The position numbers and the translations under genes were made by a program. A DNA stretch of 64,000 nucleotides from an uncultured Verrucomicrobiae bacterium (GTDB taxonomy: Bacteria > Verrucomicrobiota > Verrucomicrobiia > Limisphaerales > UBA1096): assembly GCA_937770485.1 (NCBI GenBank), contig CALJHX010000007.1, positions 62,001-126,000 on the forward strand, written 5' to 3'. Each line of letters opens with the position of its first letter. Positions within the stretch are counted from its first letter, which is position 1. The notes under the pieces are model-generated. The model did no database searches and was not told the DNA's origin. It was given only the letters and a program-made list of their open reading frames with translations. This document shows positions 1 to 64,000 of this stretch, piece after piece.

Positions 1-795
1 TGGCGCTGCCTGATGTGCGATCTCTGGCAAAACACCCTAGACGAAACCGTGCCCGACGGGGCCATCGCCGGGCAGATCGACTTCGCGCTTGGACAGGCAG
101 AACGCGAGTGCGGCGGCTTGGCCAAGCTGCGCAATGTCAAACTCTACAACGCTGGCAGTTTCTTCGATGTCAAAGCCATCCCAAAGGCAGAAGATGCCGC
201 GATCGCAAAGCGCTTGGCCAATTTTAACCGTGTCATTGTTGAGTGCCACCCGGCTTTGGTTGGGGATCGTTGCCTCCAATTTCGCGACCGACTTAGCGGC
301 CAACTCGAAGTGGCGCTTGGCCTCGAGACGGTTCATCCGGAGGCACTGCAAAAACTCAACAAGCGAGTGACTCTCGATCAGTTCCGCGCCGCCGCTGAGT
401 TAGTCACTCAAAATGGCATGGCCCTGCGCGCTTTTGTTTTACTTCAGCCGCCATTCATTCCTCCGGAAGAAGCCGTCGAGTGGGCCAATCGTTCCGTCGA
501 TTTTTCGCAGGATTGTGGCGCTAAAGTCACCTCGCTGATCCCCACCCGAACCGGCAATGGCGCGATGGATCGGCTCGCCACCGCTGGTCAATTCAAAGAG
601 CCTACGCTTGACCAGCTGGAGGACGCGATGGACTACGGAGTTGGCCAGGCTCGCGGGCGCGTCTTTGCAGACCTCTGGGATCTAGGCCGCTTCTCAAGCT
701 GCGAGACCTGTTTTCCCCAACGCAAGTCCCGCTTGGGCAAGCAGAATGACACCCAGCAAGTCCCCATCAGGATCACTTGCCCAAGCTGCCGTTGA
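1..795 (+). CDS. Radical SAM protein, RaSEA/MJ1487-like, N-terminus cut off by window edge
   Basis: The frame is open from base 1, and the first codons read W-R-C-L-M-C-D-L-W, so C-L-M-C supplies the last two cysteines of the radical SAM CxxxCxxC cluster motif; the first cysteine lies outside the window. The following KLYNAGSFFD, VECHPALVG, GLETVHPEALQKLNKR and IPTRTGNGAMDRL blocks match the family that includes the archaeal archaeosine enzyme RaSEA (TIGR01210 type). A second possible metal site is formed by CETC and CPSC at the C-terminus. About 264 residues are visible and roughly 80-100 are missing. Its bacterial substrate is not known to me; a modification role is only inferred from the family. 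A carbonic anhydrase-like gene follows after 36 bases. One copy of the dispersed GCTTGGCCAAGC palindrome lies in the reading frame at 116-127. Confidence 0.8.
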   Translation, partial: WRCLMCDLWQNTLDETVPDGAIAGQIDFALGQAERECGGLAKLRNVKLYNAGSFFDVKAIPKAEDAAIAKRLANFNRVIVECHPALVGDRCLQFRDRLSGQLEVALGLETVHPEALQKLNKRVTLDQFRAAAELVTQNGMALRAFVLLQPPFIPPEEAVEWANRSVDFSQDCGAKVTSLIPTRTGNGAMDRLATAGQFKEPTLDQLEDAMDYGVGQARGRVFADLWDLGRFSSCETCFPQRKSRLGKQNDTQQVPIRITCPSCR

Positions 796-831
796 CCGGG
801 CTTAGGTTGCAGTTTAGCTTGGCGTCTCGCT

Positions 832-1398
832 ATGGGATCGGATCATTCAGTAAATCAGAGACTTGAAAAATATCTGCGGTTGCATCCCTCGCTCGACGAG
901 GATGTGTATATTGCCAAGTCAGCGGTGGTGTTAGGCGCGGTGACCCTCGGGAAACAATCAAGTGTCTGGTACAACGCCGTTCTGCGAGGCGACATTAACG
1001 AGATCGTTGTCGGCGAAGGGTCGAATATCCAGGACAACGCAGTGCTTCACAACGCCGACGACTTTGGCTGTTACATCGGTGACTACGTGACCGTCGGCCA
1101 CTCGGCGGTTGTGCATGCGTGCCGCGTTGGTGACGAAACACTGGTGGGAATGGGTGCCACCATTCTCGACGGGGCGGTGGTTGGCAACCAATGCATCATC
1201 GGCGCGAATGCACTTGTGAAACAGGGACAAAAAATCCCTGATGGATCGATGGCGGTGGGCAGCCCGGCAAGAGTGATCCGTAAGCTCTCCGACGAAGACC
1301 GGGCCGGACTTAAAAGCTGGGCTACTAAGTACGTTGCCAACGCGGCATACTGCCTGAAGCACGGCATCAATGTAGGGGGACCGCTGCAGACTTCGTAG
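832..1398 (+). CDS. Gamma-class carbonic anhydrase family protein (left-handed beta-helix)
   Basis: A 188-residue protein with the hexapeptide-repeat pattern of the left-handed beta-helix fold, running from VYIAKSAVVLGAV to about residue 160, followed by a short C-terminal helix. The family hallmarks are visible: WYNAVLRGDIN, IGxGSNIQDNAVLH, VTVGHSAVVHACRVGD with spaced histidines that would bind the metal, GMGATILDGAVVG, and VGSPARVIRKL. Members are called gamma carbonic anhydrases (YrdA/PaaY type); many are trimeric and only some hydrate CO2, so the activity is not certain. The length is typical of the family. It sits between the radical SAM gene and apbE on the same strand with gaps under 40 bases, so a shared transcript is likely. 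Confidence 0.88.
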   Translation: MGSDHSVNQRLEKYLRLHPSLDEDVYIAKSAVVLGAVTLGKQSSVWYNAVLRGDINEIVVGEGSNIQDNAVLHNADDFGCYIGDYVTVGHSAVVHACRVGDETLVGMGATILDGAVVGNQCIIGANALVKQGQKIPDGSMAVGSPARVIRKLSDEDRAGLKSWATKYVANAAYCLKHGINVGGPLQTS

Positions 1399-1423
1399 CC
1401 CACATTGAGCTTTTGTTCCGTCG

Positions 1424-2374
1424 ATGAAAACCGTCAAGCTGGCTCAGTATGCCATGGCCACCCGCTTTGAGCTGGTGTTGCATGGGGACGATGAGCCGGC
1501 TCTTCGTGCCATAGGGGAAGAAGTGTTCAATGAAATTTCAGCTCTTTCGGAACAGTTAAATTTTCATTGCCAAGACAGTGAAGTCAGTCACATCAATGCC
1601 AATGCCTCGCTTGGCCCTGTGACTGTTGAGCCGGGTTTATTCCGTTTGCTTCAGGAGGCTAAGCTCATTCACAAACTGAGCGGCGGCGCGTTTGACATTA
1701 CGATCGCTCCGCTGATGAGGTGCTGGGGGTTTGCTGATGGGCCGCGCCTCGTGCCTTCACCTCGTGCCTTGGCCGAGGCGCAGCAATGTGTCGGAATGGA
1801 TTGGGTTCATCTGGACGCGGATAAATTCACGGTGCAGTTTGAGCGGTCCGGCGTGCAGGTGGATCTTGGAGCGGTCGGCAAGGGATACGCCCTGGAAATT
1901 GCGAATGAGATTTTACGCGATGCGGGTGTGGCAAGCGCCTTGATTCATGGTGGAACAAGCTCGGTATGTGCAATCGGCTCGCCTCTGGATGGGGAGTTTT
2001 GGAACATAGCAATCGAGCATCCTGATACGGCTGTTCCTGACCATGAAAGGATTGTGGCCATGGCCAAGTTACAGGATGAGTCGTTTAGCGTGTCTGCTGG
2101 CTGGGGTAAAGCATTTGAAGAAAACGGGGTTTCTTACGGTCATGTCTTGGATCCAGGCCTTGGCCAACCGGTGCAAAACGCCCTTTTGGCTGCGGTGGCG
2201 TTGCCAAGCGGAACGGCTTCCGACGCTTGGTCCACCGCGCTGCTTGTCGCGGGGGCCGCGGGGGCCGCGGCGCTTGGTAAAGCGTCGGTTGGCTCTCGCT
2301 CACTAATCATGCTGCCGTCCAGCGAATCTGGATATCGACTGACTAACAATGGTTTTTATATGCCGGAACGATAA
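1424..2374 (+). CDS. apbE: FAD:protein FMN transferase (ApbE)
   Basis: A 316-residue protein of the ApbE family, which attaches FMN through a phosphoester bond to Ser/Thr of partners such as the Na+-translocating NADH dehydrogenase (NQR) or Rnf subunits. Visible family motifs are MATRFELVLHG near the start, SGGAFDITIAPLMRCWGF, DLGAVGKGYALE in the flavin-binding part, and IHGGTSSVCAIGSP, then HVLDPGLGQPV and a SDAWSTALLVAG block at the end. No lipobox or clear signal peptide is seen, unlike many periplasmic ApbE proteins, so the location is uncertain. No target flavoprotein is encoded nearby. A weak hairpin with a T run follows at 2412-2435. Confidence 0.92.
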   Translation: MKTVKLAQYAMATRFELVLHGDDEPALRAIGEEVFNEISALSEQLNFHCQDSEVSHINANASLGPVTVEPGLFRLLQEAKLIHKLSGGAFDITIAPLMRCWGFADGPRLVPSPRALAEAQQCVGMDWVHLDADKFTVQFERSGVQVDLGAVGKGYALEIANEILRDAGVASALIHGGTSSVCAIGSPLDGEFWNIAIEHPDTAVPDHERIVAMAKLQDESFSVSAGWGKAFEENGVSYGHVLDPGLGQPVQNALLAAVALPSGTASDAWSTALLVAGAAGAAALGKASVGSRSLIMLPSSESGYRLTNNGFYMPER

Positions 2375-2406
2375 ATTTGCTTTGCGTCGGCTTGGGCCTC
2401 GCGCAA

Positions 2407-2435
2407 ACTGCCTGCCGCTCGGCAGTCGAGTTTTT
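2407..2435 (+). terminator. Candidate intrinsic terminator after apbE
   Basis: Two alternative stems can form, CTGCC/GGCAG with a 4-base loop (2412-2425) or ACTGCC/GGCAGT with an 8-base loop, followed within 5 bases by a run of five T (2431-2435). It lies between the apbE stop and the tRNA. The stem is short, so the call is tentative. Confidence 0.4.
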
Positions 2436-2436
2436 A

Positions 2437-2512
2437 GGGCCCATAGCTCAGCGGTTAGAGCAGACGACTCATAATCGTTTGGTCGGGGGTTCAAATCCCT
2501 CTGGGCCCACCA
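2437..2512 (+). tRNA. tRNA-Ile2 (CAU anticodon, lysidine type)
   Basis: A complete cloverleaf: acceptor stem GGGCCCA pairs with TGGGCCC (2502-2508), discriminator A at 2509 and an encoded CCA at 2510-2512. The anticodon loop CTCATAA gives anticodon CAT at 2470-2472, with a 5-bp stem (2463-2467 with 2475-2479). CAU could be initiator Met, elongator Met or Ile2. The initiator is unlikely because the first acceptor pair is formed. The D-arm and the GACGA-loop-TCGTT-TGGTCG layout closely resemble E. coli ileX, so tRNA-Ile2, with C34 changed to lysidine by TilS to read AUA, is the best call. Elongator Met remains possible. Confidence 0.75.
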
Positions 2513-2521
2513 TTCCCCATC

Positions 2522-2920
2522 ATGAGCGCAGCAATGGACCAATTGATCTTCGATGATGGCTGTGGTCTTTGCCAACGGGGCGTTTGGCTGCTCCAGCGGT
2601 TTGACTGGTTTAAAACAATCACACTCGTTCCCTTCTCAAATGCTGCTGATCTCTTGGTCGCACACTCCATCACGACTGAAGCCATGATGAAGGCGATGCA
2701 CCTTGTCACCAGGGACGGGCGGGTGTTTGCCGGCGCGGAGGCGGTTCGGGAGTTCGGTATAAGAATGCCGCTGCTGTTCCCCCTGGCCTTGGCCATGCGG
2801 CTTGGATTCGTCCTGCACTTGGCAAAGTGGGTTTACAAAAAGATCAGCGGCAACCGATATGTGCTCAGCCGTCTCTTTAAACGCGAAGGGAAAATATGTC
2901 CATTGCCCCGAGACAGTTGA
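2522..2920 (+). CDS. DCC-family thiol-disulfide oxidoreductase-like protein (DUF393)
   Basis: A 132-residue protein with FDDGCGLCQRGVWLL near the start, which carries the DxxCxxC signature of the DUF393/DCC family, a thioredoxin-like fold of poorly known function. LVPFSNA and the later region MHLVTRDGRVFAGAEAVREF also fit the family. The length is normal. A second ATG at 2534 begins four residues later and may be the true start. It begins only 9 bases after the tRNA CCA and ends 43 bases before lpxK, so it may be co-transcribed with the lipid A genes. Confidence 0.82.
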   Translation: MSAAMDQLIFDDGCGLCQRGVWLLQRFDWFKTITLVPFSNAADLLVAHSITTEAMMKAMHLVTRDGRVFAGAEAVREFGIRMPLLFPLALAMRLGFVLHLAKWVYKKISGNRYVLSRLFKREGKICPLPRDS

Positions 2921-2963
2921 AAACATTGCCGCGCGTTATTCGCGTTGGCACACTCCGCCGGGC

Positions 2964-4127
2964 ATGAGGGAATACTTCCTGGCATGGTCGGAGGCGCTTG
3001 AGCAGTTTGTCCTGGATGTGATTTATGGGCAGCGCAGGGGGAAGCGCGCCGCTTTGCTTCGCGCGGTTCTTTATTTACTATCGAAGGTGTTCACTGTCGC
3101 CGTCAAAGCGCGGCTATTCCTATACAACTTTCGCATCCTGCGCGACTCCACACTTGGCGTGCAGGTGATTGCGATTGGCAACCTCACCGCTGGTGGCACC
3201 GGGAAGACCCCTGTTGTGGAGAAGTTTGCCAGGGAACTTCAAGACGCAGGCCGCACGGTGGCCATCCTCAGCCGGGGATATCGCTCGAAGCCGGCTCCAT
3301 TTTTCCACCGGCTCATCAACAAGCTGGACAGCATCCCACCCAAGGTCGTGTCAGATGGACAATCTCTCCTGCTGGACTCGGAGACAGCAGGCGATGAGCC
3401 TTACATGCTGGCTTCAAACCTCAAGGATGTGGTCGTGCTTGTGGACAAAGACCGCGTCAACGCCGGGCGTTTTGCCATTGATAAATTTGGGTGTGACACC
3501 TTGTTGCTCGATGACGGGTTCCAGTATTGGAAACTGAAGGGGCGCCGGCGTGACGTGGTGTTGATCGACTGCCAGCAGCCGTTTGGCAACAACGGGAAAC
3601 TCCTGCCTAGGGGAACCCTTCGTGAGCCGCCGTCCCACCTGTCCCGTGCCCACATCGTTTTTATCACAAAGAGTGATGGCAACACTGAGGAATTACGGGG
3701 TAAAATCAGTAGACACAATTCTTCTGCTAGCATCATTGAGTGTGTGCACAGCCCTCTTTATTTTGAGGATGTTTTTACAGGGGAACAGGCCGGGCTGGAA
3801 CTTTTGAAGGGGAAGAAAATTGCGGCGCTCAGCGGGATAGCTTTGCCTGTCAGTTTTGAGGAAAGCTTGATTAAGCTTGGTGGCGATCTGGTTTATTCCA
3901 AGCGGTTTGTGGATCATCACCGCTTCACACAGCAGGAAATACTAAATGTAATCAACCGCGGAAAAACCCGGCTCGCGGACTTCATTGTCACCACCCAAAA
4001 GGATGCCGTCCGCTTCCCTAAGATCGACCGGCGCGATCTGCCCATCTACTTCATGCGGGTGGAAATAAAGATAATTAAGGGTGCTAAGAACTTTCAGGAG
4101 TGTGTCCGTCAAATCTGCTTCCAGTAA
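2964..4127 (+). CDS. lpxK: Tetraacyldisaccharide 4'-kinase
   Basis: LpxK phosphorylates the 4' position of the lipid A disaccharide at the inner membrane. The frame is open from 2802, but that extension overlaps the DCC gene and has no family similarity; ATG 2964 gives a 387-residue protein of normal length. A membrane-associated N-terminal helix (about 25-50) precedes IAIGNLTAGGTGKTPVVE, the Walker A loop, and AILSRGYRSK. The D-G-DEPYMLA block, LLLDDGFQYWKL (catalytic/Walker B region), LLPRGTLREP and HHRFTQQE follow, all diagnostic. Its presence shows that the organism makes lipopolysaccharide with a phosphorylated lipid A. The acyltransferase gene overlaps its 3' end. Confidence 0.94.
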   Translation: MREYFLAWSEALEQFVLDVIYGQRRGKRAALLRAVLYLLSKVFTVAVKARLFLYNFRILRDSTLGVQVIAIGNLTAGGTGKTPVVEKFARELQDAGRTVAILSRGYRSKPAPFFHRLINKLDSIPPKVVSDGQSLLLDSETAGDEPYMLASNLKDVVVLVDKDRVNAGRFAIDKFGCDTLLLDDGFQYWKLKGRRRDVVLIDCQQPFGNNGKLLPRGTLREPPSHLSRAHIVFITKSDGNTEELRGKISRHNSSASIIECVHSPLYFEDVFTGEQAGLELLKGKKIAALSGIALPVSFEESLIKLGGDLVYSKRFVDHHRFTQQEILNVINRGKTRLADFIVTTQKDAVRFPKIDRRDLPIYFMRVEIKIIKGAKNFQECVRQICFQ

Positions 4128-5058
4128 AACAGTGGATTCTTTCTTTTATATCTTGGCCAGATCCTTCGTTTTCGTTGTCCAGTTGATGCCCTTAAAAGTG
4201 GTGGCGCTGACTGGCCGGGCAGGAGGGATTTTAATATATTATTTGGATGCGAGGCACCGCAGGGTCGCTGTGAATAACCTGTTGGCTTGTCTGGGTAATT
4301 CACATTCTAAAAAAGAAATTATTTCTCTCGCTAGAGAAAACTTTTGTCGTATCGGGGAAGTGTACCTTTCTGCGTTGAAGACGGCGGCCATCCCCGGAGA
4401 TAAAATTGGCTCTGTGCTCTCGGTCAAGGGTGCGGAGAACCTCCGCTTGGCCAAGCGGGAGGACGGTTCCCTCCCCAGTTTTTTGTTTGCTATCGGGCAC
4501 TTTGGAAATTTTGAGATGTACGCAAAAGCTGGGCTTTTCATTCCTGGTTATGAGCTTTCCACAACTTATCGGGGGTTCCAGCAGAAATGGTTGGAGCGCT
4601 TGATCTTGTCACTCAGAAATAAATCAGGAACCAAATTTTTTGACCGCCGATGGGAAGGGAGGAAACTTCGGTCGTTCATGAAAAGCCAGGGAACCATCAC
4701 TGGGCTGCTTGCAGATCAGAGCGCCGGTAGAAACGGCCTGAGGCTTTCTTTTTTAGGTCGCCCCTGCTCTGTCACTCCCTCCCCTGCAATACTTGCTCTG
4801 CGCTACAATCTGGGGCTGCACGGGTGCTTCTGTCGCCGGCTTGGCTTGGGTCGGTGGGAGATAGAGCTTTATCCTGAGATTCCAACTCGGCTAAATGGAC
4901 AAGCGCGTCCGGTTGAGAACATCATGTCCGACATCAATTCCCTGTATGAATCTTTCATCCTTGAGGATCCTGCAAACTGGTTCTGGGTGCATAATCGCTG
5001 GAAAAACCCAGATCGTGCGAAGAACAGAGGTATCACTTCGGATGCCTCAGAAACGTAA
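4081..5058 (+). CDS. Lipid A acyltransferase, LpxL/HtrB-type
   Basis: A 325-residue member of the lysophospholipid acyltransferase superfamily that adds secondary acyl chains to lipid A. One N-terminal hydrophobic segment (about residues 22-45) is followed by FAIGHFGNFEMYAK, which contains the HX4E catalytic motif. FFDRRWEGRKLRSFM, GLLADQSAGRNGLRLSFLG and the terminal ILEDPANWFWVHNRWK block are typical of the family. The longest reading starts with GTG at 4081 and overlaps lpxK by 47 bases. GTG 4132, just after the lpxK stop, would give 308 residues and is a reasonable alternative. Either arrangement implies coupling with lpxK. Which acyl position it serves cannot be told. Confidence 0.88.
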   Translation: MLRTFRSVSVKSASSKTVDSFFYILARSFVFVVQLMPLKVVALTGRAGGILIYYLDARHRRVAVNNLLACLGNSHSKKEIISLARENFCRIGEVYLSALKTAAIPGDKIGSVLSVKGAENLRLAKREDGSLPSFLFAIGHFGNFEMYAKAGLFIPGYELSTTYRGFQQKWLERLILSLRNKSGTKFFDRRWEGRKLRSFMKSQGTITGLLADQSAGRNGLRLSFLGRPCSVTPSPAILALRYNLGLHGCFCRRLGLGRWEIELYPEIPTRLNGQARPVENIMSDINSLYESFILEDPANWFWVHNRWKNPDRAKNRGITSDASET

Positions 5059-5076
5059 TTCTTCGTTTTGCCAATC

Positions 5077-6183
5077 CTATGATGTCCTCATCGGCATGAT
5101 GACATAGAGGAAAGGATGGTTCACCTTTACGACGCCTGGGCTGAGTTGATCGGTAAACTCGAAGTGCACCTCTTCCTCCTCCAATGCTTTCAGTGGATCG
5201 ATAAAGAACTGGGGATTAAAGGCGATCGATGTTTCCTCACCACCATATTTGATGGCCATTGATTCCCGGCTCTCTCCCACTTCCGGAGAGTTGGCGGTAA
5301 ATGTAAGATTATTTTCTGTAAATGTAAGTTTCACAGAATTAGCCTTCTCGCTGGTCATAATCTCTGCCCGGCGCAATGCATGGAACAATTCCTCCTTGTC
5401 CAAGGTCACCCGGTGCTGGGATTCTGCGGGAATCACTTGTTTGTAGTTAGGATAGGCGCCTTCGACCAGTTTTGAAACGATCAGTGATCCTTTTCCTTGT
5501 TTTTCTTCCAACCCAAAGGACACCTGATTCTCTGTGATTTGAATTTCTACATTTCCCTCTTCACCAAGTTGCCGGCTCAATTCCTGAATCGCTTTTGTCG
5601 GCACAATCAATTCCATCGGATTATCCCCGGGTAACTCCACTTCTTCTTCTGCCAGCGCAAGGCGCCTACCATCCGTCGCCACCATGGTCAGTTTATTCTC
5701 CTTGAAACTCAAATAAAGACCATTTAGCACATATCTGTTTTCATCGGTTGACACCGCAAAGGACGTTCGGCGAAGCATGGTCTTGACCTTATCTTGCGGC
5801 ATTAGAATGGTTGTCTGTCCCGAAAAATCAGGTATCGGTGGGAATTCCTCTGCTGGAAGTCCGTTGACACGATATGATGAAGAGCCGCTTTTTATGGAGC
5901 ACTGGTTATTGCTAACTTCCATCTCAATAAGGCTTCCCCCCACCTCCCGGGCGATGCTGAGCAGTTTTTTTACCGGTATGGTAAAAGATCCCTCGCTTTC
6001 CACCTTGGCTTCTACTGTTTTTGAAATAGTTACATCAAGGTCCGTGGCTGTCAGTGTCAACCGATTCTCCGTCGCACTTAAAAGCACGTTAGATAGAATG
6101 GGAAGCGTTGTTCGTGTGGATACAACGTTTTGGACAGACTGTAGACCTAAAATGAATTCCTCTTGACCGATAGTCAGCTTCAT
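5077..6183 (-). CDS. dnaN: DNA polymerase III beta sliding clamp
   Basis: A 368-residue beta clamp of normal length, the ring that tethers the replicative polymerase to DNA. The start MKLTIGQEEFILGLQSVQNVV and the three consecutive clamp domains are recognisable: RTTLPILSNVLL, VATDGRRLALAE, EGAYPNYKQVIP and the terminal LYVIMPMR, whose last residues line the peptide-binding pocket. It faces leftward and converges with the acyltransferase gene, 18 bases apart. dnaA and recF are not beside it, so the classical dnaA-dnaN-recF order is broken. The upstream AT-rich gap has three near-consensus DnaA boxes (6239-6378), which could regulate dnaN or belong to an origin. Confidence 0.96.
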   Translation of the reverse strand: MKLTIGQEEFILGLQSVQNVVSTRTTLPILSNVLLSATENRLTLTATDLDVTISKTVEAKVESEGSFTIPVKKLLSIAREVGGSLIEMEVSNNQCSIKSGSSSYRVNGLPAEEFPPIPDFSGQTTILMPQDKVKTMLRRTSFAVSTDENRYVLNGLYLSFKENKLTMVATDGRRLALAEEEVELPGDNPMELIVPTKAIQELSRQLGEEGNVEIQITENQVSFGLEEKQGKGSLIVSKLVEGAYPNYKQVIPAESQHRVTLDKEELFHALRRAEIMTSEKANSVKLTFTENNLTFTANSPEVGESRESMAIKYGGEETSIAFNPQFFIDPLKALEEEEVHFEFTDQLSPGVVKVNHPFLYVIMPMRTS

Positions 6184-6238
6184 CTGCGCGGGGATAATAT
6201 AAATCTCTTCTATGAAAAGGAATCCTATTATTAAGGGG

Positions 6239-6378
6239 CGTGAATAAGTGGATAAATAAGAGAATTAAGTCATTTTTAAGAAGTAAATCATGAATTTTGA
6301 CAGGAAAAGGGATGGTAGTATTCCCTTAACCATACTTGGAAACCAAGTTTTATACATTCCATTTTCAACTCATTCACA
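6239..6378. promoter_or_regulatory. Cluster of DnaA-box-like 9-mers upstream of dnaN
   Basis: Three 9-mers each differ by one base from TTATNCACA: TTATTCACG (reverse strand, 6239-6247), TTATCCACT (reverse strand, 6247-6255) and TCATTCACA (forward, 6370-6378). They lie in the 218-base AT-rich gap upstream of dnaN. None is perfect, and short AT-rich sites arise by chance, so this is a hint only. Confidence 0.3.
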
Positions 6379-6401
6379 GGTTTTAGATAGGTAATTCAAA
6401 A

Positions 6402-7538
6402 CTACCGATTGGCTTCAACGAAGTTAAGAAACGAAGATAAGACGAAATTGATTTCTTCCTCCGTTGTCTCTCGGCCAAGCGAGAAACGAACGAGTGAGTT
6501 GGCTTCATTATCGCTTTTTCCCATCGCGGAGAGGACATGTGAGGGGTTTAGTGAACCGGCAGAACAGGCAGAACCGGCAGAGGCACAAATTCCATCCAAA
6601 TCCAAGGCGGCGAGTTGGGTAATGCTGTCGATGCCTGGCACGGTGAAACTGGCTGTGTTGGCCAAGCGCTTGGCCAAGGGACAGAGTAGATTTATTCCAT
6701 CAATCTCACCCATTGAAGAAAGCCGGCTGTTCAACAACTCAAGTCTGCTTTTCTCGAAGACAGGCGTTGGAACAAATCTCTCGATGGCTTCCACCAGACC
6801 TGCGATTGAGGCCAAGTTTTCCGTGCCCGCCCTTCTATCATTCTCATGACCACCACCGAAGAGAATAGGATCCGGCAACAACGGAGACTTTATGAACAGA
6901 GCGCCACTTCCCTTTGGCCCGTAAAATTTATGCCCGCATATCGTAACCAAGTCGGCGTTAAACTGATGAATGCTTTCAAAAGGCTCCTTACCAAACCACT
7001 GCACAGCATCTGTGTGAAAAAGAACACCCCGCTGTTGGCAGATCTCCCCCAATTCGGCGACCGGTTGGATGGCACCAGTCTCATTATTGGCAGCCATCAC
7101 TGAAACTAAAATTGTGTCATCTTTAATAGCGTTATCTAAATCTTGTGGAGCCACTCTCCCCTCTGCATCAACCGGAAGTGTGGTTAGCTCGAAGCCTTCT
7201 TTATTCACAAGATATTCAACAGTGTTCAAAACCGCATGATGCTCAATTGCGGAGGTAATTAAATGCCTTCCTTTAGACTTCAAAAACCTTGCCGAACCAC
7301 ATATGGCCAGACAGACGCTTTCTGTGGCACCACTCGTAAAAACCACCTCACTCGCCCTGCACTTCCAAACCCGAGCGACCCTTTCTCGGCAGTCATCCAG
7401 TAGGGCGCGAACTTTCCGGCCAATTCGATGAATACTTGAGGGATTTCCAAAAAAGTCCCCTAAAAAAGGTAACATCACCTCCTTCACTTCGGGATCAAGG
7501 GGAGTGGTGGCATTGAAATCTAGATAAACCGTTCTCAC
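6402..7538 (-). CDS. Cysteine desulfurase (NifS/IscS family)
   Basis: A PLP enzyme that takes sulfur from cysteine for Fe-S clusters and tRNA thiolation. From a GTG start at 7538 it is 378 residues. The frame is open further upstream to 7736, but that part is low-complexity translation of AT-rich DNA and carries no family similarity; GGTAGGAAACAG just before the GTG can act as ribosome binding site. YLDFNATTPLDPEV, VFTSGATESVCLA, the AIEHHAVL and AANNETGAIQP blocks, HTDAVQW, and ICGHKFYGPKGSGALF with the PLP lysine are all present. SAGSACSAGSLNPSHVL holds the catalytic cysteine. Dispersed palindromes at 6658-6679 encode LAKRLA near residue 290. Confidence 0.95.
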   Translation of the reverse strand: MRTVYLDFNATTPLDPEVKEVMLPFLGDFFGNPSSIHRIGRKVRALLDDCRERVARVWKCRASEVVFTSGATESVCLAICGSARFLKSKGRHLITSAIEHHAVLNTVEYLVNKEGFELTTLPVDAEGRVAPQDLDNAIKDDTILVSVMAANNETGAIQPVAELGEICQQRGVLFHTDAVQWFGKEPFESIHQFNADLVTICGHKFYGPKGSGALFIKSPLLPDPILFGGGHENDRRAGTENLASIAGLVEAIERFVPTPVFEKSRLELLNSRLSSMGEIDGINLLCPLAKRLANTASFTVPGIDSITQLAALDLDGICASAGSACSAGSLNPSHVLSAMGKSDNEANSLVRFSLGRETTEEEINFVLSSFLNFVEANR

Positions 7539-7745
7539 TACCTGTTTCCTACCTAAAAAAAAAAAAAAACTCAACTGTAATAGAGAATTTATGGGAAAAT
7601 AAAGAAAGTTAAAATAGAGGAAAGAAGCAGAGAATAAATAGTGAAAAACAAAAAAGTTATTCAGAAAGAATGTTATACCTAACTTTATTAACAACCCGCC
7701 CGTAATAGGCAAACAGGCGTTTAGGCAAGCGCCCAAAAAGGAAGG

Positions 7746-8753
7746 CTATGTAGAAACCGAGGCAGCAACAGCATCCCGGGGAACCCCAGCCATTATTTTT
7801 TGCAGCACAAGATCGGTAGTGACGCCCTCTGCCTCAGCCTCAAAATTAACAATCAACCTGTGACGCAGTGCTGGCAGCGCTACCTCTGCCACATCATCAA
7901 AGCTCACGTTGAAGCGGCCTTCCGTCAGTGCCCGAACTTTAGCCCCAAGCAACAAGGCTTGGGCACCGCGAGGGCTGCTGCCAAACTTAAGAAACAGATT
8001 GGTGATTTCATGCGCGGTCTCTGCGTTTGGGTGCGTGGCAAGAATAAGCCGAACCGCATAGTCTTTCACATGCGAGGCGACCGGCACTTGCTGAACAAGT
8101 TTTTGTAACTCAATCAGTGTCGCACCATCGATGACTTTAGAAACTTCCACCTTGGTGCCTTCGGTGGTGCGGGTGACGATCTCAGAAAGTTCCTCCGCCG
8201 TTGGGTAGTCGACCAGCAACTTGTAAAAGAAACGATCAAGTTGTGCCTCCGGCAGCGGGTATGTGCCCTCTTGGTCGATCGGGTTTTGTGTGGCCAAGAC
8301 GAAGAACGGAAGGTCGAGTTTACGGATCTCGCCACCTATCGTGACACTGCGTTCCTGCATGGCTTCCAACATTGCCGACTGGGTCTTCGGGGTGGCCCGG
8401 TTGATCTCATCTGCTAATACCAAGTGGGCAAAAATCGGGCCGTGCTGAAACTCAAAAGCCCGTTTTCCGTCGTCAGTTTCATGCACCATATTGGTGCCAA
8501 GAACATCCGCAGGCATCAGGTCAGGCGTGAACTGGATACGGTTGAACGATAGGTCTAGCACTTGACTCAAAGTCTTCACCAGAAGTGTTTTACCCAATCC
8601 CGGAACACCCTCCAGCAGCACATGGCCGTTGGCGAAAAGCGCATGGAGCGTCCCGTCAACAATGGCTTTCTGGCCAACGATTACTTTACCAATTTCTTCC
8701 CGGAGGGTGTTATACACCCCCCGAAATTTTACGATCTGTTCTTTTGGATCCAT
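7746..8753 (-). CDS. MoxR-type AAA+ ATPase
   Basis: A 335-residue MoxR-family ATPase, a class of chaperone-like AAA+ proteins that mature or insert cofactors into partner complexes, usually alongside von Willebrand or DUF58 proteins. Walker A is GVPGLGKTLL, Walker B is LVLADEINRA, sensor 1 is FVLATQNPIDQEGTYPLPEAQLDRF, and a sensor 2-like SPRGAQALL follows. The ATG at 8753 is preceded by GGAG. It lies 34 bases downstream of the coiled-coil membrane protein on the same strand, so the two very likely form an operon. A DUF58 or VWA partner is not present next to it. Confidence 0.93.
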   Translation of the reverse strand: MDPKEQIVKFRGVYNTLREEIGKVIVGQKAIVDGTLHALFANGHVLLEGVPGLGKTLLVKTLSQVLDLSFNRIQFTPDLMPADVLGTNMVHETDDGKRAFEFQHGPIFAHLVLADEINRATPKTQSAMLEAMQERSVTIGGEIRKLDLPFFVLATQNPIDQEGTYPLPEAQLDRFFYKLLVDYPTAEELSEIVTRTTEGTKVEVSKVIDGATLIELQKLVQQVPVASHVKDYAVRLILATHPNAETAHEITNLFLKFGSSPRGAQALLLGAKVRALTEGRFNVSFDDVAEVALPALRHRLIVNFEAEAEGVTTDLVLQKIMAGVPRDAVAASVST

Positions 8754-8787
8754 CTATTTCTCCTTTAGCCAAGCGCAAGGCCAGGCG

Positions 8788-10725
8788 CTATTCCTTCAGA
8801 TCGTCGAAATAGTCCCGCACCGAGTCACGATAAGCACGGGGCACCTTGTCCTGATTCAACGCATTGCGGGCATCCGATTGAGCGGCCGTCACCGCTTCCT
8901 GAAATTGCACTCTGCTGCTGCCCTTGATGCTCACCCCGCGCAGCGAGAAGCTCGGCATCGAGCCCTTAGGGTTTATCTTCCCTTTGATCCGAGTGGAAAC
9001 CATGTCGTCCGGCACTATGCTGGGACCGCGATCTGTGTTGCCTCGGGCATCCATGCCCGGCCGCGAGAAGCCAGAGTTGTCCCATTGCTGCGCCAAGTCC
9101 TCAGGCGTGAGTTGATAACTTTCATCCCCCCAAGTGCCGACTCCGCCGCCCGGTTTACTGCTTGGGCCAACGCCCGGTTTTTGGCAGGAGCCAAACGACT
9201 GACAGTTGCCCACGGCCAGTTGCGCCCGCTCTAGGTTTTGCAGCGCTGCCATCATATTTTCCATGTCGCCTAATTGCTGCAGCACCTTCTTCAATTCTTC
9301 CGCCGCTTCCGCCAGCGACTGCGACGCCCCCGCCTTGTCGCCCACTTTGGCTTTTCCTTTCGCATCGGAAAGGTATTTCGAGCACTCGCCGAAATCCTCC
9401 GCCGGGTCGAGAGCCTTCTGCAGTTCCTGAATCATCTTCTCGAGTTGCTCCGGTGTTAATTGAGCAGACGCCAACTGCTCAATCATTTTTTGCAGCGACT
9501 CGATTGCAGCCGGCACCTGGCCATTCTCAAGTTGTTGGCCCAGCGTTTTGCCAATCTTGGCCATCTGCATTTGCAGGTTTTGCATCGCCTTAGCCAAGTC
9601 CGCCATTTTCTTCAAATCCTCACCGGCAAAGTCCATATTCTTTAGTAATTGATCAATATTACTGGATTCCAGCGACTGCAACGCCTCGTCGATATTCGGC
9701 ATTTCCAGCCCTATTTGCTCGGCCATCCTGGCTAAGGCAGCCATCGATTGCGCCAACTCCTGACGCGCCTGTTGCCCTTCCGGTGAGCTGGCGTCCGGCA
9801 GTCCGGCGGCGGCGTCCTTGACGGCATCTATCTTCGACTTCAGCGCATCAAACTGCTCGTGCTTTGCCTCTTTTGCGTTGCCGAGACTTTTCTTTAATTC
9901 ATCCAGTTGCCGCTGCATCTCGGCTTTTGTTTGGCGGCCCGCACCCGGTGGGGTCCGCGCAGCTTGCTGCATTTTCTTGAGTGTGCGCGCATGGCCAAGC
10001 TTGCTGGATTGATCACGCAACCGTTCCGCCAAACTTGAGAGCATGGCCAAGGCTTCGTCTCGCACAAGTTTGCCCCTCTTAAACTCCCGCCCAAGTTCCT
10101 GCACCGACTCGAGCGCGTCCTCCGTCGGCTCAAAGTGCGGCGGGCTTAACTGGACTTGCAGCTTGGTCAGCGCCGTCAGGTTTTGGCCAACGTCCTCAAT
10201 GATGGCCGAGTCGCGTTGCTGGTCAAGATGCGCCTGACTGCGATGCTCGGGAACAAAACCAAGCCCGACGCAGGCGGCCAACACGAGCAAAGTCCAGTGG
10301 CAAACCTTGGGCAACCGCAGCGGCAAAAGTTTCCCCGGCTCAATCTTGCCTGCCGCCTTTGCAGCGTCGCTAATCACCAAAGCCGACCAAGCGGAGTTTT
10401 TTGCGGAGATGTCGGACATCTCCACCGCAGTGCTCAGGCGTTCTTTCAATCCAATTTCGCGGTCAAGCCAACGCGCGGTGTCGCTGCCGGCGAAGCGCTT
10501 GGCCAAGCCGATCAGCAAACCAGCCAACGGGAGAGCCAACCCAATGACGCCCGCCCAAAGCAGTGTTGTCTGTGGAACGGGAGCCAGTTTGTATACACTT
10601 AGGGAGGCAAGCCACAAACAAACGCCAATCAATAGCCCAAGCCACATGTTTTGCCAGCCCCATTGCAACTTGCGGCGTCTTGTAGCGGCGTCAATTTTCG
10701 CGTCAATGCCCCTTTTTTCACTCAT
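8788..10725 (-). CDS. Coiled-coil membrane protein encoded with MoxR
   Basis: A protein of about 645 residues whose best start is the ATG at 10725 (MSEKRG); an ATG 12 bases earlier is also in frame. Three hydrophobic segments are visible: roughly residues 25-45, 55-80 and 140-160. They are followed by a long helical, Gln/Lys/Glu/Leu-rich region (about 165-500) with heptad-like spacing, for example MAKIGKTLGQQLENGQ and LEKMIQELQKAL. A Gly/Pro-rich linker (PGVGPSSKPGGGVGTWG) and a short C-terminal domain end it. I do not recognise a named family. Similar large membrane proteins sit in MoxR clusters of Planctomycetes and Verrucomicrobia, so an envelope role with the downstream MoxR is inferred. 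Confidence 0.8.
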   Translation of the reverse strand: MSEKRGIDAKIDAATRRRKLQWGWQNMWLGLLIGVCLWLASLSVYKLAPVPQTTLLWAGVIGLALPLAGLLIGLAKRFAGSDTARWLDREIGLKERLSTAVEMSDISAKNSAWSALVISDAAKAAGKIEPGKLLPLRLPKVCHWTLLVLAACVGLGFVPEHRSQAHLDQQRDSAIIEDVGQNLTALTKLQVQLSPPHFEPTEDALESVQELGREFKRGKLVRDEALAMLSSLAERLRDQSSKLGHARTLKKMQQAARTPPGAGRQTKAEMQRQLDELKKSLGNAKEAKHEQFDALKSKIDAVKDAAAGLPDASSPEGQQARQELAQSMAALARMAEQIGLEMPNIDEALQSLESSNIDQLLKNMDFAGEDLKKMADLAKAMQNLQMQMAKIGKTLGQQLENGQVPAAIESLQKMIEQLASAQLTPEQLEKMIQELQKALDPAEDFGECSKYLSDAKGKAKVGDKAGASQSLAEAAEELKKVLQQLGDMENMMAALQNLERAQLAVGNCQSFGSCQKPGVGPSSKPGGGVGTWGDESYQLTPEDLAQQWDNSGFSRPGMDARGNTDRGPSIVPDDMVSTRIKGKINPKGSMPSFSLRGVSIKGSSRVQFQEAVTAAQSDARNALNQDKVPRAYRDSVRDYFDDLKE

Positions 10726-10837
10726 GCAAAGAGCCAATGCTGCGCCCCCACATCACTTTTTACGAGTGCGAAAAGATGGTTTTCTTTATGAAAAATCAGA
10801 AACTCTAAATACAGCAGGAAACCCGGATTTTCAGGGA

Positions 10838-11353
10838 TTAACCCACTGCAGGCAGTTTTAAATGGCGCTTGGTAAGGACTTTTTTTGTCTGATCCTTGCG
10901 GAACTGATCATATATTTTACGGTACTTGGCCGACTTCACGCCGAGGATCGACACCGCCAAAAGCGCGGCGTTGATTGCGCCCGGTTTTCCGATGGCGAGA
11001 GTCCCCACCGGGACGCCGGCCGGCATCTGAACGATTGACAGCAGCGAGTCCATGCCCTTGAGCGAGGCGGACTCCATAGGCACTCCGAGCACCGGGAGCG
11101 TCACTTTGGCTGAAATCACGCCCGGCAAATGCGCGGCCCCTCCCGCTCCGGCAATGATCACCTCGATACCCCGCTTCTCCGTAGTAGAGAGGTATTTCAT
11201 CAACGCGTCGGTGGCGCGGTGGGCGGAGATCGCCTGGGCTTCCCAAGGGATGCCGAGATCGTCTAGTTTCTGCGCGGCGTGGGACATTACGCCCCAATCC
11301 GACTGGCTCCCCATCAGGATGCTTACCAAAGGTTTCTTATTTTTTGCTGCCAT
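10838..11353 (-). CDS. purE: N5-carboxyaminoimidazole ribonucleotide mutase (PurE)
   Basis: A 171-residue class I PurE, which moves the carboxyl group of N5-CAIR to give CAIR in purine synthesis. LMGSQSDWGVM carries the Ser-Asp phosphate-binding pair, AISAHRATDAL contains the catalytic histidine, and AGAGGAAHLPGVISAKVTLPVLGVPM completes the active site. The C-terminal tail after about residue 150 is Lys-rich and slightly longer than usual. purK, its normal partner, is not adjacent. It follows the polyprenyl synthase gene on the same strand after about 90 bases. Confidence 0.95.
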   Translation of the reverse strand: MAAKNKKPLVSILMGSQSDWGVMSHAAQKLDDLGIPWEAQAISAHRATDALMKYLSTTEKRGIEVIIAGAGGAAHLPGVISAKVTLPVLGVPMESASLKGMDSLLSIVQMPAGVPVGTLAIGKPGAINAALLAVSILGVKSAKYRKIYDQFRKDQTKKVLTKRHLKLPAVG

Positions 11354-11444
11354 AAAAATTCAAACTGAATGCTTCAACAGACGGCGATTAAACTTTGCCC
11401 AGCGCAAAAAATCAAACCTGATCACGCTAAGCACTTGCCCAAGT

Positions 11445-12365
11445 TCAGTGGTCGCGCTTGAGTAGGTAATCCGCGAGCGCTTCCAGTGCTACTGCCTTGC
11501 CGTTAAACGGCTTGAGTGCAGCGTAGGCCTTTGCCGTCAGTTGAGCGGCGATCTTTTGTGACTTAGCCAGGCCGAGAACCGACGGGTAAGTCGCCTTTTG
11601 AACCGCAACATCCTTACCGGCGGTCTTGCCCAACTGCTCAGACGACTGGGTCACATCAAGAATGTCGTCGATCACTTGGAAGGCCAGGCCGACGTGGTAG
11701 CCAAAATCGGTCAATGCCTGCAGGCGACGAGGTGTGGCGTTGGCCGACATGCCGCCGAGCCGTACCGAGCAGGTCAGCAGCGCGGAAGTTTTGCGCTCGT
11801 GAATATAGCGAAGTTGTGAGAGCGTCACTGGCTTACCTTCGCCCTCGAGATCGGCAACTTGGCCGGCGATTAGTTGTGCGTGGCCGGCCGTTTTGGCAAG
11901 TTCGCCAACATAATCGTTCTGTTTGTATCGATTGGTTGGGCAGGCTTGGTTGGCTATATCAAAAGCTAAGGTCAGCAAAGCGTCACCCGCGAGCACCGCG
12001 ATACCCTCGCCGTAAACGATGTGGTTGGTAGGCTTGCCTCGGCGCAAGTCGTCGTCGTCCATCCCTGGCAGATCGTCGTGGATCAGGGAGTAGGTGTGGA
12101 TACACTCGACGGCAGAGCCAAGAACCAATGAGTCGCTTCCCCTGCCCCCGCACGCCTCGGCGGCGGCCATGCATAGGATTGGCCGAAGTCTTTTGCCGCC
12201 TGCGAACATCGAGTAGCGCATCGACTCGTGCAGTGTCTTCGGCTTGGCTGAAGCCTTGGGTAAATGTTGGTTTAGCGCGGCATTGACAAGCTTACCGCCT
12301 CGGTCGATGTAACGCTTAAGTGAAAATAAATTTGGCTTAGATTTTATGATCGAGGAAACCGGCAC
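11445..12365 (-). CDS. Short-chain polyprenyl (farnesyl/geranylgeranyl) diphosphate synthase
   Basis: A 306-residue trans-prenyl synthase that condenses isopentenyl diphosphate with allylic diphosphates. MRYSMFAGGKRLRPIL and the first aspartate-rich motif HDDLPGMDDDDLRRGKPTNH, with the two-residue insertion typical of bacterial FPP/GGPP synthases (IspA type), are clear. The second motif is FQVIDDILDVTQ. KTAGKDVAVQKATYPSVLGL matches the conserved C-terminal lysine region. The product chain length cannot be fixed from sequence. It begins the leftward unit that continues with purE, and its start faces the large AT-rich gap shared with the beta-propeller gene. Confidence 0.93.
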   Translation of the reverse strand: MPVSSIIKSKPNLFSLKRYIDRGGKLVNAALNQHLPKASAKPKTLHESMRYSMFAGGKRLRPILCMAAAEACGGRGSDSLVLGSAVECIHTYSLIHDDLPGMDDDDLRRGKPTNHIVYGEGIAVLAGDALLTLAFDIANQACPTNRYKQNDYVGELAKTAGHAQLIAGQVADLEGEGKPVTLSQLRYIHERKTSALLTCSVRLGGMSANATPRRLQALTDFGYHVGLAFQVIDDILDVTQSSEQLGKTAGKDVAVQKATYPSVLGLAKSQKIAAQLTAKAYAALKPFNGKAVALEALADYLLKRDH

Positions 12366-12821
12366 ACGACGGTTTTAAGCAAGCCTAACAAGACTCACAA
12401 GACAGGAATAGAGCAAAGAAACGCAAAAAGTGATACAAAAACCTTGAATTGCGAGGCGGGGGATGGGTCTAATTAATTGAGTTAACGAAAACGCAAAAGT
12501 AAAACAAAAATCAATCTCGCTCTCGTGCAGGTTTTTTTATTATAAAACACATGAAAAATTCACGCAGAGCAAAAATTGTTTATTAGCCCTCTATAAAAAA
12601 GCAAAACGACCACGCAGAATCTCTTCAGGAATAAAAGTTCCAAAATTGTCTCGGAGAAGAGCGACAGGCAGGATTTTTTAGTAAAAAAGAAAACAAAATA
12701 TGTTGGTTTAAATACGTTCAACTTTTTTAAAGACTCCGAAGAAATTAAAGACCCGCGCTTTTGAAAGGGGCTTACAGCGATAAATTAAGCCGAATTTTTA
12801 ATCCTTAAGTAGGCAGATTTT
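12366..12821. other. AT-rich divergent intergenic region
   Basis: A 456-base gap between the leftward prenyl synthase and the rightward propeller gene. It is rich in A tracts and noticeably lower in GC than the rest of the window. I see no tRNA, no convincing small gene, no copy of the dispersed palindrome, and no consensus DnaA box. It must hold the promoters of both flanking genes, but no -35/-10 pair stands out. Confidence 0.6.
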
Positions 12822-15800
12822 ATGAAGAAAGCAGCAACCATTATCCTCTTTATTATTCAATCGACTTCGATTGACGCCCTAGACTGGCCCACCTATCGGC
12901 ATGATACTCAAAGGACAGGTATTACCAGCGAGCAGTTGGGTCTTCCATTGTCGAAAAGCTGGACGTTTGTGTCCACACACCAACCCGAGAGGGCATGGCC
13001 AGCGCCATTCAGGGAAAACCCATACTCAGGAGTCAAGGTGGAGCCGCTACTTACTTTTGACCATGCCTTCCAGCCGATTGCTTGCGGGAATTCGGTCTTT
13101 TTCGGTTCCTCAAGTGACCATCAGGTATACTGCCTAGACTTAACATCAGGTCGTATCAAATGGACTTTTTATACAGAGGGGCCAGTTCGCATCTGTCCGA
13201 CATTCCATCAGGGAAGGCTTTATTTCGGATCGGACGACGGAATTATTTATTGCCTTGATGCCCAAACAGGGCAGGAGCATTGGCGTCATCTTGCGGGCCC
13301 AAGTAATGATAAGATTCCCGGGAACGAACAAATTATTTCCCGTTGGCCGGTACGCACCGGTGTACTGGTCGAGAAAGGCCTCGTTTATTCGGCAGCGGGT
13401 CTGTTCCCGGCAAGGGAGGGATCCTATTTATTTGCGCTTGATGCCTATGAGGGGAAAAATGTATGGAAGAAAAAAATAAACCAGACAGCCCAGGGCTATC
13501 TCTTGGCCACGCCAAGCAAGATTTTTGTGCCTTCTGGTAAATTGACGCCATTGATGTACAATAGGGCTAATGGGGATTACCTCAAACGTATCTCAGGGCC
13601 ACGTGGCAACTTCGCGTTGATTGTCGATGATGTCATGGTTTCAGGCCCGGGCATTTCAGGTGAAAATTTAGTGGTGCTAGACCAAGCTAATAAGCAATAC
13701 CGTGTGGCGAACTTCAAGGCCAACAAGGCGGTCATCAGTCCCAACTCTGTTTTTCTTGCGTCAGGATCTGAAATCATTCGTCGAGAAAGAAAACCGCTTG
13801 CCCTAAGGAGTCTTGAGAAACGCAAAAATGATTTGGAGGGAATGATAAAGGCGGAGCATGACTGGGAAAAAGCGGAAGAATTAAAACTAAAGATCGCGGC
13901 AGCAAAGAAAAATTTCGAGGGGGTTATTGACCTGAATAACAAACTCCAGTGGCAGGCCGAAAAATTTGATCGTGGCAATGTTGTTGTAGATCGCGAGTTA
14001 TATGGCAAGGAAGTAGGGATTATTTCTGACCCAGGAGGGCAAAAGAACTTTGTTGAGTACGATCTCATAGTTGAGAAGACCGGTATGTTTCAGTTGGAAC
14101 TGAGGTATGCTGCGCGATTGCCGCGCCCGGGACGTATTCTTATAGATGGAAAAGTTGCAAGAGAAGTAGCCATTGCACAAACCACTGGAGGATGGGAGCC
14201 AGAATATCAGAGGTGGCATAGCGAGGGTTTAATCAAAGCTGTCACAAAAAAATTCACTCTCAGAATTGAGTCTGAACCAATGATGTCTCATATTGATGAG
14301 ATACGCCTGACTCCCCTTATAGGAAACATCCCAGAGCTGGAGAGAGTCAATGCAGTCATTGAAGGTTTTAACAAGCAACTTACTGAGACTCAGAAAACCG
14401 CCAAAAAACCAGAAACAGCTATCACCTTAAAAGGAGGTATCTCTATTAAGGAGCAGATCAAAACCACAAAAGATTCCATTACCAAAATTAAGTCGCAAGC
14501 ATCGCTTATCAAGGAATGGAAGCAGCCGGTTAAAGAAGCCAAGGCAATCATTATGGCGGGGAACACCTTATTCGTGGGCCGTGAAAACGAGGTACTTGCC
14601 ATTGACGCCAACACAGGGAGCATTGACTGGAACATGACTGTAGACGGCATAGTTCATGGTCTTGTCGCGGCCAACGGCTCCCTTCTGGCAACCACAGACA
14701 AGGGCAAGATTTATTGCTTTTCAGAACAAGGAATCCCGCAACAAGTTACAGATAATACAGCCTCAACGAAGCAGCGTATAAGCGAAGAACATATTGATTA
14801 TTTAGATCAGGAATTTAGCAGGCATATGATCGGGCAACTCGATCAACGAACAGGCTATGCTCTGGTTCACGGGGCTGGGGATACACAGATGGCATCGCAA
14901 ATTCTGAGAGACACAAATTTCAATCTAGTTATTGTGGAGGAAGATTCCAAGATTGCGTCGAAAACCCGCAGCTTTTTTAACGAGAAGGGATTGTATGGAA
15001 AAAGAATCGTTGTTCACAAAAAATCAGGAAACCAGCTGCCCTATCCGGATTTTATGTTCAATTTTATTTGTGTGGATATTAATGCCTTAAAAGGGGCAAA
15101 ACCTCTACTCAGTGAGTACTATCGTCTGCTGAGACCGTTTGGGACATTGGCCATTGGAGGGAAAAAAGAGGCGAGCGAGGCATTGGCGCTTGCTCACAAA
15201 CCATTAGCCGAACTGGTTGCTAGTAGTCCGGATATTAAGCGCAAGTTTCATTCAATGAAAGATCAGCAGTGGCATGTGATCAACAGGGGCAGGCTACCAG
15301 GCAGCGGTGAGTGGTCCCATCAATATGCAGATCCTGGGAACACAGCGTGCAGTGAGGATATGAGGATAAGTGGAGATCTCAGGCTCCAATGGTTCGGCAA
15401 GCCCGGGCCCTACCGAATGTTTGACAGGCATTCATATACAACAGCTCCTGTCTACAGCAGCGGTCGTTTGTTTACGCTGGGCGAAAGAATCCTATATGCC
15501 AATGATGCCTATAACGGTCGCGTACTTTGGGAGAAAGAACTCCCATCCTTGGAGCCAAGAGTAAATCTGCCCCGTGATTGCGGGTACATGGTGACCGATC
15601 GGGATCATGTGTACCTTGCCGTTAAGAACAATTGCATAAAAGTTAATGCAAGGTCGGGAAAAACCGAAAAGGAATTTAATTGCCCAAAAATAAACGACGA
15701 TTATGACTACAATTGGGGGTATGTTGCCACAACGGGCGGCCTTCTTTTCGGCTCAAGTGTCCGCTCAGGGAACTTTTATAGTGAAGGGCGAGGGCCCTGG

Positions 15801-16601
15801 TATGACGACTCCGGTTTTAATAATGCCCAGGATAGCCACAAGGTGTTGAGCGATTGTCTTTTTGCAGTTGATTTAGCTGGTAACAGACAAGCTTGGAAAT
15901 ACAACGGTGTGATCATTAATTCGACCATCGCAATCGGGGGCGGTCTAATTTATTTCGTTGAAAACAGAAACCGAAAGGTCCTTCAGGACAAGTCACGTAG
16001 ATTAAGCGGAGGCAAGGAGTGGATGGCTTTACATCTTGTTGCCTTGGATGTGAAAACAGGGAATAGGGCCTGGGAAAGCGACATGCAATTTGAACAAAGA
16101 ACTCCGGTATTCTTTTCCACCTATAAGGAGGGAACCCTGATCGTACTTCGTTCTTCCTCTAAGTCTTTTGATCTTAGGGCGATTAATGCCAAATCCGGTA
16201 AATCACTCTGGAATCGAGACCATGGTTGGGAGAACAACCATCACGGGGCGCACCGGCGACACCCGGTCATTATTGGAGATGTTGTCTATCAACAACCCCA
16301 CGCATACGACCTCAAAACAGGCAAAGAGAAGTGGTCCACAAGTAAGGTGGGAGTAGGCGGCAATTGCGGAACTTTATCAGCGTCTTCCACCATGTTGTTT
16401 TCGCGCCTAAGCGATTACCCCGGCTTCATCGATTTGGGGAAGGGCATGAACAAGGAAAATCTGGTGGAGATTACTCGGCCGGGATGTTGGATCAATATCA
16501 TCCCTGTGGGCGGGATGGTTTTGGTTCCGGAAGCGGGATCTGGGTGCAGCTGCGAATACTCGATTCACGCATCTATGGGCTTTCTCCCAAGAAAAAATTG
16601 A
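12822..16601 (+). CDS. Giant secreted PQQ-type beta-propeller protein with inserted coiled coils and methyltransferase-like domain
   Basis: A 1259-residue protein with an N-terminal signal-like segment (KKAATIILFIIQSTSIDAL). Residues about 20-320 carry PQQ/Kelch-like propeller blades (VYCLDLTSGRIKWTFY, IYCLDAQTGQEHWRH). A charged helical stretch follows (about 323-380), then a beta-sandwich-like part (about 390-500; GMFQLELRYAARLPRPGRI) recalling carbohydrate-binding modules, and a second helical stretch. A further blade (LAIDANTGSIDWNMTV, about 580-640) precedes a Rossmann-like methyltransferase segment (about 655-800; YALVHGAGDTQMASQIL, LLRPFGTLAIGG). A second propeller half (about 815-1240) closes it. 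The SAM-binding glycine motif is altered (HGAGDTQ), so activity is doubtful. It stands alone, AT-richer than its neighbours and free of the dispersed palindrome, which fits transfer. Confidence 0.8.
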   Translation: MKKAATIILFIIQSTSIDALDWPTYRHDTQRTGITSEQLGLPLSKSWTFVSTHQPERAWPAPFRENPYSGVKVEPLLTFDHAFQPIACGNSVFFGSSSDHQVYCLDLTSGRIKWTFYTEGPVRICPTFHQGRLYFGSDDGIIYCLDAQTGQEHWRHLAGPSNDKIPGNEQIISRWPVRTGVLVEKGLVYSAAGLFPAREGSYLFALDAYEGKNVWKKKINQTAQGYLLATPSKIFVPSGKLTPLMYNRANGDYLKRISGPRGNFALIVDDVMVSGPGISGENLVVLDQANKQYRVANFKANKAVISPNSVFLASGSEIIRRERKPLALRSLEKRKNDLEGMIKAEHDWEKAEELKLKIAAAKKNFEGVIDLNNKLQWQAEKFDRGNVVVDRELYGKEVGIISDPGGQKNFVEYDLIVEKTGMFQLELRYAARLPRPGRILIDGKVAREVAIAQTTGGWEPEYQRWHSEGLIKAVTKKFTLRIESEPMMSHIDEIRLTPLIGNIPELERVNAVIEGFNKQLTETQKTAKKPETAITLKGGISIKEQIKTTKDSITKIKSQASLIKEWKQPVKEAKAIIMAGNTLFVGRENEVLAIDANTGSIDWNMTVDGIVHGLVAANGSLLATTDKGKIYCFSEQGIPQQVTDNTASTKQRISEEHIDYLDQEFSRHMIGQLDQRTGYALVHGAGDTQMASQILRDTNFNLVIVEEDSKIASKTRSFFNEKGLYGKRIVVHKKSGNQLPYPDFMFNFICVDINALKGAKPLLSEYYRLLRPFGTLAIGGKKEASEALALAHKPLAELVASSPDIKRKFHSMKDQQWHVINRGRLPGSGEWSHQYADPGNTACSEDMRISGDLRLQWFGKPGPYRMFDRHSYTTAPVYSSGRLFTLGERILYANDAYNGRVLWEKELPSLEPRVNLPRDCGYMVTDRDHVYLAVKNNCIKVNARSGKTEKEFNCPKINDDYDYNWGYVATTGGLLFGSSVRSGNFYSEGRGPWYDDSGFNNAQDSHKVLSDCLFAVDLAGNRQAWKYNGVIINSTIAIGGGLIYFVENRNRKVLQDKSRRLSGGKEWMALHLVALDVKTGNRAWESDMQFEQRTPVFFSTYKEGTLIVLRSSSKSFDLRAINAKSGKSLWNRDHGWENNHHGAHRRHPVIIGDVVYQQPHAYDLKTGKEKWSTSKVGVGGNCGTLSASSTMLFSRLSDYPGFIDLGKGMNKENLVEITRPGCWINIIPVGGMVLVPEAGSGCSCEYSIHASMGFLPRKN

Positions 16602-16732
16602 CTTGTGAAATAACAAGCAAGCCTCATGGGGGACAGAGTCAGTATGTTATTGAAATGAGGCAACAATCGCAGGGTTGTTGTTGATGACATCCATGCTCAC
16701 TGGTCATAGTTTCTTGAGGCATCCCTAAATTC

Positions 16733-16882
16733 ATGAATGATCCAAAGCGCGGGTTTGTTAACTACGAAAAAGTAGAAAACGAATACTTCACCAAACGTGG
16801 TTTAAAGCGCTAAGCAGGTGTGTGGTCTCTTTGGGAATTGGGAGTTGGCGCGGTGATATCATGAGATTTTTCCTGGTGGAAT
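16733..16882 (+). pseudogene. Decayed N-terminal fragment of an APC-family amino acid/ethanolamine-type permease
   Basis: An in-frame reading from ATG 16733 gives NYEKVENEYFTKRGLKR, a stop (TAA 16811-16813), then AGVWSLWELGVGAVIS, a second stop (TGA 16862-16864) and DFSWWN. This strongly resembles the start of APC permeases of the ethanolamine/YncL-like group, which read ...KRGLKR-x-AGVWSLWxLGVGAVISGDFxGWN. The second stop needs only one base to return to glycine. Similarity ends after about 50 codons and the transmembrane body is missing. The surrounding 350 bases hold no other gene. It looks like the relic of a deleted transporter gene. The identification rests on motif memory only. Confidence 0.6.
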
Positions 16883-16953
16883 CAGGAAAAGGAAAACGCA
16901 TGCATAGTACTTGCGCTCCCCCAAACAGTGCCATCTCAGGGTTTGGTCTAGGG

Positions 16954-19542
16954 TTACTTGGTATTGTTCGTACCGGGTGAGGCTGCGCCCTCGCTGAAGT
17001 CGCCTTTGCCGTCCGGCAACCGGCGGAACGCCGAGTCTGGATCAAGCTTGGCGAATTCAACCTCATCCAGGATCAGATTGCCGGCCTTATCACTATCGAT
17101 TAGTTGGATGGTCTCGCCGCCCTTGGCTAACTTGAAGTTGGCGTGTAGGCCCTTCTCGGCTTTGCCGTCTTCGTCGGCCCAAACAACCAACCGCCCGCCC
17201 GCCTTAATTTTGGTGCCTTTCGGGAACTCCCATTTGCGCGGGATTTTTTTGTTGTCGGTCAGGAATTTGCCCGACAAGTCGATCTCACTGTCGGAGGTGT
17301 TCGCGATTTCGATGTAGTCGTCATAGTCGCCCTGCGGATCCTTGGCCGCCGCCCGGTTTTCAGAAACGACCTCGTTGATTGTCAGCAGGGATTGGACGGC
17401 CTTTGGAGCTTTGACGAGGAATGTCAGCGGCTTGGCTTCGGCAAGGGCTGGATAAAAATCGGAGGTCACCTCGGTTCCGCCGGAACGGACTTCGACGTAA
17501 TAGCGAATTTTTTTACCGGCGAGTTGTGCCGGAATATTTCCATTGAACACGCCGACTCCCGCTTGGCCATCGGGCTGCATGGCCACTTGGTTGTACGGTT
17601 CATTTTTGCCGTCTGCGAACCAGAGAACGACCGTCTCAGGCAAGGTATCGCCTGTCGTTTCGGCGGCGATCCGGGTCGAATCGGTTGACTTAGCTTCGTC
17701 GAGTTCAGTCACCGAGACGATCTCCGGCGAAGGGAGATTTACCTCAGGATGGTTCAGCAGAAACTCTCGCCTCCCCTCGGTGAACGGCCTCAGTCCAAGC
17801 TTGGTGCGTCGCCCGTCGGAGCTTGTTTGAATGAGCCCTTTTTCAAACGCATCGTATGAACTGTGTTTGCGGACGTCCTTTTTGATTTCCTCCCTGATTA
17901 GGGCTGCGTAACCTTCGACGAGTGGGCCTATTTTATCCCAGGTGATCCACTCCTGGGTGATCGTCTTGAGGTGGTGCCGATAGCGCGCCTTAAAGTGCGG
18001 CACCTGGAACAGCTTGTACATGAGTGGGCGGTCCGGGTTGTCGGCGTTATAAAATGGCTCAAGCTTTGGTCCGCTCAAACCGGAGGGCATTCCGGGGCCG
18101 CCGGGGATGTTCATCACCTCGTTGCCGTCGTGCTGCAACAGGTGGAAGCGCCCTTTCGGATCAAGGTACAGGTTGTAATCGCTTCCACGGGTGAAATATC
18201 CCTCATCCTGAAACACGCACTCGAGTGCCAATGACCACATGGCGCTGTCTAAATCAAAGCGGCCATTTAACTTTTCGGCCAATTCCTCGACCGGGGTTTC
18301 ATCCAGCAGTTTGGTGAACTGCTCTAATTCTTTCCAAGCCTCTTCTTTGCCTTCCGTGCGTTGTTGAAAGCCGTTGTAATCCTCTTTTTTATCCCCCGGA
18401 TAGCGAAGATTGCCACTGCCGCCGCCACCCGCTCCGATTTTCCAGCGCGTGCCAGCGCGTGTTCCGAAGTTGTCCTCCAGAAAATCCTTGTTGTACTGCT
18501 GGATGTGCGAGTAGAGGCCCCAGCTTTCGCCGTTGATCACTACCTTGATAAAATTGCCCTTAAACGCCGGTATGTAATTACGTGCCACGTGCGAATAAAT
18601 GACCTCTCGCATGAACGTGGGGTCAGAGTTGGCGTTCAGCAGGTTGAGTGTCTTGTAGCCGAGGAGCTTTTGATCGCTGTGCTTGTGATCGATGTAAAGG
18701 TTCATCGACCGTTTCAAGTCAGGCGACACGGAACGAAAAGAGGAATTGCCTCGGTATTTCAGACCGACGTCCTTGTAGAGCTTCCCATTAACTACCAAGT
18801 CGGCTGGCACAGCGACATCTGTGCGGTAGAAAACTTCCATCTCCTCTTTCCACTCGTTGTCCTTGAAATTGATAAATAATGTGCGGAGCGTACCTTCATC
18901 GTAAAGCTTGGTCCCGAGATCCTTGTCATTACCCGGCTCTAGCCGTTCGGCTTTTGAAAAATCACGGGGCTCAGGGGCAGGGCGACCGCTGGCTCCCCTC
19001 GGATCGGGCCGGGCCGCTCGATCACCTCGCGCAGGCGGCCTACCAGTACGACCCCCGACCGGTCGAGGAGGCCGGCCTCCGCGTTGACCACGATCGTCGC
19101 CGCCCTCGCTATTTCGTTGTTCCTCCACATATTTTATCGCAGCGGAACGTTCAGCCTTGTCCAGAACCCCATCATTATCCTTGTCGAACTTTGGGATTAC
19201 CTCGATTCGTTGCCCGCGTCGGGACCCTCCTCTGCCACCACGGGCACGACCACCGCGATCGCGTGGCGGGCCTGCTGTCCGACCACTGGCGTCCGAAGGC
19301 CCACCGGGTCGACCCCTTTCATTGGGGCCACGCCGGAACGACTCTCGAGCGGCTTCACGCTCTTCCTCATCCAACTCACCGTCCTTGTTTTTATCAAAGC
19401 GCTCTAGAATTTGTTTCCGTTGAGCTTGACGCTCAGGACGGTCACCTGGCCCAGGGGGATTGGCAGGTTGTGCTGTAAGGTTAGCAGCCGATACGGCCAT
19501 TAATCCACCAGTCAAAAGGAATTTATAAGCAGTAGTTTTCAT
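16954..19542 (-). CDS. Secreted CotH-kinase-like protein with EF-hand repeats and lamin-tail domain
   Basis: An 862-residue protein with a signal peptide (KFLLTGGLMAVSAANLTAQP). Two EF-hand/dockerin-like calcium loops follow: FDKNKDGELDEEE (about residue 48) and FDKDNDGVLDKAE (about 119), separated by Arg/Gly/Pro-rich linkers. The central part (about 200-590) is a CotH domain, a family of atypical secreted protein kinases: KYRGNSSFRSVSPDLKRSMNL, ANSDPTFMREVIYSHVAR, and LLQHDGNEVMN. A Fn3-like stretch and a C-terminal lamin-tail domain (about 750-855; TINEVVSENRAAAKDPQG, DYIEIANTSDSEIDLSG) end it. This architecture is common in Planctomycetes and Verrucomicrobia; function unknown, probably cell surface. 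It is transcribed divergently from pgi. Confidence 0.88.
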   Translation of the reverse strand: MKTTAYKFLLTGGLMAVSAANLTAQPANPPGPGDRPERQAQRKQILERFDKNKDGELDEEEREAARESFRRGPNERGRPGGPSDASGRTAGPPRDRGGRARGGRGGSRRGQRIEVIPKFDKDNDGVLDKAERSAAIKYVEEQRNSEGGDDRGQRGGRPPRPVGGRTGRPPARGDRAARPDPRGASGRPAPEPRDFSKAERLEPGNDKDLGTKLYDEGTLRTLFINFKDNEWKEEMEVFYRTDVAVPADLVVNGKLYKDVGLKYRGNSSFRSVSPDLKRSMNLYIDHKHSDQKLLGYKTLNLLNANSDPTFMREVIYSHVARNYIPAFKGNFIKVVINGESWGLYSHIQQYNKDFLEDNFGTRAGTRWKIGAGGGGSGNLRYPGDKKEDYNGFQQRTEGKEEAWKELEQFTKLLDETPVEELAEKLNGRFDLDSAMWSLALECVFQDEGYFTRGSDYNLYLDPKGRFHLLQHDGNEVMNIPGGPGMPSGLSGPKLEPFYNADNPDRPLMYKLFQVPHFKARYRHHLKTITQEWITWDKIGPLVEGYAALIREEIKKDVRKHSSYDAFEKGLIQTSSDGRRTKLGLRPFTEGRREFLLNHPEVNLPSPEIVSVTELDEAKSTDSTRIAAETTGDTLPETVVLWFADGKNEPYNQVAMQPDGQAGVGVFNGNIPAQLAGKKIRYYVEVRSGGTEVTSDFYPALAEAKPLTFLVKAPKAVQSLLTINEVVSENRAAAKDPQGDYDDYIEIANTSDSEIDLSGKFLTDNKKIPRKWEFPKGTKIKAGGRLVVWADEDGKAEKGLHANFKLAKGGETIQLIDSDKAGNLILDEVEFAKLDPDSAFRRLPDGKGDFSEGAASPGTNNTK

Positions 19543-19745
19543 GTTAAAATCACGTTGAAATCCGTTAATCGAACCCCGAAATACGGGTAAACCACCCTCA
19601 ATGGTTACAAGTTTGTCTCCGGAATGAAATAATTAAACCCAAACAAAGCCACGTGTTATGCTTTGTGGCACTAGCATCTGATTGCCTTTGGCAATGAATT
19701 GTGTTGCATTCGAGGTCTTTGCCGAAGGGCATGGAGAGTATTAAA

Positions 19746-21344
19746 ATGACACAAAAAGACGGGGATAATATTTGGGAAAGGTTTCAGCGTTACTACACTG
19801 AGTTTCCCTCTATCGGCTTGGGCCTGGACATCAGCAGAATGAATTTCACGGAGGAGTTCATCGGGCAGATCAAGCCGCGTTTGGCCAAGGCGTTCGCTGC
19901 GATGGATGAACTCGAGGCGGGTGCGATCGCCAATCCCGATGAAAATAGGATGGTCGGCCACTATTGGCTGCGGAACTCCACCTTGGCTCCCACAGAGGGA
20001 ATTCGGCAAGCGATCGATCAAACCTTAACCAGCATTAAAGCGTTCGCCGCCAAGATTCATTCAGGGGAAATTCAAGGAGCAGATGGGACGTTCGAAAACA
20101 TCCTGATCATTGGCATTGGCGGCTCAGCGTTAGGCCCGCAATTCGTCGCTCACGCACTTTCGCAGCCCGGTAGGGACAAGATGACCCCTTGGTTTATCGA
20201 CAACACTGACCCGGACGGCATCGACCGTATTAAAGCTAAATTAGTTAATTCATTAGGAATAACACTAGTTCTTGTGATTTCCAAGTCCGGGGGCACCAAG
20301 GAAACACGGAACGGAATGCTCGAGATGAAAGCGGCGTTTAATGCGGCAGAATTGAACTTCGCCGAGCATGCTGTTGCCATCACCGGGGAAGGAAGCCAGC
20401 TCGACAAAATCGCCAAAGCTGAAGGCTGGATTCAGCGATTCCCGATGTGGGACTGGGTGGGCGGACGCACTAGTGAAACTTCCGCGGTCGGTCTCCTGCC
20501 TGCGGCGCTACAGGGATTTGACATAGACCAGTTCCTCGCGGGAGCCGCTGCCTGCGATACTGTGACTCGAACCAAAACATTTGAAGAGAATCCAGCCTCC
20601 CAGCTTGCAGCAATGTGGTTGAACGCTGTTGAAGGTAGAGGTTCCAAGGATATGGTTATTCTGCCTTATAAGGACAGACTAGAACTTTTATCGAGATACC
20701 TTCAGCAACTCATCATGGAGTCGATTGGTAAGGAGCGCGACCTGGACGGCAAAGTTGTAAACCAGGGGATCTCCGTTTATGGCAACAAGGGATCGACGGA
20801 TCAACACGCCTATGTTCAGCAACTGCGTGAAGGCGTGCACAACTTTTTTGTCACCTTCATCCGGGTTTTGAAGGATCGCGATGGTGAGTCAATAGAGGTC
20901 GAAAAAGGCCACACAAGCGGTGACTACCTTGACGGTTTCTTTCAAGGCACTCGGAACGCACTTTATCAAAAAAACAGAGAATCAATAACGCTTAATTTTA
21001 CTGTTATTAATGAATATTGTATAGGTGCTTTAGTGGCATTGTTCGAAAGATCTGTTGGTTATTATGCGTCTATAATTAATATAAACGCATACCACCAACC
21101 CGGCGTGGAAGCCGGCAAAAAAGCAGCAGGAGATGTTATCACGTTACAAGCTAAAATAATAGATTTCCTGAGTAAAAACAGTGATTATGCTCATTCAGTA
21201 GGTGAAATTGCGGACGCCATTAAGGATTCAGAAAGCAAGGAGACGGTGTTTCTGATTTGCCAGCACCTCTCTGCAAATGAGCATCGTGGAGTAAAAAAAA
21301 TCGTCTCCGGGGCATTAACTAAAATTACCTTTCAAAGTCAGTAA
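19746..21344 (+). CDS. pgi: Glucose-6-phosphate isomerase
   Basis: Interconverts glucose-6-phosphate and fructose-6-phosphate. The frame is open from 19701, but ATG 19746 (MTQKDGDN) has GGAGAG about 8 bases upstream, giving 532 residues. [18 protein letters not shown] and [19 protein letters not shown] hold the sugar-phosphate-binding loops. [42 protein letters not shown] (with the active-site region) and [13 protein letters not shown] are diagnostic. It is the long form with a C-terminal extension after the core, as seen in cyanobacteria and related groups. It ends 3 bases before mnmG, so the two are probably co-transcribed, an unusual pairing. Confidence 0.94.
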
Positions 21345-21347
21345 TCC

Positions 21348-23261
21348 ATGTTTCTTTATCCTAAGAAATATGACGTGATTGTTGTTGGAGCTGGGCATGC
21401 CGGGATCGAGGCGGCCTTAGCTTCAGCGCGGATGGGATGCCAAACGCTCATGCTAACGATGAACGCAGACACTATCGGTCAGATGTCCTGCAACCCAGCG
21501 ATAGGAGGATTGGCCAAGGGGCACCTTGCACGGGAGATTGATGCGTTCGGTGGAGAGATGGGCAAGTGCACCGACATGACTGGACTTCAGTTCCGAATGC
21601 TCAACACTAAGAGAGGCCCGGCTGTGCGGGCACCAAGGGCTCAGTGCGACAAAAAAGCTTATCAGTTTCGAATGAAGTGGATTTGTGAGCGGCAGCCCAA
21701 CCTGGATATTTGCCAGGGGCAAGTCTCCCAACTGATTCATAAGTCAGGGAAAGTCATTGGGGTCAAGACGACCATGGATGTCCGATATGAGTCGGTGACG
21801 GTTGTGATAACAACAGGAACCTTCCTAAAAGGATTAATGCATGTTGGTGGGAACAAGCAGAAAGGCGGTCGAGCCGGGGAAAATTCAGTTGGAGGGTTTT
21901 CTGACTCCTTACGTTCTGTGGGATTGGAGTTGGGGAGACTGAAGACGGGAACTCCTCCTCGCCTCTTGAAAAGAACCATCGACTTTGAAAAAACAGAGAA
22001 ACAACCGGGTGATGTACCTGTTCCCTACTTCAGCTTCTGGAAGGAGGATTTGTTCCACGTGGAACAATCCGGCGTCGCCCCAAGTGACATTGGCAGTTCT
22101 GAGGGGAAGTATCCACCAGGCTCTATTTTAGATCGAATAAATGGTCAATTACCCTGTTTTATCACTTTTACAACTGGTGAAACCGCAAAAATAATTAAAA
22201 AAAATCTACATAAATCTCCGATTTATTCCGGTAATATTGAGGGAGTTGGCCCACGGTATTGCCCTTCCATTGAGGATAAAATCGTTCGTTTTGCCGATAA
22301 GGAGAAGCATCAGATTTTTTTGGAGCCGGAAGGGATTTCAACAGACGAGATCTATGTTAACGGATTTTCAACCTGTCTTCCGTTCGATGTCCAATACGAC
22401 ATGGTCCGAACCATCGTTGGTTGTGAAAACGCACAAATCCTTCGACCAGCCTATGCAGTTGAATACGATTTTGCATTTCCAACTCAGTTAAGAGCAACCC
22501 TTGAAACTAAACCTTGTGAGAATCTTTTTCTGGCAGGACAAATCAACGGAACCTCTGGATATGAGGAAGCTGGGGCCCAAGGACTAATGGCAGGAATCAA
22601 CGCTGCGCTGAAAGTTCAAGGCAAACCAAGCTTGGTTCTGAGGCGAGACCAAGCTTACATTGGGGTCTTGATTGATGACCTCATCACCAAGGGAACGACC
22701 GAACCGTACCGCATGTTTACTTCCCGGGCGGAGTATCGATTGTTACTTCGGCAGGATAACGCTGATCTTCGTTTATGTGAGATCAGCCGGAAGATTGGAT
22801 TGTTGTCGGATCGACAACATAGGATTTTTCAGGACAAAAAAGCAGAGTTCAATCGTGAGATGGAGCGCATCCGAACTACCAAGCAGGATAACTGCACACT
22901 GGAAAAATTGCTGAAGCGGAATGACTTCACGCATACAAAGTTGCTGCAACCAAGCGGCGGCATCTCTCAGGAGGTGGCTGAACAGGTGGAGATCACCGTC
23001 AAATATTCTGGTTATATTTCGCGCCAAGAAACCGAGATCGAGAAGTTCAAAAAAATGGAAGCCAGAGAAATTCCAGAGTGGTTGGATTACGATCAGATCC
23101 AAGGGCTGAGAACTGAATCTCGCCAAAAATTAATTGAAATACAGCCCGCAACACTTGGTTTGGCCTCAAGAATCTCAGGAATCAACCCGACGGACGTGAG
23201 CCTTTTGATGGTTTGGATCAAAAGGGGAAGGGTGGAGAGTAAGAGCAAAGCCCCAAAATAA
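21348..23261 (+). CDS. mnmG: tRNA uridine-5-carboxymethylaminomethyl modification enzyme (MnmG/GidA)
   Basis: A 637-residue FAD enzyme that with MnmE makes the cmnm5U34 modification of tRNAs. The N-terminal FAD motif is VIVVGAGHAGIEAALASARMG; CNPAIGGLAKGHLAREIDA, the two GTPPRL-type and GYEEAGAQGLMAGINAAL blocks, and the DLITKGTTEPYRMFTSRAEYRLLLR region are diagnostic. The C-terminal helical part interacts with MnmE in known systems. In many bacteria this gene lies next to the origin with gidB-parA-parB, and here it carries a perfect parS-type palindrome at 22051-22066, read as LFHVEQ, with a second one just after the stop. mnmE, rsmG and parAB are not adjacent. Confidence 0.96.
   Translation: MFLYPKKYDVIVVGAGHAGIEAALASARMGCQTLMLTMNADTIGQMSCNPAIGGLAKGHLAREIDAFGGEMGKCTDMTGLQFRMLNTKRGPAVRAPRAQCDKKAYQFRMKWICERQPNLDICQGQVSQLIHKSGKVIGVKTTMDVRYESVTVVITTGTFLKGLMHVGGNKQKGGRAGENSVGGFSDSLRSVGLELGRLKTGTPPRLLKRTIDFEKTEKQPGDVPVPYFSFWKEDLFHVEQSGVAPSDIGSSEGKYPPGSILDRINGQLPCFITFTTGETAKIIKKNLHKSPIYSGNIEGVGPRYCPSIEDKIVRFADKEKHQIFLEPEGISTDEIYVNGFSTCLPFDVQYDMVRTIVGCENAQILRPAYAVEYDFAFPTQLRATLETKPCENLFLAGQINGTSGYEEAGAQGLMAGINAALKVQGKPSLVLRRDQAYIGVLIDDLITKGTTEPYRMFTSRAEYRLLLRQDNADLRLCEISRKIGLLSDRQHRIFQDKKAEFNREMERIRTTKQDNCTLEKLLKRNDFTHTKLLQPSGGISQEVAEQVEITVKYSGYISRQETEIEKFKKMEAREIPEWLDYDQIQGLRTESRQKLIEIQPATLGLASRISGINPTDVSLLMVWIKRGRVESKSKAPK
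22051..22066. other. parS-type site inside mnmG
   Basis: TGTTCCACGTGGAACA, a perfect 16-bp palindrome matching the bacterial ParB-binding site consensus TGTTnCACGTGnAACA. It lies within the mnmG reading frame. An identical site occurs 1.2 kb downstream, and chromosomal parS sites cluster near origins. Confidence 0.85.
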
Positions 23262-23285
23262 GACAGAAAATTTGAGTGGATGTGA

Positions 23286-23301
23286 TGTTCCACGTGGAAC
23301 A
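23286..23301. other. parS-type site between mnmG and mtnP
   Basis: A second perfect copy of TGTTCCACGTGGAACA, in the 46-base gap between the convergent mnmG and mtnP genes. Two identical 16-mers so close together cannot be chance, and ParB/Noc-type loading is the known role of this sequence. Confidence 0.88.
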
Positions 23302-23307
23302 TTTGCA

Positions 23308-24177
23308 TCAAAGGAACCGCCCAATAATTGGCTTAAGCCTCTGAACTGTCTCGCTTGGCCAAGCGCTATTCTTTGTCATAATCGCATTTTCTAATGCTTT
23401 TTGGCTTGGCCAAGCGGGGGCATTTGGAATCCTTGAAATTGCTTTGCATATGATTTTCTTTGCGGAGACCGCGTTCTTTTCGAGATTGGCAATGACTGTT
23501 TTCACCGAGACCGGCTCTTCCTCTACTTTCCAGCAATCGTAGTCGGTGACCAGGGCAAGCGTGGCGTAGGAGATCTCTGCCTCCCGTGCACACCGGGCTT
23601 CCCCCAGGTTGGTCATACCCACCACATCGAATCCCAGTTTTTGGTTTCGCAGCGACTCAGCCCGCGTACTGAACGCTGGCCCCTCCATGTTGACGTAGGT
23701 TCCCCGGTCGTGCGCGTTGATCGCAACTTCATCGGCAGCAACCAAAAGGATCGTGCGAAGTTCCTCGCAAATTGGCTCAGCGAAAGCCACATGCCCCACA
23801 ATCCCTTCCCCGAAAAAAGTGTGCGTTGTGGACTGCTTGGTATTATCGATAAATTGATCTATCAGGACAATGTCGCACGGCGCGTACTGTGGTTGAAGTG
23901 AGCCGACTGCGCTTGCGCTGATGATCCAAGAAACGCCCAGCTGTTTCATCGCCCAAATGTTGGCCTTGTGATTGAGTTCGCTTGGCATAAGGAGATGCCC
24001 ACGGCCATGTCTCGGCAGAAATACAACATCACGGCCACTCAGTTGGCCGGTCAGAAACTCGTCCGACGGTGCCCCGAAGGGGGTTTCAACAGGAACCCAC
24101 TTTTGAGATGCGAAGCCTTCGATGTCATACAATCCACTGCCACCAATGATGCCAATTTTATCCATGTCGAAGGCCAT
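23308..24177 (-). CDS. mtnP: S-methyl-5'-thioadenosine phosphorylase
   Basis: A 289-residue MTA phosphorylase, which splits methylthioadenosine with phosphate in methionine salvage. IGIIGGSGLYDIEGF, VFLPRHGRGHLLMPSELNHKANIWAMK, SASAVGSLQ, EGPAFSTRAESLRNQKLGFDVVGMTNLGEARCAREAEI and VTDYDCWK are the family blocks; the Asp in TDYD is the base-recognising residue of the MTAP rather than the PNP type. A second in-frame ATG at 24165 is also possible. Two dispersed palindromes (23352-23365, 23404-23415) sit in the C-terminal coding part, where family conservation is low, and both are read as AWPS in NSAWPSETVQ and APAWPSQKAL. Confidence 0.93.
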   Translation of the reverse strand: MAFDMDKIGIIGGSGLYDIEGFASQKWVPVETPFGAPSDEFLTGQLSGRDVVFLPRHGRGHLLMPSELNHKANIWAMKQLGVSWIISASAVGSLQPQYAPCDIVLIDQFIDNTKQSTTHTFFGEGIVGHVAFAEPICEELRTILLVAADEVAINAHDRGTYVNMEGPAFSTRAESLRNQKLGFDVVGMTNLGEARCAREAEISYATLALVTDYDCWKVEEEPVSVKTVIANLEKNAVSAKKIICKAISRIPNAPAWPSQKALENAIMTKNSAWPSETVQRLKPIIGRFL

Positions 24178-24305
24178 TATAGCACGACCTCAAGGAAATT
24201 AAATAATATAATATAGATAACTAAAAAGATGGAACATAAACTAATATTATTAACTGCGGGCCTTTAAGAATCATTTTATATAATAAAATAAAAAAAGTAA
24301 TAGAG

Positions 24306-24327
24306 TGAGTTTTCCAGTGAAAACTCA
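24306..24327 (-). terminator. Terminator-like hairpin after the M23 peptidase gene
   Basis: TGAGTTTTC and GAAAACTCA form a perfect 9-bp stem around the loop CAGT. On the reverse strand it is followed after about 9 bases by a run of seven T and further AT-rich DNA, just downstream of the peptidase stop at 24342. The gap between stem and T run is longer than ideal. Confidence 0.5.
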
Positions 24328-24341
24328 ATGAAAGTATTATA

Positions 24342-25355
24342 TTAATGGGCAAGAAGATTTAGATGCTTGATGCCTTTTGCGGTGAGTACCCATTGCTGGC
24401 CCTTTTTAAAAACCAGCTTTCTGCAGAGGGATTGTTTGTAAACTTTGGGATCAACGTGAAGCAATTTGAACGGCTCCTCGTCGCTGAAGGAGGAAGCATC
24501 GCGCGGGGTGCTAGTGATTGGGACGCCGTTGGGGTCAAGGGATATCTCATAGCCTGCAATGGTCTTTTGAGGCTTCATTGAATCAACCAAGTTGGGGTGG
24601 CGCTTGGCCCACTGGAAGTTAGGGGACTTCACGAGCACGCGACAAAGCACCGGTTGGTTGTGGATGAACTGCGGCAGGCTGAACAGCTGCCGCTTGGCCT
24701 TTTTTTCATTTTGTCCCAGGAACAGTTTCCAGGGGTCGATGCCGATCAGGTTTTGGCCATTCCACTGGCCGTGATCGTTACGCTGACCGACAAATTTTTT
24801 TTTGTACCACGCAGAAAAATTTTGATTGGCAAGCAGGCAAATCTCGAAATGCAGGTGTGCCCGTTCACGGGAGATGCCTTGGCGTGTGTTGCTGGTGCGG
24901 CCCATTGTTGCAATGATTTCACCGGATTTCTTGACTTGGCCAACACTCAAGCCGCTCGCTAGGGCACGCAGATGAGCGTACAGCGTGTACACCGGCAGAC
25001 CGTCAACTTGGTGTTGCATGACGATGTAGTTGCCGTAATTTGAGAGACCCGCCTTGGCGTTGATGTAAGCGATGGTGCCATCGGCGGCGGCGCTTACGGG
25101 ATCGATAGGTTCCCCCTTAGCATCGCGCTGGGTGCATTTGATGTCAATGCCCTCGTGCATTTGCCAGCCCTCGGAGCGGACACAGCCGAATGTGCCGCTT
25201 GGCCAAGTGCGGCCAATTGTTGGGGTGAAGTAGCCGGCTTCCTTTCCGGCCTCAAAGATCGCGTGGTTGGGGGTCGGTAGATGGAACGGCTGTCCAAGCG
25301 CGGCAGCGGCTTGGACAAGCGCAATTGCCATCAATACCCTCCGACAGCCTCTCAT
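24342..25355 (-). CDS. Secreted M23 (LytM-type) metallopeptidase
   Basis: A 337-residue protein with a signal peptide (VLMAIALVQAAAALGQP), whose cleavage region is encoded by a variant of the dispersed palindrome. The M23 fold lies at about residues 55-190. HEGIDIKC supplies the HxxxD zinc ligands, NYGNYIVMQHQ and YAHLRALASGLSVGQVKKSGEIIATMGRTS are typical strands, and HLHFEICL gives the HxH motif, so the catalytic set is complete. It would cut peptidoglycan cross-links in the periplasm. The C-terminal 140 residues are unassigned. Its ATG overlaps the stop of the upstream lipoprotein by 4 bases, so translation is coupled. Confidence 0.9.
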   Translation of the reverse strand: MRGCRRVLMAIALVQAAAALGQPFHLPTPNHAIFEAGKEAGYFTPTIGRTWPSGTFGCVRSEGWQMHEGIDIKCTQRDAKGEPIDPVSAAADGTIAYINAKAGLSNYGNYIVMQHQVDGLPVYTLYAHLRALASGLSVGQVKKSGEIIATMGRTSNTRQGISRERAHLHFEICLLANQNFSAWYKKKFVGQRNDHGQWNGQNLIGIDPWKLFLGQNEKKAKRQLFSLPQFIHNQPVLCRVLVKSPNFQWAKRHPNLVDSMKPQKTIAGYEISLDPNGVPITSTPRDASSFSDEEPFKLLHVDPKVYKQSLCRKLVFKKGQQWVLTAKGIKHLNLLAH

Positions 25356-25864
25356 TTACCTTTACCTTTAATTTCTTTAATCGCTGTGTTGAGGCCCGCG
25401 AGGATGCGCGAGGCTTCCTCGCGGGAGCAGTCTGGGGTGAACCGGATGATACCGGTGGCATTGCCCCGGGTGATCATCGGTGCGGCAAGAACACGAGGTT
25501 CGGTGAATTGGCAGAAGATCGCCATCCGCTTCCCTTTGTTTGAAGTGGTGAAACTTTCGAGAACGGCTGTGCCATGCCGGTTGAACTGAAGTTGGATCGC
25601 AAAGCCGCCGACAGCTTCCATTAGCGTGGCTTTCTCGAGGTCGGCGGTGCTCAGAAACGGCTCACTGTTGACGTAAAAAATGATCGGATCTGCACGGAAA
25701 ACGGCCATTTCTCGGGAATACTTGGTGCCGTCGTTGTTTTGCTCCAGATAGAGCATGATGAGACTGTAATTCTCCCCGGGTTTCTTTTCGCCCATAGATT
25801 TGCAGCCCAAGCCCAGCGTAGCGCATAGGGCAATTGCCATTAAATAGTGATTGATAATTCTCAT
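25352..25864 (-). CDS. Lipoprotein with SecD P1-head-like fold
   Basis: From the ATG at 25864 the protein is 170 residues. An N-terminal hydrophobic segment ends in LGLGC, a plausible lipobox, so it is probably a lipoprotein. An open extension upstream to 25951 adds an unlikely leader. The mature part (VNSEPFLSTADLEKATLMEA, VLESFTTSNKGKRMAIF, APMITRGNATGIIRFTPD, SREEASRILAGLNTAI) follows the pattern of the SecD/SecDF P1 head subdomain, seen in some stand-alone secreted proteins. The role is not known. It is encoded directly upstream of, and overlaps by 4 bases with, the M23 peptidase, suggesting joint work in the envelope. Confidence 0.72.
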   Translation of the reverse strand: MRIINHYLMAIALCATLGLGCKSMGEKKPGENYSLIMLYLEQNNDGTKYSREMAVFRADPIIFYVNSEPFLSTADLEKATLMEAVGGFAIQLQFNRHGTAVLESFTTSNKGKRMAIFCQFTEPRVLAAPMITRGNATGIIRFTPDCSREEASRILAGLNTAIKEIKGKGK

Positions 25865-25887
25865 ATTAACCGTCATGTTTCTCGGCC

Positions 25888-25901
25888 CCTCTCCGGAGAG
25901 G
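25888..25901. promoter_or_regulatory. 14-bp perfect palindrome between divergent genes
   Basis: CCTCTCCGGAGAGG lies between the leftward lipoprotein gene and the rightward small basic gene, 16 bases before the latter's ATG. Its position suits an operator or mRNA hairpin; no regulator is known. Confidence 0.35.
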
Positions 25902-25916
25902 CAACCATTATACACC

Positions 25917-26000
25917 ATGGGCAAACAACACAATAAAGTAATCAAACGCAAGCGTCGGAAGGCCTACCTCAAGCGCAAGCAGAGTACCGCCAAGAAATAA
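25917..26000 (+). CDS. Very small Lys/Arg-rich protein (27 residues)
   Basis: ATG GGC AAA to TAA encodes 27 residues beginning [20 protein letters not shown] and continuing with K and R to a C-terminal AKK; 14 of the 27 residues are K or R. It is too short for usual gene callers. The composition and the [12 protein letters not shown] core recall small basic proteins seen in related Verrucomicrobia and Planctomycetes and suggest binding to RNA or the ribosome, but I cannot name a family. It lies 55 bases upstream of cysK on the same strand, divergent from the lipoprotein gene. The next candidate features are a T run (26041-26047) before cysK, which could end or attenuate its transcript. Confidence 0.6.
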
Positions 26001-26055
26001 TCACCCCACGCGGCCAAGGCCAGCAAGGTCGTGTGTTAGTTGTTTTTTTATAAAA

Positions 26056-27039
26056 ATGGGTAATATATTTAATGACATTGTGGAGACTGTTGGCCGCACT
26101 CCGTTGGTGCGGCTCAACAAGGTCACCGAGGGCATCGACGCCACCGTGCTGCTCAAGTGCGAATTCTTTAATCCGCTCTCTAGTGTGAAGGATCGCATTG
26201 GCATGGCGATGATTGAGGATGCCGTAAAGAGAGGCATGCTCACGAAAGACACTGTCATCATCGAGCCGACGAGCGGCAATACCGGTATCGCGCTGGCATT
26301 CGTTGCGGCGGCCAGGGGCTACCGGCTGATCCTTACCATGCCAGAGACCATGTCGCTCGAGCGCCGTACTTTGCTTGCGATGCTCGGCGCCGAACTCGTC
26401 CTTACCGAAGGGCCTAAGGGGATGAAGGGCGCCATCGAGCGGGCCAACGAGCTGGCTGCTGAGACGCCGAACTCTTGGATTCCGCAGCAGTTTGAGAACC
26501 CAGCCAACCCTGAGATTCATCGCCAAACAACCGCCGAGGAGATCTGGAACGACACCGATGGGGCAGTCGATATCGTTGTGGCTGGGGTTGGGACAGGCGG
26601 CACACTCTCCGGCTGCTGTGAAGTTATCAAACCGCGCAAGCCGTCGTTTCAGGCCATTGCGATGGAGCCGGCCGACTCGCCGGTGATCTCGCAGACGCTG
26701 GCTGGCGATGAGTTGACGCCTGGACCACATAAGATCCAGGGCACCGGAGCCGGCTTTATTCCGGGGAATCTCCATCTCAAGAGCGAGGACGGCAGTGATC
26801 AAATCACCGAGTGCATTCGGGTCGGCAATGACGACTCCTTTGTGATGGCTCGCCGCTTGGCCAAGGAGGAAGGCATCCTCTGCGGCATCTCCAGCGGCGC
26901 AAATGTCCACGCCGCTCTAGAGGTAGCACGTCGTCCTGAAAATTCAGGGAAAATGATTGTCACTATTGCTTGCTCAACAGGGGAACGATACTTAAGCACA
27001 CCACTGGCTGAGGAAGCTCGCGCGCAGGTTGGCAGTTAA
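26056..27039 (+). CDS. cysK: Cysteine synthase (O-acetylserine sulfhydrylase)
   Basis: A 327-residue PLP enzyme that forms cysteine from O-acetylserine and sulfide. [15 protein letters not shown] opens the fold; [20 protein letters not shown] contains the PLP lysine; [16 protein letters not shown] is the substrate-binding loop; [10 protein letters not shown] binds the PLP phosphate; and [15 protein letters not shown] closes it. A CBS-type C-terminal domain is absent, so it is a plain CysK/CysM rather than cystathionine beta-synthase. A copy of the dispersed palindrome (26855-26864) encodes RRLAKEEG near residue 268. The aminotransferase follows after 39 bases. Confidence 0.94.
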
Positions 27040-27078
27040 TCCGGCCTTGGCTTTTCATTAACACAACTAAAGAACCGA

Positions 27079-28248
27079 ATGGACTATTCGCTTTCCAGTC
27101 GGGCGGCATCGATTGCGCCTTCACTGACACTAGCCATTTCGGCCAAGGCCAAAGAATTACGTGCGAAGGGGGAGGATGTCATCGGCTTTGGTGCAGGAGA
27201 GCCGGACTTCGACACGCCGCAGCACATTAAGGATGCAGCCGCGCAGGCGTTGGCCGACGGCTTCACCAAGTACACGGCAAGTAGCGGCATCCCGGAATTG
27301 CGCCAGGCTGTCGCCGACAAGTTCCAGCGCGACTACGGCGTCGAGTACGAGCCAAGCCAAGTGATCGTCAACTGCGGCGGCAAACATTCCTGCTTCAACG
27401 TCATCTACGCCACCTGCGAGGCCGGCGACGAAGTGATCATCCCCGCGCCATATTGGCTGAGCTACCCTGAGATGGCCAAGCTCGCCGGGGCCAAGCCGGT
27501 GATTCTCGACACCACCGACGAAACTGAATTCAAAGTTACGCCGGGGCAATTGCGCGCAGCCATCACGCCGAGTACCAAGCTGTTCATCCTCAACTCGCCG
27601 AGCAACCCCACTGGCTCCGTTTACTCGGCGGATGAAATTAAGGCGCTTGGCGACGTTTGCGTCGAGAAAGGCGTGCTCATCATGAGCGACGACATTTACG
27701 AAAAGCTGGTTTATGATGGAGCCAAGTTCACCAGCGTCACCGGTTTCTCCGACGAACATCTGGCGCACACCATCATCGTGCACGGCTTAGCCAAGGCCTA
27801 CTCGATGACCGGCTGGCGCATCGGATTCCTCGCCGCACCCAAGCCGATCGCACAGGCCATCAACGCGGTGCAAAGCCACAGCACCAGCAACGCGACCTCG
27901 TTCGCCCAAAAGGGAGCTGTCGCCGCGCTCAACGGCCCGCAGGATCACCTCGATGGCTGGTTGGCAAAGTTCGACGAGCGCCGCCGTTACGCCGCCGGAC
28001 GACTGAACAACATGTCCGGCATCAGTTGCATCAACAGCAAGGGCGCATTTTACCTGTTCCCGAACTTGTCCGGGACCGGTCTCAAGTCCGCCGAGTTTTG
28101 TGAGCGCCTGCTCGAGCAGGCCAAGGTGGCGGCTGTCCCCGGCATCGCCTTCGGCGCGGACAACAACTTCCGCATCAGCTACGCCACCAGCATGGAGAAC
28201 ATCCAAGCCGGCATGGCACGCCTGGAGGACTTCTGCAAAACCCTGTAG
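27079..28248 (+). CDS. Class I/II aminotransferase, aspartate aminotransferase-like
   Basis: A 389-residue fold-type I PLP enzyme of the AspB/aspartate-prephenate aminotransferase group. IGFGAGEPDFDTPQHIKDAA, YTASSGIPELRQAVADKF, the substrate loop APYWLSYPEM, LNSPSNPTGSVYS, MSDDIYEKLVYDG and HGLAKAYSMTGWRIGFLAAP (with the PLP lysine) are all present, and the C-terminal FRISYATSMENI has the carboxylate-binding arginine. The exact amino donor cannot be told. It is co-directional with cysK and 39 bases away, suggesting an amino acid synthesis unit. Confidence 0.92.
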   Translation: MDYSLSSRAASIAPSLTLAISAKAKELRAKGEDVIGFGAGEPDFDTPQHIKDAAAQALADGFTKYTASSGIPELRQAVADKFQRDYGVEYEPSQVIVNCGGKHSCFNVIYATCEAGDEVIIPAPYWLSYPEMAKLAGAKPVILDTTDETEFKVTPGQLRAAITPSTKLFILNSPSNPTGSVYSADEIKALGDVCVEKGVLIMSDDIYEKLVYDGAKFTSVTGFSDEHLAHTIIVHGLAKAYSMTGWRIGFLAAPKPIAQAINAVQSHSTSNATSFAQKGAVAALNGPQDHLDGWLAKFDERRRYAAGRLNNMSGISCINSKGAFYLFPNLSGTGLKSAEFCERLLEQAKVAAVPGIAFGADNNFRISYATSMENIQAGMARLEDFCKTL

Positions 28249-28331
28249 CCAGGGAGAGCGGCAAGGACACTGATTTACAACAATTTATCTGTGCCTATCC
28301 TTGAAATCTGTGCCCAGAAATAATCCTCTCC

Positions 28332-28350
28332 GATCCTGAAAATCTGCGTC
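28332..28350. repeat. Short dispersed intergenic phrase, copy 1
   Basis: The 19 bases ending CCTGAAAATCTGCGTC recur at 33982-34000 with two differences, in both cases in non-coding DNA upstream of a secreted-protein gene. Confidence 0.45.
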
Positions 28351-28408
28351 TCTCTTTTCTCCGCGTCTCTGTGTGATCTTTTTGGATGACGAGGACGAAG
28401 CGTTTGGG

Positions 28409-28452
28409 GCGTTGGGGACAGGGGCCCCTACCTTTTGCCCTTGGCCAAGCGA
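28409..28452. repeat. Partial copy of the palindrome-bordered MITE-like repeat
   Basis: This stretch, GGCGTTGGGGACAG then CCCCTACCTTTTGCCC and TTGGCCAAGCG, matches the right half of the element at 59074-59184 with a few changes, ending in the same dispersed palindrome. It lies in the non-coding leader of the prepilin-like gene. Confidence 0.55.
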
Positions 28453-28537
28453 TGCCAGTAACAGCTTGAACGGGCGACTTTTCTTGCGTTGCTGGGGGGG
28501 GGTTGTAGCTTCCCTTTTTGGACTTGGGGCGGCTTGC

Positions 28538-29386
28538 ATGGGCTCTTTATTCTTTAAAACAAAATGTTTTTTTTCTGAGAATCGGTGGCGGGCGGCGTTT
28601 ACGCTGATCGAGTTGCTGGTGGTCATTGCCATTATAGCAATTTTAGCGGCTTTGCTGTTGCCGGCCCTGGCCAAGGCGAAGGATCAGGCCCGCTTGGCCA
28701 ATTGCCTCTCGAACCAGCGCCAGTGGGGGTTGGGGATGCAGTTGTATCTTGTGGATAACGAGGACTCGTTGCCCCGTGACGGGATGGGTGCCAATGGGCG
28801 TTATCCCGGCTCGCCGCCGCCGACCGGTGCACCGAAGGATCCCAGCGCTTGGTTTAACCTGTTGCCGCCGTTCATGGGCGAGAAAACGCTGGCGCAGTAT
28901 TGGAAACGGCCGACAGTGGTGTATCAGGACAACGTCAAAAATCTGCCGTTTCCCGGCAGGCAGGGGAAGATTTGGCACTGCCCGAACGCCGGGATGACGA
29001 CGGAGGAATTGAAGCAGTTGAAGGGCGGCGGGCGGCACGGGTTTTTCAGCTACGCGATGAACATCGACCTGAAGCGCGGGACGGTGAACTCCTACATGCC
29101 GTATCCAAAAATGCCCAAGGCGACCGATCTACCCAATCCCTCTGCGACCGTCGGCACGATGGACATGTATTTCAGCTCGTCGGAGGGGCTGGGGAATCCT
29201 TATTACTCGGTGAACCCGGCGGCGCGGTGGCGGGCGTTCCCAGAGCGGCACAAGGGGCAGGGCGGTGTGCTGTCGTTTATTGACGGGCATGCGGCCTATT
29301 TTTCGCGGCACTCGGTCACCAACGGCGCGGGCACATTCGAGGGAACGAACTCTGACGTGATCTGGAATGCGCCTTTCCGAAAATAA
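28538..29386 (+). CDS. Prepilin-like protein with N-terminal methylation motif and H-X9-DG domain
   Basis: The best start, ATG 28538, gives 282 residues. The frame is open further upstream, but that part crosses a dispersed repeat. [20 protein letters not shown] is the type IV prepilin cleavage/methylation signal followed by the pilin helix, and [20 protein letters not shown] continues it. The C-terminal [16 protein letters not shown] is the H-X9-DG motif found in the hundreds of such pseudopilin proteins of Verrucomicrobia, Lentisphaerae and Planctomycetes. It should be exported through a type II secretion/type IV pilus-like path; its role is unknown. No secretion machinery genes are nearby. 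Confidence 0.88.
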
Positions 29387-29404
29387 TTTCACCAAAATCG
29401 GACC

Positions 29405-32104
29405 ATGAAAAAAGGACTTATACTTTTGACGGCAGCAATCGGCCTTGCGACGGCTAGGGCTGAGGTGGTGCTCGAGGAATCTTTCACCTACGACGACGGC
29501 CCGATCATTGTGCAGGCGGCGGACACTTGGAAAAACCACAGCGGCTCAAGCGCACAGGCGGAGGTGTATGAGGGGCAGCTTATCTTGACACAGTCCGGCT
29601 CGGAAGACTTTCACGCGAAGCTTGCGGGCGGGCCGTACGAGAAATCCAGCGGCGGCACGATGTATGCGTCGTTCGACGTGGAGTTTACGGAGCTGCCCAT
29701 AGGCGTCGGGAGCTATTTTGGGCATTTCGCGGACGACGGCTTTGGCTATCGGGCGCGGATCATTGCCCTAACCACCGGCGCGGAAGGGGGCGCGTTCCGG
29801 ATCGGCGTCAGCTCGAAGGGCAAGCAATCCACGGCTCTGGTGGAGAACGACCTTCACCTCGACACTGTATACAAGGTGGTTATCGCGATGAGCCTTGTAG
29901 ATGCCAGCACGACGCTATGGATCGACCCGGGCGACGATGCGGCCGGGGGCGTCACCACCACCGACAATGGCTCCGCTGTGGACGTGACTGGCTTTGCATT
30001 CCGGCAGGCTAAAAACATCGGCGCAATGTTGATCGACAACCTGAAAGTTGGGACGAACCTCGGCGATGTGACTGACGGCGACGGCGGCAATGACCTTGCC
30101 ATCCTTTCGCAGCCGGTGTCGCAGACCGTGCTCGCCGGCAAGATGATCTCGTTTTCCGTCATGGCTAGCGGCCTGGAGCCGCTGGCGTATCAGTGGAGCA
30201 AGGACGGCGCTAATATCGACGGCGCGACGGCGAGTGCGCTCGAGCTGACCGACGTGTCCGCAGACGATGCCGGTGACTATGTGGTGACTGTCAGCAACGC
30301 CGATGGTGCAGCGGAGAGCGACACGGCCACGCTTGAGGTGCAGGACTCACCCGGCGGTGACGCGGTCACCATCAAGCATCTGCGCTCGTTGGTGGACGAC
30401 AACCGCGAGCCGTCTGACACCAAGACGATTTTCACAGCCGAGGGCATCGTCACTACGCACACGAACATGACCGGCGGCAGCCACTCGATGTTTTATTTTC
30501 AAGACGACACGGCCGGGATCGCGGTCTACTTCCGTAGCGGCAAGTCGAGCCACCCGAAAGCCGGCGACAAGGTGCGTGTCTCCGCGCCGCTGGGCCATTA
30601 CAACGGCCTGCTGCAGTTCGTGCCAGATGCCGGCAACGCCATGCACTTGGTCAAGGTCGTGAGCAGTGACAACGCGTTGCCCGAGCCGGCCCAGCTCGAT
30701 TTTATGCAGTGGGATGACCCATCCGCGATGGAGGCACTCGAGGGCTTGCTCGTGGTCGTCACCGAGGTGGAGGTCGATACGGGAGGCGACTCGAAATTTT
30801 CCAGCGGAGCCAACTACACACTGACCGACGCCAACGGGATGACGTTCACGATGCGTATCGACTCGCGCATCAAGTCGATCATCGGCCAGCCGTTCCCTGG
30901 CACGGCCGTCACCGTCACCGGCGTGCTTTCGCAGTACATGCTCGATCAGCCGCGGGAGGGCGGCTACCAGTTGATGCCGAGGCGTATTGAGGACATCTCT
31001 GGGCCGAAGCTGCCGACGATCGAGTTCACGCTGAAGTACGAGAACTTGATTCGCCCCGGGCGACCGCTCGAGAGCTCGCGCACGGATCATTTTCTGCTGT
31101 ATGGAGAGACAGCGATGATCGAGGCCGTGGTGAAATCGCCCTCCGGCAGCGAGATCACGGTGACCCCGATGGGCGACTGGGTGCTCTCGGCGAATCCCGC
31201 CAGCGAAGTCACAGCTAGGCTAGTGCTGACCGCCGGTGAGGAAGATTTCGGGGCATCGTTCGACGTGTCACTTGAGGCGGAGAACAGTGAAGGCGTACAG
31301 ACGTTGGCATGGGATGTTTACGTGCCAAGCGAGGCAGAGCAGCACGTGGCAATCACTGAGTTTTTGGCCAACCCGACCGGCAAGACGACGGCTGGCCATT
31401 ACAACCCGCTGCACCGTGAGACGCCGAGCGAATCGAATGTCCTCAGCGTCGAGGATGAGTTCATCGAGATCGCAAACCTTGGCCAAGCGGATGTGGACAT
31501 GGCCGGCTGGAGCCTCTCTGACGCTGTAGCGCTGAGGAGCAACTTTTACGAGGGCGATGTCCTGGCCAAGCGCGGCGCGGTGATCGTGTACGGCGGCCGG
31601 TCGTCCGGCTCGGAGCCGGTGCTTGATGAGGGAATCCTCGCGTTGCCGGCGACAGAGGGCACGAGTGGGCTGGGCCTCAACAACAGCGGCGATACAATCA
31701 CGCTGCGAAACGCCGACGAGCACGTGATCGACCGAATCAATTTCGGCAAACCGTCAAGCAAAGGCTCGATGACGCGGGATCCCGGCCTAAACGGGGCGTT
31801 TACGGATCACAGCACAGTAGCCGACGCGTCCGTCTCGGCCGGCGCTTGGCCAAGTGGCGCGCCGTTCACGGAGGATCCGGCAGTGGAGATTCCTGAGATC
31901 GAAATTACCGTCAGTCTGGCCGATGGCGAGATCCACTTGAGTTGGGGAGCGAGTCCTGCTGCAAGCTACACGGTACGGTCGAGCAATTCGGTGGCCGGGC
32001 CGTACACGCCGGTGGGGAAGAAATTAAAGTTCGAGGACAGCACGGGCTCCTTCAGCACCAAGGCCGACCGAGCGGCGCAGTTTTTCATCATTCAGGCCAA
32101 GTAA
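29405..32104 (+). CDS. Secreted multi-domain protein: Ig-like, OB-like and lamin-tail domains
   Basis: An 899-residue protein with a signal peptide (GLILLTAAIGLATARA). Residues about 25-220 form a beta-rich, lectin-like part. An Ig-like domain (about 238-315) shows ILSQPVSQTVLAGKMISFSV, YQWSKDGANI and DAGDYVVTVSNADG. Residues about 320-540 resemble the OB-fold domain found in extracellular nuclease-type proteins (FYFQDDTAGIAVYFRSGK, GDKVRVSAPLGHYNGLLQFV). A lamin-tail domain (about 650-800; ITEFLANPTGK, DEFIEIANLGQADVDMAGWSLSD) and a C-terminal Fn3-like strand region follow. No catalytic site is obvious. It ends 6 bases before the endonuclease/phosphatase-like gene, so the two may act together outside the cell. 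Copies of the dispersed palindrome lie at 31488-31497 and about 31843-31855. Confidence 0.82.
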   Translation: MKKGLILLTAAIGLATARAEVVLEESFTYDDGPIIVQAADTWKNHSGSSAQAEVYEGQLILTQSGSEDFHAKLAGGPYEKSSGGTMYASFDVEFTELPIGVGSYFGHFADDGFGYRARIIALTTGAEGGAFRIGVSSKGKQSTALVENDLHLDTVYKVVIAMSLVDASTTLWIDPGDDAAGGVTTTDNGSAVDVTGFAFRQAKNIGAMLIDNLKVGTNLGDVTDGDGGNDLAILSQPVSQTVLAGKMISFSVMASGLEPLAYQWSKDGANIDGATASALELTDVSADDAGDYVVTVSNADGAAESDTATLEVQDSPGGDAVTIKHLRSLVDDNREPSDTKTIFTAEGIVTTHTNMTGGSHSMFYFQDDTAGIAVYFRSGKSSHPKAGDKVRVSAPLGHYNGLLQFVPDAGNAMHLVKVVSSDNALPEPAQLDFMQWDDPSAMEALEGLLVVVTEVEVDTGGDSKFSSGANYTLTDANGMTFTMRIDSRIKSIIGQPFPGTAVTVTGVLSQYMLDQPREGGYQLMPRRIEDISGPKLPTIEFTLKYENLIRPGRPLESSRTDHFLLYGETAMIEAVVKSPSGSEITVTPMGDWVLSANPASEVTARLVLTAGEEDFGASFDVSLEAENSEGVQTLAWDVYVPSEAEQHVAITEFLANPTGKTTAGHYNPLHRETPSESNVLSVEDEFIEIANLGQADVDMAGWSLSDAVALRSNFYEGDVLAKRGAVIVYGGRSSGSEPVLDEGILALPATEGTSGLGLNNSGDTITLRNADEHVIDRINFGKPSSKGSMTRDPGLNGAFTDHSTVADASVSAGAWPSGAPFTEDPAVEIPEIEITVSLADGEIHLSWGASPAASYTVRSSNSVAGPYTPVGKKLKFEDSTGSFSTKADRAAQFFIIQAK

Positions 32105-32110
32105 CTTATC

Positions 32111-33034
32111 GTGAGCTTGCAAAAGTGTTTCATCGCCGCCGCTGCTGTCATTTTGTCGGGGCCGCTTGGCCAGGCGCAGCAGACCTTCCGCGTGGCGACG
32201 TACAACGTGGAGAATTTCATCCTCGAGCCGATCCAGAATCGGCCGCTCAAGAAGCCGTTCGCGCAGGCGAAGATTGTCGAGAGTATCCTCGAGGCCAAGC
32301 CAGACGTGATCGCGCTGCAGGAGATGGGCAAAAAAACGGCGCTGATCAAACTGCAGGCCGCGCTCAAGGCCAAGGGACTCGACCTGCCGCACGTGGTGCA
32401 TCTGACAGCGTTCGACCCGGCGATTCACGTCGCATACCTGAGCCGTTTCCCTTTCAAGAAAATCACGCGGCATGACAACGAAAGCTTCCTGCTCAACGGC
32501 CGGCGGCTGCACGTGAGCCGCGGGTTTGCAGAGGTGGAGATTGCGCTGGGAGACTACTCGTTTTCGCTGATCACCGCGCACCTGAAATCCAAGCGGAAAG
32601 TGTCGGTCGCGGACGAGGCGGAGATGCGTTTGCAGGAGGCGCTGCGGCTGCGGCGCATCATTGATGCCCGGCTCAAGGCCAATCCTGAAGTGAACTTTGC
32701 TGTGCTCGGCGACTTCAACGACTACTATAATTCAAAGCCGCTCAAGGCGCTCGTAGGTCGCGGAAAATCGAAGCTGGTGGATGCGCGTCCCGGAGAAAAA
32801 AACGGCGACGGTGGCTCGAACCGGATCAACGCAAAATGGTTTCCTCGCAATGTATCGTGGACGCATTTTTACGGTGTGGAGGATGTATACAGCCGGATTG
32901 ATTACATCCTGCTCAGCCCGGGTATGGACAGGGAATTGGATCGCACCAACTCGTGGATTCCAGTTGTAGCGAACTGGGGCCACGGCTCGGATCACCGCCC
33001 GGTGGTGACGACGTTCGTGGCCCGGGACAAATGA
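32111..33034 (+). CDS. Secreted endonuclease/exonuclease/phosphatase family protein
   Basis: A 307-residue protein starting with GTG, 6 bases after the previous stop. A signal peptide ends near PLGQAQQ, encoded by a variant of the dispersed palindrome. The fold is the DNase I-like EEP type: FRVATYNVENF with the metal-binding Asn, DVIALQEMG with the Glu, LITAHLKSKRK with the catalytic His, VLGDFNDYYNSK with Asp-x-Asn, and HGSDHRPVV with the final Asp-His pair. All expected catalytic residues are present, so it is probably active on a phosphodiester or phosphomonoester. The substrate is unknown; paired with an OB/lamin-tail protein, extracellular DNA is a reasonable guess. Confidence 0.88.
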   Translation: MSLQKCFIAAAAVILSGPLGQAQQTFRVATYNVENFILEPIQNRPLKKPFAQAKIVESILEAKPDVIALQEMGKKTALIKLQAALKAKGLDLPHVVHLTAFDPAIHVAYLSRFPFKKITRHDNESFLLNGRRLHVSRGFAEVEIALGDYSFSLITAHLKSKRKVSVADEAEMRLQEALRLRRIIDARLKANPEVNFAVLGDFNDYYNSKPLKALVGRGKSKLVDARPGEKNGDGGSNRINAKWFPRNVSWTHFYGVEDVYSRIDYILLSPGMDRELDRTNSWIPVVANWGHGSDHRPVVTTFVARDK

Positions 33035-33187
33035 GCTCGCCGCTTTTTCTTCATGGTTGAAATCGGTTCGGGCGCTCGTATAGTGCGCGTCCCTTGCGGG
33101 ATGGCATGAGCAACTCAAGCCGTCCGAGGGCTTGCAGCTGCTCGCTGACTACACTAAGGGATTGCGCGAGCAGACCTACCTGAGCTT

Positions 33188-33886
33188 GTGACAACGGACA
33201 AACCTGACACGCAAAAGGACCTGCTGCCTGCGCTGGCCCGAGTGGTGCGCGGCACGTCGATTCTATTCTGGGGGCTGCCGATCGCGATGGTCATCAGTGT
33301 TATGGCCATCCTCTCAAACTGGACCGATGCTGCCTGGCCGATGGGCATGCTCATGCCGCCGGTGGCGTTCGGCATGCTGTGGTACGGACTGTGGCTGCTG
33401 GGCAGTTTCCAGCCGCAGGAACGCGTCTGGCAGGCGGCGCTTGGCCAGGCGAAACTCATTGGCCTGTTCAGCCTTGGCCTGTCGCCTTTTTTACATTGGC
33501 ATCACCGCGTGCCGGACGAGCTGTACTTCGCCTACGTTGTTTGGTTACTCGCGTTGGGGTTCGTATTTTACCTAATGTCACTAAACAAAATGCTAGCTCG
33601 CCTCGCTGCCATGATACCGGACGAGACGCTTCGCGTTGAGTCGCAACTTTTCTCCCGCATGAACCGCGTGTTGTTGGCCATGACTCCGATCGGCTTTGGC
33701 GTCATGTACCTATTTTCGTTCATGGACGAGTTGCCGGAGATTCTCATTCACGGGGTGTCCATGGCGGCCCAGTTCCGGCCGTGGCTCTTCATGGCCTTCG
33801 TGCTGATCCCGGTGTCGATGACCATGTCGCTCCTCTGGAAAACGAAGGAGTCCATCCTCGCCAGCGTCTTCAACTCCAGGCAGTAA
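33188..33886 (+). CDS. Membrane protein of unknown function
   Basis: A 232-residue protein beginning with GTG at 33188. About five hydrophobic segments are visible: ILFWGLPIAMVISVMAIL, AAWPMGMLMPPVAFGMLWYG, a short LIGLFSLGLSPFL, YFAYVVWLLALGFVFYL, VLLAMTPIGFGVMYLFSF and PWLFMAFVLIPVSMTMSLLW. I do not recognise a family. The start codon overlaps a TGA that ends an open stretch read from about 33111 in another frame (GTGA overlap), suggesting a small upstream gene. The palindrome variant CGCTTGGCCAGGCG at 33439-33452 is read in frame as LGQA. Confidence 0.7.
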   Translation: MTTDKPDTQKDLLPALARVVRGTSILFWGLPIAMVISVMAILSNWTDAAWPMGMLMPPVAFGMLWYGLWLLGSFQPQERVWQAALGQAKLIGLFSLGLSPFLHWHHRVPDELYFAYVVWLLALGFVFYLMSLNKMLARLAAMIPDETLRVESQLFSRMNRVLLAMTPIGFGVMYLFSFMDELPEILIHGVSMAAQFRPWLFMAFVLIPVSMTMSLLWKTKESILASVFNSRQ

Positions 33887-33981
33887 TGCTTGGCCGGGGA
33901 GCAGTTGGCGGAAAGGAACGAGAGGAAAGATGGGACTCAGATGAGCGTAGGTTGTCAGGATTCAAAAAAATTGATCCGGTG

Positions 33982-34035
33982 AATCCTGAAAATCCGCGTC
34001 ACGACTGAAAACTTGAAACTGAAAACTGAAAACTT
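33982..34035. repeat. Short dispersed phrase copy 2 and CTGAAAA/CTTGAAA tandem repeats
   Basis: Positions 33982-34000 repeat the phrase at 28332-28350. They are followed by four 7-base units of the type CTGAAAA or CTTGAAA (34005-34032) upstream of the PHP-domain gene. This looks like low-complexity intergenic repeat DNA rather than a gene. Confidence 0.5.
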
Positions 34036-34057
34036 TACTCTCCCCCCCCTTCAACGC

Positions 34058-35296
34058 ATGAAAATCAAGATCCTCCTCACGAGTGCTTTTGCGCTGGCCG
34101 CCTCAACCCTCTCCGCCGAGGACGCCCGCTGGTGGAAGGGCAACCTCCACACCCACTCTCTCTGGAGCGATGGCGACGACTACCCCGAGATGATCGCCGA
34201 TTGGTACCGCAGCAACGGTTACCACTTTCTAGGCATCTCCGACCACAATGTGTTGGCCGAGGGCCAGCACTGGATTCACCGCGAGAAAAACGCCGGTGGT
34301 CAACGTGCGTTCGACAAATATATGAAACGTTTCGGCGACGATTGGGTTGAGCAAAAAGTCGTCAATGGCGTCCCGCAGGTACGGCTCAAGACTTACGCCG
34401 AGTATAGCCCGAAGATGTCCGTGCCGGGGAGCTTTCTGCTGATACAGAGCGAGGAACTTTCCGACCAGTTCCAGGGCCGGCCGATCCACATCAACGTCAC
34501 CAACATCAAGAAACAAATCCCGCCGCAGGGCGGAGCCGGTGTGGCGGCGACCATGCAGAAAAATATCGACGCTGTGATGGCGCAGCGCAAGGCCACCGGC
34601 CAGCCGATGTTTCCGCATATCAACCACCCCAATTTCGGCTGGGCGATCCAGCCGGCAGACATGATCCAGTTGCGCGGTGAACAGTTTTTCGAGGTTTACA
34701 ACGGCCACCCGGCGGTACGGAACTACGGCGACAGCAAGCACCTGAGCACCGGGCAGATTTGGGACGTGATCAACGCCTACCGGATTGGCGTGCACAAATT
34801 GCCGTTGATGTTCGGTCTAGGAACCGACGACGCGCACAACTACCACGACCTTGCCGTCGGCCAGAGTAACACCGGCCGCGGCTGGGTGATGGTCCACGCC
34901 AAGGCGCTCACGCCGGAGTCGATCATCGCGGCGATGGAGCGCGGTGATTTTTACGCCTCGAGCGGCGTGGCTGTGGACGGCATCCGCCTGGCTAGGCGCA
35001 CGTACAGCTTCCGCATCCAGCCGGAAAAAGGCGTGACATACACAACACGGTTCATCGGCACGCGAAAGAACTTCAAGAGCAGCCCCGACTTGTCCAAGCG
35101 CAACGCGCTCAAGCCAAGCGAGGCCGGTATCGGCGAGATCCTTGGCCAGTCGCAGTCGCTCGAGCCAAGCTACACCTTCAACGGCGATGAGCTATACGTC
35201 CGCGCTGAGATCAAGGCGTCAAGAAAGAAAGCCAACCCCTATGCCATCGGCGAATACGAGCGCGCCTGGCTCCAACCCGTCCGCCCAAAAAAATAA
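34058..35296 (+). CDS. Secreted PHP-domain phosphoesterase-like protein
   Basis: From ATG 34058 the protein is 412 residues with a signal peptide (IKILLTSAFALAASTLSAE). The longer frame from 34013 translates repetitive DNA. GNLHTHSLWSDGDDYPEMI is the PHP motif I with its HxH metal ligands; FLGISDHN is motif II; and FPHINHPNFGW plus LGTDDAHN supply further metal-binding histidines and aspartates. The PHP fold is used by polymerase exonucleases and histidinol phosphatases, but secreted versions like this are frequent in Planctomycetes and Verrucomicrobia with no known substrate. The next gene, a peptidase, follows after 9 bases. Confidence 0.85.
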   Translation: MKIKILLTSAFALAASTLSAEDARWWKGNLHTHSLWSDGDDYPEMIADWYRSNGYHFLGISDHNVLAEGQHWIHREKNAGGQRAFDKYMKRFGDDWVEQKVVNGVPQVRLKTYAEYSPKMSVPGSFLLIQSEELSDQFQGRPIHINVTNIKKQIPPQGGAGVAATMQKNIDAVMAQRKATGQPMFPHINHPNFGWAIQPADMIQLRGEQFFEVYNGHPAVRNYGDSKHLSTGQIWDVINAYRIGVHKLPLMFGLGTDDAHNYHDLAVGQSNTGRGWVMVHAKALTPESIIAAMERGDFYASSGVAVDGIRLARRTYSFRIQPEKGVTYTTRFIGTRKNFKSSPDLSKRNALKPSEAGIGEILGQSQSLEPSYTFNGDELYVRAEIKASRKKANPYAIGEYERAWLQPVRPKK

Positions 35297-35305
35297 TTTT
35301 CTTCG

Positions 35306-36670
35306 ATGAACTGGAAACGAACCCTCCTTTTTATTCCGCTTGGCTTTGGTGTCGCGTATGGGTTTGCAGCGGGGAGTGAGCCGGTGGATTACCGGCCCGA
35401 AGCACAGCGGTTGACGCAGGCGGCGACGAACAGCTTGTTTGGGTTTTCCCGCTTGGCCACGATGTGCGACACGTTTGGCCCGCGCTTTACAGGCTCGAAA
35501 AATCTTGAGGAGGCCATCGACTGGTGTCTCGCTGAGATGAAAAAAGACGGCTTCCTAAACGTTCGAGGAGAGGAAGTTACCGTCCCGCGCTGGGTTCGTG
35601 GCAGCGAGTCGATCGAGTTGCTTTCGCCACGCCGCCGCGAGCTGCCGATGCTCGGCTTGGGCGGCAGCGTCGGCACGCCGCCCGAAGGCATCATGGCGGA
35701 GGTGTTGGTGGTCACCGGGTTTGACGATCTCAAGAATCATGCCGCGGAGGCCAAGGGGAAAATCGTCCTCTTCAACGTGCCTTTCACCGAGTATCGGGAG
35801 ACGGTGATCGTGCGCACGCAGGGGGCAATTCACGCGGCGAGGGCCGAGGCGGTGGCGAGCCTGATTCGGTCGGTTGGGCCGTTTTCGATGCAGACGCCGC
35901 ACACCGGCGGAATGTCGTACGCCGATGGTGTGAAGAAAATCCCGCACGCCGCGCTCTCGCTGGAGGACGCCAACATGCTCTCGCGTATGCAGGCCCGCGG
36001 CGAGCCGCTCCGCGTGCGGCTCAAGATGGAGGCACGCACTCTGGCCGACGGCATTTCGCACAACGTCGTTGCGGAGATTCCCGGAACGGAGAAGCCGGAG
36101 GAGATCGTCATCGTCAGCGGCCACATCGACTCGTGGGATGTTGGCCAAGGGGCGATGGACGACGGCGGCGGTTGCCTCGCCGCGTGGGAGGCTGCGCGGC
36201 TGATGCTCAAGCTTGGCCTACGGCCAAAGCGCACCGTGCGCGTCGTGCTGTGGACGAATGAGGAGAACGGCTTGCGCGGCGCAACTTCGTACGCCAAGCG
36301 GCACGAGGCGGCCTTGGCCAAGCATACACTGGCGATCGAGTCAGACGCTGGCGTGTTCCGGCCGACAGGCTTTGGCTTCCTTGGTAGCGGCCGGGGGATG
36401 GAGATCATCCGGGGAGTCGCCAAGTTGCTCGACCCGATCGGCTCCGGCTCCATCGCCAAGGGCTGCCGAGGCGCGGATGTGCTCAAGCTCGTTCGGGGCG
36501 GCGTGCCGGTTATGCATCTCGAGGTGGAACGCGAGAAATATTTTTGGTTTCACCACACCGACGCCGACACGATCGACAAGCTCGATCCGGCGGAGTTCAA
36601 CCGCTGCGTCGCCGCGATGGCCGTGATGGCCTACGTCATCGCCGATCTCCCGGAAACGCTGCCACGCTGA
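35306..36670 (+). CDS. Secreted M28-family aminopeptidase/carboxypeptidase (carboxypeptidase Q-like)
   Basis: A 454-residue zinc peptidase with a signal peptide (LLFIPLGFGVAYGFAAG). RLATMCDTFGPRFTGSKNLEEA opens the mature part, followed by a PA-domain-like insert (about 115-250). The metal ligands are the His and Asp in SGHIDSWD (about 271-275), the Asp pair in GAMDDGGG, the Glu pair in TNEENGLRG (about 318) and the late His in WFHHTDADT (about 414). The set is complete, so an active exopeptidase for scavenging peptides is likely. It follows the PHP gene by 9 bases. Confidence 0.9.
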   Translation: MNWKRTLLFIPLGFGVAYGFAAGSEPVDYRPEAQRLTQAATNSLFGFSRLATMCDTFGPRFTGSKNLEEAIDWCLAEMKKDGFLNVRGEEVTVPRWVRGSESIELLSPRRRELPMLGLGGSVGTPPEGIMAEVLVVTGFDDLKNHAAEAKGKIVLFNVPFTEYRETVIVRTQGAIHAARAEAVASLIRSVGPFSMQTPHTGGMSYADGVKKIPHAALSLEDANMLSRMQARGEPLRVRLKMEARTLADGISHNVVAEIPGTEKPEEIVIVSGHIDSWDVGQGAMDDGGGCLAAWEAARLMLKLGLRPKRTVRVVLWTNEENGLRGATSYAKRHEAALAKHTLAIESDAGVFRPTGFGFLGSGRGMEIIRGVAKLLDPIGSGSIAKGCRGADVLKLVRGGVPVMHLEVEREKYFWFHHTDADTIDKLDPAEFNRCVAAMAVMAYVIADLPETLPR

Positions 36671-36762
36671 TTTAAGGCGATAAACAGCCTGATTCTAGGC
36701 TCAGCATTTTGAATATCCGGGCGTGCGGTGGCGTTCTTTCTAGGCTAATTTTCGCCGGCTCA

Positions 36763-39133
36763 ATGTTTTCGAAATTGTACAAAATCACTTTTTTGGCACT
36801 GGTAGGAGTCTTTGGCCAAGCGCTTGGCGCGGCGGAGGAAACCAAGCCCACCGTCGTGCCGACTAGCCAAGCGGAGTTCAATCCGGACATCTTCCCTATT
36901 ATGAAGGATATCTGTTTTGGCTGCCATGGCAATAAGCGGGCCAAGGCGGAACTGAACCTTGAGTTGTTCAGTGCCAACCCGGATTTCTTTAAGGACGGCC
37001 GCACATGGGAGCACGTAAGCAAGATGCTGCGCGACCGCGAGATGCCGCCGGAAAACAAAAAGCAGCCGACGGAAGATCAGCGAATCATGCTGATCGAATT
37101 CATAGAAAAGGAGTTGGCCAAGTTTGACTGCTCGAACCCGGCCGTGCCGGTCAATCCCAGGCCGCGTCACGCTGCGCCGCCTCAACCGCAGCGAGTACAA
37201 CAACACTGTCCGCGATTTGTTCGGCGTGGACTACCGGCCGGCGGCGGACTTCCCCAACGACGAGGTCGGCTACGGCTTCGACAATATTGGCGACGTACTC
37301 TCGCTCTCGCCGATCCTGATGGAGAAATATCTTCGCGCCGCGGAGGAGATCACGGCCAAGGCGATCCGGACCGACATTCCGCCGTACCCACCGCAGGACA
37401 TCATTCGCACAAAAAAATGGGGCACGAAGAGCGACGACCAGGCGGTTCGAATCGAGAACGACAGTTTCTGGGGCATGTGGCGCGAGGGCAGCATCGACAT
37501 CCGTTATCCGTTCCGGACGGACGGCGAGTATCTTCTGCGCCTAAACGCCTACGCGACACTCGCCGGGCCGGAGCTGCCGAGGATGCAGATCAGCCTCAAC
37601 GGCAAACCGGTGAAGACCTTCGAGGTGAAGGAGCGTGAGGATGAGCGGAGCGATTTTGTTGTGAAACTCAAGCCAGGAAAAGGCGTTCACAAGATTTCTG
37701 TCGCGTATCTCAATAATTACGTCAACAACGACTCGCCCGACCCCACATTGCGCGGCGACCGCAACCTCTTCATTCGTGGAACCAAAATAATCGGCCCGCT
37801 CGATGCTCCACAACCGAAGCTGCCGGAGTCGCATCGGCGCGTGATTGTTCGTCAACCAAACTCGACCGAGGTTCGAGATGTCGCCCGGGAGTCATTGACG
37901 CAGTTTGCAGGGAAGGCATTTCGCCGGCCGGTTTCAGAAAAGGAGATCAACCGGCTGCTGAAGTTTGTTGATATGGCCCTTGCCGATGGAGGTTCGTTTG
38001 AGCTGGGAATGCAATTGGCAGTACAGGCCATCCTGATTTCGCCCCACTTTTTGTTTCGATGGGAATTGGATACACGGCCAAGCGGGGACGACCCGATCCG
38101 CGAGTTGACCGACTGGGAGCTTGCATCGCGGTTGTCCTACTTCATTTGGAGCAGCCTGCCGGATGACGAACTTCGGCACTTGGCCAAGCGGGGGGAACTT
38201 TCCGAGCCGGACGTGATGCGGGCGCAGATTCGCAGGATGATCGCCGATCCGAAGTCCGATGCGCTAATTGAGAACTTCGCCGGTCAGTGGCTGCAGATTC
38301 GCAACCTCAACGGCGTCACTCCGGACCCGGGCAGTTTTCCCACGTTCGACGACACTCTCCGCCTAGCCATGAAGCGGGAGACGGAAATGTTCTTCGGCGC
38401 ACTGATGCGCGAGGACCGGAGCGTGCTGGAATTGATCGATTCTGACTTCACTTACCTCAACGAGCGGCTCGCAAAGCATTACGGCATCGACGGTGTTGAG
38501 GGGTCGGATTTTCAGCGGGTGAGCTTGGCCAAGGGCAGCGGCCGAGGCGGCATCCTGACCCATGCGAGCATCCTCACTATCACCTCCAACTCCACGCGCA
38601 CCTCCCCTGTGCTGCGTGGCAAATGGATTCTGGAGCAGATTCTCGGCACTCCTCCTCCGCCTCCACCTCCCGATGTCGAGGAGCTGGAGGAAGACGAGGA
38701 GGCGATCACCAGCGGCTCGCTTCGGGAGCGCTTGGAGAAGCATCGCGAGAAAACCGAGTGCGCCACCTGCCATTCCAAGATGGACCCTCTCGGGTTCGCG
38801 CTGGAGAACTTCGACGGCATCGGTGCCTGGCGTGATGTAGACGGCAAATTCCCGATCGACCCCTCTGGCGAACTACCCACTGGTGAGGAGATCAGCGGAC
38901 CCGATGGACTAAAAAAAGTACTAAAATCGCGTGAAACTTTTATTCGTACGCTGAGCGAAAAACTGCTAACTTTTTCTCTTGGCCGTGGTCTAGAATATTT
39001 CGACAAGTGCGCGGTAGATGAAATATGTCGGGAATTGAAGGCGAACAATTACCGGTTCTCCGCGCTGCTCGGCGGCGTGGTTAACAGTAAACCGTTTAGA
39101 TATAGCAACTTGCAGACAGAGGAAGATGAGTAA
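36763..39133 (+). CDS. Planctomycete-type cytochrome c/DUF1592-DUF1588-DUF1585 protein, apparent frameshift
   Basis: Read as one gene with a shift at 37156-37158, this is a protein of about 790 residues. Frame 1 starts at ATG 36763 with a signal peptide ending near GQALGAAEE, then a class I-like heme site CFGCH (DICFGCHGNKRAKAELNLEL) and KMLRDREMPPENKKQP. Frame 2 continues with GRVTLRRLNRSEYNNTVRDLFG (DUF1587), a beta-sandwich, FRRPVSEKEI (DUF1595), LSYFIWSSLPDDELR (DUF1592), GILTHASILTITSNSTRTSP and CATCHSKMDPLGFALENFD (DUF1588), and the DUF1585 tail. Deleting one C from CCC at 37156-37158 restores NPGRVT. Paired as usual with a DUF1552 gene, which overlaps its end. Function unknown; probably periplasmic. 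Confidence 0.85.
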
Positions 39134-40475
39134 AAATCATATTCACAGGCGAACCTTCTTGAAAGGCCTTGGGGCCGCTGTGTCACTCCCGATGCTGGAA
39201 AGCATGTCCCCGGTGAAGGCACTGGCTAGTTCCTCTGCCCAACCGCCGGTACGCATGGCGTTCATGTTTGTGCCAAACGGAGTCCACCTGCAGGAATGGA
39301 AACCGGCAGCCACCGGTGTACACTATGATTTGACGCGCATCCTTAAGCCACTCTCGCCCGTGAAGCGCGACCTCACCGTTATCAGTGGGTTGACACAGGA
39401 CAAAGGCCGAGCCAATGGCGACGGTGCCGGCGATCACGCCCGCTGCGCTGGGGTATTCCTGACCGGCGTACAGCCACTCAAGAGTCAGGGTTCGGAGATT
39501 CGCGCGGGGGTTTCCGTGGACCAGTTTGCCGCGAAGAAAATCGGGCACAAGACCCGGTTCGCCTCACTGGAACTGGGCACCGAGCGTGGCCGGCAATCCG
39601 GCAAATGTGACTCCGGCTATAGCTGCGCCTACTCCAATAACGTTTCGTGGCGCGACGCAGCCACCCCGATGACAAAGGAAACCAATCCTCGACTGGTTTT
39701 TGAGCGACTATTTGGCAACGACTCCAAGGGTGAGCGCAATGAAAGTCTCGCTAGGCGCCAGCGTTACCGGAAGAGCATCCTCGATTTTGTCCTGGAAGAT
39801 GCGAAGACCCTGACGCGGAAAGTCAGCGGCAACGACCGCATGAAGCTCGATGAATACCTCACGGCAGTTCGCGAGATCGAGCAACGTATCGAGCGAGCTG
39901 AGGGTGAAAGTGCAATGCATCCGAACGTATTGGCCGGTCTCGAGAAACCAGAAGGCGTCTCGAGCAGCTACGAGGCGCACATTCGCCTGATGGGTGAAAT
40001 GATGATTCTCGCATTCCAAACTGACGTAACTCGCGTTTCGACCTTCATGCTGGCCAACGCCGGCTCAAACCGCAGCTACCGCAACATTGGCGTCAACGAA
40101 GGTCATCACTCGCTTTCGCATCACCAGAATGACCGTGTCAAGCTGGACAAGATTTCCCGGATCAACACGTTCCACGTTCAACAGCTCTCGTATATCATTC
40201 AGAAGATGAAATCGATTCCTGAAGGCGACGGCTCATTGCTTGATAATACCATGATCGTCTACGGTAGTGGCATCAGTGACGGCAACAAACACAACAACGA
40301 GAACCTACCCATCCTGTTGGCCGGGCGTGGCGGCGGGTTGGTTCGTCCTGGGCGCCATATCCAGTACTCGGAGGACACGCCGTTGAACAACCTGTTCGTG
40401 ACCATGCTCAACCATATGGGCGCCACGACGGACTCCTTCAACGACAGCACGGGACACCTCCCTTTCCTGTCCTAA
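39126..40475 (+). CDS. DUF1552 family secreted protein
   Basis: A 449-residue protein with a Tat-like leader, RRTFLKGLGAAVSLPML, as usual for this family. The body shows RMAFMFVPNGVHLQEW, ISGLTQDKGRANGDGAGDHARC, FLTGVQP, SVDQFAAKKIGHKTRFASLELG and a late NLPILLAGRGGGLVRPGRH, all typical of DUF1552 proteins related to the sulfatase/DUF1501 fold. The ATG overlaps the end of the DUF1592-type gene by 8 bases, the standard arrangement of these two families in Planctomycetes and Verrucomicrobia. The activity is not known; a joint periplasmic redox function with the heme partner is inferred. A strong terminator follows. Confidence 0.9.
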   Translation: MSKNHIHRRTFLKGLGAAVSLPMLESMSPVKALASSSAQPPVRMAFMFVPNGVHLQEWKPAATGVHYDLTRILKPLSPVKRDLTVISGLTQDKGRANGDGAGDHARCAGVFLTGVQPLKSQGSEIRAGVSVDQFAAKKIGHKTRFASLELGTERGRQSGKCDSGYSCAYSNNVSWRDAATPMTKETNPRLVFERLFGNDSKGERNESLARRQRYRKSILDFVLEDAKTLTRKVSGNDRMKLDEYLTAVREIEQRIERAEGESAMHPNVLAGLEKPEGVSSSYEAHIRLMGEMMILAFQTDVTRVSTFMLANAGSNRSYRNIGVNEGHHSLSHHQNDRVKLDKISRINTFHVQQLSYIIQKMKSIPEGDGSLLDNTMIVYGSGISDGNKHNNENLPILLAGRGGGLVRPGRHIQYSEDTPLNNLFVTMLNHMGATTDSFNDSTGHLPFLS

Positions 40476-40501
40476 GCTGGCGTTTTGAAGAACGAATTTA
40501 C

Positions 40502-40526
40502 ATCCCGCCCAAGGCGGGATTTTTTT
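40502..40526 (+). terminator. Intrinsic terminator after the DUF1552 gene
   Basis: ATCCCGCC (40502-40509) and GGCGGGAT (40513-40520) form a perfect 8-bp stem with loop CAA, directly followed by a run of seven T. It ends the DUF1592/DUF1552 transcript just before the HEAT-repeat gene. Confidence 0.88.
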
Positions 40527-40531
40527 CGCGC

Positions 40532-42730
40532 ATGAAGTTTTTTAAGACTGTTTCCGCCATACTCCTTGGCGTCCTGCTGGCAAATGCCGGCGAGGTGGAG
40601 GACTTGATCGGGGAACTCGGTAGCGGTGACAAGGTCAAGCGCCGTGAGGCAGCCCGGTCGCTCGCCCTGCTTGGCCCTGCGGCCAGGGCCGCGGTTCCTG
40701 CCCTCATCAAAGGGCTCGACGACGACGAGGAACAGGTCTTCTTTTGGTCCGCCACGGCGCTCGCGAAAATCGGGCCGGATGCCCATGAGGCCACCCCGGA
40801 GCTCATCAAGCGACTCAAGCGGAGCGGGCGTCGCTACAAGGACCAGTTCCATGTGCGGATCGTCCATGCGCTCACGCAAATCGGCCCCGCTGCCGTACTC
40901 GAACTCATCGGGGCGCTTGGTTCCGAGCACAGCTCGGTTCGCCTAGGCGCCGTCCGAGTGCTGGGCAACCTCGGCTTCGCCTCACGTGAGGCTGCACCTC
41001 GGCTGTTCGACCTGTTGGCTGATGACTCCGAAAGCGTCCGCTTCTCGGCTGGATCAGCGCTTGGCCGGATTGGCGATGTTGCTTATCCGCAAATCATGCA
41101 GGGGCTTTCGGCTGAAAGCGCCTCGGTTCGCGCGGCTGCAGCCCACGCGGTCGTTTGGATCCCGGCGAACTCGCGCCCCGCGATACACTTGGCCAAGCGC
41201 TTGGCGAAGGAGACGGATAACGAGACCAAGGTTGCCGGGCTGAACGCCCTGAACCGAATTGGATTTGACGGCGAACGGTTGCTCGGACTGCTTCTGCCAT
41301 CACTGGACTCGGAAGAGCCCAGGCTGCGGCAGGAAGCCCTCAGCGGCATCCTGAGCCTTCGCCCCAACAGCAGGTCTGCGGTGCCACACCTGATTGAGCG
41401 CTTGGCTGCGGAAGACCCTTCCAAGCGAAAGCAGGCAATCGATCTGCTTGGCCGCATGGGCCACGATGCCTCCGTTGCCGTACCCAAGCTCATAACAGGG
41501 CTCGGTCAAGCGGATGAGGAAGAAAAACGCTCCATACGAAATGCACTCGTCGAAATGGGGCCGGCCTCGATCCCGAGCCTCCTCGATTCGGTAATGGAAA
41601 TACCCCTGGCCAAGCTGTTGGGCGAGACATGGCAGGCAGATTGCATTGGTGGCATCGGCATCCAGGCGGTGTCGAGCCTGACGAACTCGTTGAAGGAAAA
41701 TCCCGGTAATGGAGCCGGGTTGTTGTCGCTCGTTGCACTTCAAAAGATTGGTGACAAATCTCCCACAACACGCCAGGTGATCCTCCCATGGCTGGAACAC
41801 GAACAGGCGGTGTTCCGTGGGGCGGCACTCAGTGCGCTCGTTGCCTCATCGACGAAACCGAACACGTTGATGCCCCGGTTGCAGGCGGCCATGGGCGACC
41901 CCAACTCACTCGTTCGGCAGGCGGCGATGGATGCACTTGCCAGCCTCGGCTCAAGCGCGAAGGGCGCAACCACCGCTCTGGTCAACAGTCTCGACGATAA
42001 GGACGCCGCAGTTCAGCTGAGTGCCATCCGGGCGATCGGCAAGCTGGAAAGCGACGACTCCGCCCTGGCCGAGCGGCTTGTAAAGTTTCTCGACGGTGCT
42101 AACCCCGAGATGCGCCTGGCCGTGGTCGTCTCCCTTGGGGGGTTTCGGAGGCTGCCCGATTCGGCCGTGAACAGCCTGGTGAACGTACTTGAAGTTGAGC
42201 ACGCCGAAACGCAGTCAACCGTGTTTGGCGCATTGGCCAAACTGGGCTCCTCCGCAAAACCGGCGCTACCCGCCCTTAATTCAGCCCTGAATCACGAAAA
42301 TGAAGTGGTCCGCACCTCGGCGTTGAAGGCGCTGGCCAAGGTGGAGTCTGACAAGGGCAGGCTGCTCAACGCACTTCAGGACAAGCTGGGCGACAAGGCG
42401 TCGTCGGTTAGGCACACGGCCATTCTCGAGTTGGGTGAACTGGGCTCAGATGCCCGGCCGGCCGGCCCGGCCCTCTTCGCCCGGTTTGACACGACCGACG
42501 ACCGGCAGGTCACGATGAAGGCGTTGCGAAAAATCCGTGTGCGCGACGTGCAACTCTACATTTCTATTCTCCACAACGAGGAGCCGCTGGTACGTTTTTT
42601 CGCCTGTCAGGCGTTGAGACGTGCCGGCAAAAACGCCAAGCCAGCAGAGGAGGAACTCCGCAAGCTGCAAAAAGACAGCTATGACTTTGTTCGTCGCGAG
42701 GCCCGCCGCGCTTTGGAGTCGATCGAATAA
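40532..42730 (+). CDS. Secreted HEAT-repeat protein
   Basis: A 732-residue protein with a signal peptide (KTVSAILLGVLLANAGE) and about 18-20 HEAT/PBS-lyase-like helical repeats from residue 20 to the end, of the type REAARSLALLGPAARAAVPAL, VRLGAVRVLGNLG and VRTSALKALAKV. It has no catalytic domain; such solenoids bind partners. In this group HEAT repeats often accompany cytochrome c proteins, as in the 49.5 kb gene, but here the gene follows a terminator and is probably separately transcribed. The dispersed palindrome at about 41187-41210 encodes LAKRLAKE within a repeat helix, showing how the element is tolerated in a flexible solenoid. Confidence 0.88.
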   Translation: MKFFKTVSAILLGVLLANAGEVEDLIGELGSGDKVKRREAARSLALLGPAARAAVPALIKGLDDDEEQVFFWSATALAKIGPDAHEATPELIKRLKRSGRRYKDQFHVRIVHALTQIGPAAVLELIGALGSEHSSVRLGAVRVLGNLGFASREAAPRLFDLLADDSESVRFSAGSALGRIGDVAYPQIMQGLSAESASVRAAAAHAVVWIPANSRPAIHLAKRLAKETDNETKVAGLNALNRIGFDGERLLGLLLPSLDSEEPRLRQEALSGILSLRPNSRSAVPHLIERLAAEDPSKRKQAIDLLGRMGHDASVAVPKLITGLGQADEEEKRSIRNALVEMGPASIPSLLDSVMEIPLAKLLGETWQADCIGGIGIQAVSSLTNSLKENPGNGAGLLSLVALQKIGDKSPTTRQVILPWLEHEQAVFRGAALSALVASSTKPNTLMPRLQAAMGDPNSLVRQAAMDALASLGSSAKGATTALVNSLDDKDAAVQLSAIRAIGKLESDDSALAERLVKFLDGANPEMRLAVVVSLGGFRRLPDSAVNSLVNVLEVEHAETQSTVFGALAKLGSSAKPALPALNSALNHENEVVRTSALKALAKVESDKGRLLNALQDKLGDKASSVRHTAILELGELGSDARPAGPALFARFDTTDDRQVTMKALRKIRVRDVQLYISILHNEEPLVRFFACQALRRAGKNAKPAEEELRKLQKDSYDFVRREARRALESIE

Positions 42731-42944
42731 ACAGTTATTTGCTGGCAAATGGCACTTGCAATCGGCTTGGCCATGCGTATGTTGCCCCGCCGCTGGGCCC
42801 CGTGATTGCGGGCAGCCCGTTTGAAGCTGAGAAACAATTGTTAACTGAGTAACCAACCTTTAACCCGTTCGCTCCGTCTTCGGACGCCTTTCACGAGCCA
42901 ACGGTTTTTCCGGGGAAACTTACTCCCATTTATAAAATAATATA

Positions 42945-44804
42945 GTGTCATTAACCATGGAAGAGGCCATGGCGCAGAGCCAAATCAGCTATGTCGCCGG
43001 CCAAATAGTCAAAGGGACGGTCATTGAGATTCGTCAGAAGGAAGTCATGATCGACATCGGCTACAAGAGCGAAGGCTCGGTGCCGAGCAACGAGTTTTCC
43101 GATCACGACGAGGAGGAATTAAAGCTAGGCGACGTGGTCGACGTGCAAATCGTGCGCCTCGAGGACCGCGAAGGCATGGTCGAGCTGTCGCACGAGCAGG
43201 CCATTTTCAAGCAGAACTGGGACAACATCAAAACCATCTGCGAGGAAGGCGGCTGCATCAAGGGCCGTGTCAAGGCAGCGGTCAAGGGCGGGTTGATTGT
43301 GAACGTCGGCGTGGAGGCTTTCCTGCCCTCGTCACAGATCGACATCATCACGCCACGGGATCTGGATGTCTTCGTCGGCAACACCTACGATTTCAAGGTG
43401 ATGAAGCTCAACCTTGAGCGGCAGAACATCGTGCTCAGCCGCCGCGAGTTGATCGAGGAGGAACGTTCCGCCAAGCGCGCGAAGCTCCTGGATGACATGA
43501 TGCCGGGAGATATCCGCAAGGGCACCGTCAAGAATCTCACCGACTTCGGTGCGTTCATTGACCTGAATGGCCTCGACGGCCTGCTGCACATCACCGACAT
43601 GAGCTGGGGCCGTATCACGCACCCCTCGCAAATGCTGGCGACTGGCCAGGAGCTCGAGGTGGTCGTGCTCGACATCAACAAGGAAAGCGAGCGCGTCAGC
43701 CTTGGATTGAAACAAAAAGAGGCCAATCCATGGGACAAGATCGAGGAGAAATATCCTATCGGAGGCAAGGTCGCCGGCAAGGTGGTCAACCTCATGCCGT
43801 ACGGCGCATTTATTGAGTTGGAACCCGGGGTCGAGGGATTGGTTCACGTCAGCGAATTGTCCTGGACCAAGCGCATTAACAAGCCCTCCGAGGTGCTCAC
43901 GGCCGGCGAGGACATCGAGGCCGTCGTGCTTGGCATCAACCAGGACGAGCAGAAAATCTCCCTTGGTATACGTCAGCTCGACACCAACCCATGGGATCTA
44001 GCCGAGGAGAAATACAAGGTCGGCGCAAAGGTGTCCGGCAAGATTCGCAACCTCACCAGTTACGGGGCATTCATGGGGCTGGAGGAAGGGCTCGACGCCA
44101 TGATCCACGTCTCCGACATCTCATGGACCCGCAGGGTCAACCACCCGTCCGAGGTGTTGAAAAAAGGAATGGATGTCGAGGCACAGGTGCTCGAGGTCGA
44201 CCGGGAAAACCAGCGCATCTCCGTCGGCATCAAGCAGCTTGACGATGATCCGTGGGACAAGATCGACGAACTGTACAAGATCGGCGACCTCGTCGAGGGC
44301 AAGGTTTCCAAGCTCGCCAGCTTTGGAGCGTTCGTTGGGCTCGATCACGACATCGACGGCTTGGTGCATATCAGCCAAGTCAGCGAGGAGCGGGTCGAGA
44401 AGATCAAGGACGTCCTCAATGTGGGCGAGGAAGTGACAGCCCGCGTGATCAAGATCGACCGGTCGGATCGCCGCATTGGCCTTTCAATCAAGGCGGCCAA
44501 CTACTCCCAGGAACAGCTCAAGGAGGAGGAAGCCGTGCTCGACGCCCTCAAGCCGGGCGAAGACCTGGTGGCGTTGCAACATGCCTTTGACACCTTCGGC
44601 GATGACGAAGGGGAGAGTAAGGCTGCGGCCACCAAGACAAAAGAGGAGGCTCCCGCAAAAGAGGAAGCCAGCGCTGCCGAAGAGCCCGAGGCTCCCGCAG
44701 AGACTGAGCCCCTGACCGAGAGCGAGGAGGCTCCCGCTGAAACAGCAGAGGAAGCTCCTGCCGAAGCGGAAGCCAAGGCTGACGAAGCCAAACCGAGCGA
44801 GTAA
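42945..44804 (+). CDS. rpsA: 30S ribosomal protein S1
   Basis: A 619-residue S1 protein that helps mRNA bind the 30S subunit. Six S1 RNA-binding domains lie at roughly residues 20-90, 105-170, 190-265, 275-350, 362-437 and 447-520, marked by repeats of the type GTVKNLTDFGAFIDLNGLDG and GLVHVSELSW. The C-terminal 90 residues are Ala/Glu/Lys-rich and probably disordered, a known variable feature. The first start is GTG 42945; ATG 42957 or ATG 42969 are alternatives and no clear ribosome binding site decides, as is usual for S1 genes. The 214-base leader is AT-rich near the start and may be self-regulated. A strong terminator follows. Confidence 0.95.
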   Translation: MSLTMEEAMAQSQISYVAGQIVKGTVIEIRQKEVMIDIGYKSEGSVPSNEFSDHDEEELKLGDVVDVQIVRLEDREGMVELSHEQAIFKQNWDNIKTICEEGGCIKGRVKAAVKGGLIVNVGVEAFLPSSQIDIITPRDLDVFVGNTYDFKVMKLNLERQNIVLSRRELIEEERSAKRAKLLDDMMPGDIRKGTVKNLTDFGAFIDLNGLDGLLHITDMSWGRITHPSQMLATGQELEVVVLDINKESERVSLGLKQKEANPWDKIEEKYPIGGKVAGKVVNLMPYGAFIELEPGVEGLVHVSELSWTKRINKPSEVLTAGEDIEAVVLGINQDEQKISLGIRQLDTNPWDLAEEKYKVGAKVSGKIRNLTSYGAFMGLEEGLDAMIHVSDISWTRRVNHPSEVLKKGMDVEAQVLEVDRENQRISVGIKQLDDDPWDKIDELYKIGDLVEGKVSKLASFGAFVGLDHDIDGLVHISQVSEERVEKIKDVLNVGEEVTARVIKIDRSDRRIGLSIKAANYSQEQLKEEEAVLDALKPGEDLVALQHAFDTFGDDEGESKAAATKTKEEAPAKEEASAAEEPEAPAETEPLTESEEAPAETAEEAPAEAEAKADEAKPSE

Positions 44805-44827
44805 GCCGACGCTTCAAATTGTTTTGC

Positions 44828-44857
44828 AACCGGGCAGGTTTTCCTGCCCGGTTTTTT
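44828..44857 (+). terminator. Strong intrinsic terminator after rpsA
   Basis: AACCGGGCAGG (44828-44838) and CCTGCCCGGTT (44843-44853) form an 11-bp perfect stem with a TTTT loop, followed by T residues to 44857. A full copy of the dispersed palindrome (44868-44881) lies right after it. Confidence 0.93.
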
Positions 44858-44930
44858 GTTGGACAAGCGCTTGGCCAAGCGGTCGGCTCTCGACTTTCAG
44901 TGGCCAAGCGGCCATAATAAGCCACGTTTT

Positions 44931-46211
44931 ATGGGCATCATCGAGGAACTGGAATGGCGTGGACTAATCTCCGACTGCACGGATCGGGAGGGGCTTGCAC
45001 AGCGCCTGGCCAAAGGGGCCGTGACGCTGTACTGCGGGTTCGACCCCACAGCCGACAGTCTGCACGTCGGCAGCCTTGTGCCGTTGCTGGCGCTGCGCCG
45101 CTTCCAGCAGTTCGGCCACAAGCCGATCGTCGTCGCCGGCGGCGCGACCGGCTCAATCGGTGACCCCAGCGGCAAGAGCGCCGAGCGCCAGTTGCTCACC
45201 CACGAGCAGCTCAATGCCAACATTGTGGGAGTCAAGAAACAGTTGGCCAGTTTTCTGGATTTTGACAGCGAGGCCAACGCGGCGTTGCTCGTTGATAACG
45301 CCGACTGGACTGCTCCGCTCTCGTTCCTTGACGTGCTGCGTGACGTCGGCAAGCATTTCAAGGTCAACGCCATGGTGGCCAAGGAGAGCGTGCGTGCGCG
45401 GATGGAGAATCGCGATGTCGGCATCAGTTTCACCGAGTTCAGCTACATGATACTGCAGGCGCTCGACTTCGATCACCTATACAAGCAGAACGAGTGCGAA
45501 CTGCAGATCGGCGGCAGCGACCAGTGGGGAAACATCACCGCCGGCATCGACCTCATCCACCGCCGGCAGAACCGTCAAGCCTACGGCTTGACCATGCCTC
45601 TGATTACCAATTCGGACGGCACCAAGTTTGGCAAGACGGAGGCCGGCGCCGTATGGCTGGATGTGGCCCGCACGAGTATCTACCAGTTTTACCAATACTG
45701 GGTGCGCGTCGATGATCGTGACGTGGTTCGGTACCTGAATTTTTTCACCTTCCTCCCTCGCGACGAGATCGAGGCCTTGGCCAGGCAGCACACGGAGCAG
45801 CCGCATGCTCGCGTCGCGCACAAGGCCTTGGCCAGGGAGGCCACCGTGCTTGTCCACGGCGAAGAGGCCGCCAGCGAGGCCATCCGCGCCAGCGAGATTC
45901 TGTTCGGCGGTACGCTGGACGGGATCACGGAAGCGACGTTCCGGGAGATTGCCGGTGAGGTGCCGACGCACGAGGTGGCGTTGGATCGTTTCGGCGGCGA
46001 GGGGCTTTGGCTGCCGGAGTTGCTGCACGAGGCCGGTTTGGCCCAGTCGCGTGGCCAGTCGCGCAAGGACATCAAGGGTGGCGGTGTGTACGTGAACAGC
46101 AGTCGAATCGACGACGACCAGCACAAGCTGAAGACCGTCGACTTGTTATTTGGCAAATACCTTCTGTTGCGCCGAGGCAAGCGCAATTACGCCGTTGTTT
46201 TGGCCGTGTAG
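44931..46211 (+). CDS. tyrS: Tyrosyl-tRNA synthetase
   Basis: A 426-residue class Ic synthetase that charges tRNA-Tyr. The open frame reaches back to 44856 across two dispersed palindromes, but ATG 44931 (MGIIEELEWRG) is the natural start. YCGFDPTADSLHVGSLVPL carries the HIGH-like motif (HVGS), GGATGSIGDPSGK the ATP/tyrosine pocket, LQIGGSDQWGNITAGIDLI the amino-acid-binding block, and GTKFGKTEAG the KMSKS-like loop. A C-terminal S4-type RNA-binding domain follows (SRGQSRKDIKGGGVYVNSSR). All catalytic motifs are intact. The NusG-like gene begins 22 bases downstream. Confidence 0.95.
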   Translation: MGIIEELEWRGLISDCTDREGLAQRLAKGAVTLYCGFDPTADSLHVGSLVPLLALRRFQQFGHKPIVVAGGATGSIGDPSGKSAERQLLTHEQLNANIVGVKKQLASFLDFDSEANAALLVDNADWTAPLSFLDVLRDVGKHFKVNAMVAKESVRARMENRDVGISFTEFSYMILQALDFDHLYKQNECELQIGGSDQWGNITAGIDLIHRRQNRQAYGLTMPLITNSDGTKFGKTEAGAVWLDVARTSIYQFYQYWVRVDDRDVVRYLNFFTFLPRDEIEALARQHTEQPHARVAHKALAREATVLVHGEEAASEAIRASEILFGGTLDGITEATFREIAGEVPTHEVALDRFGGEGLWLPELLHEAGLAQSRGQSRKDIKGGGVYVNSSRIDDDQHKLKTVDLLFGKYLLLRRGKRNYAVVLAV

Positions 46212-46233
46212 TTTCGATAAAGTCCGCGCCGAG

Positions 46234-46767
46234 ATGGAGCAGCTCACGGAGGTCACGGATGACGCTCAGGCACCTCAGGACGCGGAGTTGGACTGGTACG
46301 TGGCCCACGTGCGGCCGCGCTGCGAAAAAAAGCTCGTTGAGCACGGCAAAATCTACAACTTCTCCACCACCCTCCCGACTTACAGCAGCACCAAGAAATA
46401 TCGCGGCAAGGTGGTTACGTTCCAAAAGCCGCTTTTCCCCGGCTACGTTTTTCTTCAGCTAAACCGAAAAACAAGAGAAGTGGCGATCCAGAGCAACTAC
46501 GTCGCCAATATGCTAGAAGTCCATAATCAGGAGGAGTTCAAGGAGCAGCTGAGCGACATCCTATTTGCGCTTGATCAAAATCTGGATATCCGAGTCGAGC
46601 CAATGATCGGGAAGGGAAACCGAGTAATGATCAAGTCCGGCTCGCTGCAGGGTCAGGAGGGCTGGGTGGAAGATCGGTTCGGGATGACCACCGTGCTGCT
46701 GCGACTTGATTTCATTGGCCAAGCCGCCGCGATCAAGGTCGATGCTTCCATTCTGGAGCTGATTTAA
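46234..46767 (+). CDS. NusG/RfaH-family transcription elongation factor
   Basis: A 177-residue protein from ATG 46234; a longer frame from 46150 overlaps tyrS and is unlikely. The NGN domain shows WYVAHVRPRCEKKLVEHG and KPLFPGYVFLQLN; a KOW motif lies in GKGNRVMIKSGSLQGQEGWV. The usual nusG context (secE, rplK) is absent. The position after tyrS and the divergent sequence suggest a specialised NusG paralogue (NusG-SP/RfaH-like), possibly for long operons such as surface polysaccharides; no such operon is in the window. Targets cannot be told. Confidence 0.85.
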   Translation: MEQLTEVTDDAQAPQDAELDWYVAHVRPRCEKKLVEHGKIYNFSTTLPTYSSTKKYRGKVVTFQKPLFPGYVFLQLNRKTREVAIQSNYVANMLEVHNQEEFKEQLSDILFALDQNLDIRVEPMIGKGNRVMIKSGSLQGQEGWVEDRFGMTTVLLRLDFIGQAAAIKVDASILELI

Positions 46768-46821
46768 CCGCAATTCCAGACTCGCCTTCGGGCGGTGTTG
46801 TTGGCAGAGTTTGCATTTCCA

Positions 46822-47877
46822 ATGTCCGCTGCAAAAAAAGCTCCCAAGCGATCCGGGATTCTGGCTGGTGGAAACTGGATCATCGATCAGGTGAAGATGA
46901 TCGATGTTTACCCCCAGCGAGAGCAATTGGCCAACATCACCGGGGCCACGGTCACCGGCACCGGCGGTTCGCCGTACAACCTGCTCATCAACCTGGCCAA
47001 GCTCGGCGCTGACATCCCGCTCGCCGCCGCCGGCCTGGTCGGCAAAGACGCTTTCGGCGACCTGATCCTTGCGGACTGCGCCAGCCACAAGATCGAGACC
47101 AAGCTCCTCAAGGCCACCGCCGATGCCCCGACCTCCTACACCGATGTCATGACCGAGACCAAGGGCGGCAACCGGACGTTTTTTCACAACCGCGGCGCCA
47201 ACGCGCTCTGGGGCGGCACCGATATCGACTTCAAAAAAACCAAGGCCCGTTTTTTTCACTTGGGCTACCTGCTCCTGCTCGACGAGATGGATAGCGCCGA
47301 CAAAAATCACGGCACCAAGGCGGCCAAGCTTCTAGCGGCCGCGCAGGCGGCCGGGCTGCGGACGAGCATCGACGCCGTGAGCGAGGACAGCGACCGCTTC
47401 GCCAAGATTGTCACGCCCGCACTGCAGTACACCGACTACTGCATCCTGAACGAAATCGAGGCCGGCAAGACGGCCGGCTTCAAGATACGGCAGGACGACG
47501 GCAAGCTGGACACCGTGGCGCTTCGGCACGCCGCCGGTGCGTTGTTGCAGATGGGCGTCGGCGAGCTTGTGGTGATTCACTTTCCGGAGGGCGGATTCGT
47601 GCGCACGCGAAAAGGTGAGGACGTGCTGCAATCCTCACTGCGAATCCCGGCAAAGGACATCGTTGGAGCGGCCGGGGCGGGGGATGCCTTCTGCACCGGC
47701 ATGCTGCTTGGCCTGCACGAGGAATGGGACTTGGCCAAGTGCCTCGAGACAGCGGTCTGCGCCGCCGCCGCCTGTCTCTCCGATCCGTCTTGCACCGGCG
47801 GCATGAAGTCGCTCCGAAGTGTGCAGGCACTGGCCAAAAAATATAAATTTCGCCCAAGGCTCGAGCCGGGGTTTTGA
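46822..47877 (+). CDS. PfkB-family carbohydrate kinase
   Basis: A 351-residue ribokinase-like sugar kinase starting at ATG 46822 (MSAAKKAPKR); an ATG 27 bases earlier is in frame but less likely. GGNWIIDQVKMIDVYP, GTGGSPYNLLINLAKLGA (sugar-binding), FHNRGANALWG, and the catalytic anion hole in VGAAGAGDAFCTGMLLGLH, with the Asp as general base, are all clear. The substrate is not fixed by sequence; ribokinase, adenosine kinase and fructokinase types are possible. It follows the NusG-like gene by about 55 bases and converges with efp. Confidence 0.88.
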   Translation: MSAAKKAPKRSGILAGGNWIIDQVKMIDVYPQREQLANITGATVTGTGGSPYNLLINLAKLGADIPLAAAGLVGKDAFGDLILADCASHKIETKLLKATADAPTSYTDVMTETKGGNRTFFHNRGANALWGGTDIDFKKTKARFFHLGYLLLLDEMDSADKNHGTKAAKLLAAAQAAGLRTSIDAVSEDSDRFAKIVTPALQYTDYCILNEIEAGKTAGFKIRQDDGKLDTVALRHAAGALLQMGVGELVVIHFPEGGFVRTRKGEDVLQSSLRIPAKDIVGAAGAGDAFCTGMLLGLHEEWDLAKCLETAVCAAAACLSDPSCTGGMKSLRSVQALAKKYKFRPRLEPGF

Positions 47878-47880
47878 CAA

Positions 47881-47913
47881 AAAAAACGCTCCGCTTGGCC
47901 AAGCGGGGCGCTC
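47881..47913 (-). terminator. Terminator of efp built from the dispersed palindrome
   Basis: The bases 47887-47910, containing CCGCTTGGCCAAGCGG, are self-complementary over 12 pairs (one of them G-U), and on the reverse strand they are followed by a run of T from 47886 down through the mirrored A tract. This is an intrinsic terminator for the leftward EF-P gene whose stem is a full copy of the dispersed element. Confidence 0.75.
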
Positions 47914-47938
47914 ACAAAATAATATCGTTTGCGGTGAA

Positions 47939-48502
47939 CTATTTGTTCACGCGCTCCATGTATTTTCCTTCACGCGTGTCTATTTTCAGCCGCTCGCCGT
48001 TCTTGATGAAGAGTGGCGCCTGGACGGTCTTCCCGGTCTCGAGGGTGACGGTTTTCATCACGTTCGTTGTGGAGTCGCCTTTCACCCCTTCCGGGGCATC
48101 GGTCACGGTGAGCACCACGCTCGACGGCAGTTCCAGCACGGCCGGGTTGCCCTCGATGAACGTGATCTCGACCTCGCAGTTCTCGACCATGTAATCCACC
48201 GCATCGCCGACCAGCTCCGGTATTATTGTCTCAGGTTCGTATGTTTCCGGATCGGTGAAAACGAAGTCTTCGCCGTCGCGATAGCTGTACTCCATCTTGC
48301 GGCGGTTGAGCGGAATCACGTCGACTTTCTCTGTGGAACTGAATCGAGTGTCGAACGATTTTCCCGTGCGAATGCTGCGCAGCGTGGCCTGTACAAACGC
48401 ACGCGTCTTTGGCGGCGTGCGATGGTGGCACTCCAGCACGACGGCTACCTCGCCCTTGTGCTTGACGGCCATTCCTCTGCGAAGATCATTTCCTGAAGGC
48501 AT
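47939..48502 (-). CDS. efp: Elongation factor P
   Basis: EF-P helps ribosomes through polyproline stalls. From ATG 48502 it is 187 residues of the normal length; an open extension to 48586 is unlikely. The KOW-like N-domain shows MPSGNDLRRGMAVKHKGEVAVV, and ECHHRTPPKTRAFVQATLRS holds the loop with the conserved lysine (PPKT) that is modified in many bacteria. MEYSYRDGEDFVFTDPETY (domain II) and a C-terminal LFIKNGERLKIDTREGKYMERV (domain III) follow. The HRTPPKTRAF loop is of the type seen in Verrucomicrobia and related phyla rather than the E. coli KPGKG form. Its terminator is formed by a dispersed palindrome. Confidence 0.93.
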   Translation of the reverse strand: MPSGNDLRRGMAVKHKGEVAVVLECHHRTPPKTRAFVQATLRSIRTGKSFDTRFSSTEKVDVIPLNRRKMEYSYRDGEDFVFTDPETYEPETIIPELVGDAVDYMVENCEVEITFIEGNPAVLELPSSVVLTVTDAPEGVKGDSTTNVMKTVTLETGKTVQAPLFIKNGERLKIDTREGKYMERVNK

Positions 48503-48590
48503 GATTGGGGTTCCGTTTTTGCGATAAACGGGGCGCGAACGTAACGAACCACGGCTTGATTTCAAGCCCTGAGTTTCAAGCCGCAACCGG

Positions 48591-49472
48591 TTACTTGCGC
48601 GGGTCGCTCTTGAAACGGAACGGGGCCTTGCCGGTGAGTGCGGTGCTGGTGATGGAGGGGCACCAGAATTTCTCGACGTGTTGCACGACCAGGTCGGTGC
48701 CGGCGAAGTGGCTGACGAACGGTCGCTTTTTCGGGTTGTACATCGTGTCGGTCATGTCGCGCATGAGGACGACGTTTTTGCCGACGGTGACCATTTGGCG
48801 GATACCGACCGGGCGGCCGAGCACGCACATGTTGAGGTGCACGCCCATGAGGATGACGTTGTCGATGCCGTGCTGCGCGAGCAGGTTGTACGCCTCCTGC
48901 CCGTTGTCGGTGATGGCGTCACGCTCGGCGTCGATCTCGATGAGGTCGATCTGCCGCGTCCACGCCTCGCGGATCGGGTATTCCTCTTCGCAGTCGCAAC
49001 CCATGTCGGTGTCGTCGATCGGGAGATCCGGCTCGCGGGACTTGTTTGGCCAGCACCAGTTGGTGCCCCAGCGGACGTCCTTCGAGAGCGACACCGGCGG
49101 CTTGGCGGTCGGGGCGTCCTTGGCCCGTTTGCGCGCCGGTGTGTCCTTGTAAAAATCAACCGTCGAGCTGGGCGCGTGGATGATGAGCAGGCCCTTCTCG
49201 CGGGCCAAGCGGAGCAGTTCGTTCATCGGCTTGGCCATTTCGGCGACGCGCTTGGCGGCGTTCGGGCACCAGTGATCGTCCCACATGTCCACGATCACCA
49301 CGGCCGTCTTGGAGGCCTCCCAAGTGACCTTAGTCTCGACCGGTTTGTATTTGCCGCCGCCGGTCGCCGAGAGCGACTGCGTGCGGGCCTTGAAAGTGAA
49401 CGGGGCGGAGTGAGCCATGTCAGCGACAAAAAAAGTGGCCAATGCGGCCAGGGCCAGGCGAATGGTTTTCAT
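48591..49472 (-). CDS. Secreted isochorismatase-like cysteine hydrolase
   Basis: A 293-residue protein with a signal peptide (IRLALAALATFFVADMAHSAP). The isochorismatase/nicotinamidase fold shows TAVVIVDMWDDHWCPNAAKR (first Asp), a Lys-containing segment, and NVILMGVHLNMCVLGRPVGI with the nucleophilic cysteine; VLMRDMTDTMYN follows. The catalytic triad therefore appears complete, though the inserted region at about 115-175 with several Cys is unusual. Secreted members are common in Planctomycetes and Verrucomicrobia without known substrate. It is followed on the same strand by efp about 90 bases later and preceded by the heme protein gene. Confidence 0.87.
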   Translation of the reverse strand: MKTIRLALAALATFFVADMAHSAPFTFKARTQSLSATGGGKYKPVETKVTWEASKTAVVIVDMWDDHWCPNAAKRVAEMAKPMNELLRLAREKGLLIIHAPSSTVDFYKDTPARKRAKDAPTAKPPVSLSKDVRWGTNWCWPNKSREPDLPIDDTDMGCDCEEEYPIREAWTRQIDLIEIDAERDAITDNGQEAYNLLAQHGIDNVILMGVHLNMCVLGRPVGIRQMVTVGKNVVLMRDMTDTMYNPKKRPFVSHFAGTDLVVQHVEKFWCPSITSTALTGKAPFRFKSDPRK

Positions 49473-49515
49473 GCGAGGAGCTTGGCCAAGCGCCGACCGT
49501 TTGTAAAGACGCCGA

Positions 49516-50607
49516 CTACGGCTTGGCTTGCTTGAGGCTGTACAGGTAGGTGACCATGTCCACCAATTCCTGCGGCGTCATCGTCGCCTGCAGGCCCTGC
49601 GGCATGATGCTGATCGGCAACTGCGTGCGCTTGGCGATGTCCGCCGTTTTGTAGGCGATGGAAATTCCGCCGGGCAACTTGAGCGTCAACTCGTCGTCGG
49701 TCTGGCTGGTGATGATGCCCAGCGCCTCGGCGCCGTTTTTCGTTTTCAACAGCCACGCCTCGTAGCCGAACGGGATGCCGGCGTTGGGGTCGAGGATGGA
49801 GAGCAGCAACGCCTCGCGGCCGAGCTTGGTGCCGATGCCGGAAAGTTTTGGGCCGAAGTCGATGCCCCTGCCGTTGACCTGGTGGCAGGTGGCACAGGTG
49901 CTTTGCGGACGAAAAAAAATCTTTTCGCCGTTGGCCATGTCGCCCTTCATCGCGACGAGCTTGGCCAAGGGGGGCAGCGCCTGGCCAAGCCCCTGCGGCG
50001 GCGGGAAGAGCTTGGTCGCCTGTTCGCGGAGGTTTTTCCAGCGGACGCCACGCAGTGCGTTGCCCGCGGCGAAGTTGAGATCGGCCGGGAGTCGCCCAGC
50101 CTTGGCCTCGGTCAAAAGTTCTTTTGCGCCGGTCTTGGCCTTGGCCAGCCCGTTGACGGCGATCGTGCGCAGAGCCAGCGGCTTTTTGGCGTCCCTGGCC
50201 AGGCGCAGCAACACCGGCCCGGCCTCGGGTGCCTGCGCGTTGGCCAGCGCGGCGACGGTGGCGGCGGCATGCTCCCCGTCGATGGCGGCGCGGATCAGCT
50301 TCAATCCGGCGTCGTTCAGCAACAGGCGGATCGCCTCGACGCCGGTCGAGTCGTTGGGATGCGCCTGCGCGTACCGGAGCAGCTCCGCCTCGTGGCCGCG
50401 CAGCTTGAAATCGCGGACGATCTCGACGAACGCCGCCTGGCCACGCGACGCCTCGAGGAGGTCGAGCACCACTTTTTTGATCGCCGGGTTGGCGTCGAGG
50501 TCGATGTCTTTGAGCCGCTTGAGCGCCTCAAGCTGGACGTTGACTTGTGCCGACAAATGAGGGGAGGCCAAGCCGATGGCCAGCACAATGAAAAACCGTT
50601 TCAGCAT
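49516..50607 (-). CDS. Secreted TIGR02603-type heme-binding protein with HEAT-like repeats
   Basis: A 363-residue protein with a short signal peptide (FFIVLAIGLASPHLSAQ). Helical HEAT-like repeats occupy about residues 25-215, then MANGEKIFFRPQSTCATCHQVNGRG carries a CxxCH heme c motif. The C-terminal GPKLSGIGTKLGREALLLSIL, LPGGISIAYKTADIAKRTQL and LVDMVTYLYSL match the putative heme-binding domain TIGR02603 of Planctomycetes and Verrucomicrobia. These are periplasmic proteins of unknown electron partner, often next to PQQ or glucose dehydrogenase-like genes, which are absent here. Its ATG lies 2 bases past the restored stop of folE2 (50609), so the two are translationally close. Confidence 0.88.
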   Translation of the reverse strand: MLKRFFIVLAIGLASPHLSAQVNVQLEALKRLKDIDLDANPAIKKVVLDLLEASRGQAAFVEIVRDFKLRGHEAELLRYAQAHPNDSTGVEAIRLLLNDAGLKLIRAAIDGEHAAATVAALANAQAPEAGPVLLRLARDAKKPLALRTIAVNGLAKAKTGAKELLTEAKAGRLPADLNFAAGNALRGVRWKNLREQATKLFPPPQGLGQALPPLAKLVAMKGDMANGEKIFFRPQSTCATCHQVNGRGIDFGPKLSGIGTKLGREALLLSILDPNAGIPFGYEAWLLKTKNGAEALGIITSQTDDELTLKLPGGISIAYKTADIAKRTQLPISIMPQGLQATMTPQELVDMVTYLYSLKQAKP

Positions 50608-50608
50608 C

Positions 50609-51455
50609 TCAGCCCTTCTCGATGCTGGCGTAGGCGTTGTGGTTGTGGATGCTCTCGAAGTTCTCGGCCTCGACCTTGTACCACGTGACGTGCTCGTGCG
50701 CCTTGAGCCGGAGCACCACGTTGCGGACGAGATCCTCGACGAAATACCGGGTTTTCGTACGCCCGCTCGGTCACCGCCTTTTCGTCGGGACGCTTGAGCA
50801 GCGAGTACAGTTCGCTGCTGGCCGACTGCTCAATGAGCGCGATCAAATCCTCGATCCACACCGTCTCTGACGAGCGGATTGCCACCGTGACTTCGCCGCG
50901 CTGGTTATGCGCGCCGTACTGGCTGATCGCCTTCGAGCAGGGGCAGAGCGTCGTCACCGCCACGCGCAGGGTCATCACAAAATCGATGTCACTGCCGCTG
51001 GCGTTGGCCTCGAATCGCACGGTGTAGTCCATCAGCCCCTCGAGCCCGGTGGCAGGGGCCTTCTTGGTGATGAAGTACGGGAACTCCATCTCAAGGTGCG
51101 AGGTGTTGGCCTTGAGCCGCTCCTGCATCCGGGCGAGCAGGTCGGGGATGTTCTCGACGTGGATCATCCCGCCGTGCGAGTGCAGCACCTCGATGAACCG
51201 GCTCATGTGCGTGCCCTTGAACTCCATCGGCAAATCCACGAACAAGCCGACCGTGGCGATGGTGTTCTGCGCCACGTGGGCGCGATCCCGCACCTGGATC
51301 GGGAAGCGCAGGCCGCGCACGCCGACCTTGTCAATCGGGAGCTCTCGGGTGTCCCGCGTGCTTTGCGCGTCGTGCAGCGGGGTCGTCGCGTCGGTGGTTA
51401 TCGAATGCTCACTCGGCATCACGGCCAATATAGCAGGAGCGTCCCGCCTTGCCAA
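50609..51455 (-). CDS. folE2: GTP cyclohydrolase IB (FolE2/MptA), apparent frameshift near the C-terminus
   Basis: FolE2 opens GTP to make dihydroneopterin triphosphate for folate and queuosine. The N-terminal part is intact: [35 protein letters not shown], the [20 protein letters not shown] block with the catalytic cysteine, and [24 protein letters not shown]. After ENPVF the frame is lost; the conserved tail ([37 protein letters not shown]) continues in the next frame and ends at 50609. Removing one T of the reverse-strand TTT run (+ strand AAA at 50742-50744) restores it. The frame that starts the gene runs on to 50601. Start could be the internal MPSEHSITT. Confidence 0.87.
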
Positions 51456-51465
51456 ACGGCGAAAA

Positions 51466-52147
51466 CTACTCGCGCTTGGCCAAGCGCGGCTTCACGAGGG
51501 AAGTCCACAGCGCGTAGCCCTTGGCGTTGAGGTGTAGGCCATCGCCGAGGAACAGATCCGGCTTGGGCTTGCCGTCGCCGCCAAGCATCGGCTGCCAAAT
51601 GTCGATGTAATCGAGCCGCTTGCTCCTTGGCGCAGTCGCCGCGCACAAGCGCGTTGGCCTTGGCCATCTTCTCAGAGAGCTTCCAGCGGCTGAGGCTGGG
51701 CTTGATGGCGATGAACGAGATGCGCGCCTCGGGCAGCTTGGCGTGCACGGTCTTCACGAATTTCTGAAAATCAGCCAGCACCGTCTCCGGCGACTTGCCG
51801 GCGGCGACGTCGTTGTCTCCGGCGTAAAGGACGATCTGCCTGGGTTTGTACGGATGCAAGATGCGTCCGGCGAAGTGGGTCGAGTCGGCAATCTGCGAGC
51901 CGCCGAAGCCCCGGTTGATAACCGAAAAACCAGCGAAATCCTGTTTGAGTGTTTTCCACATCCGGATGCTCGAGCTGCCGATGAACAGGACACCGCCCGG
52001 CTCGGGCATCTGTTTTTTGTCAGCGGCCTCGAAACGGGCGATATACTTTTCCCACCGCGACGAGTCGTGATCCGCCGCAATAGCAGCGATCGGCAACATC
52101 CCACAGACAAGTGCCAGTCGGGCGATAGTTTTTTGAACCAAGGGCAT
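51466..52147 (-). CDS. Secreted SGNH/GDSL hydrolase, apparent frameshift near the C-terminus
   Basis: From ATG 52147 a signal peptide (TIARLALVCGMLPIAAIAA) leads into VLFIGSSSIRMWKTLKQDF (nucleophile Ser of block I), VINRGFGGSQIADSTHF (block II Gly), IVLYAGDNDVAAGKSPE (block III Asn). The frame breaks near AKEQAARL (about 51625-51632); the expected end DYIDIWQPMLGGDGKPKPD and LGDGLHLNAKGYALW, with the Asp-x-x-His block V, continues in another frame to a stop at 51466. Read together they give a typical lipase/acetylesterase-like protein of about 226 residues. The 18-bp palindrome CGCGCTTGGCCAAGCGCG (51471-51488) encodes its last residues, RLAKRE. Confidence 0.82.
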
Positions 52148-52235
52148 GCGAGGACTCTCAGGCAACGCTTCCCGCTTGGGAAGAAAAAACGGTTTAAGCT
52201 TCAATCCGTTGCTCACTTGGCCAAGACTTTTGCCG

Positions 52236-53087
52236 ATGCTGGAAGCGCTCAAGCCGGACGATTACCTGCCGCTGGTCAAGGCCGCCCTGGCCGAGGACAT
52301 CGGCAGCGGCGACGCGACCACCCTGGCCCTGGTGCCCGGGGACTCGTTCGCGATGGCGGTGATGGTCGCCCGCGATCCGCTGGTCATGGCCGGGGTCGAT
52401 CTCGCCCTGGCCGCGTTTCAGGAGGTTGATGAACGCGTCGAGTTTGGCATCGAGATTTTCGACGGCCAACTCGGCGGGCTTGGCCAAGCGTTGCTGCGCG
52501 TGCAGGGGCCGACCCGAGCATTGCTCACGGCGGAGCGAACCGCCCTCAATTTCGTCCAGCGCCTGGCCGGCGTGGCCACACTCACGGCGCAGTTCGTCGA
52601 GCAGGTCGCCGGCACTGGGGCGCAGATTCTCGACACACGAAAGACGACTCCCGGCTGGCGCTCGCTGGAGAAATACGCCGTGGCCTGCGGCGGCGGCACG
52701 AATCACCGGGTTGGGCTTTACGACCGGGTGATGATCAAGGACAACCATCTCGCCGCACTCGATGGCGACATCGCCAAGGCAGTGGCGCTGGCACGCGAGG
52801 CGTCGCCCGAATTGAAAATTGAGGTCGAGGCAGACACGGTCGAGCAGGCCCGGGCGGCGGCGGAAGCCGGCGCGGACATCGTCCTGCTTGACAACATGAG
52901 CTGCGACCAAATCCGCGAAGCCATCGAGCTGATTGATGGCCGTTCCGAGACCGAGGCCAGCGGCGGCGTGACGCTGGAGACGGTCCGCGAAATCGCCGGG
53001 ACGGGAGTGAACTTTATCTCGGTCGGCGCGCTGACCCACTCCGCGCCGTCGGTCGATATCGCGCTCGACTTCGACCAGATCGCCTGA
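52236..53087 (+). CDS. nadC: Nicotinate-nucleotide pyrophosphorylase (quinolinate phosphoribosyltransferase)
   Basis: A 283-residue NadC, which turns quinolinate into nicotinate mononucleotide. ATG 52236 is the natural start; an upstream open stretch overlaps the divergent SGNH gene. ALAEDIGSGDATTLALVPG, TALNFVQRLAGVATLTAQFV, ILDTRKTTPGWRSLEKYAVACGGG (Lys/Arg substrate ligands), HRVGLYDRVMIKDNHLA and VEADTVEQARAAAEAGADIVLLDNM are the expected blocks, and the C-terminal SVGALTHSAPSVDIALDF completes the barrel. nadA and nadB are not nearby. A dispersed palindrome (52478-52489) encodes GLGQALLR near residue 86. Confidence 0.94.
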   Translation: MLEALKPDDYLPLVKAALAEDIGSGDATTLALVPGDSFAMAVMVARDPLVMAGVDLALAAFQEVDERVEFGIEIFDGQLGGLGQALLRVQGPTRALLTAERTALNFVQRLAGVATLTAQFVEQVAGTGAQILDTRKTTPGWRSLEKYAVACGGGTNHRVGLYDRVMIKDNHLAALDGDIAKAVALAREASPELKIEVEADTVEQARAAAEAGADIVLLDNMSCDQIREAIELIDGRSETEASGGVTLETVREIAGTGVNFISVGALTHSAPSVDIALDFDQIA

Positions 53088-53093
53088 CAGCGG

Positions 53094-53783
53094 CTACTTC
53101 TGCGCTAGCTTGGCCAAGGCGGCCGAGGCGGCCTGCGACTCGGCTTCCTTTTTGCTGCTGCCGGTGCCGCGTCCCAGTTCTTTTCCTGCTTGAAGGACGG
53201 CGACCTCGAACTCCCGGGCGTGAGCCGGGCCGGAAGTGCTGAGCAGCTCGTACGTCGGCGATACGCCGGTGATGCCCTGGAAATATTCCTGCAACTCGCC
53301 CTTGGGATTTTCGATTACGGCGATGCTGTCCGGGTTGGCGAGTTCATCCTCAAAAACCCGCCGGACAAAGTCACTCGCAGCGTCCAGCCCGCCGTCGAGA
53401 TACAGCGCGGCGACCAGCGCTTCAAAGACATCCTCCAGCGCGGAGTCCTTCCCCCGGTCAAAGTCGGATTGCTGGCCCCGGCCCAGGACGAGGTACTGCC
53501 CGAGGCCAAGCGCATCGGCCTTGGCCGCCAGCGACGTGCCGTTGACCAACCTGGCGCGGGCCTTGGTCAGGTGGCCTTCGTCCTTTTCGGGATGAAGCCG
53601 GTAAAGCGCCTCGGAGATCACCGCCTGCAAAATAGCGTCGCCGAGAAATTCCATCCGCTGGTTGTCATCGGACGGCTTCGATTGGTTGCCGGACGCCGAG
53701 GGATGCGTGATGGCAAGCTGCAACAGGCTCACGTCACGAAACTCGTGACCGAGCGTCTGCTGTATTGCCTGCAAGTCAGCCAC
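53094..53783 (-). CDS. rnc: Ribonuclease III
   Basis: A 229-residue RNase III that cuts double-stranded RNA in rRNA and mRNA processing. The catalytic domain shows FRDVSLLQLAITHPSA, DNQRMEFLGDAILQAVISEAL (signature with the first Glu/Asp), and a second metal-binding region in DSALEDVFEALVAALYLDGG. The C-terminal dsRBD includes PKGELQEYFQGITG, and KELGRGTGSSKKEAESQAASAAL. Everything required is intact and the length is normal. The zinc-finger-like gene ends only 9 bases upstream, so the two share a transcript. It converges with nadC, 6 bases apart. Confidence 0.95.
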   Translation of the reverse strand: MADLQAIQQTLGHEFRDVSLLQLAITHPSASGNQSKPSDDNQRMEFLGDAILQAVISEALYRLHPEKDEGHLTKARARLVNGTSLAAKADALGLGQYLVLGRGQQSDFDRGKDSALEDVFEALVAALYLDGGLDAASDFVRRVFEDELANPDSIAVIENPKGELQEYFQGITGVSPTYELLSTSGPAHAREFEVAVLQAGKELGRGTGSSKKEAESQAASAALAKLAQK

Positions 53784-53792
53784 GCTTTGGGT

Positions 53793-54368
53793 TCACGATT
53801 CGTCCACGGCCGCGGCGACCGGCTCGGGTTCCCCGGTGGCTTCGTCAGCTGCGGGCGGGTTGAGACCGTACTCGAGCAGCTCGGCGACTTTGGCCTGCAC
53901 GTCGCCAAGCTCGGCCAGCTTCAGCGCGGGATCGAGGATGGTGAAGACGTCGCCGGACTTGGTATGCTCGTAGATCAACATGCGGCCGCCGTCCTCGTTG
54001 CGAACCTGATCCTTGTTTTTGATGACGCGCTTGCGCTCGAGCATCACGGCGAGAATGAAACAGGCCTCCGTGTGCTCGGGGTCGTTTTGCTCGATCAGCT
54101 TTTTGAGCAGCGTCTCGGCGTTGTCCTTTTGAATGGCCTCGGGCGGAGGCGGAGGCGGCACCTCGTAAACGCCCTGCCAATGGGAGATATAGCCGCCCAT
54201 CGCGCCGGGCTCAGTCTTGTGTTTTTGCTCCCAGCAACCGGGGCAGATGTCCCGGCGCTCGAGGCTCTCCATGCCACGAAAGAGAATCGTGTGGTACGGT
54301 TGCTTGTCCTCGAACGCGCTTTCGCAGTCGTCGCAGTGGTGTGAGCGTGAGCGGAAATGCCAATCCAT
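53793..54368 (-). CDS. Putative zinc-ribbon protein upstream of rnc
   Basis: A 191-residue protein that I do not recognise as a named family. The N-terminus has HHCDDCESAF and RRDICPGCWEQK, two CxxC pairs about 30 residues apart, a likely zinc ribbon. A Pro-rich stretch (VPPPPPPEAIQ) leads to a helical region (NAETLLKKLIEQNDPEHTEA, CFILAVMLERKRVIK) and a charged strand region (GGRMLIYEHTKSGDVFTILDP). The Ala/Glu-rich tail is probably disordered. Its position 9 bases before rnc suggests a conserved RNA-processing partner, but this is inference only. Confidence 0.7.
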   Translation of the reverse strand: MDWHFRSRSHHCDDCESAFEDKQPYHTILFRGMESLERRDICPGCWEQKHKTEPGAMGGYISHWQGVYEVPPPPPPEAIQKDNAETLLKKLIEQNDPEHTEACFILAVMLERKRVIKNKDQVRNEDGGRMLIYEHTKSGDVFTILDPALKLAELGDVQAKVAELLEYGLNPPAADEATGEPEPVAAAVDES

Positions 54369-54427
54369 AATGATGCCCCAAAGGCACGCGGAGTATCACC
54401 GCGAGCTGGGGTTTCGGAAAGTTTTTT

Positions 54428-54443
54428 GCGCTTGGCCAAGCGC
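54428..54443. repeat. Intergenic full-length copy of the dispersed palindrome
   Basis: GCGCTTGGCCAAGCGC is a perfect 16-bp palindrome in the 80-base gap between the LpoB-like gene and the zinc-ribbon gene, preceded by a T run (54422-54427). Read on the reverse strand, the hairpin is followed by an A run, not T, so its use as a leftward terminator is unclear. Confidence 0.7.
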
Positions 54444-54448
54444 CTGGC

Positions 54449-55072
54449 CTACCAGCCGACGGCGGCGCGGGAGCCCTGCTTGACGATGAGCTTTTCCTCC
54501 TCCCAGACGGCCAGGCCGGTCTTGAGGTCGGTCAGCGAAAGTTGGAAGGCAAACTCGGACTGCCTGATTGTTGGAAGCAAACCACGCCTGGCGCGGGCGT
54601 TGTTTTGGATGATTTTGCCGGACAGGCTGTAGTCGGGCGAGACGAGGTTGCCCTTGCCGGGGATGGTCGTCTGGTTGAACTCGTCGTCGGCCCGCAGCTC
54701 GCGCACCGCCTTGGACGACTCGTCCTCCGGGCCGTCGAGGCCGACGGCCGTGGTCGTCAGTGCGCGGCCTCCCTTGTTCAGGGCCACGCGGATTTTTTTC
54801 ATCAAACTGTCGGTGTCGATGTGCTGCGTAGTGTTGTTTTTGATGCGGCCGATCATCAGCACCTTGGGCTTGCCGGCGACTGACTGAATCGCGCCGGAGA
54901 GCAGCAACGACTGCGTCAGCTCGTCGGCCACGCGAATCCAGTCCTGCGTGTTGATTTGGCCCACGTTGACGATGCTGTCGCGTCCATTGTGATCGACGTA
55001 CTTGGCCGTGGCACAGCCCAGCGCGAGCGCTGGCAGCACGGCGGCGGTGATGAGTTTGACAAGCGGTTTCAT
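54449..55072 (-). CDS. LpoB-like penicillin-binding protein activator lipoprotein
   Basis: A 207-residue protein with a lipoprotein signal (LITAAVLPALALGC, Cys at residue 20). The body follows the LpoB family (COG3417): YVDHNGRDSIVNVGQINTQDW, VLMIGRIKNNTTQHIDTDSLMKKIRVAL, YSLSGKIIQNNARARRG, and the end FAFQLSLTDLKTGLAVWEEEKLIVKQG. In E. coli LpoB, an outer-membrane lipoprotein, activates PBP1b; here a similar peptidoglycan-synthesis role is inferred. It lies 9 bases after the COG3014-like gene, a pairing seen in other Gram-negative bacteria. The gene is followed by a dispersed palindrome at 54428-54443. Confidence 0.88.
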   Translation of the reverse strand: MKPLVKLITAAVLPALALGCATAKYVDHNGRDSIVNVGQINTQDWIRVADELTQSLLLSGAIQSVAGKPKVLMIGRIKNNTTQHIDTDSLMKKIRVALNKGGRALTTTAVGLDGPEDESSKAVRELRADDEFNQTTIPGKGNLVSPDYSLSGKIIQNNARARRGLLPTIRQSEFAFQLSLTDLKTGLAVWEEEKLIVKQGSRAAVGW

Positions 55073-55081
55073 GTCTGCGGT

Positions 55082-56398
55082 TTATTTTAGCCGAAATTGC
55101 TGAATCTTCAAGGGCGCTCCCGGCGCGAAGCTCTTGACACAGACCACGTTCACGCGGCCGGTATTCACCGTCACCTCGCTTTTTTGCGGGCCAACGAGCA
55201 GCGCCAGCTTGCGGTCGCCCGGCGTCTCGACACGGCAAACACGGAACTCCTTTGGCAGCGTGGTCCACGTGCGGAGATCGGCCTGCGCGCCAGCGGCTTG
55301 GTACAAAAAACCGGCGATGGCACCGAGATCGCCGGCTTCCTCCCGGGCTTTTTTTGCCACGGCCGCCTTGGCGGCGGAGGCGGCCAGCGTGCGGAAAATC
55401 ACCGCCGGCAGCCCGGTGCGAAAGTCACGGGCGACCACGACGTCCATGTCGCAGATCAGCGTGGCCTCGCGCTTGGTCCCGCCGATGGCAACGTGCGCGT
55501 GAGTGGAGCGACCCCGGCGCTCGAGCCGGGGGAACGCCGCCGCGACGTACGGCACGTTTTTGTCGTACAACGGCACGTCGAGCCGAACCTCGCGGCGGAT
55601 CGGCGCCACGCCGGTCTCGAAGATGACGTACGTCAGGTCGGGATGCTTCGCGCCGCCGAGGATGCGGTCGACCATCCCGATCTCGTCGGCGAGAAACCCC
55701 GGCCCGCCCAGCGTCGAGTGAATGCGCCGGAGCGAGACGAGCGCATTCTCCCGGCCGTCGGCCGCAAGGCTCCACAGGCAGAGCGCGTGCAGAAAGTCGG
55801 TGAACGGGTTGACGAACGCGCCGTAGTCCAGCGCGATGTCCGGCTGAAGCTCGTCGAGCTTCGCGCCGCGGATGGCCCGCTCGAATTCCCCGGCGGACTT
55901 GCGGGCGGCGACGATGCGGCGGGCGTTGCGGACGACTTCGGCATCCTGCTCGGCGTGCGCCTGGCGCAGCTCGACGAGCGCGGTCTCCGCTTGGCCAAGC
56001 TGCAAATAATTCAGCGCTTGGTACGTGTTGAGCATCACCCGATCGTAGCCGCGCCCCTCGTACGGCAATGCGGCCAGGTTGGTCAGCAGTCCGGTGGCCT
56101 CCCTCGATAGCCGCAACTTGGCCTGCCGGTCGTAAAACGCGATCCGCTTTTCCGCCTGCTCGAACGCGTGGTTGCTGGCCGCGAACTGGCCGGCGGCCCG
56201 GAGCGCCGCGCCCTGCTCGAGAAACCACACCACGGCATCCCGCGAGTCGCTGTGTTTGCCGGCCTCCCGGCTGGCGATCTGCGCGGCTTGGCCGGTGCTG
56301 CCGCCGTTCCACGCCCCGCGAAACGACCCGGTCTGGCTCTCGTAACTGGCACACCCGGTCAGCAGCAGCACAAAACCCAAATGACAACCCCAACGCAT
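55082..56398 (-). CDS. COG3014-like lipoprotein, partner of LpoB
   Basis: From ATG 56398 the protein is 438 residues with a lipoprotein signal (CHLGFVLLLTGCASYESQ). TPR-like helices follow (AGQFAASNHAFEQAEKRI, GYDRVMLNTYQALNYLQLGQ), and the middle and C-terminus (VNPFTDFLHALCLWSLA, LPAVIFRTLAASAAKAAVAKK, DLRTWTTLPKEFRVCRV) match the uncharacterised COG3014 family. In other genomes this gene sits with LpoB and YcfL-type genes, suggesting an envelope or cell-wall synthesis role. GC is high and two dispersed palindrome copies are in or just outside the gene (55989-56000, 56414-56427). Confidence 0.8.
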   Translation of the reverse strand: MRWGCHLGFVLLLTGCASYESQTGSFRGAWNGGSTGQAAQIASREAGKHSDSRDAVVWFLEQGAALRAAGQFAASNHAFEQAEKRIAFYDRQAKLRLSREATGLLTNLAALPYEGRGYDRVMLNTYQALNYLQLGQAETALVELRQAHAEQDAEVVRNARRIVAARKSAGEFERAIRGAKLDELQPDIALDYGAFVNPFTDFLHALCLWSLAADGRENALVSLRRIHSTLGGPGFLADEIGMVDRILGGAKHPDLTYVIFETGVAPIRREVRLDVPLYDKNVPYVAAAFPRLERRGRSTHAHVAIGGTKREATLICDMDVVVARDFRTGLPAVIFRTLAASAAKAAVAKKAREEAGDLGAIAGFLYQAAGAQADLRTWTTLPKEFRVCRVETPGDRKLALLVGPQKSEVTVNTGRVNVVCVKSFAPGAPLKIQQFRLK

Positions 56399-56416
56399 CG
56401 GCAGCAACGTTAACGC

Positions 56417-56472
56417 TTGGCCAAGCGCAAGCCAACGCCGGAGCGGCGGCGGTGTGGCAGGTTTTGGGCGGT
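56417..56472. repeat. Left copy of a direct repeat shared with the hsp70 upstream region
   Basis: Bases 56417-56450 are identical to 59173-59206 (34 bases), and 56454-56472 are identical to 59238-59256 (19 bases); the left copy lacks about 30 internal bases. Both begin with the dispersed palindrome. The repeats frame a 2.7-kb segment. Confidence 0.8.
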
Positions 56473-56520
56473 TGTTATTGTCCGCAGCGCTTGGCCAAGC
56501 TCTATTCAGAACTGAACCAT

Positions 56521-56805
56521 TTAACCAACGATTCTCTTTAGTTCTTTGACGTGGTCATTATATGCCTCAAGACCTACAGGTGTTAAAGAAAGCCATGTGC
56601 GTTGACGTCCAAAATCTGTCCTTTTTGCGGGTGCGACATAGCCGGCTTCTTCAAGTGATTTAATGTGCTTGGACAACACAGAATCACTGACATCAAGGCG
56701 CTCGCGAAGCAGTTTAAATTCGATTTCAGCCGAAGTGGATAACATCGCGCAAATATGGAGACGATTAGGGGCGTGAATTAAAGAATTAAAATGCGAATTA
56801 TTCAT
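56521..56805 (-). CDS. Winged-helix transcriptional regulator
   Basis: A 94-residue protein of the ArsR/MarR-like winged-helix type (PF13601-like). ATG 56805 is preceded by a strong ribosome binding site (AGGAGG, about 9 bases upstream), which argues against the ATG at 56829. HAPNRLHICAMLSTSAEIEFKLLRERLDVSDSVLSKHIKSLEEAGYV carries the helix-turn-helix, and FGRQRTWLSLTPVGLEAY the wing. Proteins like this are usually encoded with a small membrane protein and bind near the shared promoter. The 58343-58822 membrane gene, with three operator-like palindromes upstream, is the likely original partner, now separated by an IS. Confidence 0.85.
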   Translation of the reverse strand: MNNSHFNSLIHAPNRLHICAMLSTSAEIEFKLLRERLDVSDSVLSKHIKSLEEAGYVAPAKRTDFGRQRTWLSLTPVGLEAYNDHVKELKRIVG

Positions 56806-56829
56806 TTTGAAGCATCCTCCTTTACCCAT

Positions 56830-58330
56830 TCATTTGTTGGGTACTTAGTCGATCCTGAAAAAGTCGTTTTTCAGTTGAGTGACCTAGGGTAAAAGGCAGT
56901 GTTCGGATTGAAAATGATGTGAAGTTGGATTTCTGCCGGGTTGAGCATCCACCGAATGTAGAGCCAAGTCTTCCCCGCTTGTCTGAGCAACTTCCTGAAG
57001 TTCATTCCCGCTGCACTTAGCACTGCGTTGAGTTGATCTCCTTGGGTTCCTTTAAGTCGGTTGCGATTCATCCGATGCCCGTGTTTCAGGTGGCTGATTC
57101 CTGGTTCCACCACGGCTCGTCTTTTCATCCACTTCCACAGCCGCTTGGGTGTCTTGCCTTTGCGCTGTTTGTCTACGTGCACATCCATCTCCCCCTCGTA
57201 CCCGTGCCCTCTGTAGCCCCTGTCCACAAACACTTGTTTCACTTTTTCCCCCACCATCCGCCTCACTTGCTCCAGTGTCTCTTTGAGCGTGTGCCCATCA
57301 TATGGATTGCCCGGGTGCGCCTGCGCTGCCACGTGCCACCCTCCACGACTGCTCGTCCCCACGCTCACTTTCACCCCAAACTCATAGCGCTTGTGCGCTT
57401 TACCTTTGCTGATGCATTCCACCTCCGGCGCATGCACGCTGTACACTTTGCCTTTGTCTTTCCTCTGTTGATCGTAAATCCTCTGCGCTTGCTTTAACTC
57501 TTCCTTCAGCTTGGGATCCGGCTCCGGGCATTTTCTTTGAATATCCCGTATCACTCGACCCAACAAGGTCTTGAGATGCCTCCCGCATTTGCCCGCTCTC
57601 TTGTACTGTCTGGCATGGGCGTAGCGGCTTTGCTTGAGCATTAATCGCTTCCCCACCCGCTCGTAACTCTGCCTCAGTTTGAGCCTGCGCCGCTTGGCCA
57701 AGCTCACCAACACCGTTCTGGCTCGATCGTAGAGTCTGCTGTCCGTTGGAAACCTCACGTGCTTCTCCTGCACCGTCGTGTCCACGTTGATCCTCTCCAG
57801 TTGCCGAGGCTGGATCAGTTTCATCCTCAACCCTGCCTTGATCGTCTCCTCCAATAGCTTCTCTGCTCCCACTTTGGCCAAGCGCGTACGCCATCTACTC
57901 AGGCTCGAGGCCTCGATCGGCGCTTGGTGCTCGAAGAACTTCATCCCGCTTAAATGCTGCCAGTACGGGTTCTCCACCCACAACTCCAGCACCCCCTCAT
58001 CACTCAGGTCGTAGACGTACTTGAGATAATTCAACGACACCAGCAATCTTGTGCTTACTCCGGGGCGCCCCAACTCCGGATGCCAGGTTTGTTCCAGTGC
58101 CGTTTCAAACGCTTCCCAATCCATCCCAGCGGCCACTTTTACCATCGGGTGCTTGGGGTTCACCATCCGCGAGAGTTCGGTCCGGAAGAAATCGGCCTGA
58201 TAACCCGATGTGAGCTCTTGTTGTGGTTTCATCTGCCTCTCTACTTTGCAAGGTTTTGACCCCAACGGAAAGCTTTCCTTGCAATTTGAGACACCTCTTT
58301 CCCCCTCCTCGCCCCTGTCTTTGTTAACTC
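56830..58330 (-). mobile_element. IS5-type insertion sequence (ends not precisely defined)
   Basis: A single-transposase element lies between the winged-helix gene and a membrane gene that probably once formed one operon. Near the two ends, GTTGAGTGAC (56873-56882) and the reverse complement of GTTAACTCAATC (around 58324-58335) could be imperfect inverted repeats, but the match is weak and no target duplication was found. The boundaries are therefore approximate. Confidence 0.6.
56871..58232 (-). CDS. IS5/IS1182-like DDE transposase
   Basis: A 453-residue transposase from ATG 58232 (MKPQQELTSGY); an ATG at 58265 would add 11 residues. The DUF772-like N-terminus (TRLLVSLNYLKYVYDLSDEG, WVENPYWQHLSGMKFFEH, SSLSRWRTRLAKVGAEKL) precedes the DDE domain. 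The first Asp is in INVDTTVQEKHVRFPTDSRL, the second in VFVDRGYRGHGY, and the Glu in AVVEPGISHLKHGHRMNRN, so the catalytic triad is complete and the gene is full length. Two dispersed palindromes (57692-57703, about 57874-57883) are in the reading frame. The element may still be active. Confidence 0.93.
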   Translation of the reverse strand: MKPQQELTSGYQADFFRTELSRMVNPKHPMVKVAAGMDWEAFETALEQTWHPELGRPGVSTRLLVSLNYLKYVYDLSDEGVLELWVENPYWQHLSGMKFFEHQAPIEASSLSRWRTRLAKVGAEKLLEETIKAGLRMKLIQPRQLERINVDTTVQEKHVRFPTDSRLYDRARTVLVSLAKRRRLKLRQSYERVGKRLMLKQSRYAHARQYKRAGKCGRHLKTLLGRVIRDIQRKCPEPDPKLKEELKQAQRIYDQQRKDKGKVYSVHAPEVECISKGKAHKRYEFGVKVSVGTSSRGGWHVAAQAHPGNPYDGHTLKETLEQVRRMVGEKVKQVFVDRGYRGHGYEGEMDVHVDKQRKGKTPKRLWKWMKRRAVVEPGISHLKHGHRMNRNRLKGTQGDQLNAVLSAAGMNFRKLLRQAGKTWLYIRWMLNPAEIQLHIIFNPNTAFYPRSLN

Positions 58331-58342
58331 AATCAGATTCTT

Positions 58343-58822
58343 CTACTTATACGTCAGATACGCGACGGACAAACTGACAATTACGGCTGCGATATAGGGA
58401 GCCAAAGGAAGGTCAGCTATCGGAAAAGCACCTTCTATCCGGGTCACAGGTCTACCCAATAGCGTGGCTTCTCTTCCCATTGTTATCACAAGGGCAAAGA
58501 AGAGCCCCTGTAAGCCAACAAAAACTTTCCCTGAACCTGAAGATGGCAGGAGTTTTCCTTTTACCCCTAGCAATCGCTCGCTGTACCTACAAAATAGAAC
58601 CAATAACAATATTGAGATGCCTGATAACCATATCCCCAACGCCCACATGTTCTCATGCTCTGCTGCCGCCATTGAGAAAGTGAAGATGCCACACAACAAA
58701 GACATAATAATGATCAACCAGAGTGGCGGTCTCAAAGATGATATTGTCTCATTTCCTATCTTGTTCAATGACTCAAGTGCTGATTGAGCCTCTGCGGTTG
58801 TAACCTGTTTTTCGTTAGTCAT
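58343..58822 (-). CDS. Small four-helix membrane protein
   Basis: A 159-residue protein with a soluble N-terminus (about 1-32) and four hydrophobic segments: LWLIIIMSLLCGIFTFSM, LGIWLSGISILLLVLFC, VFVGLQGLFFALVITM and PYIAAVIVSLSVAYL. I do not recognise a named family, but similar proteins accompany small winged-helix regulators. Base composition is AT-richer than the surroundings and no dispersed palindrome is found in it, which fits recent acquisition. The upstream region has three operator-like inverted repeats (58844-58915). The IS now separates it from the winged-helix gene. Confidence 0.75.
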   Translation of the reverse strand: MTNEKQVTTAEAQSALESLNKIGNETISSLRPPLWLIIIMSLLCGIFTFSMAAAEHENMWALGIWLSGISILLLVLFCRYSERLLGVKGKLLPSSGSGKVFVGLQGLFFALVITMGREATLLGRPVTRIEGAFPIADLPLAPYIAAVIVSLSVAYLTYK

Positions 58823-58843
58823 GATTTGTGTATTTCTATGTTA

Positions 58844-58915
58844 ATTTCCAAAATGGCAAGTAAATTAGCAATCACTTTCCATAATGGAAAGCTTTAACTT
58901 TCTAATATGGAAAGT
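58844..58915 (-). promoter_or_regulatory. Three operator-like inverted repeats upstream of the membrane gene
   Basis: CTTTCCATAATGGAAAG (58875-58891) is a perfect 17-bp palindrome. ACTTTCTAATATGGAAAGT (58897-58915) is a near copy centred 23 bases away, and TTTCCAAAATGGCAAG (58845-58860) a weaker copy centred 31 bases on the other side. All lie 22-93 bases before the ATG at 58822, where a repressor of the winged-helix type would bind. Confidence 0.65.
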
Positions 58916-59073
58916 AACTGCAGCCGACAACCAAAAAAGCCCCAAACCCTATTTTTCGCAAAAACTGCTATAATTTCCCTCTGACACCAAACTGGGAAGG
59001 GGTACTGAAAGTGGGCGGTTCTTGTTATTGACAAGTAACGCCATCGAACAGCAAGGCCTTGGTGCGGTGAACC

Positions 59074-59184
59074 GCTTGGCCAAGCCCGCGGTAGGGATGG
59101 CTGTCCCAGCTGTCCGCCAACGAGCCCAATGCAACCCGGCGCGCTGGGGACAGCACGCCCTACCTTCCCCTTTTGGCCAAGCGC
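59074..59184. repeat. MITE-like element bordered by dispersed palindromes
   Basis: About 110 bases run from GCTTGGCCAAGC (59074-59085) to TTTGGCCAAGCG (59173-59184). Inside, GTAGGGATGGCTGTCCCA (59091-59108) is an imperfect inverted copy of TGGGGACAGCACGCCCTAC (59145-59163). A partial copy of the right half lies at 28409-28452. No protein is encoded. Confidence 0.65.
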
Positions 59185-59256
59185 AAGCCAACGCCGGAGC
59201 GGCGGCGGGTGAATTGGCGTGCCGGGGCGGTGGCGGCGTGGCAGGTTTTGGGCGGT
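59173..59256. repeat. Right copy of the direct repeat flanking the 56.4-59.2 kb segment
   Basis: Positions 59173-59206 and 59238-59256 match 56417-56450 and 56454-56472 exactly. The copy overlaps the right end of the MITE-like element and runs up to the GTG start of the hsp70 gene. Confidence 0.78.
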
Positions 59257-61114
59257 GGGTAAGATTATTGGTATTGACCTTGGCACGACCAACTCGCTGG
59301 TGGCGATTGTGGAGTCCGGCATTCCGCTGGTGCTGGCGGACGGCCAGGGGCGGCGGCTGACGCCGTCGGTGGTGCGCGTCTCGGCGGACGGCGAACCGGT
59401 GGTCGGCTGGGAGGCCAAGCGCGGGCGGGTGGCGCACCCGGAGACGACGGTCACGTCCATCAAGCGGTTCATGGGACGCCGGGGCGACGAGGTGGATTCA
59501 ACCGCCGCCGCGTCGGTGTACGCCATTCGCGCCGAGGGCAGCGGGCCGGTGGCGGTGCCGCTGCACGGTCGCGACTGGTCGCCGGAGGAGTTGTCCGCCG
59601 AGATTCTCAAGGCGCTCCGGACGATTGCTGCCGAGGGGATGATCGACCGGCCCGAGGCGGCGGTGATCACGGTGCCGGCCTATTTCAACGACGCCCAGCG
59701 CAACGCCACGCGCAATGCCGGCGAGTTGGCCGGGTTGCGGGTTGAGCGCATCATCAACGAGCCGACCGCCGCCGCGCTGGCCTACGGTCTGGGCTCGCTG
59801 AAGGAAAAATCGAAAGTAGCCGTGTACGATTTCGGCGGCGGGACGTTCGACCTCTCGATTCTCGAGTTGAACGAGGGCGTGTTTCAAGTGCTGGCCACCT
59901 GCGGCAACACGCAGCTGGGCGGCGACGACATCGACCGCGTGATGATCGAGCATTTGGCCGAGAAGATTGGCCAAGCGGGCGGGCCAAGCGCCGCCACTGA
60001 CCCCGCGATTTGGGCGCGGTTGGCCGAGGCAGCGGAGGAGGCCAAGGCGCGGTTGTCCACGGAAAACGAGATTGCCATCGCGCTACCGTTTTTAGCGCCG
60101 GAGTTTAGTTTTGAATACACGCTGACGCGCGAACAGCTCGAGCGCTTGGCCAAGCCGATCGTGGTGCGCACGCGCGAGTATTGCCTCAAGGCGCTCGCCG
60201 ACGCCGGCTTGGCCAGTGGCGATCTCGATCAAGTGATCCTCGTTGGCGGACAGACGCGGATGCCGCTCGTGCGTGAGTTTGCCTCAGAGGTGTTCGGGTG
60301 CGGCGACAGTGGGCCGGAGTTGAACACGTCGCAGAATCCTGACGATGCAATCGCGATGGGCGCGGCGATTCAGGCGGGGATTTTGTCCGGCGACTACAGC
60401 GGCATGCTGTTGCTCGATGTGACGCCGCTCTCGCTGGGCATCGAGACGTTCGGCGGGTTGATGAACGTGATCATCCCACGCAACACGACGATCCCAGTGA
60501 AGCGCGGCGAGGCGTTCACGACGGTGGCCGACTACCAAAAGGAGGTGCTCATCCACGTGCTGCAGGGTGAGCGTGAAAAGGCGGCGGACAACTGGAGCCT
60601 GGGGCGGTTCACGCTGGAGTCCGAGCCGCAGCCCAAGGGCGTGGCCAAGGTGGGCGTGCAGTTCGAGATCGACGCCGACGGCATTTTGCATGTGCTCGCG
60701 CGAGACATCAAAACCGGCAACGAGAAGGTCGTCGAGATGGCTTCCGCCGTGGAGGTCGATGACGCCGAGGTGCAGCAAATGATCGAGGAATCGGTAGAGC
60801 ACGCGTTCGACGACATCGAGGAACGGCGCTGGATCGAGGCCAAGCTGCGCGCCGAGCAGACGAAGGCCGCCACTCGCAAGGGGCTGGAGTCGCTCGGCGG
60901 CGAGTTGGCAGATGATCAGCGCGGGGCGATCGAGTCGGCGCTGGCTGCGGTGGAGTCGCTGTTGGCCAAGCGGGGGCGGGACGAAGCGGTGACGGCTGCC
61001 GAGCTGAAGGAAGCCAACGGCAATCTCGACGACGCCACCCAGCCGTTGGCGGAGTTGATGATGGACCGCGTGATGGCGGAGATGCTCGAGAAACGCGGCG
61101 TGTTGCCGGGTTAG
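59255..61114 (+). CDS. Hsp70-family chaperone (DnaK/HscA-like)
   Basis: A 619-residue Hsp70 from GTG 59255 ([14 protein letters not shown]); the longer frame from 59219 translates the repeat. The ATPase domain shows [77 protein letters not shown] and the adenosine motif [13 protein letters not shown]. The substrate domain begins [17 protein letters not shown] and ends near residue 500, with a helical lid behind. DnaJ and GrpE are not adjacent, and the sequence is less like housekeeping DnaK (no disordered EEVK-type tail), so a specialised Hsp70 or HscA-like role is possible. It overlaps infC tail-to-tail by 4 bases. Confidence 0.92.
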
Positions 61115-61806
61115 GTTTTCGCCGGGAGCTTGGTACTGTCGAGCGCCTGTTTACGAAAACTGTTGTTGGGCTTTTTGATATCCGCGCCCTCGACGTGCCG
61201 GATTTCTTCGTAGGCCACCTCCACGGCGCGCTCATCAGGATTCGGGTGAGGCGCCCGCTGGTCCTTGGGCTGCGGGTTGATGAGGACGATGACGCTTCGG
61301 CCGGCTTCGCGCGGCTTGGTGTCACAACTTCCCCACGGCTTGATCTTCTCGATGAACGCCTCGATGGTCTGTACGCCGATGTGTTTCGTGCGAAGTTCCT
61401 TGCCGCGGAAACGCAGGATCACCTTGACCTTCATGCCTTCGCAGAGGAAGTCGATCGCGTGGTTCAGCTTGAAGGTGAAATCGTGCGGATCGATGTTCGG
61501 GCGCAGCTGGATCTCCTTGATCTTGACCGTGACGGTGGCCTTTTTCTGCTCCTTGCGAAGTTTCTTCTGCTCGTAGGAATATTTCCCGTAGTCCGTTATC
61601 CGGCAAACGGGCGGGCTGGCGTTGGGTGAAATCTCCACCAAGTCCAGCCGCATTTCCTTGGCCTTCCGCATGGCGTCCTGAAGGGAAAACACCCCCAGTT
61701 GTTGTCCATCATCCATCAGGAGCCGAACCTCCCGGGCTCGAATCCTGCCGTTTACTCGCGTCCGTGGTGCCCGGTACGGGCGCCTTCCGCCTTTGGGGCG
61801 ACTCAA
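61111..61806 (-). CDS. infC: Translation initiation factor IF-3
   Basis: A 231-residue IF-3, which keeps the 30S subunit apart from the 50S and checks the start codon. It shows [49 protein letters not shown] and [21 protein letters not shown], with [11 protein letters not shown] in the C-domain. The tail after residue 170 is longer than in E. coli ([20 protein letters not shown]). The start is read as TTG at 61806, with GGGGG about 7 bases upstream; IF-3 genes often use rare starts for self-control, so a non-AUG start would fit. rpmI and rplT, its usual partners, are not downstream. A CCCGTC/GACGGG hairpin (61854-61869) lies in the leader. Confidence 0.93.
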
Positions 61807-62026
61807 AGCGTGCCCCCGATGCTGTGGTTTATCATATAGACTATATTGAATTGCCCGTCACAGGACGGGGCAGGAACAGAGGCTATTTTTTGACACCGCC
61901 TTTGCAAGCCAAATTTTCAAAAAAACAAAAGCAACAGTGATGCCAAAAGGCCCGCCACAACGCTTGGCAGGGGGAATAGCTTTGCGGCCGGGCGGCTGTC
62001 CCGATACTATCCCGCCCCGAAGCCGC

Positions 62027-62801
62027 ATGAGTTTTTTTGACATCACAAGCGAACCGTCGCGCTGGGCCAGGAGCGGCCTGCTGCTTTTGGGCGGCCTGCT
62101 CGCGCTGGGCCAGGCGCGGGCGCAACTGGCCCCGCCACCGCCTCCGGCCAGGACGAGCATCACCGTCAGCAACGGCAAGTCGCTGGCTGGCTGGCGCGCG
62201 CCGCTTGGCGACTGGAAGCTGGTGAGGGCCGCCGCGCCGTCACCGGACAACCCAAAGGCGTTCACGCTGGCCGAGGGCAAGGGCGTGCTCGTCAACGGCG
62301 ACAAGGGCCGCACTGGCAACGTGTTCAGCAAACACGAGCACGGCGACGTGATGGCGGCCGTCGAGTTCATGGTGCCGCAGGGCTCGAACTCCGGGATTTA
62401 TTTTCAGGGCCGATACGAGATCCAGATTCTCGATAGCCACGGGAAGGCCAAGTTGACCCACGGCGACAACGGCGGCATCTACCAGCGCTGGGCCAACGGC
62501 AAGGGCTTCGGGGGTGCCGCGCCGATCATGAACGCCAGCAAGCCGCCGGGCGAGTGGCAAAAATTTATCGTCACGTTCCGCGCGCCGCGCTTTGACAAAA
62601 GCGGCAAAAAAATCGAGAACGCCCGGTTTGTCAAAGTGATCCACAACGGGCAGTTGATCCACCACAACGTCGAGGTGACCGGCCCGACGCGCGGCGGCGG
62701 CATTCAACGACGAAAAGCCGACCGGCCCGCTGATGCTGCAGGGCGACCACGGCCCGGTGGCCATTCGCAAAATTGTTTTGAAACCGGCCAAGCTCGACTG
62801 A
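62027..62801 (+). CDS. Secreted DUF1080 (3-keto-disaccharide hydrolase-like) protein, apparent frameshift
   Basis: From ATG 62027 a signal peptide (SGLLLLGGLLALGQARAQ) leads to a concanavalin-like DUF1080 domain: LAGWRAPLGDWKLV, GDVMAAVEFMVPQGSNSGIYF, RYEIQILDSHGK and GEWQKFIVTFRAP, HNGQLIHHNVEVTGPTRGG. The family splits or binds sugars such as 3-keto-glucosides and is abundant in Planctomycetes and Verrucomicrobia. Near 62692-62700, in a run of GGC, the frame changes: the expected end FNDEKPTGPLMLQGDHGPVA and IRKIVLKPAKLD continues in the next frame to TGA at 62799-62801. Read together the protein has a normal length of about 257 residues. Confidence 0.87.
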
Positions 62802-62829
62802 GCCGCCTGGCCAAGCGCAACCTCAACCC

Positions 62830-64000
62830 ATGGAAACCAAGCCCGCACCCACCACCCTCCGGGGCATCATCAGGCACCTTGGCCCGGGGCTGATCATCAC
62901 CGCGACCATCGTCGGCTCCGGCGAACTAATCGCCACGCCGGCGCTGGCTTCCGAGGTCGGTTTCACCATGCTGTGGTTCATCATCCTCGGCTGTTTGATC
63001 AAGGTATTTGTTCAAATCGAGCTGGGCCGCTACACGGTGACCAACGGCAAGACAACGCTCGAGGCGATGGACAGCGTGCCGGGGCCGCGACTGCGCGTCT
63101 CATGGATGGTTTGGTTTTGGGTGGTCATGTACATCGGCTCGACGATGCAGGTGGCCGGAATGATGGGGGGCATCGCCAGCCTGATGGTGAGTGCCGACTC
63201 CGGCTGGCATCTCGCGCTGATTGCCGCGGTGGCGCTGGCCTGCATCGCGCTGCTGCTCTCGGGCAGGTACCGGCTGGTGGAGGGTGTGTGCATCGGCATG
63301 GTGGTGCTATTCGCGCTCTTTACCGGTGTGGCGCTGGGTTCGCTGCAGTTCACGGAATTTGCCATCAGCGGCAGCGACATCGCCGACGGGCTGAAGTTTT
63401 CGATGCCGAAAGATTTTTCGACGGCGTTCGGCGCGTTCGCCATCATTGGCGTCGGCACGTCGGAGTTGATTTATTATCCGTACTGGTGCCTTGAGAAAGG
63501 CTACGCACGGTTCACCGGCAACAACGACAACACCGTCGGCTGGTTAGACCGCGCGCTGGGCTGGCTCAACGTGATGCGCTGGGACGCGTGGGTGTCGTGC
63601 GCCATTTACACCAGCGCGACAGTGGCGTTTTACCTGCTCGGTGCGGCGACGCTGCACAGCGCCGGCCTCGAGGTCGGCGACGAGGGCATGGTTGACACGC
63701 TGTCGAAAATGTACGAGACCGCCTTCGGGCCTACCGGCGCGGGGTTGTTCAAAGTCGGTTGCTTCTGCGTTTTGTTTTCAACCGTGTTCGGTGCCACGGC
63801 GGCCAACGCCCGGCTTTTTGCCGATGCCGTGCCGGTCTTCGGCATCCGGCAGTACGCATCCGACGACGAGCGCCACGCGATGGTGAAAGTCGGCTGCGTG
63901 GTGTTGCTGGTGCTGTCGTTTGTGATTTTCGCCCTGTTCGGCAAACCGGTCACGCTGGTGTTCATGGGAGCGTTTGCTCAGGGAGCGTTGCTGCCGTTTT
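62830..64000 (+). CDS. NRAMP-family metal ion transporter, C-terminus cut off by window edge
   Basis: The frame is open from ATG 62830 to the window end, about 390 residues. Hydrophobic segments are clear from LRGIIRHLGPGLIITATIVGSGELIA onward; GPGLIITATIVGSGEL is the helix 1 region that carries the metal site in NRAMP proteins, although the canonical DPGN is replaced by GSGE-type residues. VTNGKTTLEAMDSVPG and GTSELIYYPYWCLEKGY follow. The missing DPGN motif suggests a divergent NRAMP-like or related transporter whose ion may not be Mn2+. It follows the DUF1080 gene by 28 bases. Confidence 0.8.
   Translation, partial: METKPAPTTLRGIIRHLGPGLIITATIVGSGELIATPALASEVGFTMLWFIILGCLIKVFVQIELGRYTVTNGKTTLEAMDSVPGPRLRVSWMVWFWVVMYIGSTMQVAGMMGGIASLMVSADSGWHLALIAAVALACIALLLSGRYRLVEGVCIGMVVLFALFTGVALGSLQFTEFAISGSDIADGLKFSMPKDFSTAFGAFAIIGVGTSELIYYPYWCLEKGYARFTGNNDNTVGWLDRALGWLNVMRWDAWVSCAIYTSATVAFYLLGAATLHSAGLEVGDEGMVDTLSKMYETAFGPTGAGLFKVGCFCVLFSTVFGATAANARLFADAVPVFGIRQYASDDERHAMVKVGCVVLLVLSFVIFALFGKPVTLVFMGAFAQGALLPF

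Follow-up and report, generated by a model that had tools for sequence, protein, structure and literature searches.

In the 64-kb stretch of Verrucomicrobiota DNA analysed here (the window), a single palindromic word recurs in genes and in the gaps between them, which raises the question of what has spread it and what keeps it in place. The full 12-mer, GCTTGGCCAAGC, is present in 17 copies, compared with 0 in 100 dinucleotide shuffles; an earlier note on this DNA had counted about 18 full-core copies, a figure that is one too high, although the over-representation it described was confirmed by the shuffles and by Markov models. The 10-bp core, CTTGGCCAAG, occurs 31 times, 17 of them as full 12-mers (shuffle mean 0.18, largest value 2), and the shorter words TTGGCCAA and TGGCCA occur 50 and 112 times, respectively. 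The whole genome (3.30 Mb) contains 585 copies of GCTTGGCCAAGC, whereas a third-order Markov model, for which counts were taken from 463 kb of the genome and then scaled to 3.30 Mb, gives an expectation of approximately 1.5. A fifth-order model, which already holds much of the motif, predicts 48 copies, and the reversed motif, used as a control, has 0 copies genome-wide. The note had staked its proposal on a count above the third-order expectation and on the presence of the motif outside the window; the genome-wide excess was observed and the motif is abundant both beyond the window and in sister genomes, so the proposal stands on both counts.

The sites in the window occupy a variety of contexts, and the three peptide frames named in the earlier note (LAKR, LGQA and AWPS) were all found, as LAK, LGQ and WPS. 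Full 12-mers are read in the LAK frame at 116–127, 4445–4456 and 10497–10508, and in the LGQ frame at 55989–56000; a gene of the phosphorylase superfamily (PNP_UDP_1) contains two, at 23353–23364 (frame WPS) and 23404–23415. The tyrS, nadC and hsp70 assignments of the note were upheld by Pfam. In tyrS (44856–46211), the 12-mer at 44869–44880 falls at residue 5 of the ORF call, i.e. in the leader or N-terminus; the nadC-type QRPTase gene (52146–53087) carries a 10-bp core at 52216–52225 and a 12-mer in frame LGQ at 52478–52489; and the HSP70 gene (59219–61114) carries a 12-mer at 60144–60155. The supposed cysteine desulfurase (26056–27039; core at 26856–26865) is instead a PALP-fold enzyme according to Pfam, which we read as the cysteine-synthase type. 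Further cores are located in a PSD-domain gene (38179–38188 and 38524–38533), a HEAT-repeat gene (41188–41197) and a PfkB-family gene (47730–47739), and at 31478–31487 (frame LGQ) and 31845–31854 (frame WPS). Intergenic 12-mers are found at 47893–47904, 49480–49491 (where 8 of the 11 further genomes in the alignment keep the core), 54430–54441, 56415–56426, 56489–56500 and 59074–59085, and an intergenic core at 53109–53118. The remaining sites comprise a 12-mer at 51474–51485 and cores at 6669–6678, 25198–25207, 28440–28449, 36313–36322 and 49960–49969. One 12-mer (57692–57703) lies within a transposase ORF (DDE_Tnp_1), a location that we counted against a role in DNA uptake.

Comparison with related genomes showed that the motif is restricted to one genus, probably of marine Verrucomicrobia, among the genomes searched. 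It is present at 114–511 copies/Mb in 17 of the 21 genus genomes (the motif-rich genomes; approximately one 10-mer per 0.8–3.4 kb), and at 0–13 copies in a wider sample comprising 125 genomes from elsewhere in the order and a further 385 from the phylum. In a tree of the genus genomes, for which the PfkB-family gene (46795–47877) was used, three low-GC motif-poor genomes are sister to the motif-rich G003, G004, G010 and G015, and the fourth motif-poor genome, G020, is sister to the motif-rich G008, G013 and G018. These are two separate places in the tree, so by parsimony the motif was lost twice. The purity of the sites rises with their density (Spearman 0.85 for the 17 motif-rich genomes and 0.92 for all 21). 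The most enriched palindromic 8-mer was TTGGCCAA in each of the three motif-rich genomes examined (G003, G008 and G017), and it is still above expectation in motif-poor ones (56 copies versus 8.2 expected in G020, 38 versus 9.5 in G019 and 16 versus 6.5 in G005). No strong alternative palindrome was found in the 60–120 kb sampled from each motif-poor genome, the best being TCTATAGA in G005 (8 versus 1.2 expected, both strands).

The palindrome is held over evolution at the DNA level. In pooled alignments with six relatives, identity is 92.8% at the sites, 0.77–0.78 at a distance of 11–150 bp and 0.795 overall, and the sites thus form a sharp peak within slightly permissive DNA. Where the amino acid is conserved, 178 of 197 codon comparisons within sites show identity, whereas the behaviour of these codons at other positions predicts 127.2, so that synonymous conservation is in excess. 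Ancestral sites, defined as those carried by at least two outgroups, are retained more often than control in G000, the draft that contains the window (19/33; control 27%), and in G017 (9/14; 39%), G011 (12/28; 29%) and G006 (12/30; 26%); in G014 they are at the control level (6/28, 21%; control 20%). An apparent faster-than-neutral loss through changes of the central GGCC in G011, G014 and G006 vanished after outgroup polarisation and is taken as ascertainment bias. The relatives align through the sites, with at most two gapped sites per genome and direction, and show degenerate versions of the motif at the aligned positions, i.e. the sites arise by substitution.

Several features of this pattern recall DNA-uptake sequences. 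The enrichment in G000 declines gradually, from 297-fold for exact matches to 14-, 2.7- and 1.5-fold at one, two and three mismatches, and the portion of PMC1939737 available reports such a gradual mismatch profile for driven oligomers, uptake sequences among them. Excerpts of PMC2397512 describe conserved sites in permissive flanks for DUS and USS, and a denser genome with purer sites for N. lactamica, and the accessible part of PMC1626085 attributes USS to substitution rather than insertion. ComEC was detected in 9 and DprA in 12 of the 17 motif-rich drafts, and neither in the four motif-poor ones. Counted together, ComEC and/or DprA are present in 13 of 17 versus 0 of 4 drafts (Fisher p 0.012; for ComEC taken by itself the difference is not significant, p 0.10). 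The drafts behind this absence are 67–77% complete and represent no more than two independent losses, and genome reduction may be all that sets the three low-GC genomes apart. As the competence-gene pattern is joined by conservation like that of uptake sequences, DNA uptake is the leading, though unproven, explanation, with the binding site of a chromosome or repair protein as its main rival. We therefore tentatively favour a genus-wide recognition signal, most likely a DNA-uptake (self-recognition) sequence, while giving this reading less than even odds. The signal, with a consensus of approximately 16 bp (SCGCTTGGCCAAGCGS), would build up through point substitution, and either selection or molecular drive would then maintain it. 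DNA bearing the palindrome would be taken up or recombined more readily by a competence machinery that has ComEC and DprA among its parts, motif-bearing alleles would be copied preferentially into the population, and the motif would decay where competence is gone. The uptake machinery would thus be the reader, with symmetric binding by a putative receptor, none having been identified, and transformation would provide the drive.

Other observations fit DNA uptake less readily. Within the 17 motif-rich genomes, no difference in site density was seen between those with and those without a match to ComEC or to DprA (p 0.30–0.48), and ComEC was not detected in the motif-rich drafts G000 (83% complete), G006 (88%) and G009 (86%). 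A long S1 match is present in 18 of the 21 drafts, against the patchy ComEC. G014 has both ComEC and DprA, yet retains ancestral sites no better than control. The core at 36313–36322 lies in a tract in which G000 is approximately 5% divergent from G007 and 11–15% from its own sisters; apart from this one striking case, recombinant-like tracts are not enriched as a source of sites (2 in 6.15 kb versus 69 in 156.5 kb, a small sample), which was counted against uptake, as was the perfect symmetry of the motif. Known uptake sequences are non-palindromic in the part of PMC1939737 available.

Symmetry is more easily accommodated by the main rival, in which the palindrome is bound by a dimeric, genus-specific chromosome protein acting in nucleoid organisation, segregation, recombination or repair. 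Occupancy would keep the sites under selection, and they would have decayed in two lineages once the protein was lost there. The consensus is a perfect palindrome of approximately 16 bp in which information drops outwards from GGCC, and this two-fold symmetry, together with the graded consensus of 12–16 bp, resembles the site of a homodimer. The half-site GCGCTTGG needs CC next to it: it is followed by CC 141 times versus 4.6 expected (approximately 31-fold) and is at most approximately 5-fold enriched with any other dinucleotide (TT, 12 versus 2.6 expected). Conservation at the DNA level points the same way, as does a density that differs little between coding (33 per 100 kb) and noncoding DNA (29 per 100 kb). 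However, the sites are unevenly spaced and tend to cluster (CV 1.41, n = 219), a 20-kb stretch containing anything from 0 to 18 of them, and low-GC genes are nearly devoid of sites. Coding site density rises from 3.9 per 100 kb in genes of <50% GC to 58 in those of ≥60%, which would fit a core-genome bias and was counted in favour of uptake. We regard such a binding protein as possible but doubtful.

It is unlikely that the motif is a DNA-modification target of the HIP1 kind, built up by repair linked to methylation (Elhai's model). The likeness to HIP1 pointed out in the earlier note is genuine, as this is a highly iterated palindrome with HIP1-like statistics that occurs in genes and gaps; it contains GC, is found in all frames, has many one-off variants and is lost in some lineages, as described for HIP1 in sections of PMC4390886. 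That source, as far as available, also has the HIP1 model depend on a methyltransferase and places a GGCC enzyme of Anabaena in family PF02086. The methylation target proposed in the note, and the GGCC-specific methyltransferase that it would call for, find no counterpart in the four families tested, which are almost absent from the 21 drafts: PF00145 was matched in 1, PF01555 and PF02086 in 0, and PF02384 in 3, marginally (E ~4e-4) and in one case in a motif-poor genome. The one PF02384 match that was checked contains the PrmC N-terminal domain and is PrmC rather than a DNA methyltransferase. Among 14 control genomes, the same searches gave matches in 4 to 13, and they therefore work.

Self-spreading of the palindrome as a miniature mobile element or insertion, also raised in the note, is very improbable. 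Its high copy number and overlapping tandem sites with a 12-bp period (11 spacings of 12 in the motif-rich genomes sampled, orthologous pairs kept in) would suit such an element, but insertion was rejected because relatives carry degenerate versions to which the sites can be aligned with few gaps, and the empty sites of REP/MITE-type insertions were not seen in the aligned relatives. When viral_contigs were scanned for viral carriers, 0 double-site stretches were found; a separate scan with a single 14-mer matched at least 120 stretches, but it says little, as only one site is present in every one of the 80 stretches listed. Finally, an origin of the motif as a side effect of codon usage, amino-acid usage or composition can practically be dismissed, for although LAK is the preferred frame (77 of 124 coding sites) and, within the genome, density increases with GC, synonymous-codon shuffles gave a mean of 8.0 10-mers (largest 16, 40 shuffles) versus 124 seen, base composition alone predicts 0.6 versus 164 seen, and the codon-matched conservation rules it out as well.

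No description of this palindrome for Verrucomicrobiota was found in the portions of the literature returned by our search; the matches listed for the motif string appear, from the text available, to be unrelated uses of the letters, and no literature was found joining Verrucomicrobi- with natural transformation and DNA uptake sequence. We know of no uptake signal outside Neisseriaceae and Pasteurellaceae-type bacteria. A palindromic uptake signal in Verrucomicrobiota, with a symmetric receptor and lost twice with the competence genes, would to our knowledge be the first, a prospect that is conceivable rather than probable. The driver of HIP1 is unsettled, and a statistically similar palindrome from a lineage nearly without the four methyltransferase families tested separates the highly iterated palindrome from the methylation target; its maintenance suggests a species-recognition or chromosome-binding signal. 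The genus offers a natural series of genomes from 2 to 511 copies/Mb, including the two inferred losses, and uptake becomes testable by comparing motif-rich with motif-poor sister species. An uptake signal would show species-specific DNA exchange among uncultured bacteria, and the motif could then mark contigs as belonging to the genus. If true, this would be a third way, beside HIP1 and DUS, for one word to overwrite a genome.

When the motif is set beside known systems, Chi-type recombination sites share with it a short oligomer over-represented across the genome; Chi is asymmetric and strand-biased, whereas the Verrucomicrobiota motif is a perfect palindrome. REP/REPIN and other miniature palindromic elements are likewise palindromic and present in many copies, but REPs are mostly intergenic, whereas the sites described here bear no sign of insertion and 124 of 150 are inside called genes. 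HIP1 of cyanobacteria (GCGATCGC) and its alternates are also iterated palindromes with frequent one-off variants, and characterise a whole clade, although some of its members have few copies or none; the present core is neither GCGATCGC nor a HIP derivative, belongs to another phylum and has a longer graded consensus, and a matching methyltransferase was not found in the four families tested. The DUS of Neisseriaceae and USS of Pasteurellaceae are asymmetric, unlike the palindrome, for which uptake is a proposal made from sequence and recombinant tracts are not enriched. They resemble it in over-representation with a gradual mismatch profile, in site spacing, in origin by substitution, in conservation above the flanks and in the purity of sites, which is greater in denser genomes; in addition, neither ComEC nor DprA was found in the four motif-poor drafts.

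The 12-bp palindrome GCTTGGCCAAGC is present in 17 copies in the window, and its 10-bp core in 31. In the whole draft genome that holds the window (G000; 46 contigs, 3.30 Mb, 83% complete), 585 copies of GCTTGGCCAAGC were counted (1.5 are expected from a third-order and 48 from a fifth-order Markov model) and 0 copies of its reversed control, which bears out the excess proposed in an earlier note. The consensus by position in 463 kb of this genome is SCGCTTGG/CCAAGCGS, with information highest at GGCC and dropping outward. In 503 kb, 10-mers with 0, 1, 2 and 3 mismatches are enriched 297-, 14-, 2.7- and 1.5-fold over an expectation from base composition only. The half-site GCGCTTGG followed by CC was observed 141 times versus 4.6 expected, and with any non-CC dinucleotide its enrichment is at most ∼5-fold, so strong enrichment occurs mainly where the palindrome continues. 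Two other repeats lie in the window: a ∼90-bp repeat (28594–28690), present in many copies at ∼76–88% identity, and a second palindrome, TTCCACGTGGAA, with 2 copies (4 over both strands) versus ∼0.008 expected. The ∼90-bp repeat was seen in at least 16 of the 18 genomes of the genus that were searched, one of them G000, and may account for abundant k-mers like ACACGGCGGCAAGACG and ATTCACATCCGCACC.

The sites are spread through genes and gaps in all reading frames, as the same note had described. Based on simple ORF calls made for this analysis, there are 124 sites in 374 kb of coding and 26 in 89 kb of noncoding DNA (33 and 29 per 100 kb), and the coding sites, read as LAK (77), LGQ (33) or WPS (14), compare with 8.0 in synonymous shuffles. 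Site density rises strongly with gene GC content, to a degree that in our view exceeds the effect of composition: genes with a GC content under 50% have 3 sites in 76 kb, and those with 60% or more have 73 in 126 kb. The spacing of TTGGCCAA in G000 is clustered and irregular (CV 1.41, n = 219). One stretch of G000 (C4:1–20000) with a low GC content of 0.443 and very long ORFs of 2322 and 1473 aa has a single site. A transposase ORF (DUF772 and DDE_Tnp_1; window 56871–58265) contains a full copy, with two more beside it within 500 bp.

Sister genomes repeat the pattern: 17 of the 21 genus members, counting G000, contain 114–511 copies per Mb, and the other four contain 45 (G020), 5 (G005), 4 (G019) and 2 (G001). 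Among 146 genomes searched, motif-rich ones are confined to the genus; the 125 from other families of the order have 0–13 copies (reversed control 0–8), and in a phylum sample of 387 genomes, which included G000 and one genome seen before, the maximum outside G000 is 7 for both motif and control. A 23-base double-site pattern matched at least 118 stretches in a species-level genome collection; all 80 matches listed have Verrucomicrobia titles, and their isolate names, which include ARS81, Arabian9, ETNP1 and MED711, are read as marine samples. The trees included 18 or 19 genus members out of 21 (not G012 and G016) together with 13 outgroups that represent 12 other families, and a few of their deep nodes are weakly supported. 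They place the low-GC clade (G001, G005 and G019) next to motif-rich G003/G004/G010/G015 as its sister group, and G020 likewise next to motif-rich G008/G013/G018. Since both motif-poor lineages have motif-rich sister groups, the genus ancestor most likely carried the motif, with two later losses. In the low-GC clade, 10-bp identity was found in 0 of 17 comparisons with G000 sites (control 5/331) and in 1 of 59 with sites of its sister group (control 10/519). GC content in sampled stretches of the genus spans 0.40–0.62, and this low-GC clade is one of the lineages that lost the motif.

When G000 was compared with six relatives (76–82% identity), its sites were identical over 10 bp in 61 of 98 comparisons and kept GGCC in 84, versus 217 and 659 of 1309 for GGCC-centered control 10-mers with at least three mismatches to the motif. 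At conserved amino acids, the codon within a site stayed the same in 178 of 197 comparisons; the behavior of these codons outside sites predicts 127.2. Nucleotide identity reaches 0.928 within the sites and is 0.804 at 1–3 bp, 0.732 at 4–10 bp and 0.77–0.78 at 11–150 bp (0.795 overall). In relatives the sites are intact or degenerate in place, and gaps are rare. Among the 17 motif-rich genomes, sites are purer where they are denser (Spearman 0.85), and density has no significant relation to GC content (0.40, p = 0.11).

We tentatively favor a DNA-uptake sequence as a possible reading of the motif. ComEC was detected in 9 of 17 motif-rich and 0 of 4 motif-poor genomes (Fisher 0.10), DprA in 12 and 0 (0.021), and either in 13 and 0 (0.012); domain scans confirmed that ComEC of G008 and DprA of G000 are full proteins. 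The link is suggestive only, because it reflects two phylogenetic events and motif-poor genomes 67–77% complete. No ComEC turned up in G000, G006 or G009, whose drafts are 83–88% complete; S1, by comparison, could be matched over a long stretch in 18 of the 21 genus drafts. Motif density among motif-rich genomes is independent of ComEC or DprA detection (p = 0.30–0.48), and G014, with both genes, kept ancestral sites no better than control. Exchange between species exists: near window position 36313, G000 differs by ∼5% from G007 and by 11–15% from its three aligned sister species, in which the site is doubly mutated. The segment 36101–36650 is likely an interspecies homologous recombination tract, with one site inside. 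Eleven such tracts in five genomes contain 2 sites in 6.15 kb versus 69 in 156.5 kb outside, so sites are not enriched in tracts.

The motif has uptake-like features, yet its perfect symmetry and even coding/noncoding spread suit an intracellular dimeric protein as well or better, so recognition by a chromosome, recombination or repair protein is held to be somewhat less likely than uptake. Modification of the motif, including the methylation suggested in the earlier note, is improbable, as PF00145 matched in 1 of 21 genomes, PF01555 and PF02086 in none, and PF02384 in 3 with marginal scores (the G000 match is PrmC), and in drafts 61–93% complete an absence from one genome says little but an absence across 21 does. 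For these four classical families of DNA methyltransferases, one match alone is clear: a C5 enzyme of G008 (L407:358–1899) that has an HTH domain at its N-terminus.

The motif is a highly iterated palindrome, a known kind of element. It differs from HIP1 of cyanobacteria in its core and in the scarcity of methyltransferases of the four families, and from the DUS of Neisseriaceae in being palindromic and in its uptake role, which is putative. In much, the motif resembles uptake sequences (as described in PMC1626085, PMC1939737 and PMC2397512) more than it does HIP1: in its origin by substitution, its conservation peak in permissive DNA, its link between density and purity, and the lack of competence genes in those drafts where it has been lost.

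Follow-up and report, generated by a model that had tools for sequence, protein, structure and literature searches.

BamB and related PQQ-type beta-propellers (PF13360, PF01011), class I SAM-dependent methyltransferases (PF13649, PF08241; 3dlc) and PSCyt1-PSCyt2-PSD1 proteins (DUF1549/DUF1553) are the closest described systems to a 1259-aa protein of a marine Verrucomicrobiota bacterium, encoded in the window (the whole stretch of DNA that was analysed, 64,000 nucleotides). In freshwater Verrucomicrobia, PSCyt genes are reported to occur near sulfatase genes and to be fused to carbohydrate-binding modules (CBMs), with function unknown (PMC5615132). The 1259-aa protein resembles BamB in the blade type of both its propellers and in its apparent export. 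Unlike BamB, however, it has two propellers, methyltransferase-like and CBM-like additions, and near-invariant cysteines in propeller 2. The NCBIfam equivalog cut-off for BamB was not reached (83.7 vs 285.2 bits), nor was that of PQQ_enz_alc_DH for PQQ-dependent alcohol dehydrogenases (57.7 vs 480.05 bits). With class I methyltransferases it shares the order and motifs of that domain, including RLLRP-G, whereas motif I is degenerate and unconserved, a YGxR motif and a conserved N747 are added, and the protein is apparently exported. The likeness to PSCyt1-PSCyt2-PSD1 proteins lies in an inserted module, 63% identical to residues 351-540, but a search of the 1259-aa protein found no PSCyt domain, PSD1 domain or CxxCH motif. 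The types of part are all known. What appears to be new, judged by the open-access papers searched, is an apparently exported propeller-methyltransferase-propeller family with an eroded cofactor site and a link to PSCyt.

Gene and domain layout

The gene is a single uninterrupted frame (Table 1) with full-length orthologs in congeners at 89, 81, 79 and 71% identity. Upstream on the other strand lie genes of 306 and 171 aa, which are kept in the window and at loci L021 and L022, and the direct neighbours of the gene are unrelated housekeeping genes. Because the frame is intact, congeners hold orthologs and the upstream neighbours are kept, the ORF is a real and conserved protein. Contig scans with one protein as query retrieved close orthologs only. 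One ortholog, L022 (5869-9215; G007/QOAX01000247), is without the CBM-like module and is read as two overlapping frames of 550 and 657 aa; this is a frameshift, either real or assembly-derived.

Table 1. Features of the 1259-aa protein and their positions in the window.
Feature	Residues	Position	Strand	Basis
Whole gene	1-1259	12822..16601	+	single uninterrupted ORF; orthologs
Signal-peptide-like N-terminus	1-18	12822..12875	+	sequence; similar hydrophobic N-termini in relatives
Propeller 1, main part	19-335	12876..13826	+	PQQ_2; stand-alone homologs
Module, putatively captured	about 351-540	13872..14441	+	coiled coil, CBM35-like (about 375-505), coiled coil
Propeller 1, closing part	561-637	14502..14732	+	stand-alone propeller-1 C-termini; L022 fusion
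Class I methyltransferase-like domain	664-812	14811..15257	+	profile, Pfam and hhalign
Degenerate SAM loop VHGAGDTQM	682-690	14865..14891	+	ortholog drift; GxGxG in 10/29 of family
Family-specific YGxR motif (YGKR)	725-728	14994..15005	+	phylum-wide conservation
Propeller 2	813-1259	15258..16598	+	PQQ/BamB-type profile matches; family-wide homology
His-rich segment HGWENNHHGAHRRH	1134-1147	16221..16262	+	conserved in close relatives only
Span of four near-invariant cysteines		16365..16553	+	phylum-wide conservation

A signal-peptide-like N-terminus is followed by propeller 1, the methyltransferase-like domain and propeller 2, an anatomy that we hold to be very likely correct as laid out in Table 1. 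An earlier interpretation made from the letters of the DNA (the sequence-only reading) had proposed two halves of a PQQ-type propeller around a CBM-like and a methyltransferase-like domain. The blade type was borne out by PQQ_2 (E=1.7e-34 for the whole protein, best stretch 83-160), and the two inserted parts exist together with the expected coiled coils, which flank the beta-rich module. The halves did not stand, as both propellers are complete; nor does the CBM-like module lie between them, a place taken by the methyltransferase-like domain alone, but inside a hairpin of propeller 1. The Rossmann segment placed at residues 655-800 was recovered with its limits corrected to about 664-812.

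Evidence for the propellers came from relatives. The closing part of propeller 1 is joined to residues 1-358 in L022, and is C-terminal in stand-alone propeller-1 proteins. In BLASTP comparisons with relatives, a 462-aa protein of the same genome (L091) was a stand-alone match to residues 5-353 and 542-633, and a 755-aa protein there (L088) matched residues 674-1257, that is, the methyltransferase-like domain with propeller 2. At another locus (L083) two adjacent genes encode propeller 1 alone (424 aa) and the methyltransferase-like domain with propeller 2 (756 aa). Because relatives encode them as separate proteins, these are two complete and separable propellers. Both L083 genes have their own signal-peptide-like start, and such N-termini were found throughout the family, as judged by sequence. 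The 1259-aa protein therefore appears to be exported and would work outside the cytoplasm, in line with its earlier description as secreted.

The methyltransferase-like domain

The family profile of this domain matched solved methyltransferases in the PDB (3dlc, E=2.6e-10; 3bus, E=1.1e-5). Pfam methyltransferase models (Methyltransf_25/11) matched 13 of 20 family members, the best with 1.2e-12, and one relative (L010) stood above the Pfam cut-off (Methyltransf_25, 41.3 bits). The segment of the 1259-aa protein itself matched Methyltransf_25 below the Pfam cut-off (E=0.0012), and the ortholog group alone gave no significant match against the PDB. When compared with ordinary methyltransferases by hhalign, the family reached 98.9% and the ortholog group alone 93.9%; the comparison sequences had been gathered with the family profile, and therefore the PDB match is the independent result. 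The domain aligns along its length with relatives in a match that extends into propeller 2, with an overall identity of 34-39%. Family profile, Pfam and hhalign thus agree with the class I methyltransferase layout that had been suggested, and by homology the domain descends from a SAM-dependent class I methyltransferase.

AlphaFold2 (AF2) models were poor owing to shallow alignments (residues 19-836: five alignment rows, mean pLDDT 50; residues 640-1259: three rows, mean pLDDT 41), so the assignment of the fold rests on homology. Over residues 679-820 (661-802 of the model) helices and strands alternate at pLDDT around 40-58, a weak signal but one unlike propeller blades. Foldseek with the first AF2 model returned mostly BamB-like matches with a query TM of about 0.1-0.15, and was uninformative for the methyltransferase-like segment.

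The altered SAM loop HGAGDTQ singled out by the sequence-only reading is present at residues 683-689, and it proved to be degenerate and unconserved even among orthologs. GxGxG of motif I is not conserved: the loop reads HGAGDTQ, HGVGDAQ, HGFEDAE, HGVENTE or NGDLDLR across orthologs, whereas LYGKR, PYPD-MFNFICVD and RLLRPFG are nearly fixed in the same sequences. Phylum-wide, the conserved positions of the domain include G678, Y725-G726-x-R728 (Y in 27/30, G in 30/30 and R in 25/28), N747 and R768-x-L770-x-P772. A complete GxGxG was found in 10 of the 29 family members holding the region, and its scattered distribution over the tree suggests repeated loss. In class I methyltransferases an acid after beta 2 holds the SAM ribose. 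This acid is E706 in the 1259-aa protein and is also found in L002-L004, while L005 has G. Three members (L013, L016 and L051) carry DxGxGxG, all of them without the beta-2 acid (T or A instead). As the loop drifts while the other motifs stay, SAM is most likely not bound, and we consider it probable that the domain of the 1259-aa protein has lost this ability. Since two of the three glycines of its loop remain, along with E706, this protein may still bind SAM weakly.

Among orthologs, dN/dS was 0.18-0.33 in the methyltransferase-like domain, 0.06-0.11 in the propellers and 0.13-0.25 in the hairpin/CBM region. In the GxGxG clade, the methyltransferase-like domain had 0.12-0.21 vs 0.07-0.135 in the propellers. 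Constraint on the domain is weaker yet clearly present, and therefore the domain is used for something.

The CBM35-like module and the PSCyt/PSD1 genes

The module is borne by a helical coiled-coil hairpin of propeller 1. Over residues 351-539 the protein shares 63% identity with residues 409-597 of a PSCyt1-PSCyt2-PSD1 protein from the same genome (C16/L027), where the module stands between PSCyt2 and PSD1, and comparable long proteins in seven more genomes contain it too. The A5 profile gave partial matches to the solved chains 2w47/2w1w (E=6.5e-4) and 2vzp (E=0.008), which we take to be CBM35, whereas a Pfam search of the module itself returned no match. AF2 showed two long helices bracketing strands at this site (pLDDT around 60-74). 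The beta-sandwich resembling a CBM that had been described therefore corresponds to a beta-rich module whose profile is distantly similar to carbohydrate-binding chains of known structure. Most likely it was captured from a PSCyt/PSD1 protein, and it would hold a glycan. Paralogs and the ortholog L022 are without the module, and relatives that lack it keep a short hairpin there. In the tree L022 nests among module carriers, so the simplest history is one gain before the L005 split and one later loss, although the module may have been repeatedly gained instead.

A second connection was found in gene neighbourhoods, and it concerns the gene of the paralog rather than that of the 1259-aa protein. 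In the same genome, a PSCyt2-PSD1 gene lies directly downstream, on the same strand, of the paralog composed of the methyltransferase-like domain and propeller 2 (L088: 207-2312 and 2599-4863, both on the minus strand). Nine of ten further genomes have this neighbour (L093-L101; 10/11 with the genome studied), at 58-92% identity. All of these pairings come from one genus, so the genomes are not independent, yet the pair survived substantial divergence. The PSCyt2-PSD1 neighbours are about 700-950 aa long with one CxxCH (heme-c motif) each. The partners at L099 (1035-3812), L100 (1057-3915) and L101 (968-3778) are about 230 aa longer and carry an insert, which did not match the CBM-like module of the 1259-aa protein. 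Another paralog has a sulfatase gene nearby (L089). The 3.3-Mb draft genome G000 contains about 30 PSCyt2 (DUF1549) domains above the Pfam cut-off.

Distribution, function and competing explanations

The methyltransferase profile matched 28 of 289 genomes of the phylum at E<=1e-8, and some of these matches (L065-L068) look like ordinary methyltransferases outside the family. The sequence-only reading had suggested looking for the same architecture in Verrucomicrobia, and the core of propeller 1, methyltransferase-like domain and propeller 2 does recur across the phylum. Other families of the phylum have it in fused form, as propeller 1a, a gap, propeller 1b, the methyltransferase-like domain and propeller 2 (L080, L081, L082, L084, L086 and L087). 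Relatives carry extra modules: malectin, CBM96, LamG_3 and 3-keto-disaccharide hydrolase-like (3keto-disac_hyd). One genome, G171, shows an unusual expansion, with about 13 methyltransferase-like matches on several contigs, in ORFs of about 1270-1844 aa. The matches listed from a plasmid collection were all generic PQQ propellers or kinases. The family is widespread and expanded in the phylum. It is apparently undescribed: searches of the open-access literature turned up neither the propeller-methyltransferase-propeller architecture nor its eroded cofactor site or link to PSCyt.

The best explanation of the 1259-aa protein as a whole, to which we give a probability of about 60%, is that it belongs to an exported family whose core is propeller 1, a former methyltransferase and propeller 2. 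The methyltransferase-like domain would derive from a SAM-dependent ancestor and, in this lineage, would most likely do without SAM. It could now be a structural domain, or bind a ligand or partner, while fixed to propeller 2. The earlier suggestion of a structural or ligand-binding part is adopted here. The CBM-like module would hold a glycan and propeller 2, with its near-invariant cysteines, could form the conserved working surface. Cooperation with PSCyt/PSD1 proteins on polysaccharides is a more tentative element, which we place somewhat short of even odds. A further step, in which the former methyltransferase fold serves between the two propellers as a permanent, SAM-free adaptor or receptor outside the cytoplasm and the family forms with PSCyt/PSD1 proteins an undescribed glycan-processing (possibly redox) system, is speculative and rather unlikely.

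Two other accounts of the methyltransferase-like domain have to be weighed. That residues 655-800 are divergent propeller blades with a chance likeness to methyltransferases would fit the missing PDB match of the orthologs alone and the low AF2 confidence there. It is very improbable in view of the family profile match to 3dlc, the score of L010 above the Pfam cut-off, the alternating helices and strands, and a lengthwise alignment with relatives that runs on into propeller 2. It is also improbable, if less extremely so, that the domain continues to function as a SAM-dependent methyltransferase, whether in the cytoplasm, with an N-terminus other than a signal peptide, or outside, supplied with SAM by an unknown route. 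GxGxG survives in 10/29 relatives and the beta-2 acid in many, some have DxGxGxG, and purifying selection acts on the domain everywhere. However, both halves have signal-peptide-like N-termini even as separate genes (L083), the loop drifts among orthologs with losses scattered over the tree, and the members with a full acidic motif I are those without the beta-2 acid.

The remaining alternative places the real function in propeller 2, as a lyase, hydrolase or oxidoreductase that depends on a metal or cofactor, with the rest of the protein as accessories. Few parts of the protein are as constrained as propeller 2, and its best solved-structure profile matches were tetrathionate hydrolase and PQQ alcohol dehydrogenases. 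Four cysteines are near-invariant across the phylum (C1182, C1222 and C1242 in 30/30 each; C1244 in 28/30), and in close relatives the positions of the His-rich segment are kept in 19-21 of 21-22 sequences alongside conserved R869, R913 and D919. The His cluster was considered as the active site of the family and then downgraded, as it is not conserved phylum-wide. Moreover, the cysteines may simply form disulfides, and the structure matches are partial. An enzymatic propeller 2 is thus doubtful, but it is compatible with the best explanation, that of an exported propeller 1, former methyltransferase and propeller 2.

The neighbour link and the common module give the propeller-methyltransferase-propeller family a concrete and testable partner in the PSCyt/PSD1 proteins. 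Moreover, the family is a clear example of an enzyme fold apparently relocated outside the cytoplasm and retained in a role other than its cofactor chemistry. As its members span intact to eroded cofactor loops, this change is open to comparison.
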